In this document: piece after piece, positions 1 to 59,937 of the stretch | Numbering within the stretch: position 1 is the first letter of the stretch | Layout of the letters: each line of letters begins with the position of its first letter | Source: a virus | Virus record (IMG/VR): IMGVR_UViG_3300035663_001321 | Span: 1-59,937 of that record | Strand: one strand, 5' to 3' | Length of the DNA stretch: 59,937 nucleotides | Notes under the pieces: model-generated | Databases searched by the model: none | Told to the model about the DNA's origin: nothing | The model's input: the letters and a program-made list of their open reading frames with translations, nothing else | Translations under genes and position numbers: made by a program

Positions 1-150
1 GGGGTAACAAGTACTAAACTGGACAACACGATAGGCGAAGAACGTAATTCTAGCAAATCAAATAATCGCAAATGACGATTACTTTGGAGAAGTTCGCTTA
101 GCTGCGTAACCTCCACGAGGTAGGAAAGACCTTGTAACCAAACCCACCAA
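1..150 (+). ncRNA. ssrA: tmRNA (ssrA), coding portion, cut by window start
   Basis: tmRNA rescues stalled ribosomes and tags the unfinished peptide for proteolysis. Bases 62-79 closely match the region around the E. coli resume codon (AAATAATCGCAAATGACGA here, AAATAGTCGCAAACGACGA there). The reading frame runs from GCA at 68 to TAA at 107-109 and encodes ANDDYFGEVRLAA, which keeps the ANDD start and the LAA degron end but is three codons longer than the usual ten. The stop lies in a P5-like hairpin (GGAG 86-89 with CTCC 111-114; GTTCGC 92-97 with GCG-T-AAC 104-110). A second stem-loop is at 115-135. No TTCRA T-loop occurs between the tag and the terminator, so the tRNA-like half is either upstream (permuted two-piece form) or missing. 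Confidence 0.85.
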
Positions 151-177
151 TAGGGGCATTCGTGCCCCTATTTTTTG
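151..177 (+). terminator. Rho-independent terminator after tmRNA
   Basis: The stem TAGGGGCA / TGCCCCTA closes a TTCG tetraloop and is followed by a run of six T. It ends the tmRNA transcript. Confidence 0.93.
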
Positions 178-195
178 TTTATAGTAGAGTTTATG

Positions 196-203
196 AATAA
201 ATA
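196..203 (+). promoter_or_regulatory. T4-type late promoter AATAAATA
   Basis: This close match to the T4 late octamer lies 30 bases upstream of the structural gene at 234. A purine-rich AAAAAGGA precedes the start codon. Confidence 0.55.
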
Positions 204-233
204 CATACCTTACTTATTAAAAAGGACACACTC

Positions 234-1151
234 ATGGCTAAAGGCGCAACAACAATTACAATTAAAGACAATCCAATTAATGAAACATATAATAACGTTA
301 CAGGACTTACAGGTGGTACAGATCTTGGAGCGAAATTTGATGTAGTAAAAACTGATGGTACATATGCAGTTACTCTTGATTCAGCACCAACTAGCGCAGG
401 TGCAGGATATCAAGCAGGAGATACCATTACAATTCTCGGAACAGATCTTGGTGGTGCTTCTCCACAAAATAACTTAATTGTTACCGTAGGCACTGTAGGC
501 GTAGGCGGTAAAGTTGCTACTTTTGGTACAGTTGGCAGTGGTCGAGTTGGTGATGGTGTTATTGATATTAATATCGATATTGAAGGTTCAACAGGCATTG
601 ATGCATATCGTGTATATGGTGATAGCACTGATTACGGTATTTCATACGATGAAGGTGATATTATTGCTACAAGCCATTTAGTTCCAAATTTGACTTTTAC
701 AATGCATGATCACGAACGTGTACAATTTGATGATAAACATCTTGCATTTGACACTGTTGATAGTGATTTAGGACAAATTATTGCATTAATGGCTGCAGCA
801 ATTGGTGAGGATGATGTTACACCTGAATATATTGGTGCAGGTATGTACTTGAGAGAAACACTTGGTTGGAGCATTAAAGAAATTGCTGCAAAAATTTTAA
901 CAAGTGATGAATATTTAGATGATGCAGGTGATGCAAAAAATGCAACATTTGCTAAACACGTATGGAAAAATACATTTGGTCGTGATGGTACATATGATGA
1001 AATTGCTATGGTAGTAGAAGTTATCGAAAAGCATGGTTATTCACAGGCTGATGTGCTCATGGTTGCTGCAAGTCGTGAAGAATTATTAAATGTAATTGAT
1101 TTAGTTGGTATGCAAACTACAGGTGTAGAATACGTTCCATTCGGTGGTTAA
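234..1151 (+). CDS. virion structural protein with DUF4214-like C terminus
   Basis: 305 aa. The N-terminal half (about 1-165) is rich in Gly, Thr, Val and Asp and holds GAGYQAGDTITILGTDLGG, a motif type seen in phage baseplate and fibre proteins and consistent with beta structure. The C-terminal part (about 190-290) is helical and resembles DUF4214, a domain of secreted and surface-layer proteins: it contains a GRDGTYDE segment and the pattern ASREELLNVI. It is a single-gene unit with a late promoter before it and a strong terminator after it. A role as an abundant surface or decoration protein is inferred. The long opposite-strand frame at 410-628 is a shadow. Confidence 0.6.
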   Translation: MAKGATTITIKDNPINETYNNVTGLTGGTDLGAKFDVVKTDGTYAVTLDSAPTSAGAGYQAGDTITILGTDLGGASPQNNLIVTVGTVGVGGKVATFGTVGSGRVGDGVIDINIDIEGSTGIDAYRVYGDSTDYGISYDEGDIIATSHLVPNLTFTMHDHERVQFDDKHLAFDTVDSDLGQIIALMAAAIGEDDVTPEYIGAGMYLRETLGWSIKEIAAKILTSDEYLDDAGDAKNATFAKHVWKNTFGRDGTYDEIAMVVEVIEKHGYSQADVLMVAASREELLNVIDLVGMQTTGVEYVPFGG

Positions 1152-1172
1152 TTATTTTTTGTAGTATTTTAG

Positions 1173-1197
1173 AGGCACCTTCGGGTGCCTTTTTTTA
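1173..1197 (+). terminator. Rho-independent terminator
   Basis: The stem AGGCACC / GGTGCCT with TTCG loop is followed by seven T. The last T residues run into the late promoter octamer for the next gene. Confidence 0.93.
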
Positions 1198-1203
1198 TAA
1201 ATA
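1196..1203 (+). promoter_or_regulatory. T4-type late promoter TATAAATA
   Basis: This is an exact T4 late consensus octamer fused to the T-run of the preceding terminator. A Shine-Dalgarno TAGGAG lies between it and the ATG at 1224, so this late transcript has a normal leader. Confidence 0.8.
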
Positions 1204-1223
1204 TCTTACGATAGGAGATATTT

Positions 1224-1649
1224 ATGTACATTTATCGTTGTAGAATTAACAAGGTTGTAGATGGTGATACCGTTGAAATAGATTTGGATCTTGGTTTCAA
1301 CATTATATTAGCTAATCAAAAAGTACGTATGGCAGGTATTGATACACCTGAAAGTAGAACATCTATAACTGAAGAAAAAGAACGTGGTTTATTATCAAAG
1401 AAAAAACTAGCAGAAAAATTACCTGTTGGTAGTTGGCAACGTATTCAAACTATGAAAGCAGATAGTAACGATGATAAATTTGGTCGTATACTAGGTGTTT
1501 TTGTTATGGAAGATGGCATGAGTTTAAATCAATGGATGATTGATAATAACTATGCTGTATTATATCAAGGCGAAAATAAAGAACTAGTACAAGAAGGTCA
1601 TCGTTATAATAAACAAAAGTTAATTGAAAGGGGTGAATTAAAGGGCTAA
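1224..1649 (+). CDS. staphylococcal nuclease-like (SNase) endonuclease
   Basis: 141 aa, one compact OB-fold nuclease domain. Family motifs are visible in order: VVDGDTVEID (calcium-site Asp), KVRMAGIDTPES (catalytic Arg and Glu of the RxxxxDTPE motif) and DKFGRILG (second catalytic Arg). No signal peptide is seen, so it acts in the infected cell or in the virion. A role in host DNA breakdown or in DNA turnover is inferred. It starts at ATG after TAGGAG. Confidence 0.85.
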   Translation: MYIYRCRINKVVDGDTVEIDLDLGFNIILANQKVRMAGIDTPESRTSITEEKERGLLSKKKLAEKLPVGSWQRIQTMKADSNDDKFGRILGVFVMEDGMSLNQWMIDNNYAVLYQGENKELVQEGHRYNKQKLIERGELKG

Positions 1650-1652
1650 ATA
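1645..1652 (+). promoter_or_regulatory. late promoter variant GCTAAATA, 7 bases from start codon
   Basis: The octamer overlaps the stop codon of the nuclease gene and ends seven bases before the ATG at 1660. No Shine-Dalgarno lies between them. Confidence 0.5.
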
Positions 1653-1659
1653 CCCGCAC

Positions 1660-2979
1660 ATGAAACCCATAACTTTCTTATATGATCAAGAACCATTTGT
1701 AGAAACAGATGGTTCTTATTTTAGTAAACAACTAAACGCACATATACCAATTAATGGTTTAAGTATAGGACAAATTAAAAAAGCAAATACAGAAAAATTA
1801 GCAATGTTGCAACAACGACATACTATTGGATTATTTGCAAAAGAAGTTTTCTTACCTATACCACATATCTTATCATATCATTGTGAAGTAAAACATTGTT
1901 CAATAAATTCAGCTAATGGTAAAGCTATTTACGAATTGCGAGTACGTGCCCCTTTAGAATTCATTGAATATTGTGAATCCAATGAAAATGTTCTTAAATT
2001 ATTACCATCGAATTTAGTTGATTCTATTAACTATGGGAGTACATTACTTTTATATAAAGAAATGCAAGATTATAGTTATGAAACAAATAAGTTCTTACGA
2101 TTAAAAACTCTTTTTATAGATGCAGGTATAGACATAAACAATGTTATCATATTATCTAATGAGTGCCATAAAACTATTGACACTTATGATATGAACGTCA
2201 TCTTTTGGGATTTTTATCAAAGTGTTGTGCGCTATGATATGCCCTATGATTTACAAACAGTAAACCAACATTATGATTACAGAATAAACAATGATAGTAA
2301 ACGGTTTATATGTTTAAATCGTGTACCAAGATCACAACGAGTTGCATTTGTTTATTTTTTATACGCACAGAAGTTATTAAAATATTTTAATGCAAGTTTG
2401 TCTAATTTAATGGAATTTACCGGAGATACTAAGAAAAGATCTTTTAATTATGCCACTCCGCTTATGAAGTCTATTGTGACTTATAACGAAGCAAATTTTG
2501 AAAAATTTAAAAAAATATTACCATTACAATATGATCAAGATGACCCTATGAAGTTTTGGAGTTGGGATATTTACAATGAAAACATGTGTAAAAATAATCA
2601 TATCTTTATTGTAACCGAAACATGGTGGAATGAAAAACCATTACCTATATTAACAGAAAAAACTTTTAAATCAATTGCATTAAAGATGCCATTTATTTTA
2701 CTCGCACAACCACATTCATTATCTAAACTTAAACGTGATGGTTATCAAACATTCAGTGAATTATGGGATGAAAGTTATGACAGTGAGGAAGATGATGTAA
2801 AAAGATTTACTAAGGTATGTGCATTAGTTAAAAAACTATGTAGTATGTCAGATACAGCTTTTATGAGCATGATTGCAAAAAGCAAATCAATAGTAGATTA
2901 TAATTATGACATACTAAAAAATAATACAAAAGATCAAGAAATAGTAGACAATTTAATTAAATGGAACAATACTCCTTAG
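1660..2979 (+). CDS. glycosyltransferase-like phage protein
   Basis: 439 aa, no signal peptide. The centre carries FICLNRVPRSQRVAFVYFL (about 217-235), and the C-terminal third carries EKPLPILTEKTFKSIALKMP followed by FILL and a KRDGYQTF segment. The TEKTFKSIA...P block resembles the nucleotide-sugar binding motif of fucosyltransferase/exostosin-type enzymes, as in conserved proteins of marine T4-like phages. The substrate cannot be read from sequence. Its 3' end overlaps the radical SAM gene by 19 bases, which suggests coupled translation and a shared pathway, perhaps modification of a surface polymer or peptide. Confidence 0.45.
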   Translation: MKPITFLYDQEPFVETDGSYFSKQLNAHIPINGLSIGQIKKANTEKLAMLQQRHTIGLFAKEVFLPIPHILSYHCEVKHCSINSANGKAIYELRVRAPLEFIEYCESNENVLKLLPSNLVDSINYGSTLLLYKEMQDYSYETNKFLRLKTLFIDAGIDINNVIILSNECHKTIDTYDMNVIFWDFYQSVVRYDMPYDLQTVNQHYDYRINNDSKRFICLNRVPRSQRVAFVYFLYAQKLLKYFNASLSNLMEFTGDTKKRSFNYATPLMKSIVTYNEANFEKFKKILPLQYDQDDPMKFWSWDIYNENMCKNNHIFIVTETWWNEKPLPILTEKTFKSIALKMPFILLAQPHSLSKLKRDGYQTFSELWDESYDSEEDDVKRFTKVCALVKKLCSMSDTAFMSMIAKSKSIVDYNYDILKNNTKDQEIVDNLIKWNNTP

Positions 2980-3986
2980 TTGCAAGATGGCTACAAGGTC
3001 ATATCCCTAAAAAAATATTACCATGGCAAATAGATATTGATACAACTAATATTTGTAATCAAGATTGCTATTATTGTTACACAAGTGATTTTAGAGAACA
3101 ACAACCTGTATATCAAACGTCTGAACAATACATTAAGTTAATAGATCAATTGTACCATTGGAGTGAACATGATCCAAACACAATTGGTACCATATCAAAT
3201 GTTATATTCAGTGGAGGAGGTGAGCCAACATTGTTACCACGTTACGAGGAAGTAATTGAGCATACGATTGATTGTGGTTATGTTGCTGCCATGAATACCA
3301 ATGGAACAAAACTAGATAAGTTATTAACTATATCACCACATAAACTTAAACGTATGGCATATATAGGGTTAGACATTGATAGCGCAATTGAATATACATA
3401 TGAAGAAATTAGACGTAGTAAAATGACTCAGAGTCCTTTTAGTAAGGTTAAAGAAATAGCTAAAGAGTTAGGAAAAATGGGCGCACCTATTGATATCAAA
3501 GCATTGCTTATGCCACAAAATACAACTGATGATGAAATACGAGCACTAGTATTATATGCAAAAGAAGTTAATGCTAGAGAGATACATGCTAGACCTGTTG
3601 TATTAAATGAAGAATGTTTTACTGTTACACCTAGTATAATAAAAACATTTGAGCATTATGCGTCTATTTATAACGTTAAAGTTGATATAAGGTTGGCAAG
3701 AATAGGTGCACGAGATTATAAACAATGTCATCAATTTTTTCTATTTCCATCATTCTCTGCTGATGGTAAAATTTATGTATGTTGTGAATATAAAGGTAGG
3801 AAAGATATTTGTTTAGGATCGTGGGTAGATGATGATTGGCGTGATTTGTGGTGTGGTGAAAAACACAAAGAAATATATAAACATTTCAAGACTGTTTTTT
3901 GCAGACCATGTAGACCAAACCACACCAATAATCAAATAGAATATGCCTTAAAAGATTATAACAAAGTATTACGTGGTTTTATATAA
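2961..3986 (+). CDS. radical SAM protein with SPASM-like C terminus
   Basis: 341 aa. The CxxxCxxC cluster is CNQDCYYC near residue 32, which binds the 4Fe-4S that cleaves S-adenosylmethionine. FSGGGEPTL (about 82-90) is the conserved GGE motif. The C-terminal region has a further set of cysteines (CHQFF, VCCEY, CLGSW, LWCGE, FCRPC) as in SPASM or twitch domains that bind auxiliary clusters in peptide-modifying enzymes. It overlaps the preceding glycosyltransferase-like gene. Peptide or carbohydrate modification is possible; the substrate is unknown. Its 3' end overlaps the convergent peptidase-like gene by 8 bases. Confidence 0.8.
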   Translation: MEQYSLVARWLQGHIPKKILPWQIDIDTTNICNQDCYYCYTSDFREQQPVYQTSEQYIKLIDQLYHWSEHDPNTIGTISNVIFSGGGEPTLLPRYEEVIEHTIDCGYVAAMNTNGTKLDKLLTISPHKLKRMAYIGLDIDSAIEYTYEEIRRSKMTQSPFSKVKEIAKELGKMGAPIDIKALLMPQNTTDDEIRALVLYAKEVNAREIHARPVVLNEECFTVTPSIIKTFEHYASIYNVKVDIRLARIGARDYKQCHQFFLFPSFSADGKIYVCCEYKGRKDICLGSWVDDDWRDLWCGEKHKEIYKHFKTVFCRPCRPNHTNNQIEYALKDYNKVLRGFI

Positions 3987-4743
3987 GTGAAGATACTTGA
4001 TCACTTATTGTAAATGCCCATGACTCTGTTACATATTTTATGTAATAATCAAATGGAATATGGCAATAACCAACCATGCCCCATTCTTCACCCCATACAT
4101 TTTTAGCTATAAAATATTGTTCATCAATGTTATAACCTACTAATACCATAGTATGTAGTCCATAATATAACTGACCAAATTTTGGGTGTTTTACATGATA
4201 ATTATCTTTATTATATCCAAGAAAATCTTCGTAAATGTTGATACCAATTACAGGTGGTTTATTAACTGATATAGAATCTACTGCATCATTTATGTTATAT
4301 AGTGAATAATATTCTGTGATATAACGATACTTTGCATCTTCGTAAGCAGCATCGCTAGGTTTTTCATCGACTTTAGTTAGGTCATAGGGCCATAATTTTT
4401 CGTCACATGCACCGTAGTAATATACTGCACGTAATCCGCTGCGTAATGATATACTGTAGTCTTGTGCAGATACACCTTCTAAGTAACGTGCATTATAGAA
4501 AATAAACAAACTACTTAAATCCACATATTTGTCAGGATAATAATACATTAATTGCATTTGGTAAGAATCTGCAATAACTTTACCTACGCTAGTACCAATA
4601 TAATTTGGATTTTCTATAATATCACTTTTACGTAAATCCATCGTTTCTCTTGTTGGAACACGTGGTTTTTTAAACCTAAAATCACGCTTATCGTATCTAC
4701 TAGGTTTAACTGTAAACTTTTTAAGTAATTTAATATCAATCAT
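3979..4743 (-). CDS. papain-fold (C1) protein lacking the catalytic cysteine
   Basis: 254 aa from ATG at 4743, which overlaps the stop of the upstream fibre gene as ATGA; an upstream TTG at 4755 also exists but is less likely. The family His is in LHTMVLVGYN and the Asn in AKNVWGEEWGMVGYCHIP, both strongly papain-like. Where family members have GSCxAxA, this protein has GKVIADS, so Val replaces the nucleophile. Proteolysis is therefore not expected. Sitting at the end of a minus-strand tail-fibre operon, it may be a virion binding protein or a fibre chaperone (inference). Confidence 0.7.
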   Translation of the reverse strand: MIDIKLLKKFTVKPSRYDKRDFRFKKPRVPTRETMDLRKSDIIENPNYIGTSVGKVIADSYQMQLMYYYPDKYVDLSSLFIFYNARYLEGVSAQDYSISLRSGLRAVYYYGACDEKLWPYDLTKVDEKPSDAAYEDAKYRYITEYYSLYNINDAVDSISVNKPPVIGINIYEDFLGYNKDNYHVKHPKFGQLYYGLHTMVLVGYNIDEQYFIAKNVWGEEWGMVGYCHIPFDYYIKYVTESWAFTISDQVSSLI

Positions 4744-5465
4744 ATTATCCACCAATTACCTGCACGTGAAACTAAGCTTACACTTTGATAAGGTGTACTA
4801 ATAATATAATTTGCCTTATTATCAATTTTTTGAACACCCGTTGGAGTAATTGTAATTTTACCACTACCTTGACCAAACTCATCTTTAATAGTATAAACAC
4901 GCCCATCAAATCCTGATGGTAAAGTAACTGTTACAGCATTTGCAGAACTTACGCCAATGTACTCATCCATTACATCTGCGGTATAATTTGCTGATATGCC
5001 TACAACATTAATTAAATCAGCACCAAAACTACTAATAGTAATATTTCCTGTATTGGCTGTTAATGATATACCACTTCCTGCGGTTAGTTGTAATACACCT
5101 GTATTAGTTACCGTAAAAGAAGCAGCATAACCATTACTAACTACATTAGATAACGCAATACCTGCACCATTAGAAGGAGTAACGCTAGTAACTACTAGTG
5201 CTCCATTTGCAGTTAAATTACCTGAAAAACTTCCATTATTACCAACTAAGTTACCACTTACATTTGCATTGTCTGCATTTAATGTAGTGATGTTACCTGT
5301 ATTTGCTGTAAGTAAGTTACTAACATTAGCATTAAAGAATGTTACGTTTGCGTTAGGTGATAAATCTTGTGATAAAGAAATTACACCATTAGATACGTTG
5401 ATGTAGTTTCCAACTTCTACAACACCGTAATCTGTTGTTGATCCAAAGGGGGCTAGGTATGACAT
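4740..5465 (-). CDS. tail fibre protein, repeat type, with C-terminal knob
   Basis: 241 aa. Residues about 35-90 are imperfect Asn/Val/Thr/Gly repeats (NANVSNLLTANTGNITTLNA) as in beta-helical phage fibres; a second block lies around 120-145. The last 75 residues (from DEYIGVSS to GNWWII) match the C terminus of the next gene upstream in the operon: YIGV, a TLP motif, IK.E, TI, ID and a final GNW.II. The shared part is probably a trimeric knob or receptor-contact domain. The start codon follows AAGGAAAA. Confidence 0.7.
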   Translation of the reverse strand: MSYLAPFGSTTDYGVVEVGNYINVSNGVISLSQDLSPNANVTFFNANVSNLLTANTGNITTLNADNANVSGNLVGNNGSFSGNLTANGALVVTSVTPSNGAGIALSNVVSNGYAASFTVTNTGVLQLTAGSGISLTANTGNITISSFGADLINVVGISANYTADVMDEYIGVSSANAVTVTLPSGFDGRVYTIKDEFGQGSGKITITPTGVQKIDNKANYIISTPYQSVSLVSRAGNWWII

Positions 5466-5477
5466 TTTTAATTTTCC

Positions 5478-6155
5478 TTATATAATATACCAATTTCCAT
5501 CACGACAAAACAAATTAATGGTTTGCCATGGCACTTCCATAACGTAGGTTGTATTGCCATCAATCGTGCTGCCATCTGATGTAGCAATAGTAACTTTACG
5601 ATTGCCTAATGGTGGACCCATTTCAGCTTTTATAATAATTTCGTCACAAGTTGCGCAATTTGCGGGTAATGTGATAGTAGTCGGTCTATCACTATTAACG
5701 CCAATATAGTAATCATCCATTTGAGCAATGTAGTCTTGTGATACCAAAATTGCCTTGCACTCGCAACTACAGTTTCCAGGCGGTCCAATAGGTCCTTGAG
5801 GCCCTGGTTCGCCTGGAGGACCTTGCTCTCCACGTTCGCCAATCGGTCCTTGATCTCCCTTAGGTCCTTGTTCTCCACTTGGTCCAACCTCGCCTTGATC
5901 TCCTTTAGGTCCTTGCTCACCTTGCGGACCTGGGGGTCCAGGGGGTCCAGGTGGTCCTGGGGGGCATTTGTCACATTCATCTCCATTATTATTAATTATA
6001 ACGGTATCGTTACCTGCACCTGTATCAATAGGTATTTTCCCACCTGCTAGCTGTAACTGTGCATTTTGTAATAGTTTTGGATTTACAGGTTTACCATCAG
6101 TTAATGCAAGTAATGCTTGTTGTAGTTCAATAAGTCTACGATCATGTCCGTCCAT
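5478..6155 (-). CDS. tail fibre protein with collagen-like stalk
   Basis: 225 aa. Residues about 1-65 are a mixed head, followed by CDKCPPG and about 20 uninterrupted Gly-X-Y triplets ([15 protein letters not shown] and so on), which should form a collagen-like triple helix. A CSCEC cysteine cluster follows and may lock the three chains. The last 80 residues form the same knob as the neighbouring fibre, ending GNWYII. The Gly-X-Y stalk is common in phage fibres and gives a rigid trimeric rod. ATG follows GGAG. Confidence 0.85.
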
Positions 6156-6174
6156 AATAACTCCTTTTAAACAA

Positions 6175-6201
6175 GGGCAACTTCCTTGTGAGAAGTTACC
6201 C
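6175..6201 (-). terminator. intergenic hairpin between minus-strand genes
   Basis: Read on the minus strand, GGGTAACTTC and GAAGTTGCCC form a ten-pair stem with one G-T wobble and a seven-base loop. It is followed by TTGTTT, a weak T-run. It may be a partial terminator or an mRNA processing site between the coiled-coil gene and the fibre genes. Confidence 0.5.
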
Positions 6202-6227
6202 CTGCCTTAGCACAACAATGTTATAGA

Positions 6228-6896
6228 TTAGCCAACGTTATTGCTTGTGGCTCTTTGACCAACACCTAATTGTGTTCCAAAGTTAACCATGCTATTACGA
6301 GCATCACTTAATTGACTACCAAAAGCTTGAATTTGTGACTGTAGAGCAGCCCACTGACCTTGATTTTGAGACTGTTCAGCGTGATATCTCCAATGACGGT
6401 GACCTTCACGCTCTTCAACGATTTCAGCATTACGCTCAATTAACATACGATTTAAATCTTGTGTTTTTAAATCATTGATAAGTGCACGTGTTGCCTCAGC
6501 TTGATTGTCAATCTTGTCGCTCAAGTAGGTTGACTGTTGCTGTATAGCAACTTGTGTCTTAAGTGCGTTGATTTCAGCATCTTTAGCTGCGCCCATGAAA
6601 CCAGCAACCATGGCCTGTTGTGCTGAAATAATTTGAGCACGAATATCTTGTGTGTCACGAGCTACATCAAAGAACCTTGCGTCAAGACGATCAGCATTAC
6701 GATCTACATCTGATGTAACTCTTGCTGTTGAATCTGAGACACGCTGATTAATATCAAATCGTGCGTCTTTGATAGCACCTTGTGTGTTATAGTCGCCTTT
6801 TAGGCCTTCTTTAACGATTTCATTGGTATGCTCTACTGCTTCACGACGAATATCGCTATGTTGATCGGCCAAATAATTTGTATCTACTTCTGCCAT
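6228..6896 (-). CDS. coiled-coil protein of unknown function
   Basis: 222 aa, hydrophilic and predicted almost wholly helical, with heptad-like stretches from about residue 20 to 190 (for example ARVTSDVDRNADRLDARFFD). A short hydrophobic patch, MVAGFMGAAK, sits near residue 97. No catalytic motif is seen. It lies upstream of the fibre genes on the same strand with a clear AGGAG. A fibrous virion part or a fibre assembly factor is plausible but unproven. Confidence 0.5.
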   Translation of the reverse strand: MAEVDTNYLADQHSDIRREAVEHTNEIVKEGLKGDYNTQGAIKDARFDINQRVSDSTARVTSDVDRNADRLDARFFDVARDTQDIRAQIISAQQAMVAGFMGAAKDAEINALKTQVAIQQQSTYLSDKIDNQAEATRALINDLKTQDLNRMLIERNAEIVEEREGHRHWRYHAEQSQNQGQWAALQSQIQAFGSQLSDARNSMVNFGTQLGVGQRATSNNVG

Positions 6897-6914
6897 TTTT
6901 TTCTCCTAGGTTAA

Positions 6915-6944
6915 TGAAGATTCCAATCTTCAATAGTACTTAAG
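6915..6944 (-). promoter_or_regulatory. inverted repeat and CTTAAGTACT box upstream of 6896
   Basis: A perfect 8-base inverted repeat TGAAGATT-CC-AATCTTCA (6915-6932) is followed upstream (in the minus sense) by CTTAAGTACT (6935-6944). The same ten-base box occurs upstream of the LuxR-type gene at 7723-7732, so the two minus-strand units may share regulation. Confidence 0.4.
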
Positions 6945-6982
6945 AGAATTTTCGGCGTTATTTTCTATAATTTAGGACATAT

Positions 6983-7696
6983 CTATACATGAGTATAGCT
7001 TTTACCAAAAATAGCCAATTGTGTTCTATTTCTTACGCCAAATTTTTTTAAAATTGTACCTATATGTAATTTCACTGTACTTTCACTAATATTTAAAGTT
7101 TTAGCTATCATTTTATTACTCGCACCACGATTAGTTACCATGTCAAGAATTTGATTTTGCCTTGAAGTTAATTTAATTGTATTTTTACTTATAACCACTT
7201 TAGTAACTTTATTCTTTTTAGGATGTAACAAATCGTGGGTATGTTTGGGTATATGATATTTGTTTGCTAATAAATCGTTAATAGATTCTTTTGCCTCTTG
7301 AGGCGTAAAACCATAAACTCTTGCAATAAACCCTGAAATATGAATATTGCTAATAGCATCTCTTATAAGTTTTAAATCAGTATTTTTTGTTATCGCTGCT
7401 ACTATTTTTGTTTTTGAATTTATACTTCTAATTAATGTTGCTAATGTATGAATAATTTCAAACATACCAACACCTGCCATATTATAAAGATCTTCAATAT
7501 CAATTGATACCCACGCAAAATTATTTTTTTCGTTAATGATGTATGAATAAGATTCTTGTATAGTGTTTACTCTAACAACATTAAAATTAAAATACTCAAT
7601 TAATTTCATGTTTTCCTCACATGTAGTATGGTGAGGTCTTGTTGAGCTAATAACAAGTATATTGATTTTTTGTTGGTTCTCTGACGCTAGCATCAT
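6983..7696 (-). CDS. LuxR-type transcriptional regulator with receiver-like domain
   Basis: 237 aa. The C-terminal part (about 172-232) is a LuxR/FixJ helix-turn-helix: LTSRQNQILDMVTNRGASNK, IAKTLNISESTVKLHI, ILKKFGVRNRTQLAIF. The N-terminal 130 residues resemble a response-regulator fold, with ILVISSTRP as strand one and FAWVSIDIEDL where the phospho-acceptor Asp would be, but the acidic pocket is poorly conserved. Control by phosphorylation is thus uncertain. It may switch host or phage promoters; the repeat-rich region just upstream is a candidate binding site. It starts at ATG after AAGGGA; a second ATG follows directly. Confidence 0.8.
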   Translation of the reverse strand: MMLASENQQKINILVISSTRPHHTTCEENMKLIEYFNFNVVRVNTIQESYSYIINEKNNFAWVSIDIEDLYNMAGVGMFEIIHTLATLIRSINSKTKIVAAITKNTDLKLIRDAISNIHISGFIARVYGFTPQEAKESINDLLANKYHIPKHTHDLLHPKKNKVTKVVISKNTIKLTSRQNQILDMVTNRGASNKMIAKTLNISESTVKLHIGTILKKFGVRNRTQLAIFGKSYTHV

Positions 7697-7722
7697 AATT
7701 TTCCCTTGATGTTACTGCTATT

Positions 7723-7818
7723 AGTACTTAAGTAAAGTATAGACCTTAATTTACGTACTAATGTCTATACCTATACTTGTACATACCTATACTTCGATCC
7801 GTTTAGTTTTTATACTTA
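7723..7818. promoter_or_regulatory. repeat-rich divergent control region
   Basis: This gap lies between the divergent LuxR-type and kinase genes. It holds AGTACTTAAG (7723-7732), an 8-base inverted repeat GTATAGAC (7737-7744) / GTCTATAC (7763-7770), and two direct copies of CCTATACTT (7770-7778 and 7786-7794, spaced 16). A reversed AAAGTATAG copy is at 7734-7742, and a TATACTTAAA lies near 7811. This looks like an operator cluster. Confidence 0.5.
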
Positions 7819-7871
7819 AACTTTGAACGGTTTATTGTCACAGAAGATCGATTTATTTCCAAGCGAATTAA

Positions 7872-7879
7872 GATAAATA
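7872..7879 (+). promoter_or_regulatory. late promoter GATAAATA, 5 bases from start codon
   Basis: The octamer ends five bases before the ATG at 7885, and no Shine-Dalgarno is present. A T4-type start site would fall at or next to the A of the ATG. Confidence 0.7.
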
Positions 7880-7884
7880 ATATT

Positions 7885-8532
7885 ATGAAAATTCAAGAGA
7901 TTATGTTACTTAATGAGGGTGTTAATGACCCTAACATTTTTAAGGCTGTGTTTATGGCAGGTGGCCCAGGCTCAGGCAAAAGCTTTGTTGCCCGTAAACT
8001 TGGCTTGCAAGCAGCAGGACTACGTACCATTAATAGTGATGATGCTTTTGAATTTCTTCTTAGAAAACATCAACTTGATCCCAAAATGCCACCTGCAGAA
8101 CAAGAAAAGCGTGACATTGTAAGACAACGTGCTAAACAAATGACCAAAGAACGTGAAAAGAACTATTTCCAAGGTCGTTTAGGTGTTATCATTGATGGTA
8201 CTGCTAAGGATGCTGAAAAAACTGCTAAGACAAAAGCAGGTTTAGAAGCACTTGGGTACCAAACCATGATGGTGTTTGTCAATACTAGCTTACCCGTTGC
8301 ATTAGAACGTAATCGCCAACGTGAACGCAGCGTACCTGATGAGGTTGCTAAACAAGCCCATGCTGAAGTACAAGTGGGTAAAGATGCACTACAACAAGTA
8401 TTTGGCTCAAATTTTGTAGTTGTTTTAAATGATATAGAGCCTGATTTCAAACCTGCTTACAAAAAAGTACAAAGCTTTTTAAGGCAACCACTTACTCCAA
8501 CCGCACAACGTTGGATCAACCAAAATAGCTAA
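7885..8532 (+). CDS. P-loop kinase (zeta-toxin/AAA_33-like)
   Basis: 215 aa. The Walker A motif is MAGGPGSGKS (about 25-34), followed by INSDDAFEFLL as expected after the substrate-binding strand, VIIDGTAKD, a lid region with RNRQRER, and a C-terminal helix. The layout fits zeta-toxin or polynucleotide-kinase-like phosphotransferases common in T4-like phages. The phosphorylated substrate is unknown. The N terminus MKIQEIMLLNE resembles the T4 capsid-targeting sequence with an L-x-E protease site, so the kinase may be packaged (inference). It is driven by a near-leaderless late promoter. Confidence 0.7.
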   Translation: MKIQEIMLLNEGVNDPNIFKAVFMAGGPGSGKSFVARKLGLQAAGLRTINSDDAFEFLLRKHQLDPKMPPAEQEKRDIVRQRAKQMTKEREKNYFQGRLGVIIDGTAKDAEKTAKTKAGLEALGYQTMMVFVNTSLPVALERNRQRERSVPDEVAKQAHAEVQVGKDALQQVFGSNFVVVLNDIEPDFKPAYKKVQSFLRQPLTPTAQRWINQNS

Positions 8533-8555
8533 TCTATCCAATTTGTTTGCAAAAT

Positions 8556-8563
8556 TATAAATA
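8556..8563 (+). promoter_or_regulatory. T4-type late promoter TATAAATA for ahpC
   Basis: An exact late octamer lies 61 bases before the chosen ahpC start. The leader contains AAAGGA at a proper distance from the ATG at 8625. Confidence 0.75.
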
Positions 8564-8624
8564 ATGTGTGAATATTATGTCTTGGACATATATTCATTTT
8601 TCACACACAGAAAGGAAAAAACAA

Positions 8625-9164
8625 ATGAAAACAGTAGGTGATAAACTCACACCATTCGCAATTACAGGGGTAAAACCCCACCAACCTGAAGATACATTCT
8701 TCACAATCACAGAAAAAAGTTTTGAAGGTAAATGGAAAATTATCGTTTACTATCCAAAATCATTTACTTTTGTTTGCCCGACAGAAATTGTCGGATATGA
8801 TAAGCTATATCATGATTTCGAAGATCGTGATGCAGTTCTACTTACAGGTTCTATTGATAATGAATTCTGTGCTTTAGCTTGGCAAAATAATCATTTAGAC
8901 CTTAAAAAAATCAAACATATCCAATTTGCTGATACACAAAGAGGTGACTTAAGTTTGGTTGAACAATTAGGAGTATTTTACAATACTGCTGGCGCTCCCT
9001 TAAGAGCAACATTTATTATTGATCCTGATAATGTTATTCAACATGTTACTGTTAATAATTTAAATGTCGGACGTTCACCTGAAGAAACTTTACGAATTTT
9101 AGACGGATGTCAAACTAATGAGCTTTGCGCTTGTAATCGTGCTGTAGGGGGAGAAACTTTATAA
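8625..9164 (+). CDS. ahpC: AhpC-type peroxiredoxin
   Basis: 179 aa from ATG 8625, chosen because AAAGGA precedes it and the family begins here; the frame is open back to 8568. AhpC reduces hydrogen peroxide and organic peroxides. The peroxidatic cysteine is in FTFVCPTEI (about 41-49) with the conserved Pro and Thr, and the catalytic Arg is in GAPLRATFIIDP. The C terminus ELCACNRAVGGETL resembles the actinobacterial-type AhpC (ELCACNW) that is reduced by AhpD. An AhpD homologue lies 1 kb downstream, separated by a homing endonuclease and two tiny genes. The reducing route AhpD to AhpC is inferred from that pairing. Confidence 0.92.
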   Translation: MKTVGDKLTPFAITGVKPHQPEDTFFTITEKSFEGKWKIIVYYPKSFTFVCPTEIVGYDKLYHDFEDRDAVLLTGSIDNEFCALAWQNNHLDLKKIKHIQFADTQRGDLSLVEQLGVFYNTAGAPLRATFIIDPDNVIQHVTVNNLNVGRSPEETLRILDGCQTNELCACNRAVGGETL

Positions 9165-9178
9165 ATCAGTAGGGCAGA

Positions 9179-9186
9179 CATAAATA
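9179..9186 (+). promoter_or_regulatory. late promoter CATAAATA
   Basis: The octamer lies 18 bases upstream of the endonuclease ATG at 9204, with AGAAGGAG between them. Confidence 0.65.
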
Positions 9187-9203
9187 CTCTAGAAGGAGTG
9201 TTT

Positions 9204-9956
9204 ATGTCACATCGTATACCTTACACCTATTATGTATTTCATAGACCAACAGGCTTAAAATATTATGGCTCGAAATATGGAAAAAATGCAAATCCTAACA
9301 CTTTTTGGAAACCTAATGGGTATTTTACATCATCTAAAAAAGTCAAAAAACTTATTATAGAATATGGCATCGATTCATTTGACGCAGAGGTTAGGAAAAT
9401 TTTTGATAGTCCTGATAAAGCTATAAATTATGAATACAAATTTTTAAAGAAAGTGAAAGCTTTATTAAAAGATGATTGGCTAAATGATAATTATGGAGGA
9501 GAAAAATTTAGAAATATTGGTCCTGCTAGTGAAAAAACTTTGCAAGCACAAAGAAATAAAAAACAATCACTTGAAAGTAATATTAAAAGATCTAAAGCTC
9601 TTAAAGGAAAAGAAGTATCAAATGAAACTAGAGAAAAAATGTCAGTGGTGCAAAAAAATCGTTCACCTGAAAAAGAAGAGGAAAGACGAGGTAAAATTAG
9701 AGCAAAAGCAATAGGTCGTGGGCACAGTGACGAGACGAAATCTAAACTATCAAAAATATTTACTGGTACAAAGTGGATCAACAATGGTACTAATCAAAAA
9801 ACAGTTAGGTTCGATGAATTAAACCAATATTTAGATTCAGGTTGGAAATTAGGAAGGATACTTACTATAGTGACATGTCCACATTGTGGAACTAGTGGTG
9901 TAAACTATAATTTAACAAGAAACCACTTTGATAAGTGTAAACAGAAAAAAATTTAA
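9204..9956 (+). CDS. GIY-YIG homing endonuclease, Seg-like
   Basis: 250 aa from ATG 9204 (GGAG five bases upstream; an in-frame GTG at 9198 is less likely). The N terminus YTYYVFHRPTGLKYYGSKYG is a variant GIY-YIG catalytic motif. Two NUMOD3-type DNA-binding repeats follow (GKEVSNETREKMS and GHSDETKSKLS), then a WINNG...SGWKLGR segment typical of T4 Seg-type enzymes, and a C-terminal zinc finger CPHCGTSG...NHFDKC. It sits as a free-standing mobile gene between ahpC and ahpD. It probably spreads by cutting related phages that lack it. Confidence 0.85.
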   Translation: MSHRIPYTYYVFHRPTGLKYYGSKYGKNANPNTFWKPNGYFTSSKKVKKLIIEYGIDSFDAEVRKIFDSPDKAINYEYKFLKKVKALLKDDWLNDNYGGEKFRNIGPASEKTLQAQRNKKQSLESNIKRSKALKGKEVSNETREKMSVVQKNRSPEKEEERRGKIRAKAIGRGHSDETKSKLSKIFTGTKWINNGTNQKTVRFDELNQYLDSGWKLGRILTIVTCPHCGTSGVNYNLTRNHFDKCKQKKI

Positions 9957-9966
9957 GGATTAGAAC

Positions 9967-10098
9967 ATGTTCAATTATGAATCTTTGTGGGATTTATATG
10001 AAATGAAATTTATCATAATTTTTCTATCAATAGTTGTAACCATTGTTCTTGCAACATGGTTATATGATAAGAAAAAGGATAAAGATAATCATGATTGA
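9967..10098 (+). CDS. small single-pass membrane protein
   Basis: 43 aa. One hydrophobic helix (FIIIFLSIVVTIVLATWLY, about 15-33) is followed by a basic tail KKKDKDNHD. It overlaps the next small gene by 8 bases. Function unknown. Confidence 0.5.
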   Translation: MFNYESLWDLYEMKFIIIFLSIVVTIVLATWLYDKKKDKDNHD

Positions 10099-10216
10099 AC
10101 TTATTTGGGCACTTGGTGCAATTATTTTAATTGATGTAGTATTAGGTGGTGAAAATGCGGCTGAACCATTGTTACAAGAATATATAGGAGAATTTAAAAA
10201 TGTCAGCATGGGTTAA
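10091..10216 (+). CDS. small protein resembling the first helix of TerC
   Basis: 41 aa. WALGAIILIDVVLGGENA looks like the first membrane segment and the LGGDNA motif of TerC/YjbE-type membrane proteins, but the rest of that family is absent. It may be a remnant of a captured terC-like gene or a genuine tiny membrane protein. It overlaps the start of ahpD by 17 bases and its AGGAG-like AATATAGGAGAA serves the ahpD start. Confidence 0.4.
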   Translation: MIELIWALGAIILIDVVLGGENAAEPLLQEYIGEFKNVSMG

Positions 10217-10715
10217 TGTATTAAAAGAAGGATTGCCTGATTACGCAAAAGATATACGTCTAAATTTAGATGCAGTAATTTTACGTTCAAGCTTAGATCC
10301 TATCGTAGCTGAAGGATGTGCGCTAGCTGCAGCAGTTGCAACAGGTAATGGTGGTATTGTGGGTAGAATTTATCCTTCAATAACTGATGAAGTAGAACGT
10401 GATGCAGCAATGGCAGCAGCAAGCCTTATGGCACAAAATAATGTATGGTATCCATATGTTGAAATGGCAGAAGATGAAAATTTAAAAGGTTTACCTGCTC
10501 AGTTACGAATGAATGCAATATTATCACACGGTGGTACTACTAAAGTACGATTTGAAGCGTATAGTTTGTGTGCTAGTATTGTTGGCAAGTGTCACTTTTG
10601 TGTAAAAGCACATTATGAAACACTTAAAAAAGAAGGCTACACTGTGGAACAATTACGTGATATTGGACGCATTGCAGCAGTGATTAACGCAGCATGTAAA
10701 ATATTAGTTGGGTAA
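10200..10715 (+). CDS. ahpD: AhpD alkylhydroperoxidase
   Basis: 171 aa, full length for AhpD (about 175). The active site CHFCVKAH (about 136-143) is the CxxCxxxH disulfide centre that passes electrons to AhpC. The N terminus LKEGLPDYAKDIRLNL and the segment MAQNNVWYPYVEM also match AhpD closely. It is preceded by TAGGAG. With the phage AhpC it makes a complete peroxide-reducing pair; the electron donor (lipoyl proteins in mycobacteria) would come from the host. Confidence 0.92.
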   Translation: MSAWVNVLKEGLPDYAKDIRLNLDAVILRSSLDPIVAEGCALAAAVATGNGGIVGRIYPSITDEVERDAAMAAASLMAQNNVWYPYVEMAEDENLKGLPAQLRMNAILSHGGTTKVRFEAYSLCASIVGKCHFCVKAHYETLKKEGYTVEQLRDIGRIAAVINAACKILVG

Positions 10716-10718
10716 TTA

Positions 10719-11897
10719 ATGAGAATAGCAATTATTGGCGCAGGTATTGCAGGAGTAGTACCTGCATATTTTTTGTCCAAAAATGGACACGATGTTACAA
10801 TTTTTGAGCAAGAACGTTACGCAGCAATGCGCACAAGTTATGCTAATGGTGGACAAGTTAGTGTAAGTAATAGCGAAGTATGGACAACATGGGCTAATGT
10901 ATTAAAAGGATTAAAATGGATGCTAAAAAAAGATGCACCATTGCTTATCCATCCATCATTAGATCTTGATAAGATAAAATGGATTACAAAATTCCTAGCT
11001 AATACTGCTAGTCGAGTATATAAACAAAATACTATTGAAACCATTAAGCTTGGTCTAGAAAGTAGATTGTTATATAAACAAATTATAAAAGATGAAAATT
11101 TAGAATTTGATCAAAGCAATTGTGGTATTCTACATATTTACAAAGATGCAAAATACCTAAATGCTGCTTTTGATGCGCAAGATATCTATGAACCACATGG
11201 GTGTGAGTGGAAAATGCTTGTCAACCATGATGATATTCTTGCAATCGAACCTAATCTTAAAGATATGGGTGGTTTAATTGGGGCAGCATGGACTGCTGAC
11301 GATTGGGTAGGAGATATTCATAAATTTTGTAAACATTTATTGGATGTTATACGTTTAAAATATAATGGATGTGTTTCATTCAATCATGGCATTATAGACC
11401 CTAGAGCATTAACAGAGAATTTTGACAAAGTAATAATTGCTGCAGGAGTTGAAAGTGTACAACTTGCAAAAGAATTTGGTGAAAATTTACCAATTTACCC
11501 TGTAAAAGGTTATAGCATTACCATTGATGCAGAAGATGTTAAATCATATAAAGCAATGCCGAAAGTCAGTTTGTTAGATGATCAAGCAAAAATTGTCAGT
11601 GCAACACTAGGTACAAAATTACGTGTGGCAGGTACTGCTGAATTGTGTGGTTATAATCGTGACATTACAAGAAGTAGAATTGAACCATTGTTAAATTGGG
11701 TAAATGAAAACTTCCCTAATGTGGACACAAGCTGTTATAGTAGTTGGGCATGTTTGCGACCAATGACTCCAAATATGATGCCAATCGTGCGTGAAAGTAA
11801 AGTTAAAAATATTTACTATCATACAGGACATGGACATTTAGGTTGGACCATTAGCCCCGCAACAGCATTAAATTTAGTGAAACAACTTGAAAATTGA
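10719..11897 (+). CDS. dadA: D-amino acid dehydrogenase (DadA-like flavoprotein)
   Basis: 392 aa, slightly shorter than bacterial DadA (about 420-430). FAD binding is shown by IAIIGAGIAGVVPAYFLSKN with FEQE at the end of strand two. Family motifs TSYANGGQVSVSNSEVW, KGLKWMLKKDAPLLIHP, IYPVKGYSITI and the C-terminal TGHGHLGWTISPATALNL are all present. DadA oxidises D-alanine and other D-amino acids to 2-oxo acids and ammonia at the inner membrane, passing electrons to the respiratory chain. It starts 3 bases after ahpD, so it is cotranscribed with it. Use of D-alanine released from peptidoglycan is inference. Confidence 0.88.
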   Translation: MRIAIIGAGIAGVVPAYFLSKNGHDVTIFEQERYAAMRTSYANGGQVSVSNSEVWTTWANVLKGLKWMLKKDAPLLIHPSLDLDKIKWITKFLANTASRVYKQNTIETIKLGLESRLLYKQIIKDENLEFDQSNCGILHIYKDAKYLNAAFDAQDIYEPHGCEWKMLVNHDDILAIEPNLKDMGGLIGAAWTADDWVGDIHKFCKHLLDVIRLKYNGCVSFNHGIIDPRALTENFDKVIIAAGVESVQLAKEFGENLPIYPVKGYSITIDAEDVKSYKAMPKVSLLDDQAKIVSATLGTKLRVAGTAELCGYNRDITRSRIEPLLNWVNENFPNVDTSCYSSWACLRPMTPNMMPIVRESKVKNIYYHTGHGHLGWTISPATALNLVKQLEN

Positions 11898-11903
11898 TAA
11901 ATA
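11896..11903 (+). promoter_or_regulatory. late promoter GATAAATA, 5 bases from start codon
   Basis: The octamer overlaps the dadA stop codon and ends five bases before the ATG at 11909. No Shine-Dalgarno is present. Confidence 0.7.
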
Positions 11904-11908
11904 TTAGT

Positions 11909-12160
11909 ATGAGCGAAGAACACGACAAAATTAAACACAGTCGTCGTAGACTTAAAGACGAAAATGCTGTCAATAAGCAAGTAAGAATCGCTAAAGAACA
12001 TGGTTTTAATGTTGAGGAACCACACAAATTTGCTAAACATCATGCAATGAATTGTGGTAATCCAAAATGTTTGTTATGCGCTAATCCTAGAAAGATTTTT
12101 AATGAAAAAACTATACAGGAACAGCGTCATGAACAGAAAAAACTATGGGAAGATGAGTAG
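11909..12160 (+). CDS. small basic cysteine-containing phage protein
   Basis: 83 aa from ATG 11909. It is highly charged (HSRRRLKDENAVNKQVRIAK) with a central HHAMNCGNPKCLLCANPRK segment that could bind a metal through three cysteines and histidines. Proteins with this CGNPKC..C.NPRK motif are familiar in T4-like cyanophages, function unknown. It probably has a leaderless late mRNA. The opposite-strand frame at 11819-12043 is a shadow. Confidence 0.6.
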   Translation: MSEEHDKIKHSRRRLKDENAVNKQVRIAKEHGFNVEEPHKFAKHHAMNCGNPKCLLCANPRKIFNEKTIQEQRHEQKKLWEDE

Positions 12161-12214
12161 TATTCGTAGTTATTACGTAAGAAATTTGTTTATTTGTGGT
12201 TAATTTAGATCATA

Positions 12215-12246
12215 AGTAAATATCTGGCACACATTTTTTAATGTGT
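12215..12246 (+). promoter_or_regulatory. porin leader: late-like AGTAAATA and hairpin
   Basis: AGTAAATA (12215-12222) may be a late promoter. It is followed by a perfect ACACAT / ATGTGT hairpin (12229-12246) and then TTTTT. The hairpin could act as an attenuator or stabilise the porin mRNA leader; AAGAGGAATC before the ATG supplies the ribosome site. Confidence 0.4.
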
Positions 12247-12270
12247 TTTTTAATTTAAGAGGAATCAAGT

Positions 12271-13290
12271 ATGAAAAAACTTTTAATTGCAGCATTAGTT
12301 GCAGGTGCGTCTACAGTAGCGGTTGCGCAAACATCCATTTATGGATTAGCAGATGCTTTCTATGGACAAACATCAGCAAAACAGTCAACAAATCAAGTTA
12401 GCGCAGGTGGTATGACTACTAGCTATATTGGTGTTCGTTCAAGCGAAAAAATTGGTGATGTTACTGCCACTGCAGTTCTTGAAACATTTTTACGTCCTGA
12501 CACAGCAGCACAAGGTCGTTTTAATGGTGACACATTTTATGCAAGAAACGCATACGTTGGATTAAGTTCAAAAGCAGGTGAAGTACAAGTTGGTCGTGTA
12601 ACCACACCAATGTTTATTTCCACTATTGCATTTAATGCTTTAGGTGATAGCTTTGTTTTTAGCCCAATGGTTACTGCAAGATATGGTGCAAGTAATTTTA
12701 ACTTGGGTGGTGGTGGTTCTGACACAGGTTGGAACAATTCTGTATTAGTTAAAACCAATGCAGGTCCATTAGCACTTACAGGTGTTTATAGCGCAGGTGT
12801 TCAGGATGATGCAACAGGCACTAAACAAGCAGGTAAGAGTGTTGGTGCAATGTACTTTGCAGGACCAATTGGTTTAACAGCAACATGGCAAGATGTTGAG
12901 CAAGGTGCAGGTAAGCCAAGCATGACTTCAACTATTGTTGGTGCATCATATGACTTAAAAGCAGCAAAATTGTTCGCACAGTATAATCGTGTACAACATA
13001 GTGACGCAGTAACTAAAGAAGATCAAGGTTATAGCGTTGGTGCTACTATGCCATTAAGCAAAGCCAATACCGTTATGGTAAGCTATGCTAAGCATGGGCA
13101 TACAATGATCAGCAACAAAACTTCAGAAACAGCATCATGGGCAATTGGTTTGTCACATGCACTAAGCAAGCGTACAGATTTGTATGCGGCAGTTCGTGAT
13201 ACAAGCTATACTAATGATGGAGTACATCGTACAAACGCAGCATGGGCAGACACTCGTGTAACAGGTGTTGGCGTACGTCATCGTTTCTAA
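12271..13290 (+). CDS. outer-membrane porin, Burkholderiales type
   Basis: 339 aa. A clean signal peptide MKKLLIAALVAGASTVAVAQ is followed by TSIYGLADAFYG, the typical first strand of Burkholderiales general porins (OmpC-like, Porin_4). Alternating amphipathic strands continue to a terminal VGVRHRF with the C-terminal Phe needed for outer-membrane assembly. The GRVTTPMF segment matches the region after the eyelet-loop strand. The gene is intact and forms its own unit with leader hairpin and terminator. The product should form trimeric channels in the host outer membrane. Possible roles are nutrient entry or masking/replacing a receptor; both are inference. Confidence 0.9.
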   Translation: MKKLLIAALVAGASTVAVAQTSIYGLADAFYGQTSAKQSTNQVSAGGMTTSYIGVRSSEKIGDVTATAVLETFLRPDTAAQGRFNGDTFYARNAYVGLSSKAGEVQVGRVTTPMFISTIAFNALGDSFVFSPMVTARYGASNFNLGGGGSDTGWNNSVLVKTNAGPLALTGVYSAGVQDDATGTKQAGKSVGAMYFAGPIGLTATWQDVEQGAGKPSMTSTIVGASYDLKAAKLFAQYNRVQHSDAVTKEDQGYSVGATMPLSKANTVMVSYAKHGHTMISNKTSETASWAIGLSHALSKRTDLYAAVRDTSYTNDGVHRTNAAWADTRVTGVGVRHRF

Positions 13291-13311
13291 ATTTTGCTAA
13301 ATTTAGGTGGT

Positions 13312-13339
13312 AAAAAAGGGGGCAATGCCCTCTTTTTTT
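13312..13339 (+). terminator. Rho-independent terminator after porin
   Basis: AAAAAAGGGGGCA pairs with TGCCCTCTTTTTTT (one G-T wobble) around a short loop, giving an A-tract/T-tract hairpin. Confidence 0.85.
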
Positions 13340-13351
13340 ATAAGTAGTGGT

Positions 13352-13609
13352 ATGCTTACTAGTGTGTATGAATGGACTGAAAAGCGTGAAGAACTATATC
13401 GCCATATTAAAAATTTAAATGGTTACTATGGTGATGCACATAAGTTATTGAAAAATATAGATAAATTGGTTCGTGAGCTTAATATTTTAAATGTTCAATA
13501 TCGTAATCGTGAAAAACCTTCAATTGCACAACAGGAAAAACTGTTGGAAATTAACAACGCAATTGATGTGTTGGAAAAATGGTTGCTCGTTGTAACCTTA
13601 ACCCAATAA
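13352..13609 (+). CDS. small helical protein, unknown
   Basis: 85 aa from ATG 13352; the frame is open upstream but that part crosses the terminator. It is charged and helical (EWTEKREELYRHIKNLNGYY, then KLLKNIDKLVRELNIL), consistent with a short coiled coil. The ribosome site is weak. Function unknown. Confidence 0.5.
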   Translation: MLTSVYEWTEKREELYRHIKNLNGYYGDAHKLLKNIDKLVRELNILNVQYRNREKPSIAQQEKLLEINNAIDVLEKWLLVVTLTQ

Positions 13610-13614
13610 AAGGC

Positions 13615-13643
13615 TTGACAACAATCTAAGATCTCGCTAATAT
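13615..13643 (+). promoter_or_regulatory. sigma70-type promoter for MoxR gene
   Basis: TTGACA (13615-13620), a 17-base spacer and TAATAT (13638-13643). TAAGGA lies before the ATG at 13693. Confidence 0.75.
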
Positions 13644-13692
13644 ACCCATATTGCAGAACGCAATTATCTAGACAACTTACTAAGGAATACAA

Positions 13693-14847
13693 ATGGGAAA
13701 AATTGATACTAGTTTTAGCTTAACAATCGATGAAGCAGAAAGTGCGCTTCATAGCCTTATTGATACCAAACTATCCATGTTCTTATGGGGTCCCCCAGGT
13801 ATCGGTAAAAGCGATCTTATCCGTTCTATCGCACGTAAAAATAAATGGGCAGTACGTGAAGTACGCTTGGGTCAAATCGATCCAACCGATATTAAAGGTA
13901 TACCCTTCTTTAACGCAGATAAAACATATTTTGCGTATAACGAAAACACTAAAGAATTTGAAGAAACCAAGGGTACTCTTGATTGGGCACCTCCTTCAGA
14001 ATTTCCTGATGCTAAATTTGCTGAGCAATATGAGCGTGTTCTTCTGTTCTTGGATGAAATGAACGTTGCTGCGCCTACTGTTCAAGCTGCTGCTTATCAG
14101 TTAGTTCTTGATCGTCGTGTTGGTAAGTACCGTGTACCTGACAATGTTATTATCGTTGCAGCAGGTAATCGTGATAGTGACAAAGGTGTTACTTATCGTA
14201 TGCCTTCACCCTTGTCTAACCGTTTTGTTCATATGGATGTGCGCCCTGACTTTAATGTGTGGCAAACATGGGCAGTACAAAATAATGTGCATAAAGATGT
14301 AGTTGGTTACTTGTCATTCGCTAAAAATGACATGTACGATTTCGATGGTCGTAACAGTGGTCATGCGTTTGCCACTCCTCGTAGTTGGTGCGCAGTGAGC
14401 AAAATTCTGCAAGAATGCGATAAAGTTCCTACAGATTTGCTTACTAAGATTGTTGCGGGTACTGTTGGTGAAGGTCTTGCTGTAAAGTTTATGGCACACC
14501 GTAAGCTTGTTGACAAAATGCCTGATCCTATGGATATTCTTGAGGGTAAAGTTAGCGAACTTCAAGTTAAAGAAGTTAGTGCCATGTACTCACTCACTGT
14601 TAGTATGTGCTACGAATTGAAAGACTTGAGTGACAACAACAAAGTACCTGAGAAAAAGTTTCACGAAATGTGCGACAATTTCTTTAAATTTATGATGGAT
14701 AATTTTGAAACTGAGTTGGTTATTATGGGTGCAAGGATTGCACTGAAAACTTACAAGTTGAACATGGACCCAACCAAACTTAAGACTTTGACTGACTTCC
14801 ATAAAAAATATGGTAAGTACATCAAGGAAGCAGTAACACCAAAGTAA
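13693..14847 (+). CDS. MoxR-type AAA+ ATPase
   Basis: 384 aa. Walker A is WGPPGIGKSDLIRS (about 32-45), Walker B LLFLDEMN (about 117-124), sensor one IIVAAGNRDSDKG, and an arginine-finger region PSPLSNRFVHMDV. This matches MoxR AAA+ proteins, which work with VWA-domain partners as chaperones or metal-insertion and maturation machines. The partner gene follows directly at 14935. Its strong separate promoter suggests early or middle expression. Confidence 0.88.
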   Translation: MGKIDTSFSLTIDEAESALHSLIDTKLSMFLWGPPGIGKSDLIRSIARKNKWAVREVRLGQIDPTDIKGIPFFNADKTYFAYNENTKEFEETKGTLDWAPPSEFPDAKFAEQYERVLLFLDEMNVAAPTVQAAAYQLVLDRRVGKYRVPDNVIIVAAGNRDSDKGVTYRMPSPLSNRFVHMDVRPDFNVWQTWAVQNNVHKDVVGYLSFAKNDMYDFDGRNSGHAFATPRSWCAVSKILQECDKVPTDLLTKIVAGTVGEGLAVKFMAHRKLVDKMPDPMDILEGKVSELQVKEVSAMYSLTVSMCYELKDLSDNNKVPEKKFHEMCDNFFKFMMDNFETELVIMGARIALKTYKLNMDPTKLKTLTDFHKKYGKYIKEAVTPK

Positions 14848-14855
14848 GTTGCTAG

Positions 14856-14885
14856 ATCAAGGGGGCTGAGATGCCCCCACTTGAT
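14856..14885 (+). terminator. hairpin after MoxR gene
   Basis: ATCAAGGGGGC pairs with GCCCCC-AC-TTGAT (two-base bulge). The T-run after it is weak. Its 3' arm contains the -35 element of the next promoter, so termination and initiation overlap here. Confidence 0.6.
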
Positions 14886-14909
14886 TTAAAATAGTAACCG
14901 TGTTATCAT
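14881..14909 (+). promoter_or_regulatory. sigma70-type promoter for VWA gene
   Basis: TTGATT (14881-14886), 17-base spacer, TATCAT (14904-14909). This supports the VWA start at 14935 and not the upstream in-frame ATG at 14908, which would lie before the transcript start. Confidence 0.65.
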
Positions 14910-14934
14910 GTTGCTATTACCTAAAGGAACATTT

Positions 14935-16230
14935 ATGACAACCACCGCAAATACCAAAGAAAACAAAAAACTCAAAAAAGAATTTGAAGATCTTATCGGA
15001 CCATTTGATCCTGTACTTGATCGTGAAGCACGTGATATTCTTACAAGCGCACGTGTAGCATTGCTGCTCAAACATTCATTTTTTGGTAATCTTGCTACCC
15101 GTTTGAAACTAATCAATGGGGATGAATGGTTAGCTACAGCAGCAACTGATGGTAAACGTTTTTATTACAATAGTCGTTTTATCAAGAAGCTTACACGTGG
15201 TGAGGTAGAGTTTCTTGTTGGTCATGAAGTACTTCACGTTGTATATGATCACATTGGTAGGATCGGTCACCGTGACCGTCAAATGTTTAATATTGCAAAT
15301 GATTACGCAGTAAACGCTGACCTTAAACGACATAATGTAGGTCAGTTTATTACCACTGTGCCATGCTTGTATGAAGCTAAGTACGATGGTAAATCATCTG
15401 AAGAAATCTATGATGATTTGATGAAGAACATCAAGACAATCAGTATGGATGCACTGATCGATAAAATGATCGATGAACACCTTGAAGGTGATGGTGAAGG
15501 TGAGTCTGATGATGATGATGGAGATATGGATAAAACAGGTCGCAGTAAGAATGGACCTAAGAAAATGACTGATGCTGAGCGTGAGGAATTGCGTCAGGAA
15601 ATTAAACAAAATATCATCAATGCCGCACGTAGTAGCGAAGCAGGTTCAATTCCTAGAGGTGTTGAGCGCATGATTAAGGACATTACAGATCCTAAAATGC
15701 CTTGGAGAGAATTGCTTCAAACCAATATAGTTTCTACTATGCGTGATGATTACACTTTCCTACGTCCAAGCAAGCGTGGTTGGCACCTTGATGCTATCTT
15801 ACCCTCTATGAACTTTAGCGAAGAAATTGATATTTGTGTAGGGATTGATATGAGTGGTAGTATCAGTGATGCACAAGGTAAGGATTTCCTTAGTGAAATT
15901 CAAGGTATCATGGATATGTTCAGCCATTACAAAATTCATGTGTTTTCATTCGATACTAAATGCTATAACTTGCAAGAGTTTAATTCTGATAATATGGATA
16001 GCATTACTGAGTATGAGTTAAAAGGTGGTGGTGGAACAGACTTTGATGCAATCTTTAACTTCCTAAAAGATGAAGCTATCGAGCCTAAACGATTGGTAGT
16101 GTTTACTGATGGTTATCCTTGTGGTTCATGGGGGGATGCAAATTATTGCGATACAACGTGGATCATTCATGGTGATAAAAACCCTAACCCACCATTTGGT
16201 ACATGGGCACTTTATGATGATGGTAAGTAA
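14935..16230 (+). CDS. VWA-domain, metallopeptidase-like partner of MoxR (DUF2201-like)
   Basis: 431 aa from ATG 14935 after AAAGGA. The N-terminal domain holds VGHEVLHVVYDH, a HExxH zinc motif as in the DUF2201 putative metallopeptidase family. A very acidic linker follows (GEGESDDDDGDMD, about 190-202). The C-terminal VWA-like domain has the metal-site motif GIDMSGSISD and, later, GGGTDFD and FTDGYP. Together with the AAA+ gene it forms a MoxR/VWA module of the kind thought to remodel or mature target proteins. Phage copies are known but the target here is not evident. Confidence 0.85.
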   Translation: MTTTANTKENKKLKKEFEDLIGPFDPVLDREARDILTSARVALLLKHSFFGNLATRLKLINGDEWLATAATDGKRFYYNSRFIKKLTRGEVEFLVGHEVLHVVYDHIGRIGHRDRQMFNIANDYAVNADLKRHNVGQFITTVPCLYEAKYDGKSSEEIYDDLMKNIKTISMDALIDKMIDEHLEGDGEGESDDDDGDMDKTGRSKNGPKKMTDAEREELRQEIKQNIINAARSSEAGSIPRGVERMIKDITDPKMPWRELLQTNIVSTMRDDYTFLRPSKRGWHLDAILPSMNFSEEIDICVGIDMSGSISDAQGKDFLSEIQGIMDMFSHYKIHVFSFDTKCYNLQEFNSDNMDSITEYELKGGGGTDFDAIFNFLKDEAIEPKRLVVFTDGYPCGSWGDANYCDTTWIIHGDKNPNPPFGTWALYDDGK

Positions 16231-16487
16231 TGGATGTATTTTGGTCTAATACTTTCAGTGCCAACAAGATAGGATCATACAATTCTTTCCTTACTCAAGA
16301 TGGTGAGGAAAGAATTTTTAAATCGGTTCAAAATGGTGCAACTACACAAGATTGGGCATTTACTAAAAATTGCACAGGTCTAAATTTAGAAGATTATTTA
16401 AATTGTAGAGAGTTGGCTAAAACTGATGAACGTATAGCCCACTTATTAGAAGAACTTGAAACTGTTTATTTTTTAATTAAAAAATGA
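16230..16487 (+). CDS. hypothetical protein
   Basis: 85 aa. Its ATG shares a base with the stop of the VWA gene (TAATG), so translation is coupled. A mixed alpha/beta composition and a helical C terminus (ERIAHLLEELETVYFLIKK) are all that can be said. Confidence 0.6.
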   Translation: MDVFWSNTFSANKIGSYNSFLTQDGEERIFKSVQNGATTQDWAFTKNCTGLNLEDYLNCRELAKTDERIAHLLEELETVYFLIKK

Positions 16488-16819
16488 GTAATTTTAATTA
16501 TATTGCAAGTTGGGATGAATTTGGTTTGGAAGCATTGTTTAACGTGACAAAAATGGATGAAAACAATGTTTGGAAAATCTTAAAAGATGAAAAAGCACAA
16601 CCAGAAACTGTTCCATTGCGTCAATTAATTTTACGAGCACAATTTAACCCACAACGTGCATATGAAATATATGCATTTGTTTCTCCTTTAACTGAAGAAG
16701 ATATTAGGTTATGTTTTGAGCATACACCACAAGTTATTGTTGAACAAATTAGGCAAGTTGGACATAAATTTTTTTCTAATCATGACCCACACATTAAAAG
16801 TAAAATAAAAATCACATAA
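16484..16819 (+). CDS. hypothetical protein
   Basis: 111 aa, overlapping the previous gene by 4 bases (ATGA). It is soluble with no recognisable motif. Its place behind MoxR/VWA in a coupled string suggests a shared job. Confidence 0.6.
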   Translation: MSNFNYIASWDEFGLEALFNVTKMDENNVWKILKDEKAQPETVPLRQLILRAQFNPQRAYEIYAFVSPLTEEDIRLCFEHTPQVIVEQIRQVGHKFFSNHDPHIKSKIKIT

Positions 16820-16828
16820 TGCTATGCC

Positions 16829-16836
16829 CCTAAATA
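16829..16836 (+). promoter_or_regulatory. late promoter variant CCTAAATA
   Basis: The octamer lies 30 bases upstream of the ATG at 16867. TTAGGAG is placed correctly before that ATG. Confidence 0.5.
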
Positions 16837-16866
16837 TTTGTGGTACTAGATATTAGGAGAATACCA

Positions 16867-17562
16867 ATGGCAAGATTTCTTAAACATATTGGGATGCATG
16901 GTGATCGTAAGGTAGCAGTGGTGTTTAGACAGCTTCCTGGTGAGGAGCATATGGCACTTGTTGTTTACACCCAATTGTTAAATCAAAATATTCATGACCC
17001 ACTTATTGCAAGTATTGAAAGCGATATTGGTCAAGCAAGTAAAGAGTTAGCTGACGCACTTAACCGTACACATACACGTGATGGTAAGATTATCCTTCAA
17101 GTATTGCACAATGAAGGTATGCTTAAAAAAGTTAACACAGAGTCAATTATAATGACTCCTGCTCCTAAGCAACATATACGTTTAAACGAACTAAACAAGC
17201 TATTAAACGAAATGGAGCAAGGCGAGGCAGCAGTACGCAGACTTGCTGAAATTGATGCTAGCAAGGGGCTACAGGACCCTGCAGACATTGCTAAGCGTAT
17301 GCGTGGTGAACAACCTGCAGCAGATCGAATGTTTGGGTCACAGGATACATTAGGTGATAATGAATTAGCTAATAATTTGCGCCAACAAGCAGCTAGAATG
17401 AGCGCAGAGGCTAAGGGATTACTTGCAGAGGCAGATCGTTTAATAAAAGAAGCAGCACAAATGGAAGGCAGTGTAGTTGAAAAAGCACCTGTACCTAAGA
17501 AAGCAGCAGCAAAAAAGGCAGCACCAAAACGAACAACTAAGGCAAAAGCAGTAGCAGCATAA
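16867..17562 (+). CDS. conserved phage protein with basic histone-like tail
   Basis: 231 aa from ATG 16867. The N-terminal domain MARFLKHIGMHGDRKVAVVF is typical of a conserved T4-like cyanophage protein. The middle is helical (AARMSAEAKGLLAEADRLIK) and the last 25 residues are Lys/Ala/Pro-rich (KKAAAKKAAPKRTTKAKA), like histone H1 tails, suggesting nucleic acid contact. Function not established. The long reverse-strand frame at 17097-17600 is an artefact of the Ala/Lys-rich codons. Confidence 0.6.
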   Translation: MARFLKHIGMHGDRKVAVVFRQLPGEEHMALVVYTQLLNQNIHDPLIASIESDIGQASKELADALNRTHTRDGKIILQVLHNEGMLKKVNTESIIMTPAPKQHIRLNELNKLLNEMEQGEAAVRRLAEIDASKGLQDPADIAKRMRGEQPAADRMFGSQDTLGDNELANNLRQQAARMSAEAKGLLAEADRLIKEAAQMEGSVVEKAPVPKKAAAKKAAPKRTTKAKAVAA

Positions 17563-17567
17563 TTATC

Positions 17568-17864
17568 ATGTCCCCTGAAATTTTCCAAAAATGGGAACAA
17601 ATTGTTGATGATGTTGACAAGATTAAAATCCCTGTAGAGTTTATTAAAAAACTAGTAATTCGCTTGGAAGGTAGGAAACAACGTACGTTAAACATTCAAT
17701 CACTTATTAAATCAGGTCATGAACCCGATGAAGTTGAAGAAATTATTGCTGACAAACTTCGTGAGTTAGATGATGATATGGTAAGCATTGAATTTATTCT
17801 TGATATAGAAAATATAGCAGAAACGGTACAGCCTACCACTGACAATTTACTTAAAAATCTATAA
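17568..17864 (+). CDS. conserved phage protein, unknown
   Basis: 98 aa, acidic and helical. MSPEIFQKWEQIVDDVDKIK and ELDDDMVSIEFILDIENIAE recall a small protein family of T4-like phages. No catalytic motif. It follows the basic-tail protein by 5 bases. Confidence 0.6.
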   Translation: MSPEIFQKWEQIVDDVDKIKIPVEFIKKLVIRLEGRKQRTLNIQSLIKSGHEPDEVEEIIADKLRELDDDMVSIEFILDIENIAETVQPTTDNLLKNL

Positions 17865-17882
17865 ACTTAGATAACTTCATGT

Positions 17883-17910
17883 TTGATTTTATAAAATGTA
17901 TATGTATAAT
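17883..17910 (+). promoter_or_regulatory. sigma70-type promoter for thyX
   Basis: TTGATT (17883-17888), 16-base spacer, TATAAT (17905-17910). AAAGGATC precedes the thyX ATG. Confidence 0.7.
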
Positions 17911-17931
17911 ACATGATTAAAAGGATCAAAC

Positions 17932-18615
17932 ATGAATGTAAAATTAGTATCTTATTCTCAACCAACAGAAGAATTTAAAAGTCTTGGTCTTGAAGATGCC
18001 CAAGATTTAATTGCATATTGTGCAAGAGTTAGTAATCCATCTAACCAACTTAATACTGAAACTAGTGATAAACTAATACGTTATCTTATTAAGAACGCAC
18101 ATTGGTCACCATTAGAAATGGTCAGTGCATGTATGGAAATCACAACTACACGTGATATTGCAAGACAAATATTGCGTCATCGTTCTTTTTCATTCCAAGA
18201 ATTTTCACAACGTTATGCAGACCCAACTAAAGATTTAAATTTTGTTGTACGTGAGGCACGTTTGCAAGACACCAAAAATCGTCAAAATAGTATTGAATTA
18301 GAAAATACTGTTGAACATGGCATACTGCAAGAAGAATGGGCACTTAAACAACTTGAAGTTATTGTTTCAGCAAAAAATGCTTATACATGGGCAGTAAATA
18401 ATGGTATTGCTAAAGAACAAGCACGTGCAGTATTGCCCGAAGGATTGATGGAAAGCAGACTATACATGAGTGGGACCATTCGTTCATGGATACACTTCAT
18501 CGAGCTACGCAGTGGTAATGGCACACAAAAAGAGCATCAATTAATTGCAGAAGAATGCGCAAAGGTTATCGCAAATGTCTTTCCTATGGCAACCGAATTG
18601 GTCACCAATGATTAA
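17932..18615 (+). CDS. thyX: FAD-dependent thymidylate synthase ThyX
   Basis: 227 aa, normal length. The signature RHRSFSFQEFSQRY (about 83-96) is the ThyX RHRxxSxxxxSxRY motif that binds dUMP and FAD. A second conserved block is QARAVLPEGLMESRLYMSGT. It makes dTMP from dUMP with methylenetetrahydrofolate and NADPH and supplies phage DNA synthesis. It has its own promoter. Confidence 0.95.
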   Translation: MNVKLVSYSQPTEEFKSLGLEDAQDLIAYCARVSNPSNQLNTETSDKLIRYLIKNAHWSPLEMVSACMEITTTRDIARQILRHRSFSFQEFSQRYADPTKDLNFVVREARLQDTKNRQNSIELENTVEHGILQEEWALKQLEVIVSAKNAYTWAVNNGIAKEQARAVLPEGLMESRLYMSGTIRSWIHFIELRSGNGTQKEHQLIAEECAKVIANVFPMATELVTND

Positions 18616-18901
18616 AAACTTACTTGAACCTACTAATGGTAAAGTAGCGCACCTTATGCAAAATGTAACCTATGTTGAAGTTTGCAATTTTAGGATGGGT
18701 GATGTAGAAGATCCTGAATTATATGCATCAATACCATTGGGTGAATGGTTGACTACTGAAAAAGGTAAATGGGTCAAACAACATAGTAGTGATATGGTAT
18801 ACGCAATAATGATTGATGTTGAATTTTATGGTTATCGTTGTGTTGTACGTGCAGCATTTGATGATAATGCATTAGATTTATATATATTAAAATGGAAATA
18901 G
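18608..18901 (+). CDS. hypothetical protein
   Basis: 97 aa from ATG 18608, overlapping the end of thyX by 8 bases. It is rich in beta-type residues (YGYRCVVRAAFDDNALDLYI). No family recognised. Confidence 0.55.
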   Translation: MIKNLLEPTNGKVAHLMQNVTYVEVCNFRMGDVEDPELYASIPLGEWLTTEKGKWVKQHSSDMVYAIMIDVEFYGYRCVVRAAFDDNALDLYILKWK

Positions 18902-18902
18902 T

Positions 18903-19871
18903 ATGATTTTTGTAACAGGTGGGTTGGGGTTTATTGGACATAATGTCGTACGACAATTAGAAAAGCGTAATCATGAAGTACGTATTATTGATAATTGCAC
19001 TGATTATGGTTTTATCCCAAAAGATGAATTATGCTATCTAGTTAAAGAACGTAAACAAGAACTCAAATCAATCGTACATAATTTCCATATTGCAGATAAA
19101 CAATTGCATATGGTGTTCAATATGCTTAAACCACATACTGTCATACATCTTGCAGCTATGCCACGTTCAAAAATAGTTAATGCTAATCCTACATACGGTG
19201 CATATACTCTAACAGAAGGATTATTAAATTTATTAGAATTATGTAAAAACCATAATGTTAAACGGTTTGTTTATGTCAGTAGCAGCATGGTATATGGCAA
19301 TTGGAGCGGAACAATTGATGAATCTCACCCCACCAACCCAATCGATATATACGGTACGCTGAAATTAACAGGTGAAAAGTTAGTTAAATTATGGGCAAAA
19401 CAACATAATCGTGAATATACAATACTTCGACCAAGCGCAGTATACGGTCCATTAGACGTAGAAGATAGGGTATTAAGTAAGTTTGTTCTTAATGCCATGC
19501 GTGGACAAGATCTTGTTGTACAAGGTGAACATGAAGTATTAGACTTTAGTTATGTTGAAGATGTAGCATGGGGTGTAACAAATGCTTCTATTTCTAAGAA
19601 CGCAGTAAATAAAACTTATAATCTTACTAGAAATCAAACTGATTCAATCACGTTATATGATGCTGCCAAGTTAGCGGCACAGATAGTTGGTAAAGGAAAT
19701 ATAGTTATTAATCCTAAAAACATTGACTATCCTAGTAGGGGTAAGTTAAATTCAGAATTAGCAAAAATAGACTTTGAGTATAATCCATATGTTGACCTTG
19801 AAATCGGTTTGGAATGCTATTACAAGTGGCTCGCAGACAGCACCTATTGGCAATCAAAAATTAGAAAATAG
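18903..19871 (+). CDS. NAD-dependent sugar epimerase/dehydratase (SDR)
   Basis: 322 aa. The Rossmann motif is VTGGLGFIGHNVV, the catalytic Ser lies in VYVSSSMVYG (about 119-128), and the catalytic pair is in IYGTLKLTGEK (YxxxK, about 147-157). RPSAVYGPLD is also typical of extended SDR enzymes that act on nucleotide sugars. It is followed by a sugar aminotransferase, so the pair probably makes an amino sugar, perhaps to alter host surface polysaccharide or a phage glycan. Confidence 0.88.
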   Translation: MIFVTGGLGFIGHNVVRQLEKRNHEVRIIDNCTDYGFIPKDELCYLVKERKQELKSIVHNFHIADKQLHMVFNMLKPHTVIHLAAMPRSKIVNANPTYGAYTLTEGLLNLLELCKNHNVKRFVYVSSSMVYGNWSGTIDESHPTNPIDIYGTLKLTGEKLVKLWAKQHNREYTILRPSAVYGPLDVEDRVLSKFVLNAMRGQDLVVQGEHEVLDFSYVEDVAWGVTNASISKNAVNKTYNLTRNQTDSITLYDAAKLAAQIVGKGNIVINPKNIDYPSRGKLNSELAKIDFEYNPYVDLEIGLECYYKWLADSTYWQSKIRK

Positions 19872-21006
19872 TATTCCATTTATTCGTTTAGATCGTCAAT
19901 ACGAGTCTATTAAAGATGAATTGCTCAGTGTTACTGATGAAGTATTAAAAAGTGGTAAATTAGTCAATGGTAAGTACAAGTTTGATTTAGAAGAATATTT
20001 TTGTGAGTATTTACATTATAAACATGCATTTGCAGTGCATAGTGGAACACAAGCTTTAGAAATTATTGCTGAAGCTAATAAATTAGTAACATCATACAGA
20101 AAAAAAGAAAGTCATATCCTTTTACCTGATGTAAGCTATAAAGCTACATTACATGCTTTTATTCGTCATGGTTACAATGTTACCTTAGTTGATGTTGATG
20201 CTTATGGTATGATGAAGTGGGATGAAGTTACAAAAATTGTCGAACAAAATCCTGATATTATTTTTGATATTTGTATTGTAGGGTTATATGGTGCAAAACC
20301 ATATTACAATAATCATAAAGAAAATGATTTACGATTTAAAGCATTGAGCACAATTACTATACGTGGTGGTAAAGTATATGAAGATGGTGCGCAACATTGG
20401 TTAAGTGGTAAAAATGAAATGTCTACTGCTATGGCAATTAGTTTAGATCCTACAAAAAACTTAAATGCTAGTGGTAATGGTGGTGTTATTGTAACTAGTT
20501 ATGCTGATTTAGCAAATCATATTAGAGCAATTTGCAAAAATGGTTCAGAAAACAGTCTATTTTCTACACAAATAGGAACCAATAGTAAGTTAAGTGAAAT
20601 TGATTGTGCACATGTTTTAGTACGTACTAAGCATATTGAAGCATGGCAACAACGCAGAAAAGATATTGCTGCCTATTATATGCGTGAATTCGCTAAACAT
20701 GATATTGAAAACTTATGTGAATCAAAAGAAGAACGTATGTATGCATATCATAGCGTTAACAAGTTTGCGATTAGTGTAGAGAATCGTGATCGTTTGCAAG
20801 AATATCTACAGTTACATGGTATAGAGACTAAAATACATTACAAACAAAATTTATCAAGACATAGATTAGCTAAGAATAACTGTTCCTTTTTAGAGAATTC
20901 TTGGCAATTTTGTGCGCATACATTATCTTTACCAATCTATCCTGAACTAACTGATGGTGAAGTTGAGCGAATAACACAGACAATTATCAAATTCATGCAT
21001 AAATAA
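19789..21006 (+). CDS. DegT/DnrJ/EryC1-type sugar aminotransferase
   Basis: About 405 aa. Homology begins near IPFIRLDRQYESIKDELLSV, roughly 30 codons after ATG 19789; no ATG, GTG or TTG lies between, so the true start is uncertain and the gene overlaps the epimerase by about 80 bases. The PLP-binding Lys is in SLDPTKNLNASGNGGVIV. It moves an amino group to a keto-sugar nucleotide. HSGTQALEIIAEANK is the cofactor phosphate region. It is the natural partner of the upstream epimerase. Confidence 0.85.
   Translation: MLTLKSVWNAITSGSQTAPIGNQKLENSIPFIRLDRQYESIKDELLSVTDEVLKSGKLVNGKYKFDLEEYFCEYLHYKHAFAVHSGTQALEIIAEANKLVTSYRKKESHILLPDVSYKATLHAFIRHGYNVTLVDVDAYGMMKWDEVTKIVEQNPDIIFDICIVGLYGAKPYYNNHKENDLRFKALSTITIRGGKVYEDGAQHWLSGKNEMSTAMAISLDPTKNLNASGNGGVIVTSYADLANHIRAICKNGSENSLFSTQIGTNSKLSEIDCAHVLVRTKHIEAWQQRRKDIAAYYMREFAKHDIENLCESKEERMYAYHSVNKFAISVENRDRLQEYLQLHGIETKIHYKQNLSRHRLAKNNCSFLENSWQFCAHTLSLPIYPELTDGEVERITQTIIKFMHK
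20998..21005 (+). promoter_or_regulatory. late promoter CATAAATA, 5 bases from start codon
   Basis: The octamer overlaps the stop region of the aminotransferase and ends five bases before the ATG at 21011. No Shine-Dalgarno. Confidence 0.7.
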
Positions 21007-21010
21007 GTTT

Positions 21011-21517
21011 ATGTGGATATTATCTTTATTACCTGAATGGGCGATTCATGCAATATTTGCAGCAGGTGCAGTTGGAATAATTCTAGGTTTTGTACTAGGA
21101 TTTATCCCATTCATAAACAAATACAAACTTCCTATACAAATTATAAGCATTTTAGTCTTTGCTTTTGGTGTATACCTTGAAGGTGGATATGCTAATGAAA
21201 TGATTTGGCAGATGAAAGTCAAAGAAATGGAAGTAAAGATTAAAGAGGCTGAAGTCAAGGCTGCACAAAAGAATGTAGAAATCCAAGAAAAAGTAGTCAC
21301 TCAAACTCAAATTGTAAAAGAAAAAGGTCAGGATATTATTAAATATGTGGATAGATATAGAGACCGTGAAGTTCTCAAGACAGTAGAAGGACCTGAACGT
21401 GTTAAGATTGAAGAGGTCATTAAGTTTGTAGAAAATTGTCCTATTCCACAAGATATAATTGATGCACATAATTCTGCTGCTAAAATGAACGAAGCAGCAA
21501 AAGGTGATAAAAAATGA
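21011..21517 (+). CDS. membrane/coiled-coil protein, probable inner-membrane spanin
   Basis: 168 aa. Two hydrophobic segments (about 11-32 and 41-57) precede a long charged coiled coil (KVKEMEVKIKEAEVKAAQKN onward) that would reach into the periplasm. It overlaps the next gene, a lipoprotein, by 4 bases. A membrane-anchored coiled coil overlapping an outer-membrane lipoprotein is the usual layout of Rz/Rz1 spanins that disrupt the outer membrane at lysis. The late promoter fits. Two instead of one membrane segment is unusual. Confidence 0.55.
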   Translation: MWILSLLPEWAIHAIFAAGAVGIILGFVLGFIPFINKYKLPIQIISILVFAFGVYLEGGYANEMIWQMKVKEMEVKIKEAEVKAAQKNVEIQEKVVTQTQIVKEKGQDIIKYVDRYRDREVLKTVEGPERVKIEEVIKFVENCPIPQDIIDAHNSAAKMNEAAKGDKK

Positions 21518-21822
21518 CAATCTCTAAAGATGTACGTTTTTTAATCATTGTGTGCTTTATTATGCTGTTAATGACATTGGGTGGTTGCTCATTATTCGAA
21601 AAGCAACCTATTCCTGTCAAGCGTGAATTTCCTCAAGCTACCCCTGAATTAATGAAAAAATGTGAGCAACTTAAAACCATACAAGGTGACAAAGTTGCTA
21701 TTACAGAAATGTTAAAAACTGTAGTAGAAAACTATACTTTATATTATCAGTGCTCAACTAAAGTAGAAGGTTGGCAAGAGTGGTATACTGAACAGAAAAA
21801 GATTTTTGATGAAGTAAAATGA
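21514..21822 (+). CDS. lipoprotein, probable outer-membrane spanin (Rz1-like)
   Basis: 102 aa. The signal FLIIVCFIMLLMTLGGC ends in a lipobox with Cys at about 26. The mature part has CEQLKTI and VENYTLYYQCSTKVEGWQEW, a pattern common in Rz1/spanin-type phage proteins. It overlaps its neighbours by 4 bases on each side. Confidence 0.6.
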   Translation: MTISKDVRFLIIVCFIMLLMTLGGCSLFEKQPIPVKREFPQATPELMKKCEQLKTIQGDKVAITEMLKTVVENYTLYYQCSTKVEGWQEWYTEQKKIFDEVK

Positions 21823-22007
21823 AAGTCGCAGACATTGCAAAAGATTACAAGTTGTACATGGCTAAGGTCACTGTAAAGCAGCAAGGTTATAGTGGGCAGG
21901 TTGAATTCACTGTAACTGCACAAAACTTAAACATGGCTAAAATCCTAATGAAAAGACAATATAATTTACAAGATCACCAAATTGGCTCAATTAGAGAAGT
22001 CAAGTAA
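21819..22007 (+). CDS. small conserved protein
   Basis: 62 aa, overlapping the spanin-like gene by 4 bases. The composition suggests a small beta-rich domain (VTVKQQGYSGQVEFTVTAQN). Function unknown. Confidence 0.55.
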   Translation: MKVADIAKDYKLYMAKVTVKQQGYSGQVEFTVTAQNLNMAKILMKRQYNLQDHQIGSIREVK

Positions 22008-22016
22008 GGAATTATT

Positions 22017-22271
22017 ATGAAAAACATTGCATTAATTGGTTTCGTAGTTTTGTTAGCAGGATGCGCATCAACTAAAGATCAACTATACTATGATGCTGCT
22101 AAGGCTATTAGCAAAGACAATACCATGAGTCAAACTGCTTGTTGGGCAGCTATTTCAGATATTGCCAAAGGTGGTGGTGAAGGTGCTAAAGTTGGTGCAA
22201 TTAGTCTTGCTGACAAGTGTAAGAACGAAACCATGAAGATTGAACGTCCTAGAAATTGGATGGGACTATAA
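22017..22271 (+). CDS. small lipoprotein
   Basis: 84 aa. The signal MKNIALIGFVVLLAGC is a clear lipoprotein signal. The mature part has three cysteines and an alanine-rich helix. AAGGA precedes the ATG. It lies beside the spanin-like pair and converges with the minus-strand gene at 22266, overlapping it by 6 bases. Confidence 0.65.
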   Translation: MKNIALIGFVVLLAGCASTKDQLYYDAAKAISKDNTMSQTACWAAISDIAKGGGEGAKVGAISLADKCKNETMKIERPRNWMGL

Positions 22272-23027
22272 TAGTTTAGCTATTTGTATAGCTAGTTCAT
22301 CATTACGTGGTGCATCAGGTAAATCGTTATTGTTTATATCACGATATCCAATGATTGGAAACTCTACGTTTTCATTTCTAATAAATCGTTGTATAAGTTC
22401 TTTTGGTGCAGCAATACCATCAGCATCCATTAATTGACCATTAGGCAATTCTAACACAGCATGATCAGCACGTTTGCCATATGGTGTGTCAGCAATTAGT
22501 ACAACCACTTTACCACCATATTTTTTCTGTAATGCTTGGGCAAAGACTACGCATCCACCATCAAACGGTCCGCTATCAGTTTGTTGTACTAATAATGTAT
22601 ATATTTTGTTCTTATTTTTAAATGGAAATTTACCTTCATGTATGATTTTTCTAGCTACTATACCATGACCAACAGGATATTCTTTATTAAACCTAATAGG
22701 TTGTAGCATTGGATAGAGGTATTTTGTTGTACCACTTTGTATATCAAACTTAGAACCACGTGGTACAAGGTGTTTACGCTCTAGTTTTCTGAATGTTTCT
22801 TCATCTACAACAATAGGTTCGCCAACAATAACAGAACCTATAGCAACTGCCTTACCTGTACCTGTACGAACGATGCCAACACGTTTACCTATGTATGGGT
22901 TTAACGATGGCCCACGCCTACTTTCATAATGTTTTTTACCATCTACAATAAGGTCAGCATAGTGTATGTCACCATCACTACGTATGTTTATGCCAATTGA
23001 TGGTATATCAAACTCATGAAACTTCAT
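22266..23027 (-). CDS. two-domain protein: ASCH/PUA-like plus papain-like Cys-His fold
   Basis: 253 aa from ATG 23027 (TTG 23051 also open). Residues about 8-90 resemble ASCH domains: DLIVDGKKHYESRRGP, IGKRVGIVRTGTGKAVAIGS and a later EETFRKLERKHLVP. The C-terminal part (about 140-230) has GPFDGGCVVFAQAL, ADHAVLELPNGQLMDADG, a Cys...His...Asp order like papain-fold hydrolases. ASCH domains are usually linked to RNA. The combination suggests a nucleic-acid-related or toxin-like enzyme, but activity is unknown. It is the last gene of a short minus-strand operon. Confidence 0.5.
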   Translation of the reverse strand: MKFHEFDIPSIGINIRSDGDIHYADLIVDGKKHYESRRGPSLNPYIGKRVGIVRTGTGKAVAIGSVIVGEPIVVDEETFRKLERKHLVPRGSKFDIQSGTTKYLYPMLQPIRFNKEYPVGHGIVARKIIHEGKFPFKNKNKIYTLLVQQTDSGPFDGGCVVFAQALQKKYGGKVVVLIADTPYGKRADHAVLELPNGQLMDADGIAAPKELIQRFIRNENVEFPIIGYRDINNNDLPDAPRNDELAIQIAKLL

Positions 23028-23244
23028 TTTTAATTTGTTCTCGTTTTGCAATATACTCTTGATATAGTTCTATTTCTTTCATATTGATTAGGTATGACTT
23101 GCCACCTGTCATATGGTTTTTCAACATACCTTCACTTAGCCATTGTAATCTTTGTTTAAATTCTTCCAAATTAGAACATTTCATATATTCATATGAATTC
23201 ATGAGTTCTTTTCTTAGCGCATTTAATTTTTGTTGTTTAGTCAT
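23014..23244 (-). CDS. small helical protein
   Basis: 76 aa, charged and helical (LNALRKELMNSYEYMKCSNL). Its start overlaps the end of the 33-residue peptide gene and its end overlaps the ASCH-like gene, so the three are translationally coupled. Confidence 0.55.
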   Translation of the reverse strand: MTKQQKLNALRKELMNSYEYMKCSNLEEFKQRLQWLSEGMLKNHMTGGKSYLINMKEIELYQEYIAKREQIKNEVS

Positions 23245-23338
23245 GATCTACCGTTATATGTCCATAATTCCATCGACTCAAATTGTAATATTGAGTGGTT
23301 TCTTCTCTTGATTCAGTAATAAATTCAGTAGCTCTCAT
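23237..23338 (-). CDS. 33-residue peptide with capsid-targeting-like N terminus
   Basis: The ATG at 23338 lies exactly five bases after the minus-strand octamer CATAAATA (23344-23351), as for the plus-strand leaderless late genes, with no Shine-Dalgarno. The peptide begins MRATEFITESREE, which matches the T4 capsid-targeting sequence MKTYQEFIAE in style and contains I-T-E, a prohead-protease-type site. Its stop overlaps the next ATG. It may be a packaged peptide or a leader for the operon. Confidence 0.6.
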   Translation of the reverse strand: MRATEFITESREETTQYYNLSRWNYGHITVDHD

Positions 23339-23343
23339 TTATA

Positions 23344-23351
23344 TATTTATG
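23344..23351 (-). promoter_or_regulatory. late promoter CATAAATA (minus strand)
   Basis: The octamer on the minus strand lies five bases before the ATG of the 33-residue gene. It is 6 bases away from the plus-strand octamer at 23358-23365, making a divergent late promoter pair. Confidence 0.65.
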
Positions 23352-23357
23352 AGCAAC

Positions 23358-23365
23358 GCTAAATA
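23358..23365 (+). promoter_or_regulatory. late promoter GCTAAATA, 5 bases from start codon
   Basis: The octamer ends five bases before the ATG at 23371. No Shine-Dalgarno is present. Confidence 0.65.
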
Positions 23366-23370
23366 TTATA

Positions 23371-24288
23371 ATGGATAAAAAGCACAAAAAATTACTAAAG
23401 TTTACTGATTGGGTTATTGGTCGTTTAGGCATAAAAAATAAACCACAGATACGATTTAGTGATGACAAAACAGAAGTTACCAAACATAGAACATTTGGTT
23501 CGACCACCCCTAATAATACCATATGGGTCCATGTTGGTGACCGTAATACCGCAGATGTAATGCGTACGTTATGCCATGAACTAGTACATGCTAAACAATT
23601 TGAAATTGGTACCGCTAAACCACAGATGGACCCAAAGCGTGAACAAGGCATAGAAGATGAAGCAAATGCTATGGCAGGACGTATGATGCGTAAGTATGGT
23701 AAGATGGATGCTACCATATATGAGAGTAAAGAACGAGCATGTTGTGCAGAATTGCGTCATGGTTTGCTTAAGTTAGAAAAGACTGATTACGATACGATTG
23801 ATCGTTTAATGAAGAAAATAGCTAAAAAACATAACATTACTCCAAAACAATTACATGATTACTTTGTTGAAACACATGGTGTTATACCTGATACATGGAT
23901 TAAGAAGCAAAAAAAGTTAAAGGAAAGTCGTGAAGGGTCATTAACACATGAAGTAGCAGATAGTTTGCCACATGCTTATATTATGCCTGATTTAGATAGT
24001 GGTAATCCATATTTACAGTATAAATTTGGTGTAGCGATTGCTTCAGCACGTGGCGCACAAGCACGTAAAGATGATAAAATTAACCCATTTGAAGAAGATG
24101 GTATGGGTGATGTATTTTCAGATAAAGAATTAGTAGTTAGTTTTGATCCACACATTGATCAAATTATTAGTGCAGCATTAAAGAAAATTGGTATGCCTGA
24201 CAATAAAAAATTAGTTGGGGTAAAAGGTAGTAAAGAAGATACCGATGTTGGAAAACAAAGTCCTGTACAGGGCTTTAAGGGGTTTTAA
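23371..24288 (+). CDS. zinc metallopeptidase-like protein with conserved phage C terminus
   Basis: 305 aa. Residues about 68-79 are TLCHELVHAKQF, a HExxH zinc site, followed by EDEANAMAGRMMRKYG where the third ligand could lie; this resembles SprT/M48-like peptidases. The C-terminal part (about 200-305) is a separate domain ending SPVQGFKGF. The same tail (SPIQAFKGFK) ends the protein at 24732-25103. With a leaderless late promoter and neighbours that carry capsid-targeting-like starts, it is probably a virion or internal protein. Confidence 0.65.
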   Translation: MDKKHKKLLKFTDWVIGRLGIKNKPQIRFSDDKTEVTKHRTFGSTTPNNTIWVHVGDRNTADVMRTLCHELVHAKQFEIGTAKPQMDPKREQGIEDEANAMAGRMMRKYGKMDATIYESKERACCAELRHGLLKLEKTDYDTIDRLMKKIAKKHNITPKQLHDYFVETHGVIPDTWIKKQKKLKESREGSLTHEVADSLPHAYIMPDLDSGNPYLQYKFGVAIASARGAQARKDDKINPFEEDGMGDVFSDKELVVSFDPHIDQIISAALKKIGMPDNKKLVGVKGSKEDTDVGKQSPVQGFKGF

Positions 24289-24289
24289 A

Positions 24290-24724
24290 GTGAGAATATA
24301 CGAAATATTAAAAGAAGAAACTGAAGATCGCCCACATTTATCTGCGGAACAATTAGCAGCAGTTGAGCGTTTTGCTGATAAGTTATGGGAAAAATTAGGT
24401 ATTGATGTAAAATTTGGTACCCATTTTTTAGAACGATTATATCGTTATGAAAACGATCCACCTATTTCAGGCGCAGAATTAGTTCGTTTATTTAAACAAG
24501 AATATCAAAAATACGGTAAAGAAATTGCTTCGCTACCACCTGAAACTGAAGGTGTGTTTATGGATTTACTCACTAACGTAAACTTACCATTTGTTATTAA
24601 GCAACGTGACGTAGATGAACCTAAGAAAATATTAGGGCAAACCATTATGCGTAAACCTAGTAATACTGCAAAAGGACAATTTGTTCCAAAAGGTCCTGCT
24701 TTTAAAATTGGTAGAACGGATTAA
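24290..24724 (+). CDS. conserved phage protein with capsid-targeting-like N terminus
   Basis: 144 aa from GTG 24290, one base after the previous stop; the upstream in-frame ATG lies inside the previous gene. It starts MRIYEILKEETE, with L-K-E as a possible prohead-protease site. The core GTHFLERLYRYENDPPISGA and ELVRLFKQEYQKYG match a small conserved family of T4-like phages, and TIMRKPSN is also typical. Function unknown. Confidence 0.6.
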   Translation: MRIYEILKEETEDRPHLSAEQLAAVERFADKLWEKLGIDVKFGTHFLERLYRYENDPPISGAELVRLFKQEYQKYGKEIASLPPETEGVFMDLLTNVNLPFVIKQRDVDEPKKILGQTIMRKPSNTAKGQFVPKGPAFKIGRTD

Positions 24725-24727
24725 ATA
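24720..24727 (+). promoter_or_regulatory. late promoter variant ATTAAATA, 4 bases from start codon
   Basis: The octamer spans the stop of the preceding gene and ends four bases before the ATG at 24732. No Shine-Dalgarno. Confidence 0.55.
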
Positions 24728-24731
24728 CAAT

Positions 24732-25103
24732 ATGCGAGCTAAAGAATTCATAGCAGAACACAATCCTACAGGTAAACCACATCCTAATGCTAAAGAAGCA
24801 TCAAGAGGTTTACATAAGTTTCGTGATATCAATGCACAAGACCGTATCTATGAATTAAATCGTGTCATGATGGCAGTTGCATGTACTGATGGTAAAGTTC
24901 CTGTTAATTTAGACTCTGAGAGTTATACAGGTCGTAATAATACTGCACATCCTTATACAAAAGAAGAACAAGACATGCTCAAAATTGCATATGCAGCAGT
25001 AGGTTCCGAAGTACATGATTTAAATAATGGTGATATGCGTAGTTTAGAAGTAAAAGATACCAATAAAACAAGCCCAATACAAGCATTTAAAGGCTTCAAA
25101 TAA
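24732..25103 (+). CDS. small protein with capsid-targeting-like N terminus
   Basis: 123 aa from ATG 24732. The start MRAKEFIAEHNPT is very close to the T4 internal-protein signal MKTYQEFIAE, including I-A-E as a cleavage site. The body is alpha/beta (ELNRVMMAVACTDGKVPVNL, KMLKIAYAAVG-like). The C terminus SPIQAFKGFK matches the end of the metallopeptidase-like neighbour. A capsid-packaged protein delivered with the DNA is inferred. Confidence 0.6.
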   Translation: MRAKEFIAEHNPTGKPHPNAKEASRGLHKFRDINAQDRIYELNRVMMAVACTDGKVPVNLDSESYTGRNNTAHPYTKEEQDMLKIAYAAVGSEVHDLNNGDMRSLEVKDTNKTSPIQAFKGFK

Positions 25104-25151
25104 TTTTTCAACCCGTCCTACTATGTATAAGTAGTGTTACAGAGGAACACT

Positions 25152-25847
25152 ATGAAAAATATTGATATTAATAAAACGATTGATGCTATTAAACTAAAAT
25201 GGTACCACGAGTGGCTAGCTACACATATCTATGATGAAGGTCCTAGCGGTTTTCACAAAGAACTTACCAAATCAGTAGTTACAAAATATATCGATCCACT
25301 TAACATACCAAAAAATGCAAGAATCTTGGACATGGGATGCGGACCTGGATACTTTCTTGATGAAATCAAAGAACGTGGATATCATAACTATATGGGTATT
25401 ACCCTTAGTGATGGTGATATTCAAATGTGTCGTGGCAATGGACATGAAGTTGAAGCATATGATTTAAGTTTCCTACCACAGAATAAAGGGTTTATTGATG
25501 AAAGTGTTGACTTAATTTTTTGTCGCCATGCATTAGAACATAGTCCATATCCATTGTTTACCTTAGTAGAATATAATCGTGTATTAAAGCAGAATGGATT
25601 AATTTATATTGAAGTACCTGCACCTAACTGTGATCGTTTACATGAATATAACATGAATCATTACAGTATTATGGGTGAACGTATGTTAGCAGCATTGTTA
25701 CAACGTACAGGATTTGATGTTAAAGTATTTGAAAATCTTGAGTTTGAATTGGTCGTTGCCAAAGATGAAGAAGGTAATGACAAAAAAGTTAAAGAACACT
25801 TTTTCTGTATTGTTGCATCAAAAGCAAGACCACTTGATCTAAAATAA
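25152..25847 (+). CDS. SAM-dependent methyltransferase, class I
   Basis: 231 aa from ATG 25152 after AGAGGAAC. Motif I is ARILDMGCGPGYFLDEIK (about 59-76); later VDLIFCRHALEHSPYP and NGLIYIEVPAPNCD match motifs IV and VI of small-molecule methyltransferases (Methyltransf_11/23 type). The substrate is unknown. A sugar or metabolite is more likely than DNA because no target-recognition domain is present. Confidence 0.8.
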   Translation: MKNIDINKTIDAIKLKWYHEWLATHIYDEGPSGFHKELTKSVVTKYIDPLNIPKNARILDMGCGPGYFLDEIKERGYHNYMGITLSDGDIQMCRGNGHEVEAYDLSFLPQNKGFIDESVDLIFCRHALEHSPYPLFTLVEYNRVLKQNGLIYIEVPAPNCDRLHEYNMNHYSIMGERMLAALLQRTGFDVKVFENLEFELVVAKDEEGNDKKVKEHFFCIVASKARPLDLK

Positions 25848-25858
25848 TAAAAAACACT

Positions 25859-25866
25859 CATAAATA
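25859..25866 (+). promoter_or_regulatory. late promoter CATAAATA, 5 bases from start codon
   Basis: The octamer ends five bases before the ATG at 25872. No Shine-Dalgarno. Confidence 0.7.
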
Positions 25867-25871
25867 TCTTT

Positions 25872-26069
25872 ATGAGTGATGAGTTAAATGATTTAAGAAA
25901 ATTGGCAGGTATCACCCTGCCAAATTCTTCTGATTATGGTGCAGCAATTAGTATGACTGCAACCCAAAAAGCACAAATTATGCGTGAAAAGAATATAAGA
26001 CCTGGGGATCCTGCTTGGTTCAGACTATGGTTTGCCCAAACTCATCTAACAGGTGAAAAACCAATTTAG
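25872..26069 (+). CDS. small conserved phage protein
   Basis: 65 aa. MSDELNDLRKLAGI is a start seen in small T4-like phage proteins; the end RPGDPAWFRLWFAQTHLTGE is also distinctive. It has a leaderless-type late promoter and lies upstream of a structural gene. A minor virion protein is plausible. Confidence 0.55.
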   Translation: MSDELNDLRKLAGITLPNSSDYGAAISMTATQKAQIMREKNIRPGDPAWFRLWFAQTHLTGEKPI

Positions 26070-26076
26070 ATAAATA
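26069..26076 (+). promoter_or_regulatory. late promoter GATAAATA
   Basis: The octamer overlaps the stop of the previous gene and ends 21 bases before the ATG at 26098. The leader has no good Shine-Dalgarno. Confidence 0.65.
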
Positions 26077-26097
26077 CTATATTATTATGGTATTTAC

Positions 26098-27597
26098 ATG
26101 GAACCCGATCCTTCAGCAGTAGCTCCTTGGTATTTAAGAAACATTAATCAAGCACTTGCCTTAGATGAAACTACAGGCAATGTATACCTTCGTACTGATG
26201 CACAGATTGGTGATGTTACGATTACGGGTAATGTAAATATACCTGGTAACGTGGCGGCGACACAAAGCGGTAATTGGAATGTAGGGTTATTAGGTAATTT
26301 AGCAGGTATTACAGGTAATGTAACAGTAGTTGATGGTGGTGGTAGTTTAACTATTGATGGTAATGTAGGTATTTCAGGTACAGCAAATGTATCGTTAGGA
26401 TCATCAAGTACGGATGCTTTTGGACGTTTACGAGTTAGTAATCCAACTACACTATTTGATACACAATCTAGATACTATGATCATGAACAATTCGCAAGCA
26501 ATACCGCAGGAAGCGGTAGTGTTCTATATAATGCAAATTCTAGTACGTATGAGTTAAACGTAACTACAGGCGCAACAGATAGCGTAATACAAGAAACCTA
26601 TAAGGTCTTCCCCTATCAACCAGGTAAAAGTCTACTCATTTTCGCTACATTTTGTATGTCCACTGCCAAAGCTAATCTACGTCAACGTGTAGGTTATTTT
26701 AATTCAAATAATGGTATATTTTTTGAACAAAATGGTACAACACTTAATATGGTTATTCGTAGTAGCAGTACGGGAAGTATTGTTGAAGACAGAATACCAC
26801 AGAGTAATTGGAACGGTGACAACTTAAGTGGTACAGGTGGTTCTAGCAACCCAAGCGGTATTGCGTTAAACACTGCAGTAGATCAAATATGGTTTACAGA
26901 TGTTGAATGGTTAGGTGTGGGCAGCGTACGAGTTGGTTTTGTAATAAATGGTGTGTTTTATATTGTTCATACATTTAATCATGCTAACGTTGTAGGTAAT
27001 ACAACTACTTATATGTCTACAGCATGTCTGCCATTGCGTTATGAAATTACGAATACAGGTGTAACGTCAAGTAGTAGTATGTTACGCCAAATTTGTGCAA
27101 GTGTTATATCTGAAGGTGGTTATAGTTTATCAGGAACTCCTGCATCAATAGGGCATAATTTAGGCGCACCTATACGATTACCTAATGATCAATCTTTTTT
27201 ACCGCTACTTTCTATACGATTAAAGAGTACAATGCCTGATGCTATTGTAATACCAAAATATTATACAGTTGCTCCTGTAGGACAAAGTGTTTTTAAGTAT
27301 AGAATTTATAGTAGAGCAGTTACAACAGGTGGAACATTTACTTCAATGGGAGTTAATAGTCCTGTAGAGTATAATTTAGCACCACTTGCAGTAAGTAGTG
27401 GAACCATTGTTGCAGAAGGATATATTGTTTCATCAAACCAAAGTTCAGCAGCACCCATGCAAGTTCCGTTAGGGTTTGAAGTACAGCTACAACGTCAACC
27501 ATTTACAGGTGTAACATACGAATATGTTATAACTGCTGCTACAACAGGCACTAATCAAGACGTATATGCTAGCTTAGAATGGCAAGAAGTTAGTTAA
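26098..27597 (+). CDS. virion structural protein (fibre/adhesin-like)
   Basis: 499 aa. The N-terminal 110 residues are GNV/GNW-type repeats (TGNVNIPGNVAATQSGNWNV) suggestive of a beta-helical shaft. STDAFGRLRVSNPTTLFDTQ (about 103-122) is a motif found in many phage virion proteins. The rest is beta-rich with no cysteine cluster or enzyme motif. It is located immediately before the terminase gene and under a late promoter. It is probably a tail, fibre or neck component. Confidence 0.7.
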   Translation: MEPDPSAVAPWYLRNINQALALDETTGNVYLRTDAQIGDVTITGNVNIPGNVAATQSGNWNVGLLGNLAGITGNVTVVDGGGSLTIDGNVGISGTANVSLGSSSTDAFGRLRVSNPTTLFDTQSRYYDHEQFASNTAGSGSVLYNANSSTYELNVTTGATDSVIQETYKVFPYQPGKSLLIFATFCMSTAKANLRQRVGYFNSNNGIFFEQNGTTLNMVIRSSSTGSIVEDRIPQSNWNGDNLSGTGGSSNPSGIALNTAVDQIWFTDVEWLGVGSVRVGFVINGVFYIVHTFNHANVVGNTTTYMSTACLPLRYEITNTGVTSSSSMLRQICASVISEGGYSLSGTPASIGHNLGAPIRLPNDQSFLPLLSIRLKSTMPDAIVIPKYYTVAPVGQSVFKYRIYSRAVTTGGTFTSMGVNSPVEYNLAPLAVSSGTIVAEGYIVSSNQSSAAPMQVPLGFEVQLQRQPFTGVTYEYVITAATTGTNQDVYASLEWQEVS

Positions 27598-27610
27598 TCT
27601 AATTTTACTC

Positions 27611-27618
27611 CATAAATA
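27611..27618 (+). promoter_or_regulatory. late promoter CATAAATA, 5 bases from start codon
   Basis: The octamer ends five bases before the terminase ATG at 27624. No Shine-Dalgarno. Confidence 0.72.
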
Positions 27619-27623
27619 GTTTC

Positions 27624-29195
27624 ATGAATATGCAAAATGGTGTGCAACTCATTAAGAATCCTTATGAACTTACATCGTTCAAGGATGATAAACAATTACA
27701 AGACTTTTTAAAATGCTGTAATCCTGATACAGGTTATCTATATTTTATGGATAACTTTTTTATGATACAACACCCTACACAAGGTAGTATGTTATATCAC
27801 CCATGGGCTTATCAAAAACGATTAATAGAAACATACCATAACTATCGTTTTAGTATATCTCTAATGCCACGCCAAAGTGGTAAATCTACAAGTGCAGCAG
27901 GTTATTTGCTATGGTATGCAATGTTTGTACCTGACAGTACGATTCTTATTGCTGCACATAAGTATGCAGGTTCGCAAGAAATAATGCAACGTATACGTTA
28001 TGGTTATGAGAATTGTCCACTACATATTAAAGCAGGTGTTGTAACTTATAACAAAGGATCACTAGACTTTGAAAATGGTAGTAGAATTATTAGTGCTACC
28101 ACTACAGAAAATACAGGTCGTGGTCTTTCTATATCGTTATTATATCTTGATGAGTTTGCATTTGTTCGCCCAGGCATTGCTAAAGAATTTTGGACCTCTA
28201 TCGCCCCTACTCTAGCAACAGGTGGTAAAGCAATTATAACAAGTACCCCAAATAGTGATGAAGATCAGTTTGCTATAATTTGGAAAGGTGCAAATAAAAC
28301 ACAGGATGAATACGGTAATACTACTGAATTAGGTGTTAATGGTTTTAAAGCGTACAAGGCACATTGGAGCGAACAACCAGGTCGTGATGAACAATGGGCT
28401 GAATCTATGAAAGCACAACTTGGTGATGAACGATTCAGGCGTGAAATTGGTTGTGAATTTGTTATCGCTGATGAAACATTGATCAATCCATTAATACTTA
28501 CCACACTAGAGGGTATGGAACCCATTGAGCGTATGGGTCAAGTACGTTGGTTTTCTAAACCACAAAAAGGTAATATCTATTGTGTTGGGCTAGATCCAAG
28601 CTTGGGTACAGGTAGCGATCCTGCTGCTATACAAATATTTGAAGCAAATACTACTAAACAAATTGGTGAATGGAAACATAATAGAACTACCATACCTGAA
28701 CAAATTAAACTATTAGCCAAAATAAATGAATACATTGTTGATATAACCAATGAACCTAATAATTTATATTACAGTTTAGAAAATAATACTATTGGTGAAG
28801 CAGCACTTATATCATTAGCAGAATATGGCGAAGAAAATATTAAAGGCACCATGCTAAGCGAACCTAAACAAGTAGGTGCAACTAGACGTTATAGAAAAGG
28901 GTTTAATACCACTCAAAAAAGTAAGTTAGCAGCATGCAGTAAACTAAAAAACTTGATTGAAAGTGGTAAAATGTCGCTGAGAAGTAATGCACTAATCACA
29001 GAATTAAAGTCATTTGTAGCTGCTGAAGGTAGTTATGCTGCAAAAATAGGTGAAACTGATGACTTAGTAATGGCAACATTATTGGTTATACGTATTTTAC
29101 AACATCTTCAAAACTATCATAGTGACCTAGATACGCACATTAGAGATCACAGCGAATACATTGAACCCATGCCATTTATAATGACATTAAGTTAA
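27624..29195 (+). CDS. terL: large terminase subunit (T4 gp17-like)
   Basis: 523 aa. The ATPase has Walker A-type SLMPRQSGKST (about 85-95) and Walker B LLYLDEFAF (about 172-180); the C-terminal RNaseH-fold nuclease has GLDPSLGTGSD (about 323-333) and a late GETDDLVMA acidic motif. It pumps DNA into the prohead and cuts concatemers by the headful mechanism, as for T4. The small subunit is not in the window. The gene has a leaderless-type late promoter. Confidence 0.95.
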   Translation: MNMQNGVQLIKNPYELTSFKDDKQLQDFLKCCNPDTGYLYFMDNFFMIQHPTQGSMLYHPWAYQKRLIETYHNYRFSISLMPRQSGKSTSAAGYLLWYAMFVPDSTILIAAHKYAGSQEIMQRIRYGYENCPLHIKAGVVTYNKGSLDFENGSRIISATTTENTGRGLSISLLYLDEFAFVRPGIAKEFWTSIAPTLATGGKAIITSTPNSDEDQFAIIWKGANKTQDEYGNTTELGVNGFKAYKAHWSEQPGRDEQWAESMKAQLGDERFRREIGCEFVIADETLINPLILTTLEGMEPIERMGQVRWFSKPQKGNIYCVGLDPSLGTGSDPAAIQIFEANTTKQIGEWKHNRTTIPEQIKLLAKINEYIVDITNEPNNLYYSLENNTIGEAALISLAEYGEENIKGTMLSEPKQVGATRRYRKGFNTTQKSKLAACSKLKNLIESGKMSLRSNALITELKSFVAAEGSYAAKIGETDDLVMATLLVIRILQHLQNYHSDLDTHIRDHSEYIEPMPFIMTLS

Positions 29196-29202
29196 TTAAG
29201 CT

Positions 29203-29210
29203 GATAAATA
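29203..29210 (+). promoter_or_regulatory. late promoter GATAAATA
   Basis: The octamer ends 21 bases upstream of the ATG at 29232. The leader lacks a strong Shine-Dalgarno (AAAGTGGA). Confidence 0.65.
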
Positions 29211-29231
29211 CACTATAAAAGTGGATTTATC

Positions 29232-31667
29232 ATGCCAAAAAATAATGAACTGATTAACGTTGACCTAGAAAACTTTCTTGATGCTAAAGGTATGGATGCT
29301 GTTCCATATGATAGCAGTGGTAAGCAAGTTCCTATTCCCGATGAAGCTGAACTATTTCAGTTTAAGTTTGCCCCTGATGGTGAAGAAAGAGGTACCGCAA
29401 CTGTATCAATTGATGGTACAAAATCACTAAATCTTTATTACGATGATGCTATTATGACTGAAAATGAAGGTAGCGATGAATGGTTTCAGTTTGTTAAGCA
29501 ATTAAAACGATTTGCTATGATGCATCAACTTGATTTTAAAACAAAAAATATGGATAGGTTGGCTACAGATATGAAAAAACGTGAATATCAGAAAAAACTA
29601 GATGAAGGTTATTACGGTACACGCCATACAAGTTATAGCGACAAAAACCCAGGTACCGTCAAAATGATCCTCAAACACAACCGTCCACTTGAAGAAACTG
29701 ATGCACGTTTTCGTAATATTGAAAAGATCTTTCTAGAAACTGAAACAGGAGAACGCTTTTTATTAGATACTAAAAAGCCAAGCATTGCTAGAGCATATGC
29801 TAGACATTTAGCAGAAGGTGGTCGTTATAACGATGAACGTTGGAATCATATTGGTCAAATAGCTGAAGATATTAACCGTTTAGGTGGATTTGTACGTGCT
29901 ACACGTAACAAACAATTTAATGAAGGTGCAGTAAAATTAGTCAACGAAGCGCAAAATCATTATCAAGCATTGCGTGAAACCATCAAACACTTACAAGGTT
30001 CACGTGGTTATAATAAGTATTTCGAAAGTTGGAAACCAACATTAAACGAAGATAATGAAGATAATTCTATCTCTGAAATGTTTTTAACACAACGTTTAGA
30101 CCCACGTGTTGAAAGTGCGTTACCTGTACTTAATCGTTTGGCAAAAAATATTACTGAAATGTCTGAGCTAAATGAATTTGAAAATTGGGCAAGTGATATT
30201 GTAAAAGAAGTATTGCACCCAACTTCAGCAGGATCATTAGACGATCTAGTAGATCTACTTGGTGCTGATAGTGAATTCTTAACACTAGGACCTGATGGTA
30301 AAAACGCAATCAATGAGATTGAAGGTATTATTGATGAACCTGCGTTAAATTCACGTTTGCAAAAAGCAGGTATGAGCAAACCTGATCAAGATGCACGTCC
30401 TATTATTATTGGTTGGATGCAGGAAAATGCTAAAGACAAACATTATGAAGAAATCTTAAGCAAAATAGAAGTGGAAGAAGAACCCGCCGCAAAACCTGAG
30501 CCTAAACCTGCACCACAACCAAAGAGGGTAGCACCTAGCGATAAAATGCCTGCTCCACCAAATGTTGAGGAAGATTATGACCCACGTTTGTCACAGAAAA
30601 CACAAATTGCAGGTACATTACCTACCTATCGTTATGCAAAAGGGTTGCTTGATAAGGTAGAAGGTCCACAAGGTAAGACATTAGACTTTGGTGCGGGATT
30701 AGGATTAGGATCAGCAGAGATTGGTGCTGATAGTTATGAAATGCACCCTAAGGCAGGATTCAAGCCTAACTTTGATCGTGTTGATAGTATACCTGATGAA
30801 AGCTATGCAAAAATTGTATCATTAAATGTTCTCAATGTTATACCTAACGATAAAGGTTGGCGTGACGCAGCAGTAAAAGACATTGGTCGTATATTGATGC
30901 AAGGTGGTTCTGCACTTATTACAACACGTGGCAAGGATGTACTATCAGCAAAAGGTACACCACAAGATGAACCAAATAGTATTGTTACAACTGCGGGAAC
31001 GTTTCAAAAAGGATTTACCCCACAAGAGTTAAAAGGTTATGTACAAAGTGTGCTTGGTGGTGGGTTTCAAGTAAAGACAGTAAAAGTTGGTAGTGCACCC
31101 GCAGCAATTTTAGTTACTAAAGGTGGCGAACAAGTTAATGAACTTAAAGGTAAGATGCCTACACCTGATGAAGTGCGAGCATTGTTATTAAAACAAAAGA
31201 AACGTTTTGATGATCAAGGATTTGTACGTGCTGCAGATGATACCGCAAAATTACTCAAACAACGTACACCACAACCTAGCCAACAACCTAGTGCAAAAGT
31301 TGAAGAATATTTGCGTGAGTTTGAAGGTGAAATTGATGAAGCATGTTGGAAAGGCTATCACAAAGAGGGTATGAAAACAATGTTTGGTAAAGAATATCCT
31401 AATTGTGTTAAAAATAAGAAAGCCAATGAAGAACTTCAAAATGAAAGTCCTGTAAAAGAAGCATCTAAAGATAATGAATCTTCAGTAACCGTACGCAATC
31501 CTGTAGCCAAAAATGCTATGGCAGGAATTGGTGGAGGTGGTATGGGTAAACATAAGGATAAAAAACAAGCTGACAAGCGTGGCGAAGTAAAACACAAAAA
31601 AGATAAAGTCCCAATGGATCTTGAAGAAGGATCACTTGATAGGATTAAAAAACTATCAGGTCTATAA
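29232..31667 (+). CDS. large late protein with methyltransferase-like domain
   Basis: 811 aa. About 1-150 is a mixed domain; about 155-330 holds RNIEKIFLETETGERFLL and KPSIARAYARHLAEGGRYND, a block seen in several large cyanophage virion proteins. A proline-rich acidic linker lies near 416-450. About 470-640 is a class I methyltransferase-like fold (KTLDFGAGLGLGSAEIGADS, SLNVLNVI, GGSALITTRG) with a weak cofactor motif. Near 705-725 comes ACWKGYHKEGMKTMFGKEYP then NCVK, typical of T4-like head proteins. A head-associated or injected protein is likely; methylation is uncertain. Confidence 0.6.
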   Translation: MPKNNELINVDLENFLDAKGMDAVPYDSSGKQVPIPDEAELFQFKFAPDGEERGTATVSIDGTKSLNLYYDDAIMTENEGSDEWFQFVKQLKRFAMMHQLDFKTKNMDRLATDMKKREYQKKLDEGYYGTRHTSYSDKNPGTVKMILKHNRPLEETDARFRNIEKIFLETETGERFLLDTKKPSIARAYARHLAEGGRYNDERWNHIGQIAEDINRLGGFVRATRNKQFNEGAVKLVNEAQNHYQALRETIKHLQGSRGYNKYFESWKPTLNEDNEDNSISEMFLTQRLDPRVESALPVLNRLAKNITEMSELNEFENWASDIVKEVLHPTSAGSLDDLVDLLGADSEFLTLGPDGKNAINEIEGIIDEPALNSRLQKAGMSKPDQDARPIIIGWMQENAKDKHYEEILSKIEVEEEPAAKPEPKPAPQPKRVAPSDKMPAPPNVEEDYDPRLSQKTQIAGTLPTYRYAKGLLDKVEGPQGKTLDFGAGLGLGSAEIGADSYEMHPKAGFKPNFDRVDSIPDESYAKIVSLNVLNVIPNDKGWRDAAVKDIGRILMQGGSALITTRGKDVLSAKGTPQDEPNSIVTTAGTFQKGFTPQELKGYVQSVLGGGFQVKTVKVGSAPAAILVTKGGEQVNELKGKMPTPDEVRALLLKQKKRFDDQGFVRAADDTAKLLKQRTPQPSQQPSAKVEEYLREFEGEIDEACWKGYHKEGMKTMFGKEYPNCVKNKKANEELQNESPVKEASKDNESSVTVRNPVAKNAMAGIGGGGMGKHKDKKQADKRGEVKHKKDKVPMDLEEGSLDRIKKLSGL

Positions 31668-31668
31668 T

Positions 31669-33570
31669 ATGTCAACATCAATACTGTTGGAATCTGCTAA
31701 ACCACCTGTTGGTCGTGAATTCCAACACCTTGAAGATTTAGTATACATAGAAGGCGCACGTGGTATAAAACGTGTGCTTGAATGTATCGCAGGTATTATC
31801 AAACGTCAACCATTAGAAGTGAAATGGGATGGTAGCCCCGCAATACTATTTGGTAGAACAGACAATGGTCGTTTTCACTTTGGTGACAAATATAGTCGTG
31901 ACATTATAGACAGCCCACAAGCAGTATATCAACAGTATATTGGGCGCAAACCTAAACGCACCTTTGAGCGTGAGCAATTTGCACGTGATATGGCAGCATT
32001 GTATGAAGTATATGAAGCAGCCACTCCAAAAGATTTTCGTGGATTCTTAGAAGCAGGATTGTTATATAAAAATTCACCAACCTTAACTGAAAATAGTTTT
32101 CAATGTAATCCTAATACGGTAATTTATAAGATTAATAACAGTACTGATTTAGGTAAGCGTATAGCCAACAGTGTTAGTGGATGTGCAGCAACCGCATATT
32201 TTCGTGACTTACCTGCTACAGGTGGTAGACGATATCCTGTAGGAGATTATGCCAATAGCTTTACAGGTGGGCAAGTTGTTGTTATCCCACCTTTACATAC
32301 AAGTGATTCACCAAAATTAGAACGTACTTTGTTAGAAAAATATTGGAACTTCGTCAAACAAAAGCGTGATAGTATTAATGAATTTGTATCACCAATGGTT
32401 ATAAAAAAGATATTGTATGAATACGTTAATAGTCAAATTAATGAAAATGACCTAAGCGCATTACATAATTTAGGAGATAATTTCACTACCTATGCACGTG
32501 ATAGTTTATCTGCTAAAGAACAAAACATACTAGCTGAACATTTAAAAACGCATTTAGATGGGGCTAATGATACTTTTAGGATGATACGTGCTACTATGAA
32601 AATTAAAGATTTGATTGTTGATCAACTTGAAGAAAGCACATTACGTAAGTTAGGCATTCAGGCAGAATTACCTGATGGACAACGTGGTGGTGAAGGGTTT
32701 GTATATGATATAAACGAAGGTATCAACCCTATTAAATTAGTTAAACGTGGTGCATTTACTAGAGCAAATAAATTTAAGAATGAGTCAAAATATTTAAAAG
32801 AATCAATCAGTCGTAATGGTAAGAGTGATCGTGCGGTAATTACTTTTGGTCGTTGTATGGGTCATCGTGGGCATATGTACCTAGCTAATAGTGTGTTTAC
32901 TACGGCTAAAGAACAAGGTGCTGACCCTTATGTTATTATCAGTAGAACAATGGGTGAGGATGATCCACTTACACCTAATGAGAAATTATCAATCTATCAT
33001 AAAGTATTTCCTAATCATAAACAATGTTTTGTATCTGCAGACGATAGTATGCCAACGATGATGAGCGCATTAAAAAAGTTAAATGAATTAGGATATAAGC
33101 ATATTACCGCAATATTTGGCAATGATCGTGCTGATAGTATGCAACATGTAAAAGAGTATAATGGGCGCAGTTATAATTTTGAAACATTAGATGTGCTCAG
33201 TAGGCAACAAACTAATGATCCATATAAAAACATTAATGGCCCACGTGGCACTGATATGCGTAATGTACTAAGCGATCCTAATTTATCTGAAGAACAAAAA
33301 TTTGGATATTGGCGCAAATGTATGAGTCCACAATTGAGTGATGATGATGTACAATATATTATGGACATAGTGAAAAAACGTATTGGGCATGAACTACATG
33401 AAGCTGATAATCCAAATTATTTTGGCGGCAGCAGTTTAAGCCCAATTGGTGGAACACCTGAAGATTTACAAGATACACGTACACCTGCGCAAAAGCGTAA
33501 AGATGCCAAGCGAGCAATTAAACAAGCACGTGAATTACGTAAATTTATGGGTCATAATGAAGTACGTTAA
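31669..33570 (+). CDS. fusion of KxDG nucleotidyltransferase-like and HxGH nucleotidyltransferase-like domains
   Basis: 633 aa from ATG 31669, one base after the previous stop. The N-terminal domain has EVKWDGSPAILFGRTDNGRF (about 47-66), like the KxDG adenylation motif of ligases and capping enzymes. The C-terminal domain has ITFGRCMGHRGHMYLANSVF (about 394-413) and SRTMGEDDPLTPNEKLSIYH, matching HxGH cytidylyl/adenylyltransferases such as NMN adenylyltransferase. Both types use nucleotide triphosphates. The start MSTSILLESAKPP contains L-L-E. Similar large proteins exist in T4-like cyanophages, function unresolved. Confidence 0.65.
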   Translation: MSTSILLESAKPPVGREFQHLEDLVYIEGARGIKRVLECIAGIIKRQPLEVKWDGSPAILFGRTDNGRFHFGDKYSRDIIDSPQAVYQQYIGRKPKRTFEREQFARDMAALYEVYEAATPKDFRGFLEAGLLYKNSPTLTENSFQCNPNTVIYKINNSTDLGKRIANSVSGCAATAYFRDLPATGGRRYPVGDYANSFTGGQVVVIPPLHTSDSPKLERTLLEKYWNFVKQKRDSINEFVSPMVIKKILYEYVNSQINENDLSALHNLGDNFTTYARDSLSAKEQNILAEHLKTHLDGANDTFRMIRATMKIKDLIVDQLEESTLRKLGIQAELPDGQRGGEGFVYDINEGINPIKLVKRGAFTRANKFKNESKYLKESISRNGKSDRAVITFGRCMGHRGHMYLANSVFTTAKEQGADPYVIISRTMGEDDPLTPNEKLSIYHKVFPNHKQCFVSADDSMPTMMSALKKLNELGYKHITAIFGNDRADSMQHVKEYNGRSYNFETLDVLSRQQTNDPYKNINGPRGTDMRNVLSDPNLSEEQKFGYWRKCMSPQLSDDDVQYIMDIVKKRIGHELHEADNPNYFGGSSLSPIGGTPEDLQDTRTPAQKRKDAKRAIKQARELRKFMGHNEVR

Positions 33571-33599
33571 GAATATATATTTTTTGCGCACCTTGTTAT

Positions 33600-33637
33600 C
33601 CTAAATACATTGACCACAGAAAAAAATGATGTATATT
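33600..33637 (+). promoter_or_regulatory. dual promoter region for the ssb gene
   Basis: A late-like CCTAAATA (33600-33607) is followed by TTGACC (33610-33615), a 16-base spacer and TATATT (33632-33637). Early and late transcription of the ssb gene would match T4 gene 32. AAGGAG lies before the ATG at 33718. Confidence 0.5.
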
Positions 33638-33717
33638 TAATCTGTGTTCGTTGTTCTCACAACTACACTTAGGTCTCAATTTTAGCTACACTTTTAACTT
33701 TTTAAGGAGAATGAAAA

Positions 33718-34701
33718 ATGTCATTAGCTGCAATTCGTGCAAAATTGGCTGCACAAGAAGCCAAATCAAATCCCCAAAATAACACTCAGTATGTAGGCGA
33801 TAATGCCATCTATCCATTTTGGAACATGGAAGAAAATACAACCACTACAGTTCGTTTCTTACCTGATGCTGATGGATTGAATGATTATTTTTGGGTTGAG
33901 CGTAATTTAATTACGTTAGAATTTAGTGGTATTAAGGGTCAATCATCAAACAAAGTATTTGTCAAAGTACCTTGTGTTGAGATGTATGGTGACAATTGTC
34001 CTATACTTGCTGAAGTACGTACATGGTATAAAGACGCATCATTGAAAGAAATTGCCAACAAGTATTGGAAAAAGCGTACTTATATTTTTCAAGGTTTTGT
34101 GCGTGATAGCAAGATGAAAGAAGATAGTTTGCCTGAAAATGCAATTCGTCGCTTTATCATTTCACCACAAATTTTTGGTGTAATTAAGAGTAGTTTGATG
34201 GATCCTGATATTGAAGAAAATCCTACAGATTATTTGCGTGGTTTAGATTTTAGAATCGTTAAAACTAGCAAAGGTGGATATGCTGATTACAGTACAAGTG
34301 GATGGGCACGTAAAGAAACTGCACTCAACGAAACTGAGCAAGCTGCCATTGAAAAGCATGGGTTATTTAATTTAAAAGATTTCTTACCTAAAAAACCTAG
34401 CGAAATCGAACTTCGTGTTATGAAAGAAATGTTTGACGCTAGTGTTAATGGTGAAGAATATGATACAGACAAGTGGGGAGCATATTTCCGTCCACGTGGT
34501 GTACAAGCATCAAATAGTGCTGCTGACCATGATGACGATTCATATGTTGTTGCACCACGCCAACAATTTTCGACTCCTGTAGTAGATGAGGATGAGGAAC
34601 CTGTTGTAACCTCTGAAGTAAAGGTTACAACCCCTCAAACCTCCGATACAACTGCAAACATTCTTGCTATGATTCGTAGCAAGAAAACTTCCCAAGCGTA
34701 A
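33718..34701 (+). CDS. single-stranded DNA-binding protein (T4 gp32-like)
   Basis: 327 aa. YPFWNMEENTTTTVRFLPDA (about 38-57) is the hallmark of gp32 proteins. The zinc ribbon of T4 gp32 is only partly kept (VPCVEMYGDNCPI with two cysteines and no evident His partner). The C terminus has an acidic segment (VDEDEEP) for partner binding. It coats single-stranded DNA in replication and recombination. It sits upstream of uvsX. Confidence 0.9.
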   Translation: MSLAAIRAKLAAQEAKSNPQNNTQYVGDNAIYPFWNMEENTTTTVRFLPDADGLNDYFWVERNLITLEFSGIKGQSSNKVFVKVPCVEMYGDNCPILAEVRTWYKDASLKEIANKYWKKRTYIFQGFVRDSKMKEDSLPENAIRRFIISPQIFGVIKSSLMDPDIEENPTDYLRGLDFRIVKTSKGGYADYSTSGWARKETALNETEQAAIEKHGLFNLKDFLPKKPSEIELRVMKEMFDASVNGEEYDTDKWGAYFRPRGVQASNSAADHDDDSYVVAPRQQFSTPVVDEDEEPVVTSEVKVTTPQTSDTTANILAMIRSKKTSQA

Positions 34702-34712
34702 ATAGCAGTGAA

Positions 34713-34740
34713 TAAAGTGGTGGGTAGTTCCACCACTTTA
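34713..34740 (+). terminator. strong hairpin after ssb gene
   Basis: TAAAGTGGTGG pairs perfectly with CCACCACTTTA (11 pairs, 6-base loop). No T-run follows, and the next gene's TTTAGGAG comes soon after. It may be an mRNA stabiliser or processing site and not a full terminator. Confidence 0.5.
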
Positions 34741-34757
34741 CACTTTAGGAGAATAAT

Positions 34758-34991
34758 ATGACATTACCTGATGAAAGATACAGGGCACTCAAGCAAGGTA
34801 AAAGATTGTTGGAGGAATTGTGCGACCCAGGCCGCACCCCACGTGTGCCTAGCGCAGTACGTGATCGAGCTAGAGCAACACTAAAACATTTCCCCAATGA
34901 TTATGAAATTGATTGTCTTGCTGATTCTGCTCCAACAATTTTAGATAAACAATTGTTGCGAGTATTTACAAATAATACAATGGCAAAGTAG
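34758..34991 (+). CDS. BPSL0761-family small protein
   Basis: 77 aa. MTLPDERYRALKQGKRLLEE, LCDPGRTPRVPSAVRDRARA and LKHFPNDYEI closely follow the BPSL0761 family known from Burkholderia and relatives. Function unknown. It lies between ssb and uvsX and supports a betaproteobacterial host. Confidence 0.75.
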   Translation: MTLPDERYRALKQGKRLLEELCDPGRTPRVPSAVRDRARATLKHFPNDYEIDCLADSAPTILDKQLLRVFTNNTMAK

Positions 34992-34996
34992 AGATT

Positions 34997-36061
34997 ATGG
35001 GAAAACCCTTTGATATATCAAAATTTAGAAAAGAAGTTACAAAAAGTATAGAAGGTATTAGCGTAGGATTTCATGATCCCACTGATTGGATTTCAACAGG
35101 CAACTATGCATTGAATTATCTTATCAGTGGTGATTTTAATAAAGGTGTACCACTTGGTAAAGTTACTGTATTTGCAGGTGAAAGTGGTAGTGGCAAATCA
35201 TATATTTGCAGTGGAAATATCGTAAAAAATGCACAAGAGCAAGGTATATTTGTTGTACTAATTGATAGCGAAAACGCATTAGATGAAAGTTGGTTGCATG
35301 CGTTAGGTGTTGATACAAGCGATGATAAATTGCTAAAACTAAATATGGCAATGATTGATGATGTTGCAAAAACTATTTCAACATTTATGAAAGATTATAA
35401 AGAAACACCACTTGCAGAGCGACCCAAAGTATTGTTTGTTATAGATAGTTTAGGCATGCTTATGAGTCCAACTGAAGTAAACCAATTTGATAGTGGTGAT
35501 ATGAAAGGTGATATGGGACGTAAAGCTAAAGCACTAAAAGCATTAGTTACAAATTGTGTAAATATGTTTGGTAGTTATAATGTAGGATTAGTTGCCACTA
35601 ACCATACGTATGCTTCGCAGGATCCATACAATCCTGACCCTAACGTAAGTGGTGGACAAGGTTTTGTATTTGCTAGTAGTATTCTAGTAGCAATGAAAAA
35701 ACTAAAGTTGAAGGAAGATGAAGAAGGTAACAAAACATCAGATGTGCTAGGCATACGTGCAGGTTGTAAAGTAATGAAAACACGTTTTGCCAAACCATTT
35801 GAAGATGTTGAAGTACAAATTCCGTATGAAAAAGGCATGAATCCTTACAGTGGTTTTTTTGATTTGATTGAGAAAAAAGGGTTTGTTACTAGAGAAGGTA
35901 ACCGTTATATGTATACTGACTTGCATGGTGAAGTACATCGTTACTTCCGTAAAGAATGGTCAAAAAATGAAAACGGTATTATGGATTTAGTCATGAAAGA
36001 ATTTTCACAACGAGAAAAAATTGTAACTACAGAACTAGCAGAGGAAGAACAAAATGCTTGA
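34997..36061 (+). CDS. uvsX: UvsX/RecA-type recombinase
   Basis: 354 aa. Walker A is VFAGESGSGKSYICSGN (about 56-72), Walker B VLFVIDSLGML (about 142-152), and the DNA-binding loop region is around PTEVNQFDSGDMKGDMGRKA. VATNHTYASQDPYNPD and VSGGQGFVFASSILV are typical of UvsX. It catalyses strand exchange for recombination-dependent replication. It overlaps the next gene by 8 bases. Confidence 0.93.
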   Translation: MGKPFDISKFRKEVTKSIEGISVGFHDPTDWISTGNYALNYLISGDFNKGVPLGKVTVFAGESGSGKSYICSGNIVKNAQEQGIFVVLIDSENALDESWLHALGVDTSDDKLLKLNMAMIDDVAKTISTFMKDYKETPLAERPKVLFVIDSLGMLMSPTEVNQFDSGDMKGDMGRKAKALKALVTNCVNMFGSYNVGLVATNHTYASQDPYNPDPNVSGGQGFVFASSILVAMKKLKLKEDEEGNKTSDVLGIRAGCKVMKTRFAKPFEDVEVQIPYEKGMNPYSGFFDLIEKKGFVTREGNRYMYTDLHGEVHRYFRKEWSKNENGIMDLVMKEFSQREKIVTTELAEEEQNA

Positions 36062-36305
36062 CACAGTTGCAGCAGTGTATGAAGTTTTAAAACGATACAT
36101 TAGTACAACCGATATGCGTGATGCTGCGGAAGATGTACTAAATGTATTAATCGATCATGATGTACACCCTGATGAGGTACGTGAAACATTCGCAGGTGAG
36201 AAAGAAATGGTTACTGCATTGAAAGCTTACCAAGATGATGAAGCAGATTATGACGATGATGAGGACTTCGCTGAAGATGAAGATGATTGGTACGATAATG
36301 AGTAG
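36054..36305 (+). CDS. small very acidic protein
   Basis: 83 aa. The last 25 residues are mostly Asp, Glu and Tyr (DDDEDFAEDEDDWYDNE). It overlaps uvsX. A DNA-mimic or partner of a DNA-binding protein is possible; nothing more can be seen. Confidence 0.6.
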   Translation: MLDTVAAVYEVLKRYISTTDMRDAAEDVLNVLIDHDVHPDEVRETFAGEKEMVTALKAYQDDEADYDDDEDFAEDEDDWYDNE

Positions 36306-36308
36306 GCC

Positions 36309-36770
36309 ATGGGTTGGTTCAATACAGTAACTCAAAACTTATCCGCACTACCCGAATTTATTGACCATTATCAAGAAGAACTAAACCAAGCCAAACATGA
36401 AGTAAGAATTATTAAAGGTGAACGTGTTGAACGATTGCTCGCCATGCTCCCAGGCATCACCGAGCACCGTTTCAACCAACTACAAGAAATCGAGGCTGTT
36501 CTAGATTATATGAATGGACAACTTCGTAAAACACGTAGCTTAGCCTTTAAAAAATATCTTGAAAATTATCCACGCCAATTAACATCACGTGATGCTGAAC
36601 GATATGCTGATGCTGAGCAAGATGTTATTGACATGGAAACATTGGTCAATGAAGTTGCATTGATGCGTAACCAATGGTTGGGTGTTATGAAAGCATTGGA
36701 GAGCAAGAACTTTATGCTAGGGCACATTGTGCGTTTACGTGTTGCAGGTATGGAGGATATTACGATATAG
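36309..36770 (+). CDS. uvsY: probable UvsY-like recombination mediator
   Basis: 153 aa, helical and soluble. Size, position just after uvsX, and a C-terminal pattern (AFKKYLENYPRQLTSRDAER, then VNEVALMRNQWLGVMKALES) recall UvsY, which loads UvsX onto gp32-coated DNA. Sequence similarity is weak, so the call leans on context. Confidence 0.5.
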   Translation: MGWFNTVTQNLSALPEFIDHYQEELNQAKHEVRIIKGERVERLLAMLPGITEHRFNQLQEIEAVLDYMNGQLRKTRSLAFKKYLENYPRQLTSRDAERYADAEQDVIDMETLVNEVALMRNQWLGVMKALESKNFMLGHIVRLRVAGMEDITI

Positions 36771-36783
36771 CGTAAAAAAACGC

Positions 36784-36812
36784 TTGACAAGATATCCTAA
36801 TTCACTTATACT
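36784..36812 (+). promoter_or_regulatory. sigma70-type promoter with ATATCCTAATT spacer box
   Basis: TTGACA (36784-36789), 17 bases, TATACT (36807-36812). The spacer carries GATATCCTAATT, shared with several other promoters here. Confidence 0.88.
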
Positions 36813-36846
36813 TCCCATATAGTCAGTCAACACCAAGGGGAATACG

Positions 36847-37140
36847 ATGAAAATTGCAGTGTACACTCAATACTCCGAAAACTACGGTTCCGCTGAACTT
36901 CCCAAATGGAAGTCAAAAGGTGGTGCAACCTATCTTATTAACAACCTTACTGTTGCTGACGTTTTCTTTTTCAAAGACGACCTCACACTTTTTACCAACA
37001 AATTTAACTTTAGCAATGAGTTTGCTGAGGAGTGTGTTGTAAACTTCAACATTCTTGATGATGACGATATGTCATTCTGTAAAGAGTGGGAATTACCATT
37101 CTTAAAACAGTTTACACGCAGTGACTTTGTTGCTGCTTGA
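36847..37140 (+). CDS. conserved phage protein, early type
   Basis: 97 aa. MKIAVYTQYSENYGSAELPK and WKSKGGATYLINN match a small conserved phage family of unknown role. Its TGA stop is embedded in the TTGACA of the next promoter. Confidence 0.65.
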   Translation: MKIAVYTQYSENYGSAELPKWKSKGGATYLINNLTVADVFFFKDDLTLFTNKFNFSNEFAEECVVNFNILDDDDMSFCKEWELPFLKQFTRSDFVAA

Positions 37141-37165
37141 CAGTAACTAAGTTTCAATCTATAAT
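37137..37165 (+). promoter_or_regulatory. sigma70-type promoter
   Basis: TTGACA (37137-37142), 17 bases, TATAAT (37160-37165). The upstream gene stops at the TGA inside the -35 hexamer. Confidence 0.88.
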
Positions 37166-37199
37166 TCCTGTATAGTAAATACTTCAAGAGGAAATAAAA

Positions 37200-37913
37200 A
37201 TGTACGTTAATCGTGAAGCTGAAGAAACGATGATTTTTGTGCGTTCTCGTATTAAGTATTCACAGGGTGTTTTTACCTCAACAGGACAACGTTGGTTTTG
37301 GATGGAACGTAACAAAGATGCCATTCAACAAGAAGATGGTGTTACACCCTATGGTGTACCCTTCAAAAAAGGTGACCGTGTACTTTCTATTGACCAAGTA
37401 GTATCATGGGCAAGTTATGGTACACGTAGTCAAATGCCTCTTGTTCATGTTGCAATCGTTGATCGTGTTGGTGTACGTGCGTTTTACAAGTTAGGTGGTA
37501 AGGGTAACCTACGTGATGGTTGGGGACCTGATCCCAAAAAAACTAAACTATTGTGGGAGCGTCCTGCAAGTGTAGTAGGATTGCCCGAAGAAGAACCAAA
37601 AGAAGTAAAAAAATCTACCAAGGTAGGTAATGTTGGTGATGAAATTATTGTAGAAGGTACTGTCATCAAACATGAAGTTTTATCTACAAATTATGGTACA
37701 GTTAATAAGTTTATTATTAAAGATACTAGTGAGAACTTGTATATGTACAAGGGTTCTAAGTATTTGACTGAGAAAGGTGGTTTTGTAAAAGTTGAGACCA
37801 AAGTAAAAGATCACTTTGAGATGGGTGAAGGAACAGGTTCTTGGTTGACAATTTTAGGTGGTAAAGGTAAAAATACAATGAACATACTAATTCAAGAAAG
37901 TTTTCAAACATGA
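37200..37913 (+). CDS. hypothetical protein with OB-like C-terminal domain
   Basis: 237 aa. The N-terminal part is basic (VRSRIKYSQGVFTSTGQRWF). The C-terminal 100 residues (from VGDEIIVEGTVIKHEVLSTN through KVKDHFEMGE) look like an OB-fold domain found in several phage proteins that contact nucleic acid. Role unknown. Confidence 0.55.
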   Translation: MYVNREAEETMIFVRSRIKYSQGVFTSTGQRWFWMERNKDAIQQEDGVTPYGVPFKKGDRVLSIDQVVSWASYGTRSQMPLVHVAIVDRVGVRAFYKLGGKGNLRDGWGPDPKKTKLLWERPASVVGLPEEEPKEVKKSTKVGNVGDEIIVEGTVIKHEVLSTNYGTVNKFIIKDTSENLYMYKGSKYLTEKGGFVKVETKVKDHFEMGEGTGSWLTILGGKGKNTMNILIQESFQT

Positions 37914-38053
37914 AATTATTGATTAAAAACAACAAGTTCACACCGCTAGGTCTGTTTTTAGCTCTGTTGGTTGGGTTGTTTTATATCCCAATATGGGCAC
38001 TATTTCATCCTAAAGAATTTTGGGCAGAATGTAAAAAGCCATGGTTTAGATAA
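37910..38053 (+). CDS. small membrane protein
   Basis: 47 aa. One hydrophobic helix (LGLFLALLVGLFYIPIWALF). It overlaps both neighbours (ATGA at the start, TAATG at the end). Confidence 0.5.
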   Translation: MKLLIKNNKFTPLGLFLALLVGLFYIPIWALFHPKEFWAECKKPWFR

Positions 38054-38265
38054 TGAATAGTCATTTACGCAACATTGCGACCAAAGCAAGTCGTGATATA
38101 GACTGTGCTTATATGGGTGATGCTTATGCTATTGCCCTTACTAAAGCCATTGTAAAGGACTTAACAGATGAACTAGGCAAGGTTAAGTGGATGGGTGATG
38201 ATGAAGGATGGGACAAGGCAATTGATGCTGTAAAGAAAGAATTAAAGTCTAGGTACGGGACATAA
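38053..38265 (+). CDS. small hypothetical protein
   Basis: 70 aa, charged alpha-helical. ATG shares a base with the previous stop. No motif recognised. Confidence 0.55.
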   Translation: MNSHLRNIATKASRDIDCAYMGDAYAIALTKAIVKDLTDELGKVKWMGDDEGWDKAIDAVKKELKSRYGT

Positions 38266-38266
38266 T

Positions 38267-38404
38267 ATGTTTAATTTAGTTATTAGCTTGTCATGTTTAT
38301 ACTTCGCCAAAAAAGATTTTGAAGATGGTAATAGCAAACTAGGATGGTTTAGTCTTGTCATATCTGCCTGTAACTTTTCTATTTTTTTAGCAGAATATTT
38401 CTAA
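38267..38404 (+). CDS. small membrane protein
   Basis: 45 aa. Two short hydrophobic segments (FNLVISLSCLYF and FSLVISACNFSIFLAEYF) flank a charged middle. It follows the previous gene by one base. Confidence 0.45.
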   Translation: MFNLVISLSCLYFAKKDFEDGNSKLGWFSLVISACNFSIFLAEYF

Positions 38405-38407
38405 ATA
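38400..38407 (+). promoter_or_regulatory. late promoter variant TCTAAATA, 5 bases from start codon
   Basis: The octamer overlaps the previous stop codon and ends five bases before the ATG at 38413. No Shine-Dalgarno. It is unusual as a late-type element within the early-type gene region. Confidence 0.45.
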
Positions 38408-38412
38408 ACTTT

Positions 38413-38547
38413 ATGAGTAATATTATTTGGGTTATACTAGGTGCGCTATTATGTCTCTTACTTGGAGCTATCATAGGATTTTGGGTTGAAGAATTAACTT
38501 ATTCGCCACTTACACGTGGTTTTTATGAATGTAAAGGATGTTGGTAA
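38413..38547 (+). CDS. small membrane protein
   Basis: 44 aa. A strong hydrophobic helix (IIWVILGALLCLLLGAIIGF) is followed by a short soluble tail ending YECKGCW with two cysteines. Its stop shares a base with the next ATG. Confidence 0.5.
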   Translation: MSNIIWVILGALLCLLLGAIIGFWVEELTYSPLTRGFYECKGCW

Positions 38548-38774
38548 TGAAATTGTTTGATACGTATGAAACTATTGATGCTATGAAACCATGTATGAAG
38601 CGACCTATTGTTGTACATGCGGTACAAGTTAATGAAGAATTTAGGGTAAATAGTTTAGAAGGTGATTACGCACAAGGTAAAGCAGGTGACTATCTTATGC
38701 GTGGTATTAACGGTGAATTGTATATTTGCGACCGTGAAGTATTTGAAAAAACATATGATTTTGTAAATGGCTGA
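38547..38774 (+). CDS. conserved phage protein (GDYLMRGINGELYIC type)
   Basis: 75 aa from ATG 38547 (TAATG with the previous gene; GGA 8 bases upstream). RPIVVHAVQVNEEFRVNSLE and AGDYLMRGINGELYICDREV match a widespread small phage and prophage domain of unknown biochemical role. Confidence 0.7.
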   Translation: MKLFDTYETIDAMKPCMKRPIVVHAVQVNEEFRVNSLEGDYAQGKAGDYLMRGINGELYICDREVFEKTYDFVNG

Positions 38775-39003
38775 TAAATTAGTTGAATTAATTAAACGTG
38801 CGGGATTTAGCAGTACTTACGAACAAGTTCGACTTGAACGTTTGATATGGCTAACTGCCTTAGAAATTAGCCCACTATTATCTGCTGAAGATTGGCTAAA
38901 AGTAAAAGAATTGTTGCAGTTACCTGATGATGTACAGCAACGTAAAAACTTTAATTACCTGACAAAATTTAAACAAGAAGATCCTGAAGAATATATGAAG
39001 TAG
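38767..39003 (+). CDS. small hypothetical protein
   Basis: 78 aa, helical and soluble, overlapping the previous gene by 8 bases. No motif recognised. Confidence 0.55.
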   Translation: MADKLVELIKRAGFSSTYEQVRLERLIWLTALEISPLLSAEDWLKVKELLQLPDDVQQRKNFNYLTKFKQEDPEEYMK

Positions 39004-39018
39004 TTGTAAAAATACAAC

Positions 39019-39047
39019 TTGACAGTATATCCAATTTTTACTATAAT
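39019..39047 (+). promoter_or_regulatory. sigma70-type promoter with ATATCC spacer box
   Basis: TTGACA (39019-39024), 17 bases, TATAAT (39042-39047). The spacer starts GTATATCCAATT. Confidence 0.88.
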
Positions 39048-39076
39048 TTCTCTATAGTCAGATATAGGAGATTGAC

Positions 39077-39436
39077 ATGCCACTAGTTCAATATATGGAT
39101 CACACCCACCCTGATGCATTCGTAGATTTCGAAAAGCTTGAACCAATGGTTAATACAGGTTATACCAAACCATGTCCTGTATGCCAATGTTACGGTGGTT
39201 GGAATCTTAAACTCAATGCATATCCTTTACACAATTATCCTAATACTGCTGAAAATCGTCATCGTTATTCACACTTCCGTTCAAACTGCTCACATTGTAA
39301 CGGGTATGGTTATACGTTACCTACTGAAACTTGCAGTGGTCATGAGTGGGAGCGCAAGCAAAACCTAGGTCGATGCTACACTTTATACGTGTGTAAAAAA
39401 TGCAACAAGAATATGGAAGTTGATTCTAGCGATTGA
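39077..39436 (+). CDS. multi-cysteine zinc-binding protein
   Basis: 119 aa. Three CxxC-type knuckles: CPVCQCYGG, CSHCNGYGY and CKKCNKN, plus CSGHEW and several histidines. The CxxCxGxG-like pairs recall DnaJ-type zinc fingers. It is a small zinc protein, possibly a nucleic-acid or protein adaptor. It stops at the TGA inside the next -35 hexamer. Confidence 0.65.
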   Translation: MPLVQYMDHTHPDAFVDFEKLEPMVNTGYTKPCPVCQCYGGWNLKLNAYPLHNYPNTAENRHRYSHFRSNCSHCNGYGYTLPTETCSGHEWERKQNLGRCYTLYVCKKCNKNMEVDSSD

Positions 39437-39461
39437 CAACATATCCTAATTCATATACAAT
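39433..39461 (+). promoter_or_regulatory. sigma70-type promoter with ATATCCTAATT spacer box
   Basis: TTGACA (39433-39438), 17 bases, TACAAT (39456-39461). Confidence 0.85.
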
Positions 39462-39493
39462 ACATATATTGATTGATCTTTTGGAGAGTAGAA

Positions 39494-39802
39494 ATGGCAA
39501 TAACGCCCCTGACAGAACGCCAAAAATCCTTGATTGTTAACAATGTTGTAGCAGCATGTAAAGACATTAAAAAATTAAATAAAACGGGATATAATTTCTT
39601 GTATCTTTGCAGTGGGTTTATCGCTCACTATAATTTAGGTGGATTTATTTCTGCTTATGATTATCCTAACGCTTTAGTGCGTAATATTATGTCTAATGTA
39701 CGGGTCAATCAATGGAATAATTTTTCTCCCTCTGATCCTGATTATGCATACATGATGTCAAAAAAAGACGTTTACAATAGAATTGTTGCAAAAATATCCT
39801 AA
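39494..39802 (+). CDS. hypothetical protein, early type
   Basis: 102 aa from ATG 39494; an earlier in-frame ATG at 39473 would sit almost at the transcript start. TTGGAGAG precedes it. No motif recognised. Confidence 0.6.
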   Translation: MAITPLTERQKSLIVNNVVAACKDIKKLNKTGYNFLYLCSGFIAHYNLGGFISAYDYPNALVRNIMSNVRVNQWNNFSPSDPDYAYMMSKKDVYNRIVAKIS

Positions 39803-39814
39803 CTGATGTACAAT
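39786..39814 (+). promoter_or_regulatory. sigma70-type promoter with ATATCCTAA spacer box
   Basis: TTGCAA (39786-39791), 17 bases, TACAAT (39809-39814). It lies in the 3' end of the preceding gene. Confidence 0.7.
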
Positions 39815-39850
39815 AGTTTTTGTGGTGATTAATTCTTAACGGAGATTGAA

Positions 39851-40147
39851 ATGAGTAAAGCCCTAGTAAACAAACTTGCCAAGATTCGTGCTGAAATTGC
39901 TCTCTTGAAAGTAGCAGAAAAGAAGGTTGAAACTGCGTTGATTACTGCTGCCAATTTCGATAGCATGACGTTTTTCGGTACTGCTACGGTTGCCACGGTA
40001 GTTCCCCAACACGAACGTGCTAGTGTTAAATATGAAGCTATGGTGCGTGATGTACTTGGTGATGCCAAAGTAGACTCGCTTGCTGAAGCATATACCAAAA
40101 TTAGCAAAGTTAGTGCTGCTGTAAAATTGTCAACCTTAGTTAAGTAA
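39851..40147 (+). CDS. hypothetical protein
   Basis: 98 aa. The N-terminal half is an alanine/lysine-rich helix (LAKIRAEIALLKVAEKKVET). GGAG precedes the ATG. The reverse frame at 39829-40296 is a shadow. Confidence 0.6.
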   Translation: MSKALVNKLAKIRAEIALLKVAEKKVETALITAANFDSMTFFGTATVATVVPQHERASVKYEAMVRDVLGDAKVDSLAEAYTKISKVSAAVKLSTLVK

Positions 40148-40154
40148 GGTACAT

Positions 40155-40421
40155 ATGAAAGTTCAATCAGTAGGTTCAGCAGATTCAAGTGGAGCACGTA
40201 ACGTGATGATGGAGTTATGGCGTATGACCATGACTCAACGTGTTCAACATGATTTACAACAACGAGTATCAGGTAGAAAAAGTGAGCCTGAACCACGTAA
40301 AGTTGAACCTGCAGTAAAGATAGAAATTAGTGATAGCGCACGTTATATTTTAGCTACACAAGCTGCTGAGAAGCATAAATTGGAACAAAAAAATGAACGA
40401 ACGAATTCGAGAACTTGCTGA
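40155..40421 (+). CDS. hypothetical protein
   Basis: 88 aa, basic and glutamine-rich. Its end overlaps the next gene by 29 bases, so the last ten residues (NERTNSRTC) are read from the repeat that encodes the MNERIRE start of the neighbour; this looks like a gene truncated or extended by insertion of that neighbour. Confidence 0.5.
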   Translation: MKVQSVGSADSSGARNVMMELWRMTMTQRVQHDLQQRVSGRKSEPEPRKVEPAVKIEISDSARYILATQAAEKHKLEQKNERTNSRTC

Positions 40422-40427
40422 ACAGGC
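40393..40427 (+). repeat. 35-base direct repeat, copy A
   Basis: The first 35 bases of this gene are identical to 40766-40800, marking a recent gene duplication. Confidence 0.9.
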
Positions 40428-40608
40428 TGGTGATATTATTTCAGAATTCCATTTTGGAGATTATAATATTCCGAATGAGTTTATTGAAAAGTTCGCCGAG
40501 TTGATTGTTAGAGAATGTGCTAACATAGCATTTGAGGAATGGCAACATAACGGTGGTAGTGCTTCGGGCGAATCTGCTATATTAAAATATTTTGGAGTTG
40601 AAGAATGA
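40393..40608 (+). CDS. MNERI-family small protein, copy 1
   Basis: 71 aa. Begins MNERIRELAEQAGD, has EKFAELIVRECA in the middle and ends KYFGVEE. This family is common in phages and has two more copies at 40766 and 41654. Function unknown. Confidence 0.65.
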   Translation: MNERIRELAEQAGDIISEFHFGDYNIPNEFIEKFAELIVRECANIAFEEWQHNGGSASGESAILKYFGVEE

Positions 40609-40769
40609 GAAAATTCACTGAAGTATTGGAAGAGTATTTGGACGAGCGTGAACGTCAGAGTAATGATTATTATGATAATCGCTATATTAAATCAAAAATG
40701 GAGGGTTGGTATCGTATGAATGACTTGGCAAAAGAATTGGACGAAATGGTTCAAGGAATTAAAGAATGA
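40605..40769 (+). CDS. small charged protein
   Basis: 54 aa. MRKFTEVLEEYLDERERQSN and a YYDNRYIKSKMEG segment match a small family found in other phages. It overlaps copies 1 and 2 of the MNERI family by 4 bases each (ATGA), so the three are translated as a chain. Confidence 0.6.
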   Translation: MRKFTEVLEEYLDERERQSNDYYDNRYIKSKMEGWYRMNDLAKELDEMVQGIKE

Positions 40770-40800
40770 ACGAACGAATTCGAGAACTTGCTGAACAGGC
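40766..40800 (+). repeat. 35-base direct repeat, copy B
   Basis: Identical to 40393-40427. Confidence 0.9.
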
Positions 40801-41122
40801 ATCACATCAAAGTCCCGATGGGTATCCCGTGACCATTCCATATAGTAAAGACTTTGCAGAAAAGTTCGCCGAGTTGATTGTACGGGAATGTGCTGAAATT
40901 TCAGAACAAAGTCAATGGAGTGAAGCCAAGGGAGAATATTATGAAGGCTTTAATGAGGCTATGATTTATGTTTCCAATAAGATTAAAGAACATTTCGGAG
41001 TTGAAGAATCTCTTGGTTGGGTATGTTCTAAGTGTGGCACTGATCGCACCAAGGCTGTTTGCCCACTAGGTAACAGTGCCGCAATTGATGGTCGATGCCC
41101 TATGGTATTGACTACCAAATAA
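40766..41122 (+). CDS. MNERI-family protein, copy 2, with zinc-like C terminus
   Basis: 118 aa. It shares MNERIRELAEQA, EKFAELIVRECAE and EHFGVEE with its paralogues, then continues with CSKCGTDRTKAVCPLG, a CxxC...C segment that may bind zinc. The extra domain is absent from copies 1 and 3. Confidence 0.65.
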   Translation: MNERIRELAEQASHQSPDGYPVTIPYSKDFAEKFAELIVRECAEISEQSQWSEAKGEYYEGFNEAMIYVSNKIKEHFGVEESLGWVCSKCGTDRTKAVCPLGNSAAIDGRCPMVLTTK

Positions 41123-41135
41123 CTAAGGAACAATT

Positions 41136-41339
41136 ATGAGTTGTAAAATAATTACAGCAGAAATTAAGATGGGCGAAGATCGCTATACTATTGTGCATGG
41201 CAAGACTATTGAAGAAGTTATTGACAAAATTCATGAATATCATACGTTCTCGGAGTTTTTAAAACAGCATTTTACCAAGAAGGGTACATTATCAAAAGAA
41301 CTTAAATCAGGTTGGTATCTTAAAAACGCAGCTAAGTAA
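41136..41339 (+). CDS. small hypothetical protein
   Basis: 67 aa, alpha/beta, basic C terminus. AAGGAAC precedes the ATG. No family recognised. Its stop TAA is directly followed by CCCTACAGGTTGACA of the next promoter. Confidence 0.6.
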   Translation: MSCKIITAEIKMGEDRYTIVHGKTIEEVIDKIHEYHTFSEFLKQHFTKKGTLSKELKSGWYLKNAAK

Positions 41340-41348
41340 CCCTACAGG

Positions 41349-41377
41349 TTGACAGGGTATTCGAACGGTAGTATACT
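41349..41377 (+). promoter_or_regulatory. CCCTACAGG-type promoter, copy 1
   Basis: TTGACA (41349-41354), 17 bases, TATACT (41372-41377). It is preceded by AACCCTACAGG, shared with the next two promoters. Confidence 0.85.
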
Positions 41378-41407
41378 ATGGTTATAGTGAACAACAAGGA
41401 GCAGACG

Positions 41408-41599
41408 ATGAGCATTTTCAAGAAGATCAAAGAGTTTTTCAATGAACCAGATCAAATGGAGTTGATTGAAGAGCGATTCTACAAGAAGTTGGAAGACATG
41501 AAGGCTCACCCTGAAAAGTATCAACACATTCTGAACAAGAACTCTGCCCAATCTAAGATTCCTCCAGTGTCTCTGTTTTGTTTTAACCCTACAGGTTGA
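41408..41599 (+). CDS. small charged protein
   Basis: 63 aa from ATG 41408 after AAGGAG; the frame is open to 41378 but that lies at the -10 element. Charged and helical start MSIFKKIKEFFNEPD. The end FCFNPTG is encoded by the CCCTACAGG promoter repeat itself, so the gene appears to run into the promoter and to use the TGA in TTGACG as stop. Confidence 0.55.
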   Translation: MSIFKKIKEFFNEPDQMELIEERFYKKLEDMKAHPEKYQHILNKNSAQSKIPPVSLFCFNPTG

Positions 41600-41624
41600 C
41601 GGGTCTTTGGACTAGTGCTATACT
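41596..41624 (+). promoter_or_regulatory. CCCTACAGG-type promoter, copy 2
   Basis: TTGACG (41596-41601), 17 bases, TATACT (41619-41624). Confidence 0.82.
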
Positions 41625-41653
41625 GTGCTTACAGTAAACAAAAGGAGCAGCAA

Positions 41654-41860
41654 ATGAACGAACGAATTAAAGAACTATTAACTCAATCTGGTCTACAGCC
41701 ATACTACGATGCTCAACAAGGGCAGATTGAAAAGTTTGCCGAGTTGATTGTTAGGGAATGTATTGTAGATTTTTACAGAAATTGCCTAGACACCTCCAGC
41801 AACGAAGATATTACAGTCCAAGTTGATAGATATGTAAAAGAACATTTCGGAGTTGAATAA
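41654..41860 (+). CDS. MNERI-family small protein, copy 3
   Basis: 68 aa from ATG 41654 after AAGGAG. MNERIKELLTQSG, EKFAELIVREC and KEHFGVE match copies 1 and 2; it is the most diverged of the three. Confidence 0.65.
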   Translation: MNERIKELLTQSGLQPYYDAQQGQIEKFAELIVRECIVDFYRNCLDTSSNEDITVQVDRYVKEHFGVE

Positions 41861-41869
41861 CCCTACAGG

Positions 41870-41898
41870 TTGACAGGTCTTTTGAACTCTGTTATACT
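41870..41898 (+). promoter_or_regulatory. CCCTACAGG-type promoter, copy 3
   Basis: TTGACA (41870-41875), 17 bases, TATACT (41893-41898). Confidence 0.85.
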
Positions 41899-41929
41899 AT
41901 GTTCTGTAGTGATTGATAAGGAACTTGAG

Positions 41930-42109
41930 ATGAAATTTGTTAAATGCTATGCTTGTGATGGTCGCCATGATATAAACTTCATCAAAATTCTTGAAACCAA
42001 AGAAATTAAATATAGTGGTACCTCAGTTAAATTTAAATGCCCTGATGACAACAGTGAGCAAATAAACAACTCATTTGTCTTTGAGGTTAAAGAACCAAAA
42101 ACTGCTTGA
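41930..42109 (+). CDS. small cysteine-containing protein
   Basis: 59 aa from ATG 41930; upstream in-frame starts precede the transcript start. MKFVKCYACDGRHD and KFKCPDDNSEQ give three cysteines and a His, possibly a zinc site. Stops at the TGA of the next -35 hexamer. Confidence 0.55.
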   Translation: MKFVKCYACDGRHDINFIKILETKEIKYSGTSVKFKCPDDNSEQINNSFVFEVKEPKTA

Positions 42110-42134
42110 CAACATATCCTAATTTTGCTATACT
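42106..42134 (+). promoter_or_regulatory. sigma70-type promoter with ATATCCTAATT spacer box
   Basis: TTGACA (42106-42111), 17 bases, TATACT (42129-42134). Confidence 0.88.
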
Positions 42135-42164
42135 TGTTTCTGTTAGATAACTAGTGAGGAATAT

Positions 42165-42491
42165 ATGAACGACACTCAAATTCATGATGTAATTAACAGT
42201 GCTTTCCAAGCTGCTCGCACCGCTACTAAGGAATATCTTGCCACACATGGTGATGCGGATGCATGTGGGTTTGCATGGGTAAGTATTCGCCCTGCTACAA
42301 AAAAAGTAGCAAAAATTCTTAAAAATTATGGTGCTGACACATCATTTGAAGGTGGGTTGAAATTGTGGAACCCAAGTTATTCCCCTGTGCAATCAATTTC
42401 TGCAAAGGAAGAAGGTGCGTACGCATTTGTTAATGTGATGCGTGAAGCGTTCCCTGATGTTACTTTTACTGTTGGTAGTCGGATGGATTAA
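42165..42491 (+). CDS. conserved phage protein
   Basis: 108 aa. DACGFAWVSIRPATKKVAKI, FEGGLKLWNPSYSPVQSIS and AKEEGAYAFVNVM form the signature of a small protein family found in many large phages; function unknown. Confidence 0.65.
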   Translation: MNDTQIHDVINSAFQAARTATKEYLATHGDADACGFAWVSIRPATKKVAKILKNYGADTSFEGGLKLWNPSYSPVQSISAKEEGAYAFVNVMREAFPDVTFTVGSRMD

Positions 42492-42502
42492 AGGAGATGA
42501 CA

Positions 42503-42724
42503 ATGTATACTGAATTAACTGTACAATATACTCGCCATGGTGGTGCTTATGATCGTGGTAACGCAGATGCATACTATGGTCGTGTATTTGACCCACATTA
42601 CTTCATTGGTGCAACATATAGCACTGAACGTGTAGTTGCCCTACAAGGTACACCTGAGTATGATGCATACAAACGTGGGTTTGAGGAGTGCACAGATTTT
42701 AAAGATTGGGGTGGAGATGAATAG
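42503..42724 (+). CDS. conserved phage protein
   Basis: 73 aa from ATG 42503 (AAGGAG six bases upstream; a nearer ATG at 42497 is too close). The block GGAYDRGNADAYYGRVFDPH is typical of another small phage family. Function unknown. Confidence 0.6.
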   Translation: MYTELTVQYTRHGGAYDRGNADAYYGRVFDPHYFIGATYSTERVVALQGTPEYDAYKRGFEECTDFKDWGGDE

Positions 42725-42926
42725 ACGTTTACTTAAAATAGCCACTGAACATAAGATTTTACCTCATGATTATATCGTAGGATCAGATCTACCATTAGAA
42801 AATACAATTGAAAAAATTGGATTGGCAGTGGCAAATGATTGCATGCTTAATGCTTGGTGGACTGAAGGATACAAAGATCCTGAAAAAACCATATCTAACA
42901 AACTTAAACAATTATACAATTTATGA
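42717..42926 (+). CDS. small hypothetical protein
   Basis: 69 aa from ATG 42717, overlapping the previous gene by 8 bases. Helical. No family recognised. Confidence 0.55.
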   Translation: MNRRLLKIATEHKILPHDYIVGSDLPLENTIEKIGLAVANDCMLNAWWTEGYKDPEKTISNKLKQLYNL

Positions 42927-43135
42927 ACGAAGAAATGATAGAAAAGATAACATTAAATTATACTGACTTACAAAAATTGATGGATACACTAAAAGAGTTT
43001 GAAGTCAACCATTTTAGTATTATCAAAACAGGTGGTAGTGGTATTGGGTATGAAGTAGACTTAGAATTTCATCAACAATTTAAAGGTAGAATGGCAACAA
43101 TTCGTATCCCAATTACAACAACTGATGAGTGGTAA
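42923..43135 (+). CDS. small hypothetical protein
   Basis: 70 aa, overlapping the previous gene by 4 bases. One helix then a beta-rich end (GRMATIRIPITTTDEW). Confidence 0.55.
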   Translation: MNEEMIEKITLNYTDLQKLMDTLKEFEVNHFSIIKTGGSGIGYEVDLEFHQQFKGRMATIRIPITTTDEW

Positions 43136-43143
43136 AAAACTGC

Positions 43144-43172
43144 TTGACAGTATATCCACATTGTGGCATAAT
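43144..43172 (+). promoter_or_regulatory. sigma70-type promoter with ATATCC spacer box
   Basis: TTGACA (43144-43149), 17 bases, CATAAT (43167-43172). Confidence 0.82.
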
Positions 43173-43211
43173 TATTTCTGTAGTGATTGATAACCAACTA
43201 GGAGATGCCAA

Positions 43212-43604
43212 ATGGCTTACGTTTCCCAAGAAAAGAAGCAAAACCTCGCAGTTGCCATCAAAACCGTTCTTAAGAAATACGGTGTAAAAGCCACGTTAGG
43301 TGTGCATTATCACAGCACGTTAGTTCTTAATATTAAGTCTAGTAAGATTGACTTTCTAGGTAACTTTAACGAAACATGCAAGCAAAGTCTAAAAGCTGAC
43401 CGTGATTACCTTGACGTAAACCCTTATTGGTTCCAAGAACACTTTAGCGGTGTTGCAAAAGAGTTTCTTACTGAAGTAACACAAGCGATGTACGGTCCTG
43501 ATTACTACGATGAAAGCGATGCCCAAATTGATTACTTCAATTGCTCGCACTATATTCGGGTAAATATCGGTAAGTGGAACAAACCCTATGTTCTAGAGCA
43601 GTAA
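43212..43604 (+). CDS. conserved phage protein
   Basis: 130 aa. AIKTVLKKYGVKATLGVHYH and YDESDAQIDYFNCSHYIRVN recall a small protein family present in many large phages. Function unknown. TAGGAG precedes the ATG. Confidence 0.65.
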   Translation: MAYVSQEKKQNLAVAIKTVLKKYGVKATLGVHYHSTLVLNIKSSKIDFLGNFNETCKQSLKADRDYLDVNPYWFQEHFSGVAKEFLTEVTQAMYGPDYYDESDAQIDYFNCSHYIRVNIGKWNKPYVLEQ

Positions 43605-43624
43605 ATACAAATTTTAACCACCAT

Positions 43625-43639
43625 GGGGCGTAATGCCCC
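43625..43639 (+). terminator. short GC hairpin
   Basis: GGGGC / GCCCC with a five-base loop, followed by TATAATTTTAT. A weak terminator between 43604 and the next small gene. Confidence 0.5.
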
Positions 43640-43659
43640 TATAATTTTATGAGGATATT

Positions 43660-43875
43660 ATGGAAGAAAATACAACATCAAATGCATTGCCACCTTTTGT
43701 TAGCAGATTTATTCGTGATGAAGAAGGTAAGTTAAATATTGATCCTGAGTGCAAAATTCTAGCTGAGAAACATTATTGGAAAGATCGCCCTGCTTATAGT
43801 AAAGATGATCGTAGGGTGATGATTGGTCGCTATGATGAAAACGGTAATTTAATCCCATTTAAAAATACACGATAA
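43660..43875 (+). CDS. small hypothetical protein
   Basis: 71 aa, charged, soluble. TGAGGA precedes the ATG. No family recognised. Confidence 0.55.
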   Translation: MEENTTSNALPPFVSRFIRDEEGKLNIDPECKILAEKHYWKDRPAYSKDDRRVMIGRYDENGNLIPFKNTR

Positions 43876-43877
43876 TC

Positions 43878-44228
43878 ATGGCAGGATATAATTTAATCCA
43901 AGAAATACGTAGGCTTGAAGAAGATTGTGAGCGTCTTGGTCTAATGATGTGTCACGCACAGCATTTTTATAATGAATTTGGTGATGTAGTTGCAGTAAAA
44001 CCAAAAGATGATGAAGCATTACCTTTGTATTCACGTGATGCTGAAGTTTTTATTGGAACCATAAAAGATTTACAAATGTGGTTACGTGGTATAGAATGGG
44101 CACGTGGTTATGATGGTATGATATTTGGTAAAAACCATGATAAAAACCGCACAAATAAAGAAGAAAAGTATCGTGCAGGTCAAACATTTAAACGATTAGT
44201 AGAAGGAAAAGAAAGTGATAAACCTTGA
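43878..44228 (+). CDS. hypothetical protein
   Basis: 116 aa. The first half is helical (LIQEIRRLEEDCERLGLMMC); LQMWLRGIEWARGYDGMIFG is the most distinctive segment. It starts 2 bases after the previous stop and overlaps the next gene by 14. Confidence 0.6.
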   Translation: MAGYNLIQEIRRLEEDCERLGLMMCHAQHFYNEFGDVVAVKPKDDEALPLYSRDAEVFIGTIKDLQMWLRGIEWARGYDGMIFGKNHDKNRTNKEEKYRAGQTFKRLVEGKESDKP

Positions 44229-44730
44229 AGATTACATGAAAGCAATTAATTACAGAATATCTGAGGGTACAGAATACCTTTGGAAATGTTTTGGTGACAA
44301 CCCATTTACCCTATCATATTGGGATAATGATCATGATGGAGTAAGTGCTGATATTACTTTTGACACACAAACACAAGAGGTATATTACGCCACTGTACAT
44401 GATTACGCAAAAAGACGGTCATATCGTTTGATCAATCCTGATTACGTTGAAGCATATCGTCAAGAATGTAAAGATAAAAATGTAGTTGAGAATAATGCTT
44501 ATGATGAAGTTAATTATGTTACGTTAGAAACTGATGAGGACTTTATTGAAAAACTTACTGCTATTGTAAATAAACAACCATACAATACCAAAGTGCAAGT
44601 ACCACTTGAATTAGATAAAGAAGAAATGTATAATCTAATGAGTTTAGCCCATGAGCGTGACATAACGCTAAACCAACTAGTGGAAAACATGTTATGGGAA
44701 GCTATCAACAACCACAAAACTAAGGTGTAA
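44215..44730 (+). CDS. hypothetical protein with ribbon-helix-helix-like C terminus
   Basis: 171 aa from GTG 44215 (ATG 44236 also possible). The end VQVPLELDKEEMYNLMSLAH plus ERDITLNQLVENMLWEAINN resembles a ribbon-helix-helix DNA-binding domain like Arc or CopG. It may be a small repressor. It ends 2 bases before the ligase start. Confidence 0.55.
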   Translation: MINLEDYMKAINYRISEGTEYLWKCFGDNPFTLSYWDNDHDGVSADITFDTQTQEVYYATVHDYAKRRSYRLINPDYVEAYRQECKDKNVVENNAYDEVNYVTLETDEDFIEKLTAIVNKQPYNTKVQVPLELDKEEMYNLMSLAHERDITLNQLVENMLWEAINNHKTKV

Positions 44731-44732
44731 TT

Positions 44733-46076
44733 ATGCTTGAATCATGGATCTATAAGCTGAACGAGAGTAATAGTCGGTTACATAAAGAATCAGTTATACA
44801 AGAAGTTTTAAATTTAGCTACGCTAGGTGATGAAAATTGTAAACACTTTCTTAAATTTGTATACTTTGCTTATGATCCATTTACCACTTTTGGTGTAAAA
44901 GCTGTAGAACCAACTGTTGGTATTATCAATGCTGAAAACCCATGGCAAGACTTTAGCTCATTGTTAATAGAATTAGCTTTACGTACTTTAACAGGTAATG
45001 CTGCACATGATGCTATTGAAGCTATGAGCGTAAGATTTAATAGCCCAACATGGAATGATTTCTGTATCAATGTGATTGGCAAAGATTTACGTTGTGGTAT
45101 ATCTGATAAAACTATCAACAAGATTTGTAAAAATACTGAATACGAAATACCGATTTTTTCTTGCCAACTTGCCACTGATAGCGAAGGTCGCCCTGAAATG
45201 GTGGGTGTTAAACGTCTTGAACCTAAACTAGATGGTGTACGAGTATTAATGGTTGTTATACCACCCTCTGACTATGATGATAAAATTGTCGTAACATGCT
45301 ACAGTCGTAATGGTAAAGTATTCAATAATTTTACACACATTGAAGAAGAAGTAAAAAATAATTTTGTCCGTATGATTCGCCTAGCATCATCAAGTAATTT
45401 AAATACAGGATTTGTGCTTGATGGTGAAGTAATGGGTGAATCATTTCAAGACTTAATGCGACAAGCACGTAGAAAAGACAATGCTGATGCTAGCGATAGT
45501 GTGTTCCATGTATTTGATATTCTTCCGCTAGCAGATTTTAGGCGTGGATATTGGAACGCACAATTAAGCAAACGAATTAAGATCTTAGAAGATATGCGTC
45601 CTGCCCTAGAAAATATGCCACATGTCAAATTGTTGCCACATATTGTCGTTGATTTAGACATTGCTGAGGGTAAGGATCAACTAGAGCGTTATGCCAACGA
45701 TTGTGTTGCACAAGGGTTTGAGGGCATTATGATTAAAAGTGTAGATGCTCCATATGAGTGCAAACGTAATAAATTTTGGTTAAAATGGAAACCAACCATT
45801 TCAGTAGATTTAGAGATTGTTGGGGTAGAAGCAGGTACAGGACGTAATAAAAATCGATTAGGCGCATTAATTTGCGAAGGTGAAGATCATGGAAAGCACA
45901 TTGTGGTTAACGTTGGTAGTGGGTTTAGTGATGTTGATCGTGATGATTATTGGGTAAACCGTAATGTGATTGTTGGTCGCACTGTAGAAATTCTTGCTGA
46001 TGCAGTAACGCAAAATCAGGATGGTACACATTCATTGAGATTTCCAAGGTTTCTACGATTTAGGGATGATAAATGA
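44733..46076 (+). CDS. ATP-dependent DNA ligase (T4 gp30-like)
   Basis: 447 aa. The adenylation motif is EPKLDGVRVLM with the active Lys near residue 164. GFVLDGEVMG, FHVFDIL, FEGIMIKS and WLKWKP are nucleotidyltransferase motifs III, IIIa, IV and V. An N-terminal helical domain of about 150 residues matches T4 ligase. It seals nicks in replication and repair. It overlaps the next gene by 4 bases. Confidence 0.93.
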   Translation: MLESWIYKLNESNSRLHKESVIQEVLNLATLGDENCKHFLKFVYFAYDPFTTFGVKAVEPTVGIINAENPWQDFSSLLIELALRTLTGNAAHDAIEAMSVRFNSPTWNDFCINVIGKDLRCGISDKTINKICKNTEYEIPIFSCQLATDSEGRPEMVGVKRLEPKLDGVRVLMVVIPPSDYDDKIVVTCYSRNGKVFNNFTHIEEEVKNNFVRMIRLASSSNLNTGFVLDGEVMGESFQDLMRQARRKDNADASDSVFHVFDILPLADFRRGYWNAQLSKRIKILEDMRPALENMPHVKLLPHIVVDLDIAEGKDQLERYANDCVAQGFEGIMIKSVDAPYECKRNKFWLKWKPTISVDLEIVGVEAGTGRNKNRLGALICEGEDHGKHIVVNVGSGFSDVDRDDYWVNRNVIVGRTVEILADAVTQNQDGTHSLRFPRFLRFRDDK

Positions 46077-46321
46077 TTGTCAATGTTTTTAATATTGATG
46101 AACCATGGGTGTTTAATTGGTTTACGTCATTATGTAAAGCACATGAATATAAGTTCATTGTTAAATTAACATTAAAAGATTCATTAGCTATTAAAGTAAG
46201 TGATCGTTTAAATGAGTTATCCAAAATTACTAACTATAACTTTTATTTAAGTAATGAAAGTGATATTATGGTAGACATACCTGACGAGGAAATTACGTAC
46301 ATTAAATTGAAATATTCATAA
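46073..46321 (+). CDS. small hypothetical protein
   Basis: 82 aa, overlapping the ligase by 4 bases. Mixed alpha/beta; no family recognised. Confidence 0.55.
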   Translation: MIVNVFNIDEPWVFNWFTSLCKAHEYKFIVKLTLKDSLAIKVSDRLNELSKITNYNFYLSNESDIMVDIPDEEITYIKLKYS

Positions 46322-46330
46322 AGGAAAAAT

Positions 46331-47524
46331 ATGGTTACTTTAGTTAAACATGAATGGCATAGTGTTGATAGTCAATTTGCCGTTGAGCTTGATATAGACT
46401 TGTTACAAGAAATTTATCCTGATAAGGATGAAGATGAACTACAATCAATTCTTGATGCGGTAGAAGATGGCTCATATGATATTGATGAGCTTATTGAACA
46501 TGCTTGGGATAATGATGTTGAAATTATGTGGGAACGCCAATATGATGATTGGTATAGTGACCGCAAAGGTGGTTATGAAATTACATATGAATTAGGTGAT
46601 GAAAATAGTTGGCATAGTGAACCTGAACCTCCTTCACCTACACATAAATGCACCAAATGTCGTTGGAAAGGTAGCAAATACGAAACTAAAACTGAATTTT
46701 ATAATGAAGATGGATCTATTCACACTGATGATGAACTAGAATTTCATCACACAGGTGATGTATGCCCAATGTGCGATAGTGCGTTAGAACTTACCCCTGA
46801 AGGTGTTGAGCAAGAAGCCAAAATGCAAAAACTGTACCAAGAACTTGATGATATTGAGTTGGATGATGATACTGAAGCTGAATCAGAATATCAACGTATA
46901 CATCCCGCAGGTGAATATATTATCCGTATTTTTGGTCGTACCACTGAAGTTGGTGTTGGAAGAATTACTAAAGAACAATACGAACATTGGAGCATGGATG
47001 AACATGAATTAGACTTAGGTGCTGCTATTAATGAAGAATATGATTTCGATGAAAATGAAACTCCTGAAGCTGCACGTTTTACTAGTAGTGGATACTATGA
47101 ATTCAATGATGTAGCAGACTTTTATGGGATTGAAGAAGATTGTACGGTAGAAATTATTAATAGCGATGGTGAAACTATCTTTGAAGGTGAATTCTCTGAA
47201 ATTTTTAATATCGGACATGGTGAAGAAGATTCAAGGGAAGAATGTTGTGAAGAAGTTGATGAATTGTATGCACATTCATACGGATCAGGTTACTTTCTTA
47301 TGTACAAACAAGGTGGTAAAGGTGGGTCATATCAACATACATTAGTTGTTAATGAAGATTTAGACTTAGCTAAATTTAAAATTACCACGGTAGATGTTGA
47401 TGGTACTAGTCATATTAAAGGTATTTTTTATGACAATGAACAGCTTGATGATGAAGGTATTGATGAGGAGTACAATAATTGGAGAGGACAGTGGGCAGAT
47501 TATTCTGTACATGAGGTAAAATAA
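46331..47524 (+). CDS. acidic protein with zinc ribbon
   Basis: 397 aa, strongly acidic (runs such as DELEDD-type in the middle). The pair CTKCRWKG (about 109-116) and CPMCDSAL (about 146-153) forms a zinc ribbon. About 180-397 is an acidic alpha/beta region with no catalytic motif seen. AAGGAAA precedes the ATG. Its stop shares a base with the TctC start (TAATG). Confidence 0.55.
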   Translation: MVTLVKHEWHSVDSQFAVELDIDLLQEIYPDKDEDELQSILDAVEDGSYDIDELIEHAWDNDVEIMWERQYDDWYSDRKGGYEITYELGDENSWHSEPEPPSPTHKCTKCRWKGSKYETKTEFYNEDGSIHTDDELEFHHTGDVCPMCDSALELTPEGVEQEAKMQKLYQELDDIELDDDTEAESEYQRIHPAGEYIIRIFGRTTEVGVGRITKEQYEHWSMDEHELDLGAAINEEYDFDENETPEAARFTSSGYYEFNDVADFYGIEEDCTVEIINSDGETIFEGEFSEIFNIGHGEEDSREECCEEVDELYAHSYGSGYFLMYKQGGKGGSYQHTLVVNEDLDLAKFKITTVDVDGTSHIKGIFYDNEQLDDEGIDEEYNNWRGQWADYSVHEVK

Positions 47525-48483
47525 TGTTTAAAAAATTTGTAATTGGTTTGTCTTTGGTTTTAAGTAGTATAACGTTTGCACAGGATAAATGGGTTCCATC
47601 ATATACAGTAACGATGTTAAACCCATTTCCTGCAGGTGGGGTAACTGACCAACAACTACGATATATTGCAACAAAATTATCTGAACGTTGGAAACAACCT
47701 GTCATTGTGCAAAATAGGTTAGGTGCTGCGGGAACATTAGCTGCAGCATCACTGACCACTGCTAAGCCTGATGGACATACACTAGCTATTTTGACGGTGA
47801 ATAGTTGGCGATATCCACACTATAATGAACTGTCATGGCACCCAATACGTGATTTTAAGTATGTGGTTGGTATGAATGCTTATACGTTGGGTATTATTGT
47901 TCGTGCTGATAGTCCATGGAAATCATTAGATGATTTGATTGCTGCGGGTAAAGCTGAACCTAATAAGTATAACTATGCTACCGTAGGAGTTGGGGGTGGT
48001 GGTCAACTTATGATGATAGAAATTGATAATACCACTAATGCTAAATTTACTAACGTGCCTTATAAAGGTGGCACTGAATTTAACCAAGCATTACTAGCAG
48101 GTGAGGTACAATTTGTGGCTGATGCATCTAATTGGGCACCATTTGTTGATAGTGGACAATTTAGGGCATTAGCGATGGCAACAGAAAAACGTGTTGCAAA
48201 GTATCCTAATGTGCCTACGTTAACTGAAAAAGGTATTAAAGTAATTGGTCAAAGTCCATATGGATTAGTTGCGCCAAAAGGTACACCTGATCATGTTGCA
48301 CAAGCTATACATGATGCGGTTACTGATATTTTAAAAGAACCTGAAATGCAGGAATTGATGAAAAAGTTTGTATTAGTTCCATGGACTAAAACACCACAAG
48401 AATTTGAAGCATATGCTGCACAATATTTTCGTGATGTTAGACCATTATTAATCAAGGCAGGGTTAGTTAAAGATGCAAAATAA
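47524..48483 (+). CDS. tctC: TctC/Bug-type periplasmic solute-binding protein
   Basis: 319 aa, normal length. A signal peptide ends near SSITFAQ. The TctC fold motifs are visible: MLNPFPAGGVTDQQLRYIAT, IVQNRLGAAGTLAAASL, KPDGHTLAIL, YATVGVGGGGQLMMIEID, VPYKGGTEFNQALLAGEV, and GLVAPKGTPDHV. These receptors capture carboxylates for tripartite tricarboxylate transporters and are greatly expanded in Burkholderiales. The phage carries only the receptor, so it would have to feed host TctAB. It is coupled to the gene before (TAATG) and after (11-base overlap). Confidence 0.92.
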   Translation: MFKKFVIGLSLVLSSITFAQDKWVPSYTVTMLNPFPAGGVTDQQLRYIATKLSERWKQPVIVQNRLGAAGTLAAASLTTAKPDGHTLAILTVNSWRYPHYNELSWHPIRDFKYVVGMNAYTLGIIVRADSPWKSLDDLIAAGKAEPNKYNYATVGVGGGGQLMMIEIDNTTNAKFTNVPYKGGTEFNQALLAGEVQFVADASNWAPFVDSGQFRALAMATEKRVAKYPNVPTLTEKGIKVIGQSPYGLVAPKGTPDHVAQAIHDAVTDILKEPEMQELMKKFVLVPWTKTPQEFEAYAAQYFRDVRPLLIKAGLVKDAK

Positions 48484-49162
48484 CTACCATACGGTAGTAG
48501 ATGTTGTGATTGCTAGTAGGAAAAGTGTACGTGGGTTTACGGAGCAATCTGTTGACCCACAATTAATTAAACATATACTTACTGTAGCATCACGTAGCCC
48601 AAGTGGAACCAATATACAACCATGGAAAGTACATGTGTTAACAGGTAATTTTCTAGTAGAATTTGGGCAAGGTGCGATGGAAACTTATGCTAATCCTGAG
48701 TTGATGGCTAAGCAACCTAAAAAACCATTTGACTACTATCCTACTGAGTGGTTTAGTCCATATATTGAACGTAGGCGTAAAGTAGGATATGATCTTTATG
48801 CAGTGTTAGGTATAGAGAAAAAAGACAAAGATGCTATGCAAACCCAACATACCAAAAATTATAATTTTTTTGGTGCGCCTGTAGGATTAATTTTCACAAT
48901 GAATCCAAAATTATCTATAGGATCGTTGTTAGACTTTGGTATGTTTATACAAAGTATAATGATATCAGCACAATCTCATGGTTTGGCAACATGTCCACAA
49001 GCAGCATGGATTTTAATTCAAGGTTACATACGTGAAAAATTAAATTTAAACGATGATCTTGTAATTTGTGGTATGGCTATGGGATATGAAAACCAACAAG
49101 AACTTGCCAACAAATTAACAACAGAGCGAGAAATAGTTGACAATTTTGCTCAATTTTATTGA
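48473..49162 (+). CDS. nitroreductase-family flavoprotein
   Basis: 229 aa. ASRKSVRGFTEQSVDP and RSPSGTNIQPWKVHVL are the FMN-binding start of the family; SHGLATCPQAAWILIQ and ICGMAMGYEN are its C-terminal motifs. Family members reduce nitro groups, quinones or flavins with NAD(P)H. Overlap with tctC suggests the two were captured together. It stops at the TGA within the next -35 hexamer. Confidence 0.9.
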   Translation: MQNNYHTVVDVVIASRKSVRGFTEQSVDPQLIKHILTVASRSPSGTNIQPWKVHVLTGNFLVEFGQGAMETYANPELMAKQPKKPFDYYPTEWFSPYIERRRKVGYDLYAVLGIEKKDKDAMQTQHTKNYNFFGAPVGLIFTMNPKLSIGSLLDFGMFIQSIMISAQSHGLATCPQAAWILIQGYIREKLNLNDDLVICGMAMGYENQQELANKLTTEREIVDNFAQFY

Positions 49163-49187
49163 CTCAACTCGGTAATTTTGATACAAT
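49159..49187 (+). promoter_or_regulatory. sigma70-type promoter
   Basis: TTGACT (49159-49164), 17 bases, TACAAT (49182-49187). AAGGAG precedes the ATG at 49212. Confidence 0.78.
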
Positions 49188-49211
49188 AGTATTATTCTTA
49201 AGGAGAATTTA

Positions 49212-49463
49212 ATGGGATCATTCAATCGTAAGATAGTTGAATCACTTGATGTTTTGAATAAATTATTGGCACTTATATTTGTTGTTATGGCAGGTATAAC
49301 ATTTTTCGGTGAAATGTTTGATAACTTTTTACCTGCAGTTATGTCTGCACTAGGTATTCTTATTGTTGGTATTGTCACATGTGGCTATACTGCAATTCTT
49401 ATCAATGTTAATCAAAACATTGAAGCTATGCGTGATAAAATCAACCCCGCACCAAAGGAATAA
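49212..49463 (+). CDS. small two-helix membrane protein
   Basis: 83 aa. Hydrophobic stretches at about 18-34 and 40-63 with a short acidic turn between. The ends are charged. Function unknown; could be an inner-membrane holin-like or exclusion protein, without proof. Confidence 0.55.
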   Translation: MGSFNRKIVESLDVLNKLLALIFVVMAGITFFGEMFDNFLPAVMSALGILIVGIVTCGYTAILINVNQNIEAMRDKINPAPKE

Positions 49464-49465
49464 AA

Positions 49466-49708
49466 ATGCGTAATATATTAGGTTATATCGTATGGTCAGC
49501 TAGTCAATGGGAAAAAGAAACTTGGTTGGTTATTTTTTGTTTTGTAGTAGGTGTTTCTAGTTTAATTGTTCAGCAACCATTAATATTTTTTGCATGTATG
49601 GCTTTAGTTCCAATAATTGGTTTAGGTTATATGATTAAAGAAAAAGTAACCAAGAGTTATATCAAATACAAACGTATTAAAGAAGCTAGTGAAGATTGTC
49701 CGTTATGA
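49466..49708 (+). CDS. small two-helix membrane protein
   Basis: 80 aa. Hydrophobic stretches at about 20-36 and 39-57, then a basic helix (KEKVTKSYIKYKRIKEA). It begins 2 bases after the preceding membrane protein. Confidence 0.55.
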   Translation: MRNILGYIVWSASQWEKETWLVIFCFVVGVSSLIVQQPLIFFACMALVPIIGLGYMIKEKVTKSYIKYKRIKEASEDCPL

Positions 49709-50151
49709 GCGAAACTTATTATAAAAAAGTTGGGAGTAAGTATATACCTATTTCTGAACATGATCCTAGTTTAGATCATGCCTTTAGTGAAGGATGCCAT
49801 TTGGTCATCAGTCGCCCAGGCCACCATATCCGAAAGTACAACATAGACCCTGAATTTGCTCCATTAATTGCAGCAGCAACATTTGCACGTGAGGAGATTA
49901 GTAAATCATTGCGTAAAAGTTTGGAAATGCGTCCTAGTAAAGTTCCAATTACTGAAGAACAAAATATTGCTTGGATAAGATTGTCTGAAGCTTTTGGAGA
50001 AGAATGTCATCCACTTCAATATCCTAGTATATACGAAGCAGTCGAGAGTGGATTAGCTGCACTTGTGTATGAAGCTGCACAAAAATTACAAAACCCCGCA
50101 GTAAAAGCAGCATACGATAATTTTATGATGGTTTATCAACTCACTAAATGA
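49705..50151 (+). CDS. hypothetical soluble protein
   Basis: 148 aa from ATG 49705, overlapping the previous gene by 4 bases. SEGCHLVISRPGHHIRKYNI and EECHPLQYPSIYEAVESGLA are distinctive but not assigned to a family. Confidence 0.6.
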   Translation: MSETYYKKVGSKYIPISEHDPSLDHAFSEGCHLVISRPGHHIRKYNIDPEFAPLIAAATFAREEISKSLRKSLEMRPSKVPITEEQNIAWIRLSEAFGEECHPLQYPSIYEAVESGLAALVYEAAQKLQNPAVKAAYDNFMMVYQLTK

Positions 50152-50351
50152 TGTCATTTTTATATAGAACTATAACTGTATGTGCGGTTGTTTTGTTTGC
50201 ACGTAATGTTATATTGTTTTTAGATAAAACTTATGCGGATAAAGACATACTTCCACCGCATGATTTGCGATATTATCATACGGATCACTCGGCACTTTGC
50301 GCCGATGGTATAAGAAAGTATGGTTATTGCAGTCAAAAAATCGATAAATAA
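50148..50351 (+). CDS. small membrane-anchored protein
   Basis: 67 aa. One N-terminal hydrophobic helix (TITVCAVVLFARNVILFL) and a short periplasmic-type tail with two cysteines. It overlaps the previous gene. Confidence 0.5.
   Translation: MMSFLYRTITVCAVVLFARNVILFLDKTYADKDILPPHDLRYYHTDHSALCADGIRKYGYCSQKIDK
50343..50350 (+). promoter_or_regulatory. late promoter GATAAATA, 7 bases from start codon
   Basis: The octamer overlaps the previous stop and ends seven bases before the ATG at 50358. No Shine-Dalgarno. Confidence 0.65.
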
Positions 50352-50357
50352 TATTCT

Positions 50358-51947
50358 ATGCTCAAAGATTTTTTTACTTATAGTAGGTTTACGCTATTTG
50401 TTGCATTAGCCATTAGTGTTATTGCAGCGTATTATAGTATTATTGGATTGACTGCAATTTTTGCGGGTGCGTTTGTATCTATTGTTATTATGGGTACTGT
50501 GCTTGAAGTTGCCAAAGTAACTACTACAGTGTGGTTACATATGTATTGGAAGCGTTCAGGATGGGTCATTAAAACGTACCTTACTACCGCAGTCATAGCA
50601 TTAGCGTTTCTTACAAGTATGGGTATCTTTGGGTATTTATCTAAAGCACATATTGACCAAGGCATACCAACAGGTGATGTTGCAGCACAGGTTGCGTTAC
50701 TTGATGAAAAAATTAAAACAGAGCGTGATAATATTGAAACTGCAAGAAAAGCCTTGCAACAAATGGATAGTCAGGTTGATCAATTATTATCACGTGGTAC
50801 TACTGAACAAAATGCTGAGCGAGCAGTAGCTATACGTAGACAACAAGCTAAAGAACGTACCTCATTACAAAATGAAATTGCAAAATCACAGAATGTTATA
50901 AAAGACTTAAATGAACAACGTGCGCCAATTGCTAGTCAGTTACGCCAAGTTGAAGCTGAAGTTGGACCTATTAAATATATTGCTGCATTAATATATGGAG
51001 ATAATCCTGATGCAAACTTACTTGAACGTGCAGTACGTTGGGTAACTATATTAATTGTAGCGGTTTTTGACCCACTTGCTATTATATTAATTCTTGCTGC
51101 TAATAATTCATTAAAATGGGAACGTGAAGATCGTATCAAAAAACGTAAGGAAGATGAACTACAATATGAAGCAGATGATGGCGCATTAACCCAAGACCAA
51201 ATTGATCAAGTTAAAGATTCATTAAAACAAAATGAATCAACTACTGATGAAATTGTAGAAGAAATTAAAGAAGAAGCTGTTGAAGAAAAACGTGCTGAAC
51301 AGGTTTATTTAACAAAGCCATGGGTCGATAAGGTCCCAGGCATACGTTTTCCTCACCAAGTTTATCAACCCCCACAATTTCCAATACCAACCAAAGATGA
51401 AGAATTTGTTGAGCCTATCAATACTACGGATGAAATAGTAGAACCTACGATTGATAGCGAAGAATTAACTGCTGATTCAGATGATTTTAAATTTAAACCT
51501 GTGCCTTTAACAGTAACACAAGCAGAGGAAGTTATTACAGATAATGTAACTAAACTTAAACCATTATTTAAATCAACCGATGAGTATGTTAATTATGATG
51601 GTAAAAGTATGAGTATGAATGCTTTAAAGGGTATACGCCCTGATTTGATACATCCTGCTAATAAGCCATGGCCCAACCAAATTAATTTTGGTGGTAAGTT
51701 TCCTGATGAAGCATTAAGTGGTGATACCTTTATTCGTATTGACCGTGTACCACATATTGTTTACAAATTTAATGGTACTAAGTGGATTGTTGTAGATAAG
51801 CAACAAAACAGTACGTATTTGACTAACATCAATTACATTGATTATTTGATTGAATGTCTAAAAAATGGTAGTATTGACATAGAAATACTAACCGAAGTTG
51901 AGCGTGAAGAAATAGAAACACGTTTAGCAGTTGACAAGAAATCCTAA
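50358..51947 (+). CDS. large membrane and coiled-coil protein of T4-like phages
   Basis: 529 aa. Hydrophobic helices lie at about 12-29, 31-52 and 72-94, followed by a coiled coil (about 110-205) and a further helix (about 231-250). EVAKVTTTVWLHMYWKRSGW and LTSMGIFGYLSKAHIDQG are signatures of a conserved membrane protein of marine T4-like phages. The C-terminal half is acidic and proline-rich, then a small folded end. The role is unknown; late expression suggests a virion or envelope function. The next promoter's -35 lies inside its 3' end. Confidence 0.65.
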   Translation: MLKDFFTYSRFTLFVALAISVIAAYYSIIGLTAIFAGAFVSIVIMGTVLEVAKVTTTVWLHMYWKRSGWVIKTYLTTAVIALAFLTSMGIFGYLSKAHIDQGIPTGDVAAQVALLDEKIKTERDNIETARKALQQMDSQVDQLLSRGTTEQNAERAVAIRRQQAKERTSLQNEIAKSQNVIKDLNEQRAPIASQLRQVEAEVGPIKYIAALIYGDNPDANLLERAVRWVTILIVAVFDPLAIILILAANNSLKWEREDRIKKRKEDELQYEADDGALTQDQIDQVKDSLKQNESTTDEIVEEIKEEAVEEKRAEQVYLTKPWVDKVPGIRFPHQVYQPPQFPIPTKDEEFVEPINTTDEIVEPTIDSEELTADSDDFKFKPVPLTVTQAEEVITDNVTKLKPLFKSTDEYVNYDGKSMSMNALKGIRPDLIHPANKPWPNQINFGGKFPDEALSGDTFIRIDRVPHIVYKFNGTKWIVVDKQQNSTYLTNINYIDYLIECLKNGSIDIEILTEVEREEIETRLAVDKKS

Positions 51948-51959
51948 TTCATCTATAAT
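51931..51959 (+). promoter_or_regulatory. sigma70-type promoter with ATCCTAATT spacer box
   Basis: TTGACA (51931-51936), 17 bases, TATAAT (51954-51959). Confidence 0.87.
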
Positions 51960-51992
51960 TCAACCATATTAATTACTTTGTGAGGTAAAGAA

Positions 51993-52676
51993 ATGAAAAA
52001 AGGTTTATTGACCGTGGCTGTACTCAGCGTACTCATGGGTGGATGTTCTACTGCAACCAAAATGCTTAGCGACCCAGGTATCGCTAGCGGTCCTCAAACT
52101 GCAATCAGTGAACAACGTGTTACCCAAGACTTTAAACGTCGAGGGGTAAAAGTTGAGTACAGTACGTTTTTCCGTGAGATTAAAGCCATTGAAGTAACAG
52201 GATATGCTCCTGTATGGGGTAATAGTCCTAGTGCTACTGAAAGTGCGTACAAAGTTGCTGAACTTGATGCCAAGAAGAAACTTGTTGACTTTATTTGGAA
52301 AGAAACAGTGTCAAGTGATACTAGCGTTAAAATGATTAGTAAATCACTTGAGCGAGCACGTGATCAAAAAACTAATCGTATCGCTAGTAACTACGATAAT
52401 CAAGATATTTCAGTCAGTGATATTGATGTTGAAGGTAAACCTACCCAAGCACAAGGTACACCACAAAATGTCAATGTAGCTACTCGCAATGATGCAGTAG
52501 AGATTGCCACTACTATGAATAGTTTTATTCGTTCTAATAATAAAGGTATCCTTAGTGGGTTACGATTGGTCGATAACTCAGTGCTTGATAACGGTAAAGT
52601 TGTTACTGTTGTATATCGTTGGGATGCAAAACATACAAGTGATATTCAAGACGTTCGTCGTATGATGAGTCGTTAA
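51993..52676 (+). CDS. LPP20/FlgP-like lipoprotein
   Basis: 227 aa. A lipoprotein signal ends in VLMGGC. IEVTGYAPVWGNSPSATESA then AYKVAELDAKKKLVDFIW resembles the core of LPP20/FlgP lipoproteins, which sit in the outer membrane and in Vibrio form part of the flagellar basal disk. The remainder is polar. Coupled with the next gene (2-base gap), which resembles FlgT. Resemblance by eye only. Confidence 0.55.
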   Translation: MKKGLLTVAVLSVLMGGCSTATKMLSDPGIASGPQTAISEQRVTQDFKRRGVKVEYSTFFREIKAIEVTGYAPVWGNSPSATESAYKVAELDAKKKLVDFIWKETVSSDTSVKMISKSLERARDQKTNRIASNYDNQDISVSDIDVEGKPTQAQGTPQNVNVATRNDAVEIATTMNSFIRSNNKGILSGLRLVDNSVLDNGKVVTVVYRWDAKHTSDIQDVRRMMSR

Positions 52677-52677
52677 T

Positions 52678-53787
52678 ATGAAAAAACTACTCGCAAGTTT
52701 GCTCATTGCGGTGCCTACAATCGTTCACGCAGATGCATGGACTATTGTAAGTGTGACTAAATTTATCATTGAAAATTTTCCAAATAGTCCACCTACACAA
52801 AAAGTACGTGTAAAAGTAGAGGCAGATTCACCTGAAAATGCACGTCAAGGTGCGTTTAGAGAGGCATGTAATCAAACATGGGGTAGCAGTGTAATTACGG
52901 ATCGCAGTGCAGTAAATGGTCGTTTAGCCACTGACCGTATTGCTTCAAGTAGTAGCTGCTTTGTAAAAAACTACACGGTATTATCAACGGATGAGTTTTA
53001 TAATCGTGTTGCTGAGAAACGATATGCAGTAGAAATGGATGTTACTACCTCGCCTAATAGTGTGGATGGTCGATTGTTAGGTGAAAGTACTAACATGGGT
53101 GCTATACAAGGTGACCAACATCAAGCATCTATTCAATCATTAATTAAAAGTAGGCAGTCGCAGGATAAATTAATTCAAGCATATTTTAATTACTATCCTG
53201 AAGGTGCATATGATATTAATGTTCATAATATTGAGAGTGGTGTAAACAATCGCCAATCGTTTTTAAAAATTAATTATGAATACAAATTTAGTTATCAATT
53301 TATGCATGGGTTATGGTCTATGCTAGATTCGATGAAAGTTAAAACACAACTTCTTAACGTATTTGATCCACGTTGTAGTGATGGTAATAGGATTGATCAA
53401 AGCTGTGCTACGCATATGGCACGTAATAGTCAAAGTATTCGTACGGTAAAATTGACTATGCGTAAAAGTGGCAACATTATTGGTGAATCTGATATGATAA
53501 CGCTAAACGAAGGAAATTATCAAGAATTGGCAAATAGTTTTCAAAAATCACAGGCATCTATCCAATTTAGCTTCCTTGATGGGTCAAATAATGTTCTAAT
53601 GCGTGTTTGTGACAGAAACATTGAGGTAAATAATGTTATGTTGCAAAGTAATTCAACAGGATTGATTCGTGGTGATCGTTGGGAAACCAAATCATATGTA
53701 ATCAATTTGTCTAACATGGACTTGCATAATTTAAAAAATTATCATAGGCTAGAGACAAAAGCAGTACGTAATTGTATAGGGAAATAA
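52678..53787 (+). CDS. periplasmic protein with FlgT-like N-terminal domain
   Basis: 369 aa with signal peptide ending IVHA. Residues about 40-125 (VRVKVEADSPENARQGAFRE, SVITDRSAVNGRLATDRIAS, then the VLSTDEFYNRVAEKRYAVEM segment) follow the pattern of the FlgT N-terminal domain and related envelope proteins. Several cysteines in the mature protein could form disulfides. With the lipoprotein before it, it would act in the host envelope. The role in infection is unknown. Confidence 0.5.
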   Translation: MKKLLASLLIAVPTIVHADAWTIVSVTKFIIENFPNSPPTQKVRVKVEADSPENARQGAFREACNQTWGSSVITDRSAVNGRLATDRIASSSSCFVKNYTVLSTDEFYNRVAEKRYAVEMDVTTSPNSVDGRLLGESTNMGAIQGDQHQASIQSLIKSRQSQDKLIQAYFNYYPEGAYDINVHNIESGVNNRQSFLKINYEYKFSYQFMHGLWSMLDSMKVKTQLLNVFDPRCSDGNRIDQSCATHMARNSQSIRTVKLTMRKSGNIIGESDMITLNEGNYQELANSFQKSQASIQFSFLDGSNNVLMRVCDRNIEVNNVMLQSNSTGLIRGDRWETKSYVINLSNMDLHNLKNYHRLETKAVRNCIGK

Positions 53788-53794
53788 GTAGATC

Positions 53795-55051
53795 ATGGGT
53801 GAAGTATATCATTTTCAAGAATGTAGTTTTTGTGGTAAACACAAGAACGTTGTCAAAAAACTGATAGTAGGTGAAGGTACTGCAATATGTAGTGATTGTG
53901 TTGAATTATGTAATGATTTACTTAAGGATGAAGAACCACTTGAGGAAGATGCACCACGTAAGATAAGTTTTTATGCTGATGATATTAAATCATTTTTAGA
54001 CAATTATATTATTGGACAAGATGCTGCAAAAACTTTAATCAGTGTGGCAGTATCTAATCATTACAAGCGTGTCACAGCAGATACCAAAGAGTTAGAAATT
54101 CAAAAAGCCAATGTACTCATCCTTGGACCAAGTGGAGGTGGTAAGACACTAATGGCTAAAACAGTAGCCAAATATCTAGATGTACCATTTGTTATTGCAG
54201 ATGCTACATCCTTAACTGAAGCAGGTTATGTTGGTGATGATGTTGAAAGTATGATACAACGGTTAGTAGCTGCTGCTGATGGTGATATTGAGCGAGCAGA
54301 GCGTGGTATTATTTTTGTGGATGAAGTAGACAAAATCGCACGTAAAAGTGAAAGTGCAAGTATTACACGTGATGTTAGTGGTGAAGGTGTGCAACAAGCA
54401 TTGCTTAAAATTGTAGAAGGTACCATTTGTCGTGTACCACAACAAGGCAAACGCAAACACCCAACCAACGATATGCTAGAAGTCGATACTAAAAACATTC
54501 TATTCATTTCAGGTGGTGCTTTTGTAGGATTATCAGATATTATTTCACGTCGATTACACGGAAATAGTATTGGGTTTTCTGCACAGGTTGGTGGCACCGT
54601 ATCCATGGATGATATTTTGGCACAAGTTACACCTGATGATTTAACTAAGTATGGTATGATTCCTGAATTTACAGGACGTTTTACATGTCGTGTATCTATC
54701 AATGAGTTAACAAAAGACCAATTGGTTCAAATTTTGACTAAAGTTAAAAATAACTTTATTGAACAATATCAGTATTTACTAAGTTTAGATGAAATAGAGT
54801 TAACTTTTACTGATGCTGCTATTGAACAAATTGCAGAAAACTGTTTAAATTTAAAAACAGGTGCACGTGGGTTACAAAGTGAAGTTGAACGTGTGTTGTT
54901 ACAAGTTATGTTTAATAGTAAACACCTTAAAGGTAAGAAAATAGAAATTGATAAAATGCACGTAGATCACCCTAATTTGCTAAATAAACATTGGGAATCC
55001 GCAGTAAAAGATTCTTACTTAGGATCCATTTTAAAAAAAGGGAAAAAATGA
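53795..55051 (+). CDS. clpX: ClpX, ATP-dependent unfoldase
   Basis: 418 aa, full length. It keeps the N-terminal zinc domain (CSFCGK...CSDCVELC), Walker A LGPSGGGKT, Walker B IIFVDEVDK, the GYVG pore loop, the RKH loop (QGKRKHPTND) that reads ssrA tags, the IGF loop (NSIGFSAQ) that docks to ClpP, and sensor 2 TGARGLQSEVE. It should unfold LAA-tagged proteins and feed them to host ClpP; no clpP is seen here. It is followed by bS21 with an ATGA overlap. Confidence 0.95.
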   Translation: MGEVYHFQECSFCGKHKNVVKKLIVGEGTAICSDCVELCNDLLKDEEPLEEDAPRKISFYADDIKSFLDNYIIGQDAAKTLISVAVSNHYKRVTADTKELEIQKANVLILGPSGGGKTLMAKTVAKYLDVPFVIADATSLTEAGYVGDDVESMIQRLVAAADGDIERAERGIIFVDEVDKIARKSESASITRDVSGEGVQQALLKIVEGTICRVPQQGKRKHPTNDMLEVDTKNILFISGGAFVGLSDIISRRLHGNSIGFSAQVGGTVSMDDILAQVTPDDLTKYGMIPEFTGRFTCRVSINELTKDQLVQILTKVKNNFIEQYQYLLSLDEIELTFTDAAIEQIAENCLNLKTGARGLQSEVERVLLQVMFNSKHLKGKKIEIDKMHVDHPNLLNKHWESAVKDSYLGSILKKGKK

Positions 55052-55257
55052 AAGTAGTTATACGTGAGGGGCAATCATTTGAAAGTGGTATTAGAAAGTT
55101 CAAGAAAAAAGTTCTTGAAAGTGGGATGATGCAAGAATTGCGTGATCGTCAAGAATACACAAAGCCAAGTATTGCTAGAAAGATTGCTAGAGGTAAAGCA
55201 GTTAGTCGTTGGAAAAAATATTTACGCACTCAGGAATTACCCACTAAATTGTACTAA
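55048..55257 (+). CDS. rpsU: ribosomal protein bS21
   Basis: 69 aa from ATG 55048, overlapping clpX by 4 bases. MKVVIREGQSFESGIRKFKK, KVLESGMMQELRDRQEY and KPSIARKIARGKA match bS21 in length and layout, including the basic C-terminal helix ending TKLY. bS21 binds the 30S platform near the anti-Shine-Dalgarno and helps initiation. Phage-encoded bS21 is known from aquatic phages; it may swap into host ribosomes to favour phage mRNAs. Confidence 0.9.
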   Translation: MKVVIREGQSFESGIRKFKKKVLESGMMQELRDRQEYTKPSIARKIARGKAVSRWKKYLRTQELPTKLY

Positions 55258-55276
55258 AATTTTTTTGGAGGTCATT

Positions 55277-55432
55277 ATGAATAAAACATTGTTACAATGG
55301 CAAGAAGTTGAGGTTACGCCCGAAGAAGAAGAAGTGTGGCAAAACTTTTTAACTAAGTATAATGATAATCCTCCTAAAAAAGAAAATATAGAAACTACAA
55401 TACCAATGGAGAAAAAAGATGGCGTACAGTGA
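55277..55432 (+). CDS. small acidic protein
   Basis: 51 aa from ATG 55277 after GGAGG. EVEVTPEEEEVWQNFLTKYN then a charged tail. It overlaps iscU by 14 bases. Function unknown. Confidence 0.5.
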   Translation: MNKTLLQWQEVEVTPEEEEVWQNFLTKYNDNPPKKENIETTIPMEKKDGVQ

Positions 55433-55802
55433 ACAGGTTATTGATCATTATGAAAATCCAAGAAATGTGGGCAGTTTTGATAAGTCTGATAACACCGTTG
55501 GGACTGGTATGGTTGGGGCACCTGCTTGCGGTGATGTAATGAAACTTCAAATTAAGGTAAAAGATGGAATCATTCAAGATGCAAAATTTAAGACGTATGG
55601 ATGTGGCTCAGCGATTGCAAGTAGTTCGTTGGTTACGGAGTGGGTTAAAGGCAAAACTTTGGACGAAGCAACGTCTATCCAAAATACTCAAATCGCACAG
55701 GAACTTGCACTCCCACCCGTTAAGATCCACTGTTCAATACTTGCTGAGGACGCAATTAAAGCAGCAATAAAAGATTATAAAGATAAACACAATATACAAT
55801 GA
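55419..55802 (+). CDS. iscU: IscU iron-sulfur cluster scaffold
   Basis: 127 aa, full length. All three ligand cysteines are present: GAPACGDVMKLQIKV (with the key Asp), KTYGCGSAIASSSLVTEWVK and LPPVKIHCSILAEDA (with the LPPVK motif bound by HscA). Sequence is extremely close to proteobacterial IscU as remembered, suggesting recent capture or strong constraint. It assembles 2Fe-2S clusters with host IscS. It could support the phage radical SAM enzyme and other cluster proteins (inference). No iscS, iscA or hscBA is seen. Confidence 0.95.
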   Translation: MAYSEQVIDHYENPRNVGSFDKSDNTVGTGMVGAPACGDVMKLQIKVKDGIIQDAKFKTYGCGSAIASSSLVTEWVKGKTLDEATSIQNTQIAQELALPPVKIHCSILAEDAIKAAIKDYKDKHNIQ

Positions 55803-55999
55803 TTATATTGTTTGTAGTATTTTTTATTGCAGGAGTGGTTACACTATCAAGTTCACGATGGAAAGTTGATCCTCAAGTAAAAATGAGTATGCCACCCCAA
55901 GATATAGAACAAATTAACAAAGAACTAGATATTCGTGAAGAAGTTGGCGTATTGTTCTTATTAATATCAGCATTTTTTCTTATATTTTTAATTATTTAA
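55799..55999 (+). CDS. small two-helix membrane protein
   Basis: 66 aa, overlapping iscU by 4 bases. Hydrophobic ends (about 1-17 and 49-66) flank a polar middle. Function unknown. Confidence 0.5.
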
Positions 56000-56009
56000 A
56001 AGGAATCCA

Positions 56010-57029
56010 ATGAGAATTGAAGATGAAATCAAGCTTGATTTCAAGGATGTATTGATTCGTCCAAAACGTAGTACATTATCAAGTCGCAAAGAAGTAGACT
56101 TAATTAAATGGTATAAATTTAAACATAGTGGGTATGAATATGAAGGTATTCCCATTATGGCAGCTAATATGGATGGTGTTGGAACTTTAAAAATGGCAGA
56201 AACATTAAGTCAACATAGGTTATTCACCTGCCTTATTAAAACCTATAACAAAGACATTGATAATTTTTCTGTATTCAATGTAAACAAAGATTATTATGCT
56301 GTTAGTACAGGAACTAGTGATGAAGATTTTCGAAATCTCAATACCATCGTTACAGGTATTGGTGCACAATTTATTTGTATTGATGTGGCTAATGGTTATA
56401 GCGAACATTTTGGTGATTTTGTTGAAAGCGTAAGAAATCGTTGGCCTGATAAAACAATTATTGCAGGTAATGTAGTTACTGCAGATATGACACAGGAGTT
56501 AATATTACGTGGAGCAGATATTGTTAAAGTTGGGATTGGGCCTGGGAGTGTGTGTACTACTCGTGTACAAACAGGTGTGGGTTATCCTCAACTTAGTGCA
56601 ATTATCGAATGTGCCGATGCCGCTCATGGTCTTGGTGGGCATATTATTGCTGATGGAGGGTGTACTTGTCCTGGGGATGTGGCTAAAGCTTTTGGTGCAG
56701 GAGCAGATTTTGTAATGCTTGGTGGTATGTTTGCAGGGCACGATGAGGGTGGTGGTACCATAGAAAATGGACGTGTAATCTTTTACGGTATGAGTAGCGA
56801 TACTGCTATGAATAAAACACATGGTGGTGTAGCAGAATATCGTTCTAGTGAAGGACGTACGGTAGAAATACCCTATAAAGGACAAGTTAAAAATACTGTG
56901 CTTGATATATTAGGTGGTTTACGCAGCACTTGTACCTATGTTGGTGCATCAAATTTAAAACAACTACCTAAATGCACTACATTTATTAAAGTCAACCGTC
57001 AAATTAATGACGTGTTTATCCAAAAATAA
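56010..57029 (+). CDS. guaC: GMP reductase (GuaC)
   Basis: 339 aa. It aligns end to end with E. coli GuaC by memory: [73 protein letters not shown] with the catalytic Cys, [28 protein letters not shown] and [13 protein letters not shown]. GuaC (not IMP dehydrogenase) fits because there is no CBS insert and the length is right. It converts GMP to IMP with NADPH, moving purines from the G pool toward adenine nucleotides, sensible for an AT-rich phage. AAAGGAATC precedes the ATG. Confidence 0.93.
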
Positions 57030-57065
57030 TAGCATATATTGCGAAATTATGTAAAATATATAGTT

Positions 57066-57124
57066 ATGTAGATGCCAATGGTTGGGTCTACATTCAAAAT
57101 GTCATCTTGCTTAATTAAAGGAGA
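57066..57124 (+). promoter_or_regulatory. ROSE-like RNA thermometer in the hsp20 leader
   Basis: An upstream hairpin pairs ATGTAGA (57066-57072) with TCTACAT (57087-57093). Next to the start, TCTTGCTT (57105-57112) pairs with AAGGAGA (57118-57124) around loop AATTA, leaving G57109 bulged. This hides the whole Shine-Dalgarno and repeats the UUGCU/AGGA arrangement with bulged G of ROSE elements that control small heat-shock genes. Confidence 0.6.
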
Positions 57125-57130
57125 AATAAC

Positions 57131-57580
57131 ATGACAAATCTTACACTTCGTTCATTCGATATTCCTACTATTACAAAATTTGGTATTGGTTTCGACCGTA
57201 TGTTTGATGAACTTTCACGTTTACAGGAAGGTACAACAAGCACCAATTATCCCCCATACAATATCATTGAAGTAACCGATGATAAGTATATTATTGAACT
57301 TGCAGTTGCAGGTTTTAAAGAGGGTGATATTGATATTACTGTGCATAATCGTAGCTTAACCATTAAAGGTAAGCGTCAGGTTGCAACTGTAGAGGGTCAA
57401 GAAACCAAGTATATTCATCAGGGTATTGGGTCACGTTCATTTGAGCGTACATGGCCTATTGCTGAGTATGTTGAGGTAACAAGTGCAATACAAGAAAATG
57501 GTATTTTAAGTGTTACTTTAGAGCGTAAAGTTCCTGAAGAAAAGAAACCAAAGTCTATTGCAATCACTTATACAAAGTGA
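57131..57580 (+). CDS. small heat-shock protein Hsp20
   Basis: 149 aa. The alpha-crystallin domain runs from about 38 to 130: YPPYNIIEVTDDKYIIELAV, AGFKEGDIDITVHNRSLTIK, and the C-terminal ENGILSVTLERKVPEE, the conserved strand 9 motif. No typical IxI tail is obvious (SIAITYTK may serve). It holds unfolding proteins for refolding. Hsp20 is common in T4-like phages. Its leader contains a ROSE-like thermometer. Confidence 0.92.
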   Translation: MTNLTLRSFDIPTITKFGIGFDRMFDELSRLQEGTTSTNYPPYNIIEVTDDKYIIELAVAGFKEGDIDITVHNRSLTIKGKRQVATVEGQETKYIHQGIGSRSFERTWPIAEYVEVTSAIQENGILSVTLERKVPEEKKPKSIAITYTK

Positions 57581-57586
57581 TAAAAT

Positions 57587-57628
57587 ACTAAATACAGGAG
57601 TAAACAGCGTAGTGTTTTGCTACGCTGT
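57587..57628 (+). promoter_or_regulatory. late promoter ACTAAATA and hairpin leader of clpS
   Basis: The octamer (57587-57594) is followed by a perfect hairpin ACAGCGTAG / CTACGCTGT (57604-57628, 9 pairs, 7-base loop). AGAGGAAT precedes the ATG at 57654. The leader hairpin may protect or regulate the mRNA. Confidence 0.55.
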
Positions 57629-57653
57629 CCTCTCCAATACTAGAGGAATTTTT

Positions 57654-57971
57654 ATGGCTAAAATTGATGTTAAAACTGATGTAAAAACACGTATTAAACC
57701 AAATTTACAATTGGACATACCTCCAATGTACAAGATCATTTATATTAATGATAACGTTACTACTATGGAGTTTGTAGTGGCTACATTAGTCGAGCATTTT
57801 CAATATACTGCCGAAACAGCGATAACCATTACCACAGATATACATGAGTCAGGTAGTGCAGTGGTTGCAGTATTACCATATGAAATCGCAGAACAAAAAG
57901 GTATAGAAGTTACTATGGAAGCACGTGCAAACGGTTTTCCATTACAAATTAAATTAGAAGCAGAAGATTAA
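57654..57971 (+). CDS. clpS: ClpS, N-degron adaptor
   Basis: 105 aa from ATG 57654; the frame is open upstream to 57558 but that part overlaps hsp20. MYKIIYINDNVTTMEFVVAT (about 24-43) holds the N-x-N/D and Met gate residues of the N-degron pocket; LVEHFQYTAETAITIT and HESGSAVVAVLPYEIAEQK complete the fold. ClpS delivers substrates with N-terminal Leu, Phe, Tyr or Trp to host ClpAP. No clpA is seen here. It converges with the minus-strand gene at 57968. Confidence 0.92.
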   Translation: MAKIDVKTDVKTRIKPNLQLDIPPMYKIIYINDNVTTMEFVVATLVEHFQYTAETAITITTDIHESGSAVVAVLPYEIAEQKGIEVTMEARANGFPLQIKLEAED

Positions 57972-58672
57972 CTCAACGCTATACGTTTAGGATAGTAGGG
58001 TAGATTAGCAAATTTTGGGTTGTTAACATAACGTCGATTGTTATAAGTTCCATCAATTATTTTATTATACGATCCAAATAACCAATGATCTACTTTATTA
58101 TTAGTATCATTTAACAATGCCATTATAATGCCTACAGGATCAGGCAAATCATTTTCAGGATCTTTAAAAGTAAGTTGTTCACTTGGTAAACTACTTGAAA
58201 TCACACATATACGTTTAGACTCGTGATGATTCTGTAAACTACGAATAGTTTTATTTAAATAATCCATATCCTGAATACGTAAACTATCAACAATAACACG
58301 ATCAACCTCAGGTAATTGTTGATAATTAGAATTATACCAACCATTGATCGCTACAAAAGCCACACCATTTAATATTATAACGTGATTATGCAAGTATATA
58401 ACATTAGGAATAGGTTCACACAACACTTTGAGTTGTTGAATTCTTGTCTCATAAGCGTGTATATCATGGTGTTCAGCCTTACCGTCAATGTATAAAACAC
58501 CACGGTAAATCGAACCTAAATGACTTAATACTTGATGTACTTTTTTTAAATTACCACTAATACCACCTGCAACTGCACAAAATAATGAAGTTGGTTTGCC
58601 TTCCCAATTTAATTCTTCATCATCTGCAAGGTTTAAGTCACTTATTAAGTCTATCGAAAACGGAATATCCAT
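57968..58672 (-). CDS. degenerate metallophosphoesterase-like protein
   Basis: 234 aa. The fold is recognisable from LISDLNLADDEELNW, FCAVAGGISGNLKKVH, GVLYIDGKAEHHDI, ICVISSSLPSEQL and DHWLFGSYNKIIDG. In active enzymes these are SDxHxE, GDxxG, GNHE, THxxP and GHxH; here His, Asp, Asn or His ligands are replaced at each motif. It is therefore probably catalytically dead. It is translated together with the basic protein before it (TAATG overlap). Confidence 0.65.
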   Translation of the reverse strand: MDIPFSIDLISDLNLADDEELNWEGKPTSLFCAVAGGISGNLKKVHQVLSHLGSIYRGVLYIDGKAEHHDIHAYETRIQQLKVLCEPIPNVIYLHNHVIILNGVAFVAINGWYNSNYQQLPEVDRVIVDSLRIQDMDYLNKTIRSLQNHHESKRICVISSSLPSEQLTFKDPENDLPDPVGIIMALLNDTNNKVDHWLFGSYNKIIDGTYNNRRYVNNPKFANLPYYPKRIALS

Positions 58673-58977
58673 TAAGTTGTCTTAGGTTTTCTAGGTGCCT
58701 TAGATGCAGCAGGGGTTTTTGTAGCGTTAGTTGCTTTTGGTTTGCTTTCAACAGTTGGCTTCTTAGCTGCAGGTTTTTTTTCTTTTTTAATGGGTGCAAT
58801 GACCACATTATCTTTAGGTTCAGGTTTTTTTGGCTCAGCCTTTGGTGCGGGTGCTTCTACTCTATCTTGAGCAGGTTTAGCCTCAAGGGGCTTAGCCTCT
58901 GTAGGTGGTGCAGGTTCTAAACTTTTAGGTCCATGCACAAATAATTCTCTTAAAAATTTGCCAAGTTTTTCTAGCAT
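58672..58977 (-). CDS. Lys/Pro/Ala-rich basic protein
   Basis: 101 aa. After MLEKLGKFLRELFVHGPKSL the protein is low-complexity, rich in Pro, Lys and Ala (APAPKAEPKKPEPKD), like H1-type histones or TonB linkers. No membrane segment. It may bind DNA or serve as a flexible spacer. AAGGAGA precedes the ATG. Confidence 0.55.
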   Translation of the reverse strand: MLEKLGKFLRELFVHGPKSLEPAPPTEAKPLEAKPAQDRVEAPAPKAEPKKPEPKDNVVIAPIKKEKKPAAKKPTVESKPKATNATKTPAASKAPRKPKTT

Positions 58978-58998
58978 TTTAATATCTCCTTAGTATAG

Positions 58999-59006
58999 TA
59001 TTTAAT
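58999..59006 (-). promoter_or_regulatory. late promoter variant ATTAAATA (minus strand)
   Basis: The minus-strand octamer lies 21 bases before the ATG at 58977, with AAGGAG between. Confidence 0.5.
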
Positions 59007-59058
59007 CAAATTATCTACGGCTTTTTATTTTGGTAAATAACAGAAATATAGGAACTTT

Positions 59059-59568
59059 ATGAATATTAAGGAATTATTTTTTATTTCAAAAATTGACCAC
59101 TTTTCAGAAATTAAGCACAATGTACTAAATTCGATTGAACAAATGGGTAAATTTAGTTATTGCAATAAATTTCAAAACATAAGCAACACGGATTATCATT
59201 TAAACCATGATTTCAAAAGACCCTATACAGAATTTATTGTTCCATGTTTTATACCACATTTAATAAAATTAAATAACGAATTTGGGTATAACGAATATCA
59301 ACTCAAAAATATATGGTTTCAACAGTATGAAAAGAATGATTTTCATAATTGGCACTGCCACTCTGATTGCACTTTTACTAATATTGCGTATATTGAACTT
59401 CCAAATAAGAAAATAACGACACAAGTAAAACTTAAAGGTAAAGATATTAAAATAAATGTTGCTGAGGGAGAAATGTTATCGATGCCTGGGTTTTTGGTGC
59501 ATGGGTCACCTACCAACAAAGGAGCACGAAAAACAGTTGTTGTAATGAACTCTTTACACTTTTGCTAG
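59059..59568 (+). CDS. 2-oxoglutarate/Fe(II) oxygenase-like protein
   Basis: 169 aa. FHNWHCHSDCTFTNIAYIEL (about 95-114) carries the His ligands, PGFLVHGSPTN (about 144-154) the distal His, and GARKTVVVMN the basic residue that binds 2-oxoglutarate. This matches small oxygenases frequent in T4-like aquatic phages. The first acidic ligand appears as HxH or HxD (HCHSD), so activity is not certain. A GTAAATA element and TAGGA lie upstream. Confidence 0.65.
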   Translation: MNIKELFFISKIDHFSEIKHNVLNSIEQMGKFSYCNKFQNISNTDYHLNHDFKRPYTEFIVPCFIPHLIKLNNEFGYNEYQLKNIWFQQYEKNDFHNWHCHSDCTFTNIAYIELPNKKITTQVKLKGKDIKINVAEGEMLSMPGFLVHGSPTNKGARKTVVVMNSLHFC

Positions 59569-59573
59569 ATATA

Positions 59574-59937
59574 ATGAAAACGTCTAAAATTTCAAAATTA
59601 ATGGAATTACCGTTACCAAGCTTAGCTGAACAGCGTAAAAAATCATATAGACCATCATTACGTAAAATTAAAGCTATGTATCGATTAATTAATGAAGAAG
59701 TTTTTAAGAATAAATTGTCAATGCCTGAAATACAACTAGTAAAAAGATCTAAGTATTGGGGGTTATGCATGGGTAAAGGTAGGTGGGGAAATCCTTATCC
59801 TACAGGATCATATTGTATTATAAAAATAACCAACAAATTTTATTCGCAACAATGGATGATTGCTACCTTGGCACATGAAATGGTACATCAATATCAATGG
59901 GATATTTACAGTGGGAAACGTAAAAAACAAGGAAAAT
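59574..59937 (+). CDS. SprT-like zinc metallopeptidase, cut by window end
   Basis: At least 121 codons; the 3' end is beyond the window. LAHEMVHQYQWDI holds the HExxH zinc motif, and the CMGKGRWGNPYPTGSYCIIK segment before it fits SprT-like proteins. It starts 5 bases after the oxygenase gene. Confidence 0.6.
   Translation, partial: MKTSKISKLMELPLPSLAEQRKKSYRPSLRKIKAMYRLINEEVFKNKLSMPEIQLVKRSKYWGLCMGKGRWGNPYPTGSYCIIKITNKFYSQQWMIATLAHEMVHQYQWDIYSGKRKKQGK

Follow-up and report, generated by a model that had tools for sequence, protein, structure and literature searches.

The window, by which we mean the whole analyzed stretch of viral DNA (59,937 nucleotides), carries T4-type late promoter octamers at two distances from start codons. 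As an explanation of the whole, we consider it highly probable that these promoters form two classes, of which the closer one gives rise to leaderless mRNAs. The two-class spacing is conserved among relatives of the window and absent from T4, syn9, and CBB. New here is the placement of T4-type late promoters at leaderless spacing, which T4 itself does not do; a literature search limited by licence retrieved no report of leaderless T4-type late mRNAs, which does not prove that none exists. If the explanation is true, translation proceeds without a Shine-Dalgarno (SD) sequence for an entire class of late genes, including the DNA-packaging motor, in abundant aquatic phages, and promoter spacing alone sets its mode.

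The octamer N[A/C]TAAATA, close to TATAAATA, was found upstream of late genes and marks the promoters as T4-type, while no other conserved column was detected over the 22 bases preceding the close sites. According to the available parts of PMC2988020 and PMC1524935, T4 late promoters (gp55/gp33/gp45) share this octamer consensus and likewise have no -35 element; the CTAAATA variant seen here is also present in Aeh1 (PMC1524935, accessible text). As in the T4 system, relatives of the window encode a gp55-like late sigma factor, with a match in 8 of 11 records (including G001-G004, G006, PA5oct, and T4) and none in the window, which is a fragment, G005, or G007. In the mechanism we propose, the window would come from a lineage of large, uncultured T4-like phages with two classes of late genes, both carrying the octamer and both read by the gp55-like factor. 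Leadered genes, with the octamer ending 16-32 bases before the AUG, would have room for a leader, often with an SD sequence, whereas close-class octamers end 4-8, and most often 5, bases ahead of the AUG. The octamer of T4 occupies positions -13 to -6 relative to the transcription start (PMC1524935, accessible text); applied here, this places the predicted 5' ends of close-class transcripts on the AUG or a few bases from it. If, as in T4, RNA synthesis starts about 6 bases beyond the octamer, the first base of the mRNA would be the A of the AUG, or a leader of no more than about 3 bases would precede it, and translation would be that of a leaderless mRNA. We infer both the position of the transcription start and the leaderless translation from promoter spacing and the T4 rule.

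Distances (d) are given as the bases between the octamer end and the ATG, with d=4-8 defining the close class and d=16-32 the leadered class. Re-measurement of the window reproduced all 11 octamer-to-ATG distances listed by an earlier sequence-only reading. At d=5 on the plus strand, GATAAATA precedes ATG 7885 (octamer at 7872-7879; ORF 7885-8532, 215 aa, an AAA_33/Zeta_toxin-fold kinase-like ATPase) and ATG 11909 (11896-11903; short ORF, 83 aa). CATAAATA precedes ATG 21011 (20998-21005; 168 aa), ATG 25872 (25859-25866; short ORF, 65 aa), and ATG 27624 (27611-27618) of the terminase large subunit (Terminase_6N/6C, plus strand, 27624-29195, 523 aa), which is predicted to be leaderless. GCTAAATA is placed before ATG 23371 (23358-23365; 305 aa) and TCTAAATA before ATG 38413 (38400-38407; short ORF, 44 aa). 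On the minus strand, CATAAATA at 23344-23351 lies 5 bases from ATG 23338 (short ORF, 33 aa, MRATEFITES...). At d=7, again on the plus strand, GCTAAATA (1645-1652) precedes ATG 1660 (ORF 1660-2979, 439 aa, no match in Pfam or PHROG) and GATAAATA (50343-50350) precedes ATG 50358 (529 aa). The site at 24732 (plus strand, 123 aa, MRAKEFIAEH...) has the listed distance of d=4, but its octamer, ATTAAATA at 24720-24727, matches less well, and G001-G003 proteins that resemble this ORF product at the N-terminus have no octamer at the corresponding position. Leadered sites on the plus strand provide the contrast: TATAAATA at 1196-1203 (d=20 to ATG 1224) and CATAAATA at 9179-9186 (d=17 to ATG 9204) are followed by an SD sequence, and GATAAATA at 26069-26076 and at 29203-29210, both d=21 to the ATG of a virion structural protein (26098 and 29232), are without an SD core.

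The arrangement is common across the lineage of the window. Among 80 relatives, distinct sites at d of 0-3, 4-8, 9-15, and 16-32 numbered 3, 149, 2, and 85, respectively, although loci inside one panel are related to each other. In the same bins, the 524-kb relative G001 has 1, 54, 10, and 64 sites, of which the 10 in the gap at d=9-15 count against a clean two-class split; SD cores occur in 2 of its 54, 4 of its 10, and 42 of its 64 sites in the last three bins. The corresponding numbers for G011 are 2, 23, 0, and 40. About half of the sites in the window lineage lie 4-8 bases from the ATG, whereas T4 octamers lie mainly 17-32 bases before it, with an SD sequence in 17 of 20 and one close site. 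With the same octamer, close sites numbered 0 in syn9 and 0 in CBB, 1 in 80 syn9-like loci, and 0 in 15 CBB-like loci. Doron et al. reportedly studied the transcription starts of syn9. The Pseudomonas phage PA5oct (Wroclawvirus) has the nearest named terminase to that of the window (51% aa); it resembles the window in its bS21 gene and the relatives in its gp55-like match, but has 1 close versus 32 leadered sites when ORFs of at least 100 aa are counted. With ORFs of at least 50 aa, it has 4 close sites, all at d=5.

A separate lineage has the same arrangement. Like the window, phage HTVC008M of the ocean bacterium Pelagibacter has close-class octamers and a bS21 gene, but its genome measures 147 kb, and its terminase groups with the T4/cyanophage side of the tree and is 33.6% identical to that of the window. 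Its 6 leadered sites all have an SD core. Two distant T4-like lineages carry the arrangement, and the leaderless question can be tested in HTVC008M, whose host is in culture. The exact spacing bears on the strongest rival explanation, in which transcription starts 1-5 bases before the AUG, or at scattered positions, and 70S ribosomes bind near the 5' end and not exactly at +1. This would fit a close class that covers d=4-8 and not just 5, and 21011-like genes that cluster at 5 and at 8. However, 11 of the 12 close sites of HTVC008M lie at exactly 5 bases, and 5 is the most frequent distance in all four panels or genomes with a close class, which makes such short leaders rather unlikely, though worth weighing. 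Functionally, short-leader mRNAs would be close to leaderless ones.

For the terminase gene, the counts of relatives with TAA[AG]TA at d=3-8 were 74 of 80 and 60 of 80, versus 1 and 0 for the control TAA[CT]TA. The relative with the most similar terminase, L078 (92%), lacks an octamer at this gene. The assignment of the terminase to the close class is borne out by the conservation of its octamer (74/80), the leaderless mRNA itself being a prediction. The families of two other window genes are mostly close-class as well, with 39 of 40 sites at d=5-8 for 21011 and 70 of 76 sites in the close class for 29232.

The sequence-only reading had linked short gaps to a missing SD sequence and long gaps to its presence, which proved to be a tendency and not a strict rule. 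In the window and G001-G003, an SD core was found at 2 of 80 close sites (d=4-6) compared to 65 of 117 leadered sites, a difference that is partly forced because the octamer occupies the place of the SD sequence. Within the window, long gaps go with an SD sequence at 1224, 8625, 9204, and 16867, and also at 234, 37200, and 59059, but not at 26098 and 29232, and the close sites lack one except for 1660, where a purine-rich SD core lies at the far edge, upstream of the octamer. Exceptions extend to the relatives: SD cores are absent from 26098-like (0/11) and 29232-like (0/6) leadered sites and present at 11 of 39 21011-like close sites. In G002 and G003, 13 of 27 and 6 of 20 leadered genes, respectively, have an SD sequence. 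Start codons at d=4-6 (window, G001, G002, and G003; ORFs of at least 100 aa) were ATG in 82 cases, GTG in 1, and TTG or CTG in none. According to the available portion of PMC9031893, bacterial leaderless mRNAs share the AUG at or near the 5' end (here predicted), the lack of an SD sequence, and the near-exclusive use of AUG; the present case differs in that the mode goes with a late promoter specific to the phage, whose other late genes retain leaders. Mis-called starts do not account for the close class: an in-frame ATG further downstream, no more than 30 codons away and with an SD core, exists in 5 of 82 close-class genes compared to 7 of 118 leadered ones. If the leaderless explanation is true, gene finders that require an SD sequence may miss or misplace close-class starts. 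The base at +4 was rejected as a marker of leaderless starts: A is found in 47 of 80 close-class genes, near the genome background (0.51 in G001), and it is mostly the leadered class, with G in 50 of 117, that deviates.

The gene context speaks to an improbable alternative, in which close octamers are promoters that only add transcripts for later genes, while the proteins of close-class genes come mainly from longer read-through mRNAs, translated through coupling with the gene upstream. A same-strand ORF ends between -60 and +25 of the ATG in 29 of 82 close-class genes, compared to 65 of 118 leadered genes, and in the window 1660, 11909, 21011, and 24732 closely follow a same-strand gene. Coupling is therefore not general, as 53 of the 82 genes have no such upstream ORF. 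The ORF upstream of 7885 (6983-7696) is on the opposite strand, and 23371 and 23338(-) are divergent, so that neither has a same-strand gene close upstream. Moreover, coupling leaves the fixed spacing unexplained. With regard to function, the close class does not consist mainly of virion genes: 2 of 20 close-class proteins in a scan of G001 match virion families, and the leadered set includes tail tube, tail fibre, and adaptor genes. Capsid-targeting proteins were rejected as the common denominator, since MRAxEF[IV]xE proteins in G001-G003 mostly lack a close octamer.

The 5-base spacing exceeded chance in the window, where ATAAATA-N5-ATG occurs 6 times versus 0.92 expected, a number reached in 0 of 100 shuffles. 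With A or C as the first base of the motif, 9 matches were found versus 1.35 expected (0 of 100 shuffles reached 9). The single N5 match missing from the earlier list, at 35351, is an in-frame ATG within ORF 34997-36061; it was not adopted as an extra leaderless gene since it lies inside a coding frame, and it may be due to chance. A stricter composition control is weak in the window alone, as both ATAAATA and its overlapping permutation TAAATAA occur 3 times at d=4-6 (ORFs of at least 100 aa); the strength of the case comes from the relatives. Under the same settings, ATAAATA was counted 41 times in G001, versus a maximum of 12 and a mean of 3.55 for 20 other letter orders, 8 times in HTVC008M (control: 3), and 0 times in T4; the raw pattern count in G002 was hardly above its control (31 versus 27). 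Reversed ATAAATA was dropped as a control because the word reads identically backwards; its place was taken by scrambled words and the complete set of letter orders. Scrambled motifs gave no peak at d=4-6 in the window-clade panel, although they were not quite flat: for AATATA, this clade had peaks at d=17 (16 distinct sites) and d=3 (12), and the PA5oct-nearest panel had one at d=5 (14). That the octamers are not promoters but reflect chance in A+T-rich start regions (GC 0.33-0.39) or another cause, such as low structure around the AUG, is very hard to reconcile with the G001, HTVC008M, scrambled-motif, and terminase controls and with the lack of a close peak in T4, syn9, and CBB, even though the small test in the window alone gave TAAATAA and ATAAATA equal counts. 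Of the earlier term "designed leaderless class", the existence of a distinct class, far above chance in relatives, is supported, while "designed" is a matter of interpretation.

We also considered a link to the ribosome. Leaderless mRNAs are characteristically translated by 70S ribosomes, with a lower dependence on IF3. Phage IF3 was not found in G000-G006, T4, PA5oct, MIJ3, SCTP-2, or 8 further records (including HTVC008M, syn9, KVP40, and Aeh1) and is present in 121Q, CBB, Phosso, RaK2, and Atu_ph07; as it is missing also in T4, PA5oct, MIJ3, SCTP-2, and syn9, it was rejected as a divider of leadered from leaderless lineages. Ribosomal protein bS21 is encoded in both close-class lineages, namely in the window (PF01165, plus strand, 55048-55257, 69 aa; a proposed, unproven partner of leaderless mRNAs), G001 (twice), G002, G005, and G011, and in HTVC008M. 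In lake phages with bS21, late bS21 expression was proposed to favour phage transcripts (PMC9723584); these phages are predicted to infect Bacteroidetes, and the abstract, outline, and Discussion of that paper contain no mention of leaderless mRNA that we found. That phage bS21 refits host ribosomes late in infection such that leaderless phage mRNAs are favoured appears doubtful to us. Phages without an excess of close sites in raw counts (PA5oct, MIJ3, Ettore, SCTP-2, Atu_ph07, and Phosso) carry the protein too, a search of the close-class contigs G003 and G004 did not detect it, and E. coli particles enriched for leaderless translation lack it (PMC12186496, available part). Should the close-class mRNAs be leaderless, they would be a concrete candidate substrate for phage-encoded bS21. 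In a purified system, ribosomes with HTVC008M bS21 yielded only ~5% of a GFP (PMC6375957, accessible part), and within the bS21 reading a leaderless template would be their missing substrate. At the three bS21 genes of G001 and G002, an octamer lies 37 bases before an ATG.

All eleven octamer-to-ATG spacings listed by the sequence-only reading are present in the window, which has a GC content of 0.35 and in whose 59,937 bases (a complete IMG/VR record) no tRNA genes were found. The 5-base spacing also exceeds chance there: ATAAATA-N5-ATG occurs six times (0.92 expected) and MTAAATA-N5-ATG nine times (1.35 expected), and none of 100 shuffles reached either count. With ATAAATA at a distance d of 4–6 bases before ORFs of at least 100 aa, the window alone yields three sites, which is equalled by one overlapping letter permutation, and the case for the close class (d = 4–8) therefore rests on relatives. 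One further match at 35338–35351 (+), ACTAAATA-N5-ATG, lies in frame within the ORF 34997–36061 and has a counterpart at d = 5 in one same-family relative; its ATG at 35351 is possibly an internal start or a coincidence of the coding sequence.

In the relatives, the close class extends beyond the window. We counted distinct N[A/C]TAAATA sites before an ATG opening at least 70 aa, because a panel's loci are related to one another (in the first panel, 58 of 80 have a 100-mer in common with another locus). At d = 0–3, 4–8, 9–15 and 16–32, the first panel (80 loci from a terminase search, identity 73–92%) contains 3, 149, 2 and 85 sites, with a Shine-Dalgarno (SD) core at 0, 8, 0 and 44. The second panel, the 80 loci nearest to Pseudomonas phage PA5oct, for which sampling every 100 bases revealed no exact 100-mer in common with the first, contains 5, 109, 5 and 94 sites, with an SD core at 0, 1, 1 and 57. 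After collapsing of the sites into 43 protein families, d = 5 was found in 13 families and d = 9–11 in none.

Single genomes were scanned for N[A/C]TAAATA before ORFs of at least 100 aa in tiles of at most 20 kb, which misses sites spanning tile edges. The related genomes G001, G002, G003 and G011 contain the loci L021, L051, L070 and L388, and panels and genomes are hence not independent. Sites at d = 4–8, 9–15 and 16–32 (with SD in brackets) number 7 (1), 1 (0) and 6 (4) in the window; 54 (2), 10 (4) and 64 (42) in G001 (524 kb); 17 (0), 5 (2) and 27 (13) in G002 (260 of 264 kb); 14 (0), 1 (0) and 20 (6) in G003 (191 kb); and 23 (0), 0 and 40 (27) in G011 (354 kb). The corresponding numbers are 1 (0), 4 (3) and 20 (17) for T4; 1 (0), 1 (0) and 32 (18) for PA5oct; 0, 2 (0) and 19 (7) for syn9; 0, 2 (0) and 20 (15) for CBB; and 12 (2), 0 and 6 (6) for the cultivated Pelagibacter phage HTVC008M. 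In a letter-order control, ATAAATA scored 41 in G001, where the 20 other orders averaged 3.55 and reached at most 12; it scored 8 versus 3 in HTVC008M, and 0 each in T4 and syn9.

Eleven close sites of HTVC008M lie at exactly d = 5 and one at d = 8, and its 80 terminase relatives hold 7, 34, 4 and 63 distinct sites at d = 0–3, 4–8, 9–15 and 16–32, with an SD core at 2, 1, 2 and 58. A 15-row terminase tree groups HTVC008M with syn9, S-SRM01, the loci L464 and L252, and T4 (100/100), T4 being a long branch flagged by the tree tool, and puts the window in a group (100/100) that holds PA5oct, CBB and their relatives. Close sites number one in T4, none in syn9, CBB and 15 CBB-like loci, and one among 189 sites at d = 0–32 in 80 syn9-like loci. 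Two distant lineages thus have the close class, and relatives of each lack it entirely or almost entirely, which reflects either two separate origins or frequent loss.

In T4, the octamer spans –13 to –6 relative to the transcription start (PMC1524935, in part), one helical turn upstream of it (PMC2988020, in part). Given T4-like polymerase behaviour, d = 5 would place +1 on the A of the AUG, d = 4–8 would give a start on the A or a leader of up to about 3 bases, and d = 9–15 a leader of 4–10 bases, not leaderless and too short for an SD; this last zone is nearly empty of octamers. Start codons at d = 4–6 are ATG in 82 cases and GTG in one, with no TTG or CTG. Translation of 29 of 82 close-class genes could be coupled to that of a gene upstream; distance rules this out for the others, and in the window neither member of the divergent pair 23338(–)/23371(+) closely follows a same-strand gene. 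The related genomes G001–G004 and G006 carry a gp55-like gene. From these patterns we infer both the transcription start and the translation mode of the close class, for which leaderless mRNA is very probably the best explanation.

The proposed SD split holds as a tendency (2/80 close versus 65/117 leadered genes), the scarcity being partly forced because the octamer takes up the place of the SD. As a strict rule it fails: homologues of 26098 are leadered (11 of 13 sites at d = 16–32, none close), with an SD core at 0 of 11. Calling the class "designed" goes too far.

The terminase does belong to the close class, its octamer being kept at d = 4–8 in 68 of 80 first-panel relatives. TAA[AG]TA stands at d = 3–8 in 74/80 and 60/80 loci of the two panels, and the control TAA[CT]TA in one and none. 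The relative closest by terminase, L078 (92%), lacks at L078:9980–10002 the octamer kept by 74/80 relatives; it is lost there or was never present. Among the 40 sites of 21011 homologues, 39 lie at d = 5–8; in one other protein family, 47 of 48 lie at d = 16–32, with an SD in 41. Of 76 sites at the gene 3' of the terminase, 70 fall in the close class, but the window's copy of this gene, 29232, is leadered, with d = 21 and no SD core. Class therefore tends to be gene-specific, yet can switch.

Median protein size in the window, G001, G002 and G003 is 215 aa for the close class and 271.5 aa for leadered genes. The close class includes the terminase and some head proteins; among 20 scanned of the 44 listed close-class G001 proteins with at least 150 aa, two match virion families and the rest are accessory or unknown. 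Twenty scanned of 53 leadered G001 proteins include tail tube, head-tail adaptor, virion protein, two weak tail-fibre matches, protease, exonuclease and ribonucleotide reductase. T4 internal head proteins carry a capsid-targeting N-terminus that undergoes gp21 cleavage; similar N-termini are seen in 24732–25103 (+), MRAKEFIAE, and 23237–23338 (–), MRATEFITE. This pattern occurs in MKTYQEFIAE proteins of T4 and in 6, 5 and 2 proteins of G001, G002 and G003.

The window encodes bS21 at 55048–55257 (+), directly 3' of a ClpX-like gene (53795–55051) whose stop overlaps the bS21 ATG. In lake phages, bS21 was proposed to direct ribosomes toward late phage mRNA (PMC9723584, in part), and a link to the close class is a hypothesis. 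HTVC008M bS21 incorporates into E. coli ribosomes, giving a GFP output of ~5% of normal; the available portion of that report (PMC6375957) contains no test of a leaderless template. Against the link, some phages that encode bS21 have no close class, and the close-class genomes G003 and G004 yielded no bS21. It is present in G001 (twice), G002, G005, G011, PA5oct, HTVC008M, MIJ3, Ettore, SCTP-2, Atu_ph07 and Phosso; the search covered 33 records, and the remaining 20, G003 and G004 included, gave no match above the cut-off. At all three G001/G002 bS21 genes (L093, L147, L163), an octamer lies 37 bases before an ATG. An IF3-like gene is found in each of 121Q, CBB, Phosso, RaK2 and Atu_ph07 (W04, W05, W06, W15, W16).

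The window further encodes a phage-borne NifU_N/IscU-like iron-sulphur scaffold protein (55419–55802 (+), E 2e-53), an IMP dehydrogenase/GMP reductase-like enzyme (56010–57029 (+)), an Hsp20 chaperone (57131–57580 (+)) and a Radical SAM protein with a weak SPASM match (2961–3986 (+)).
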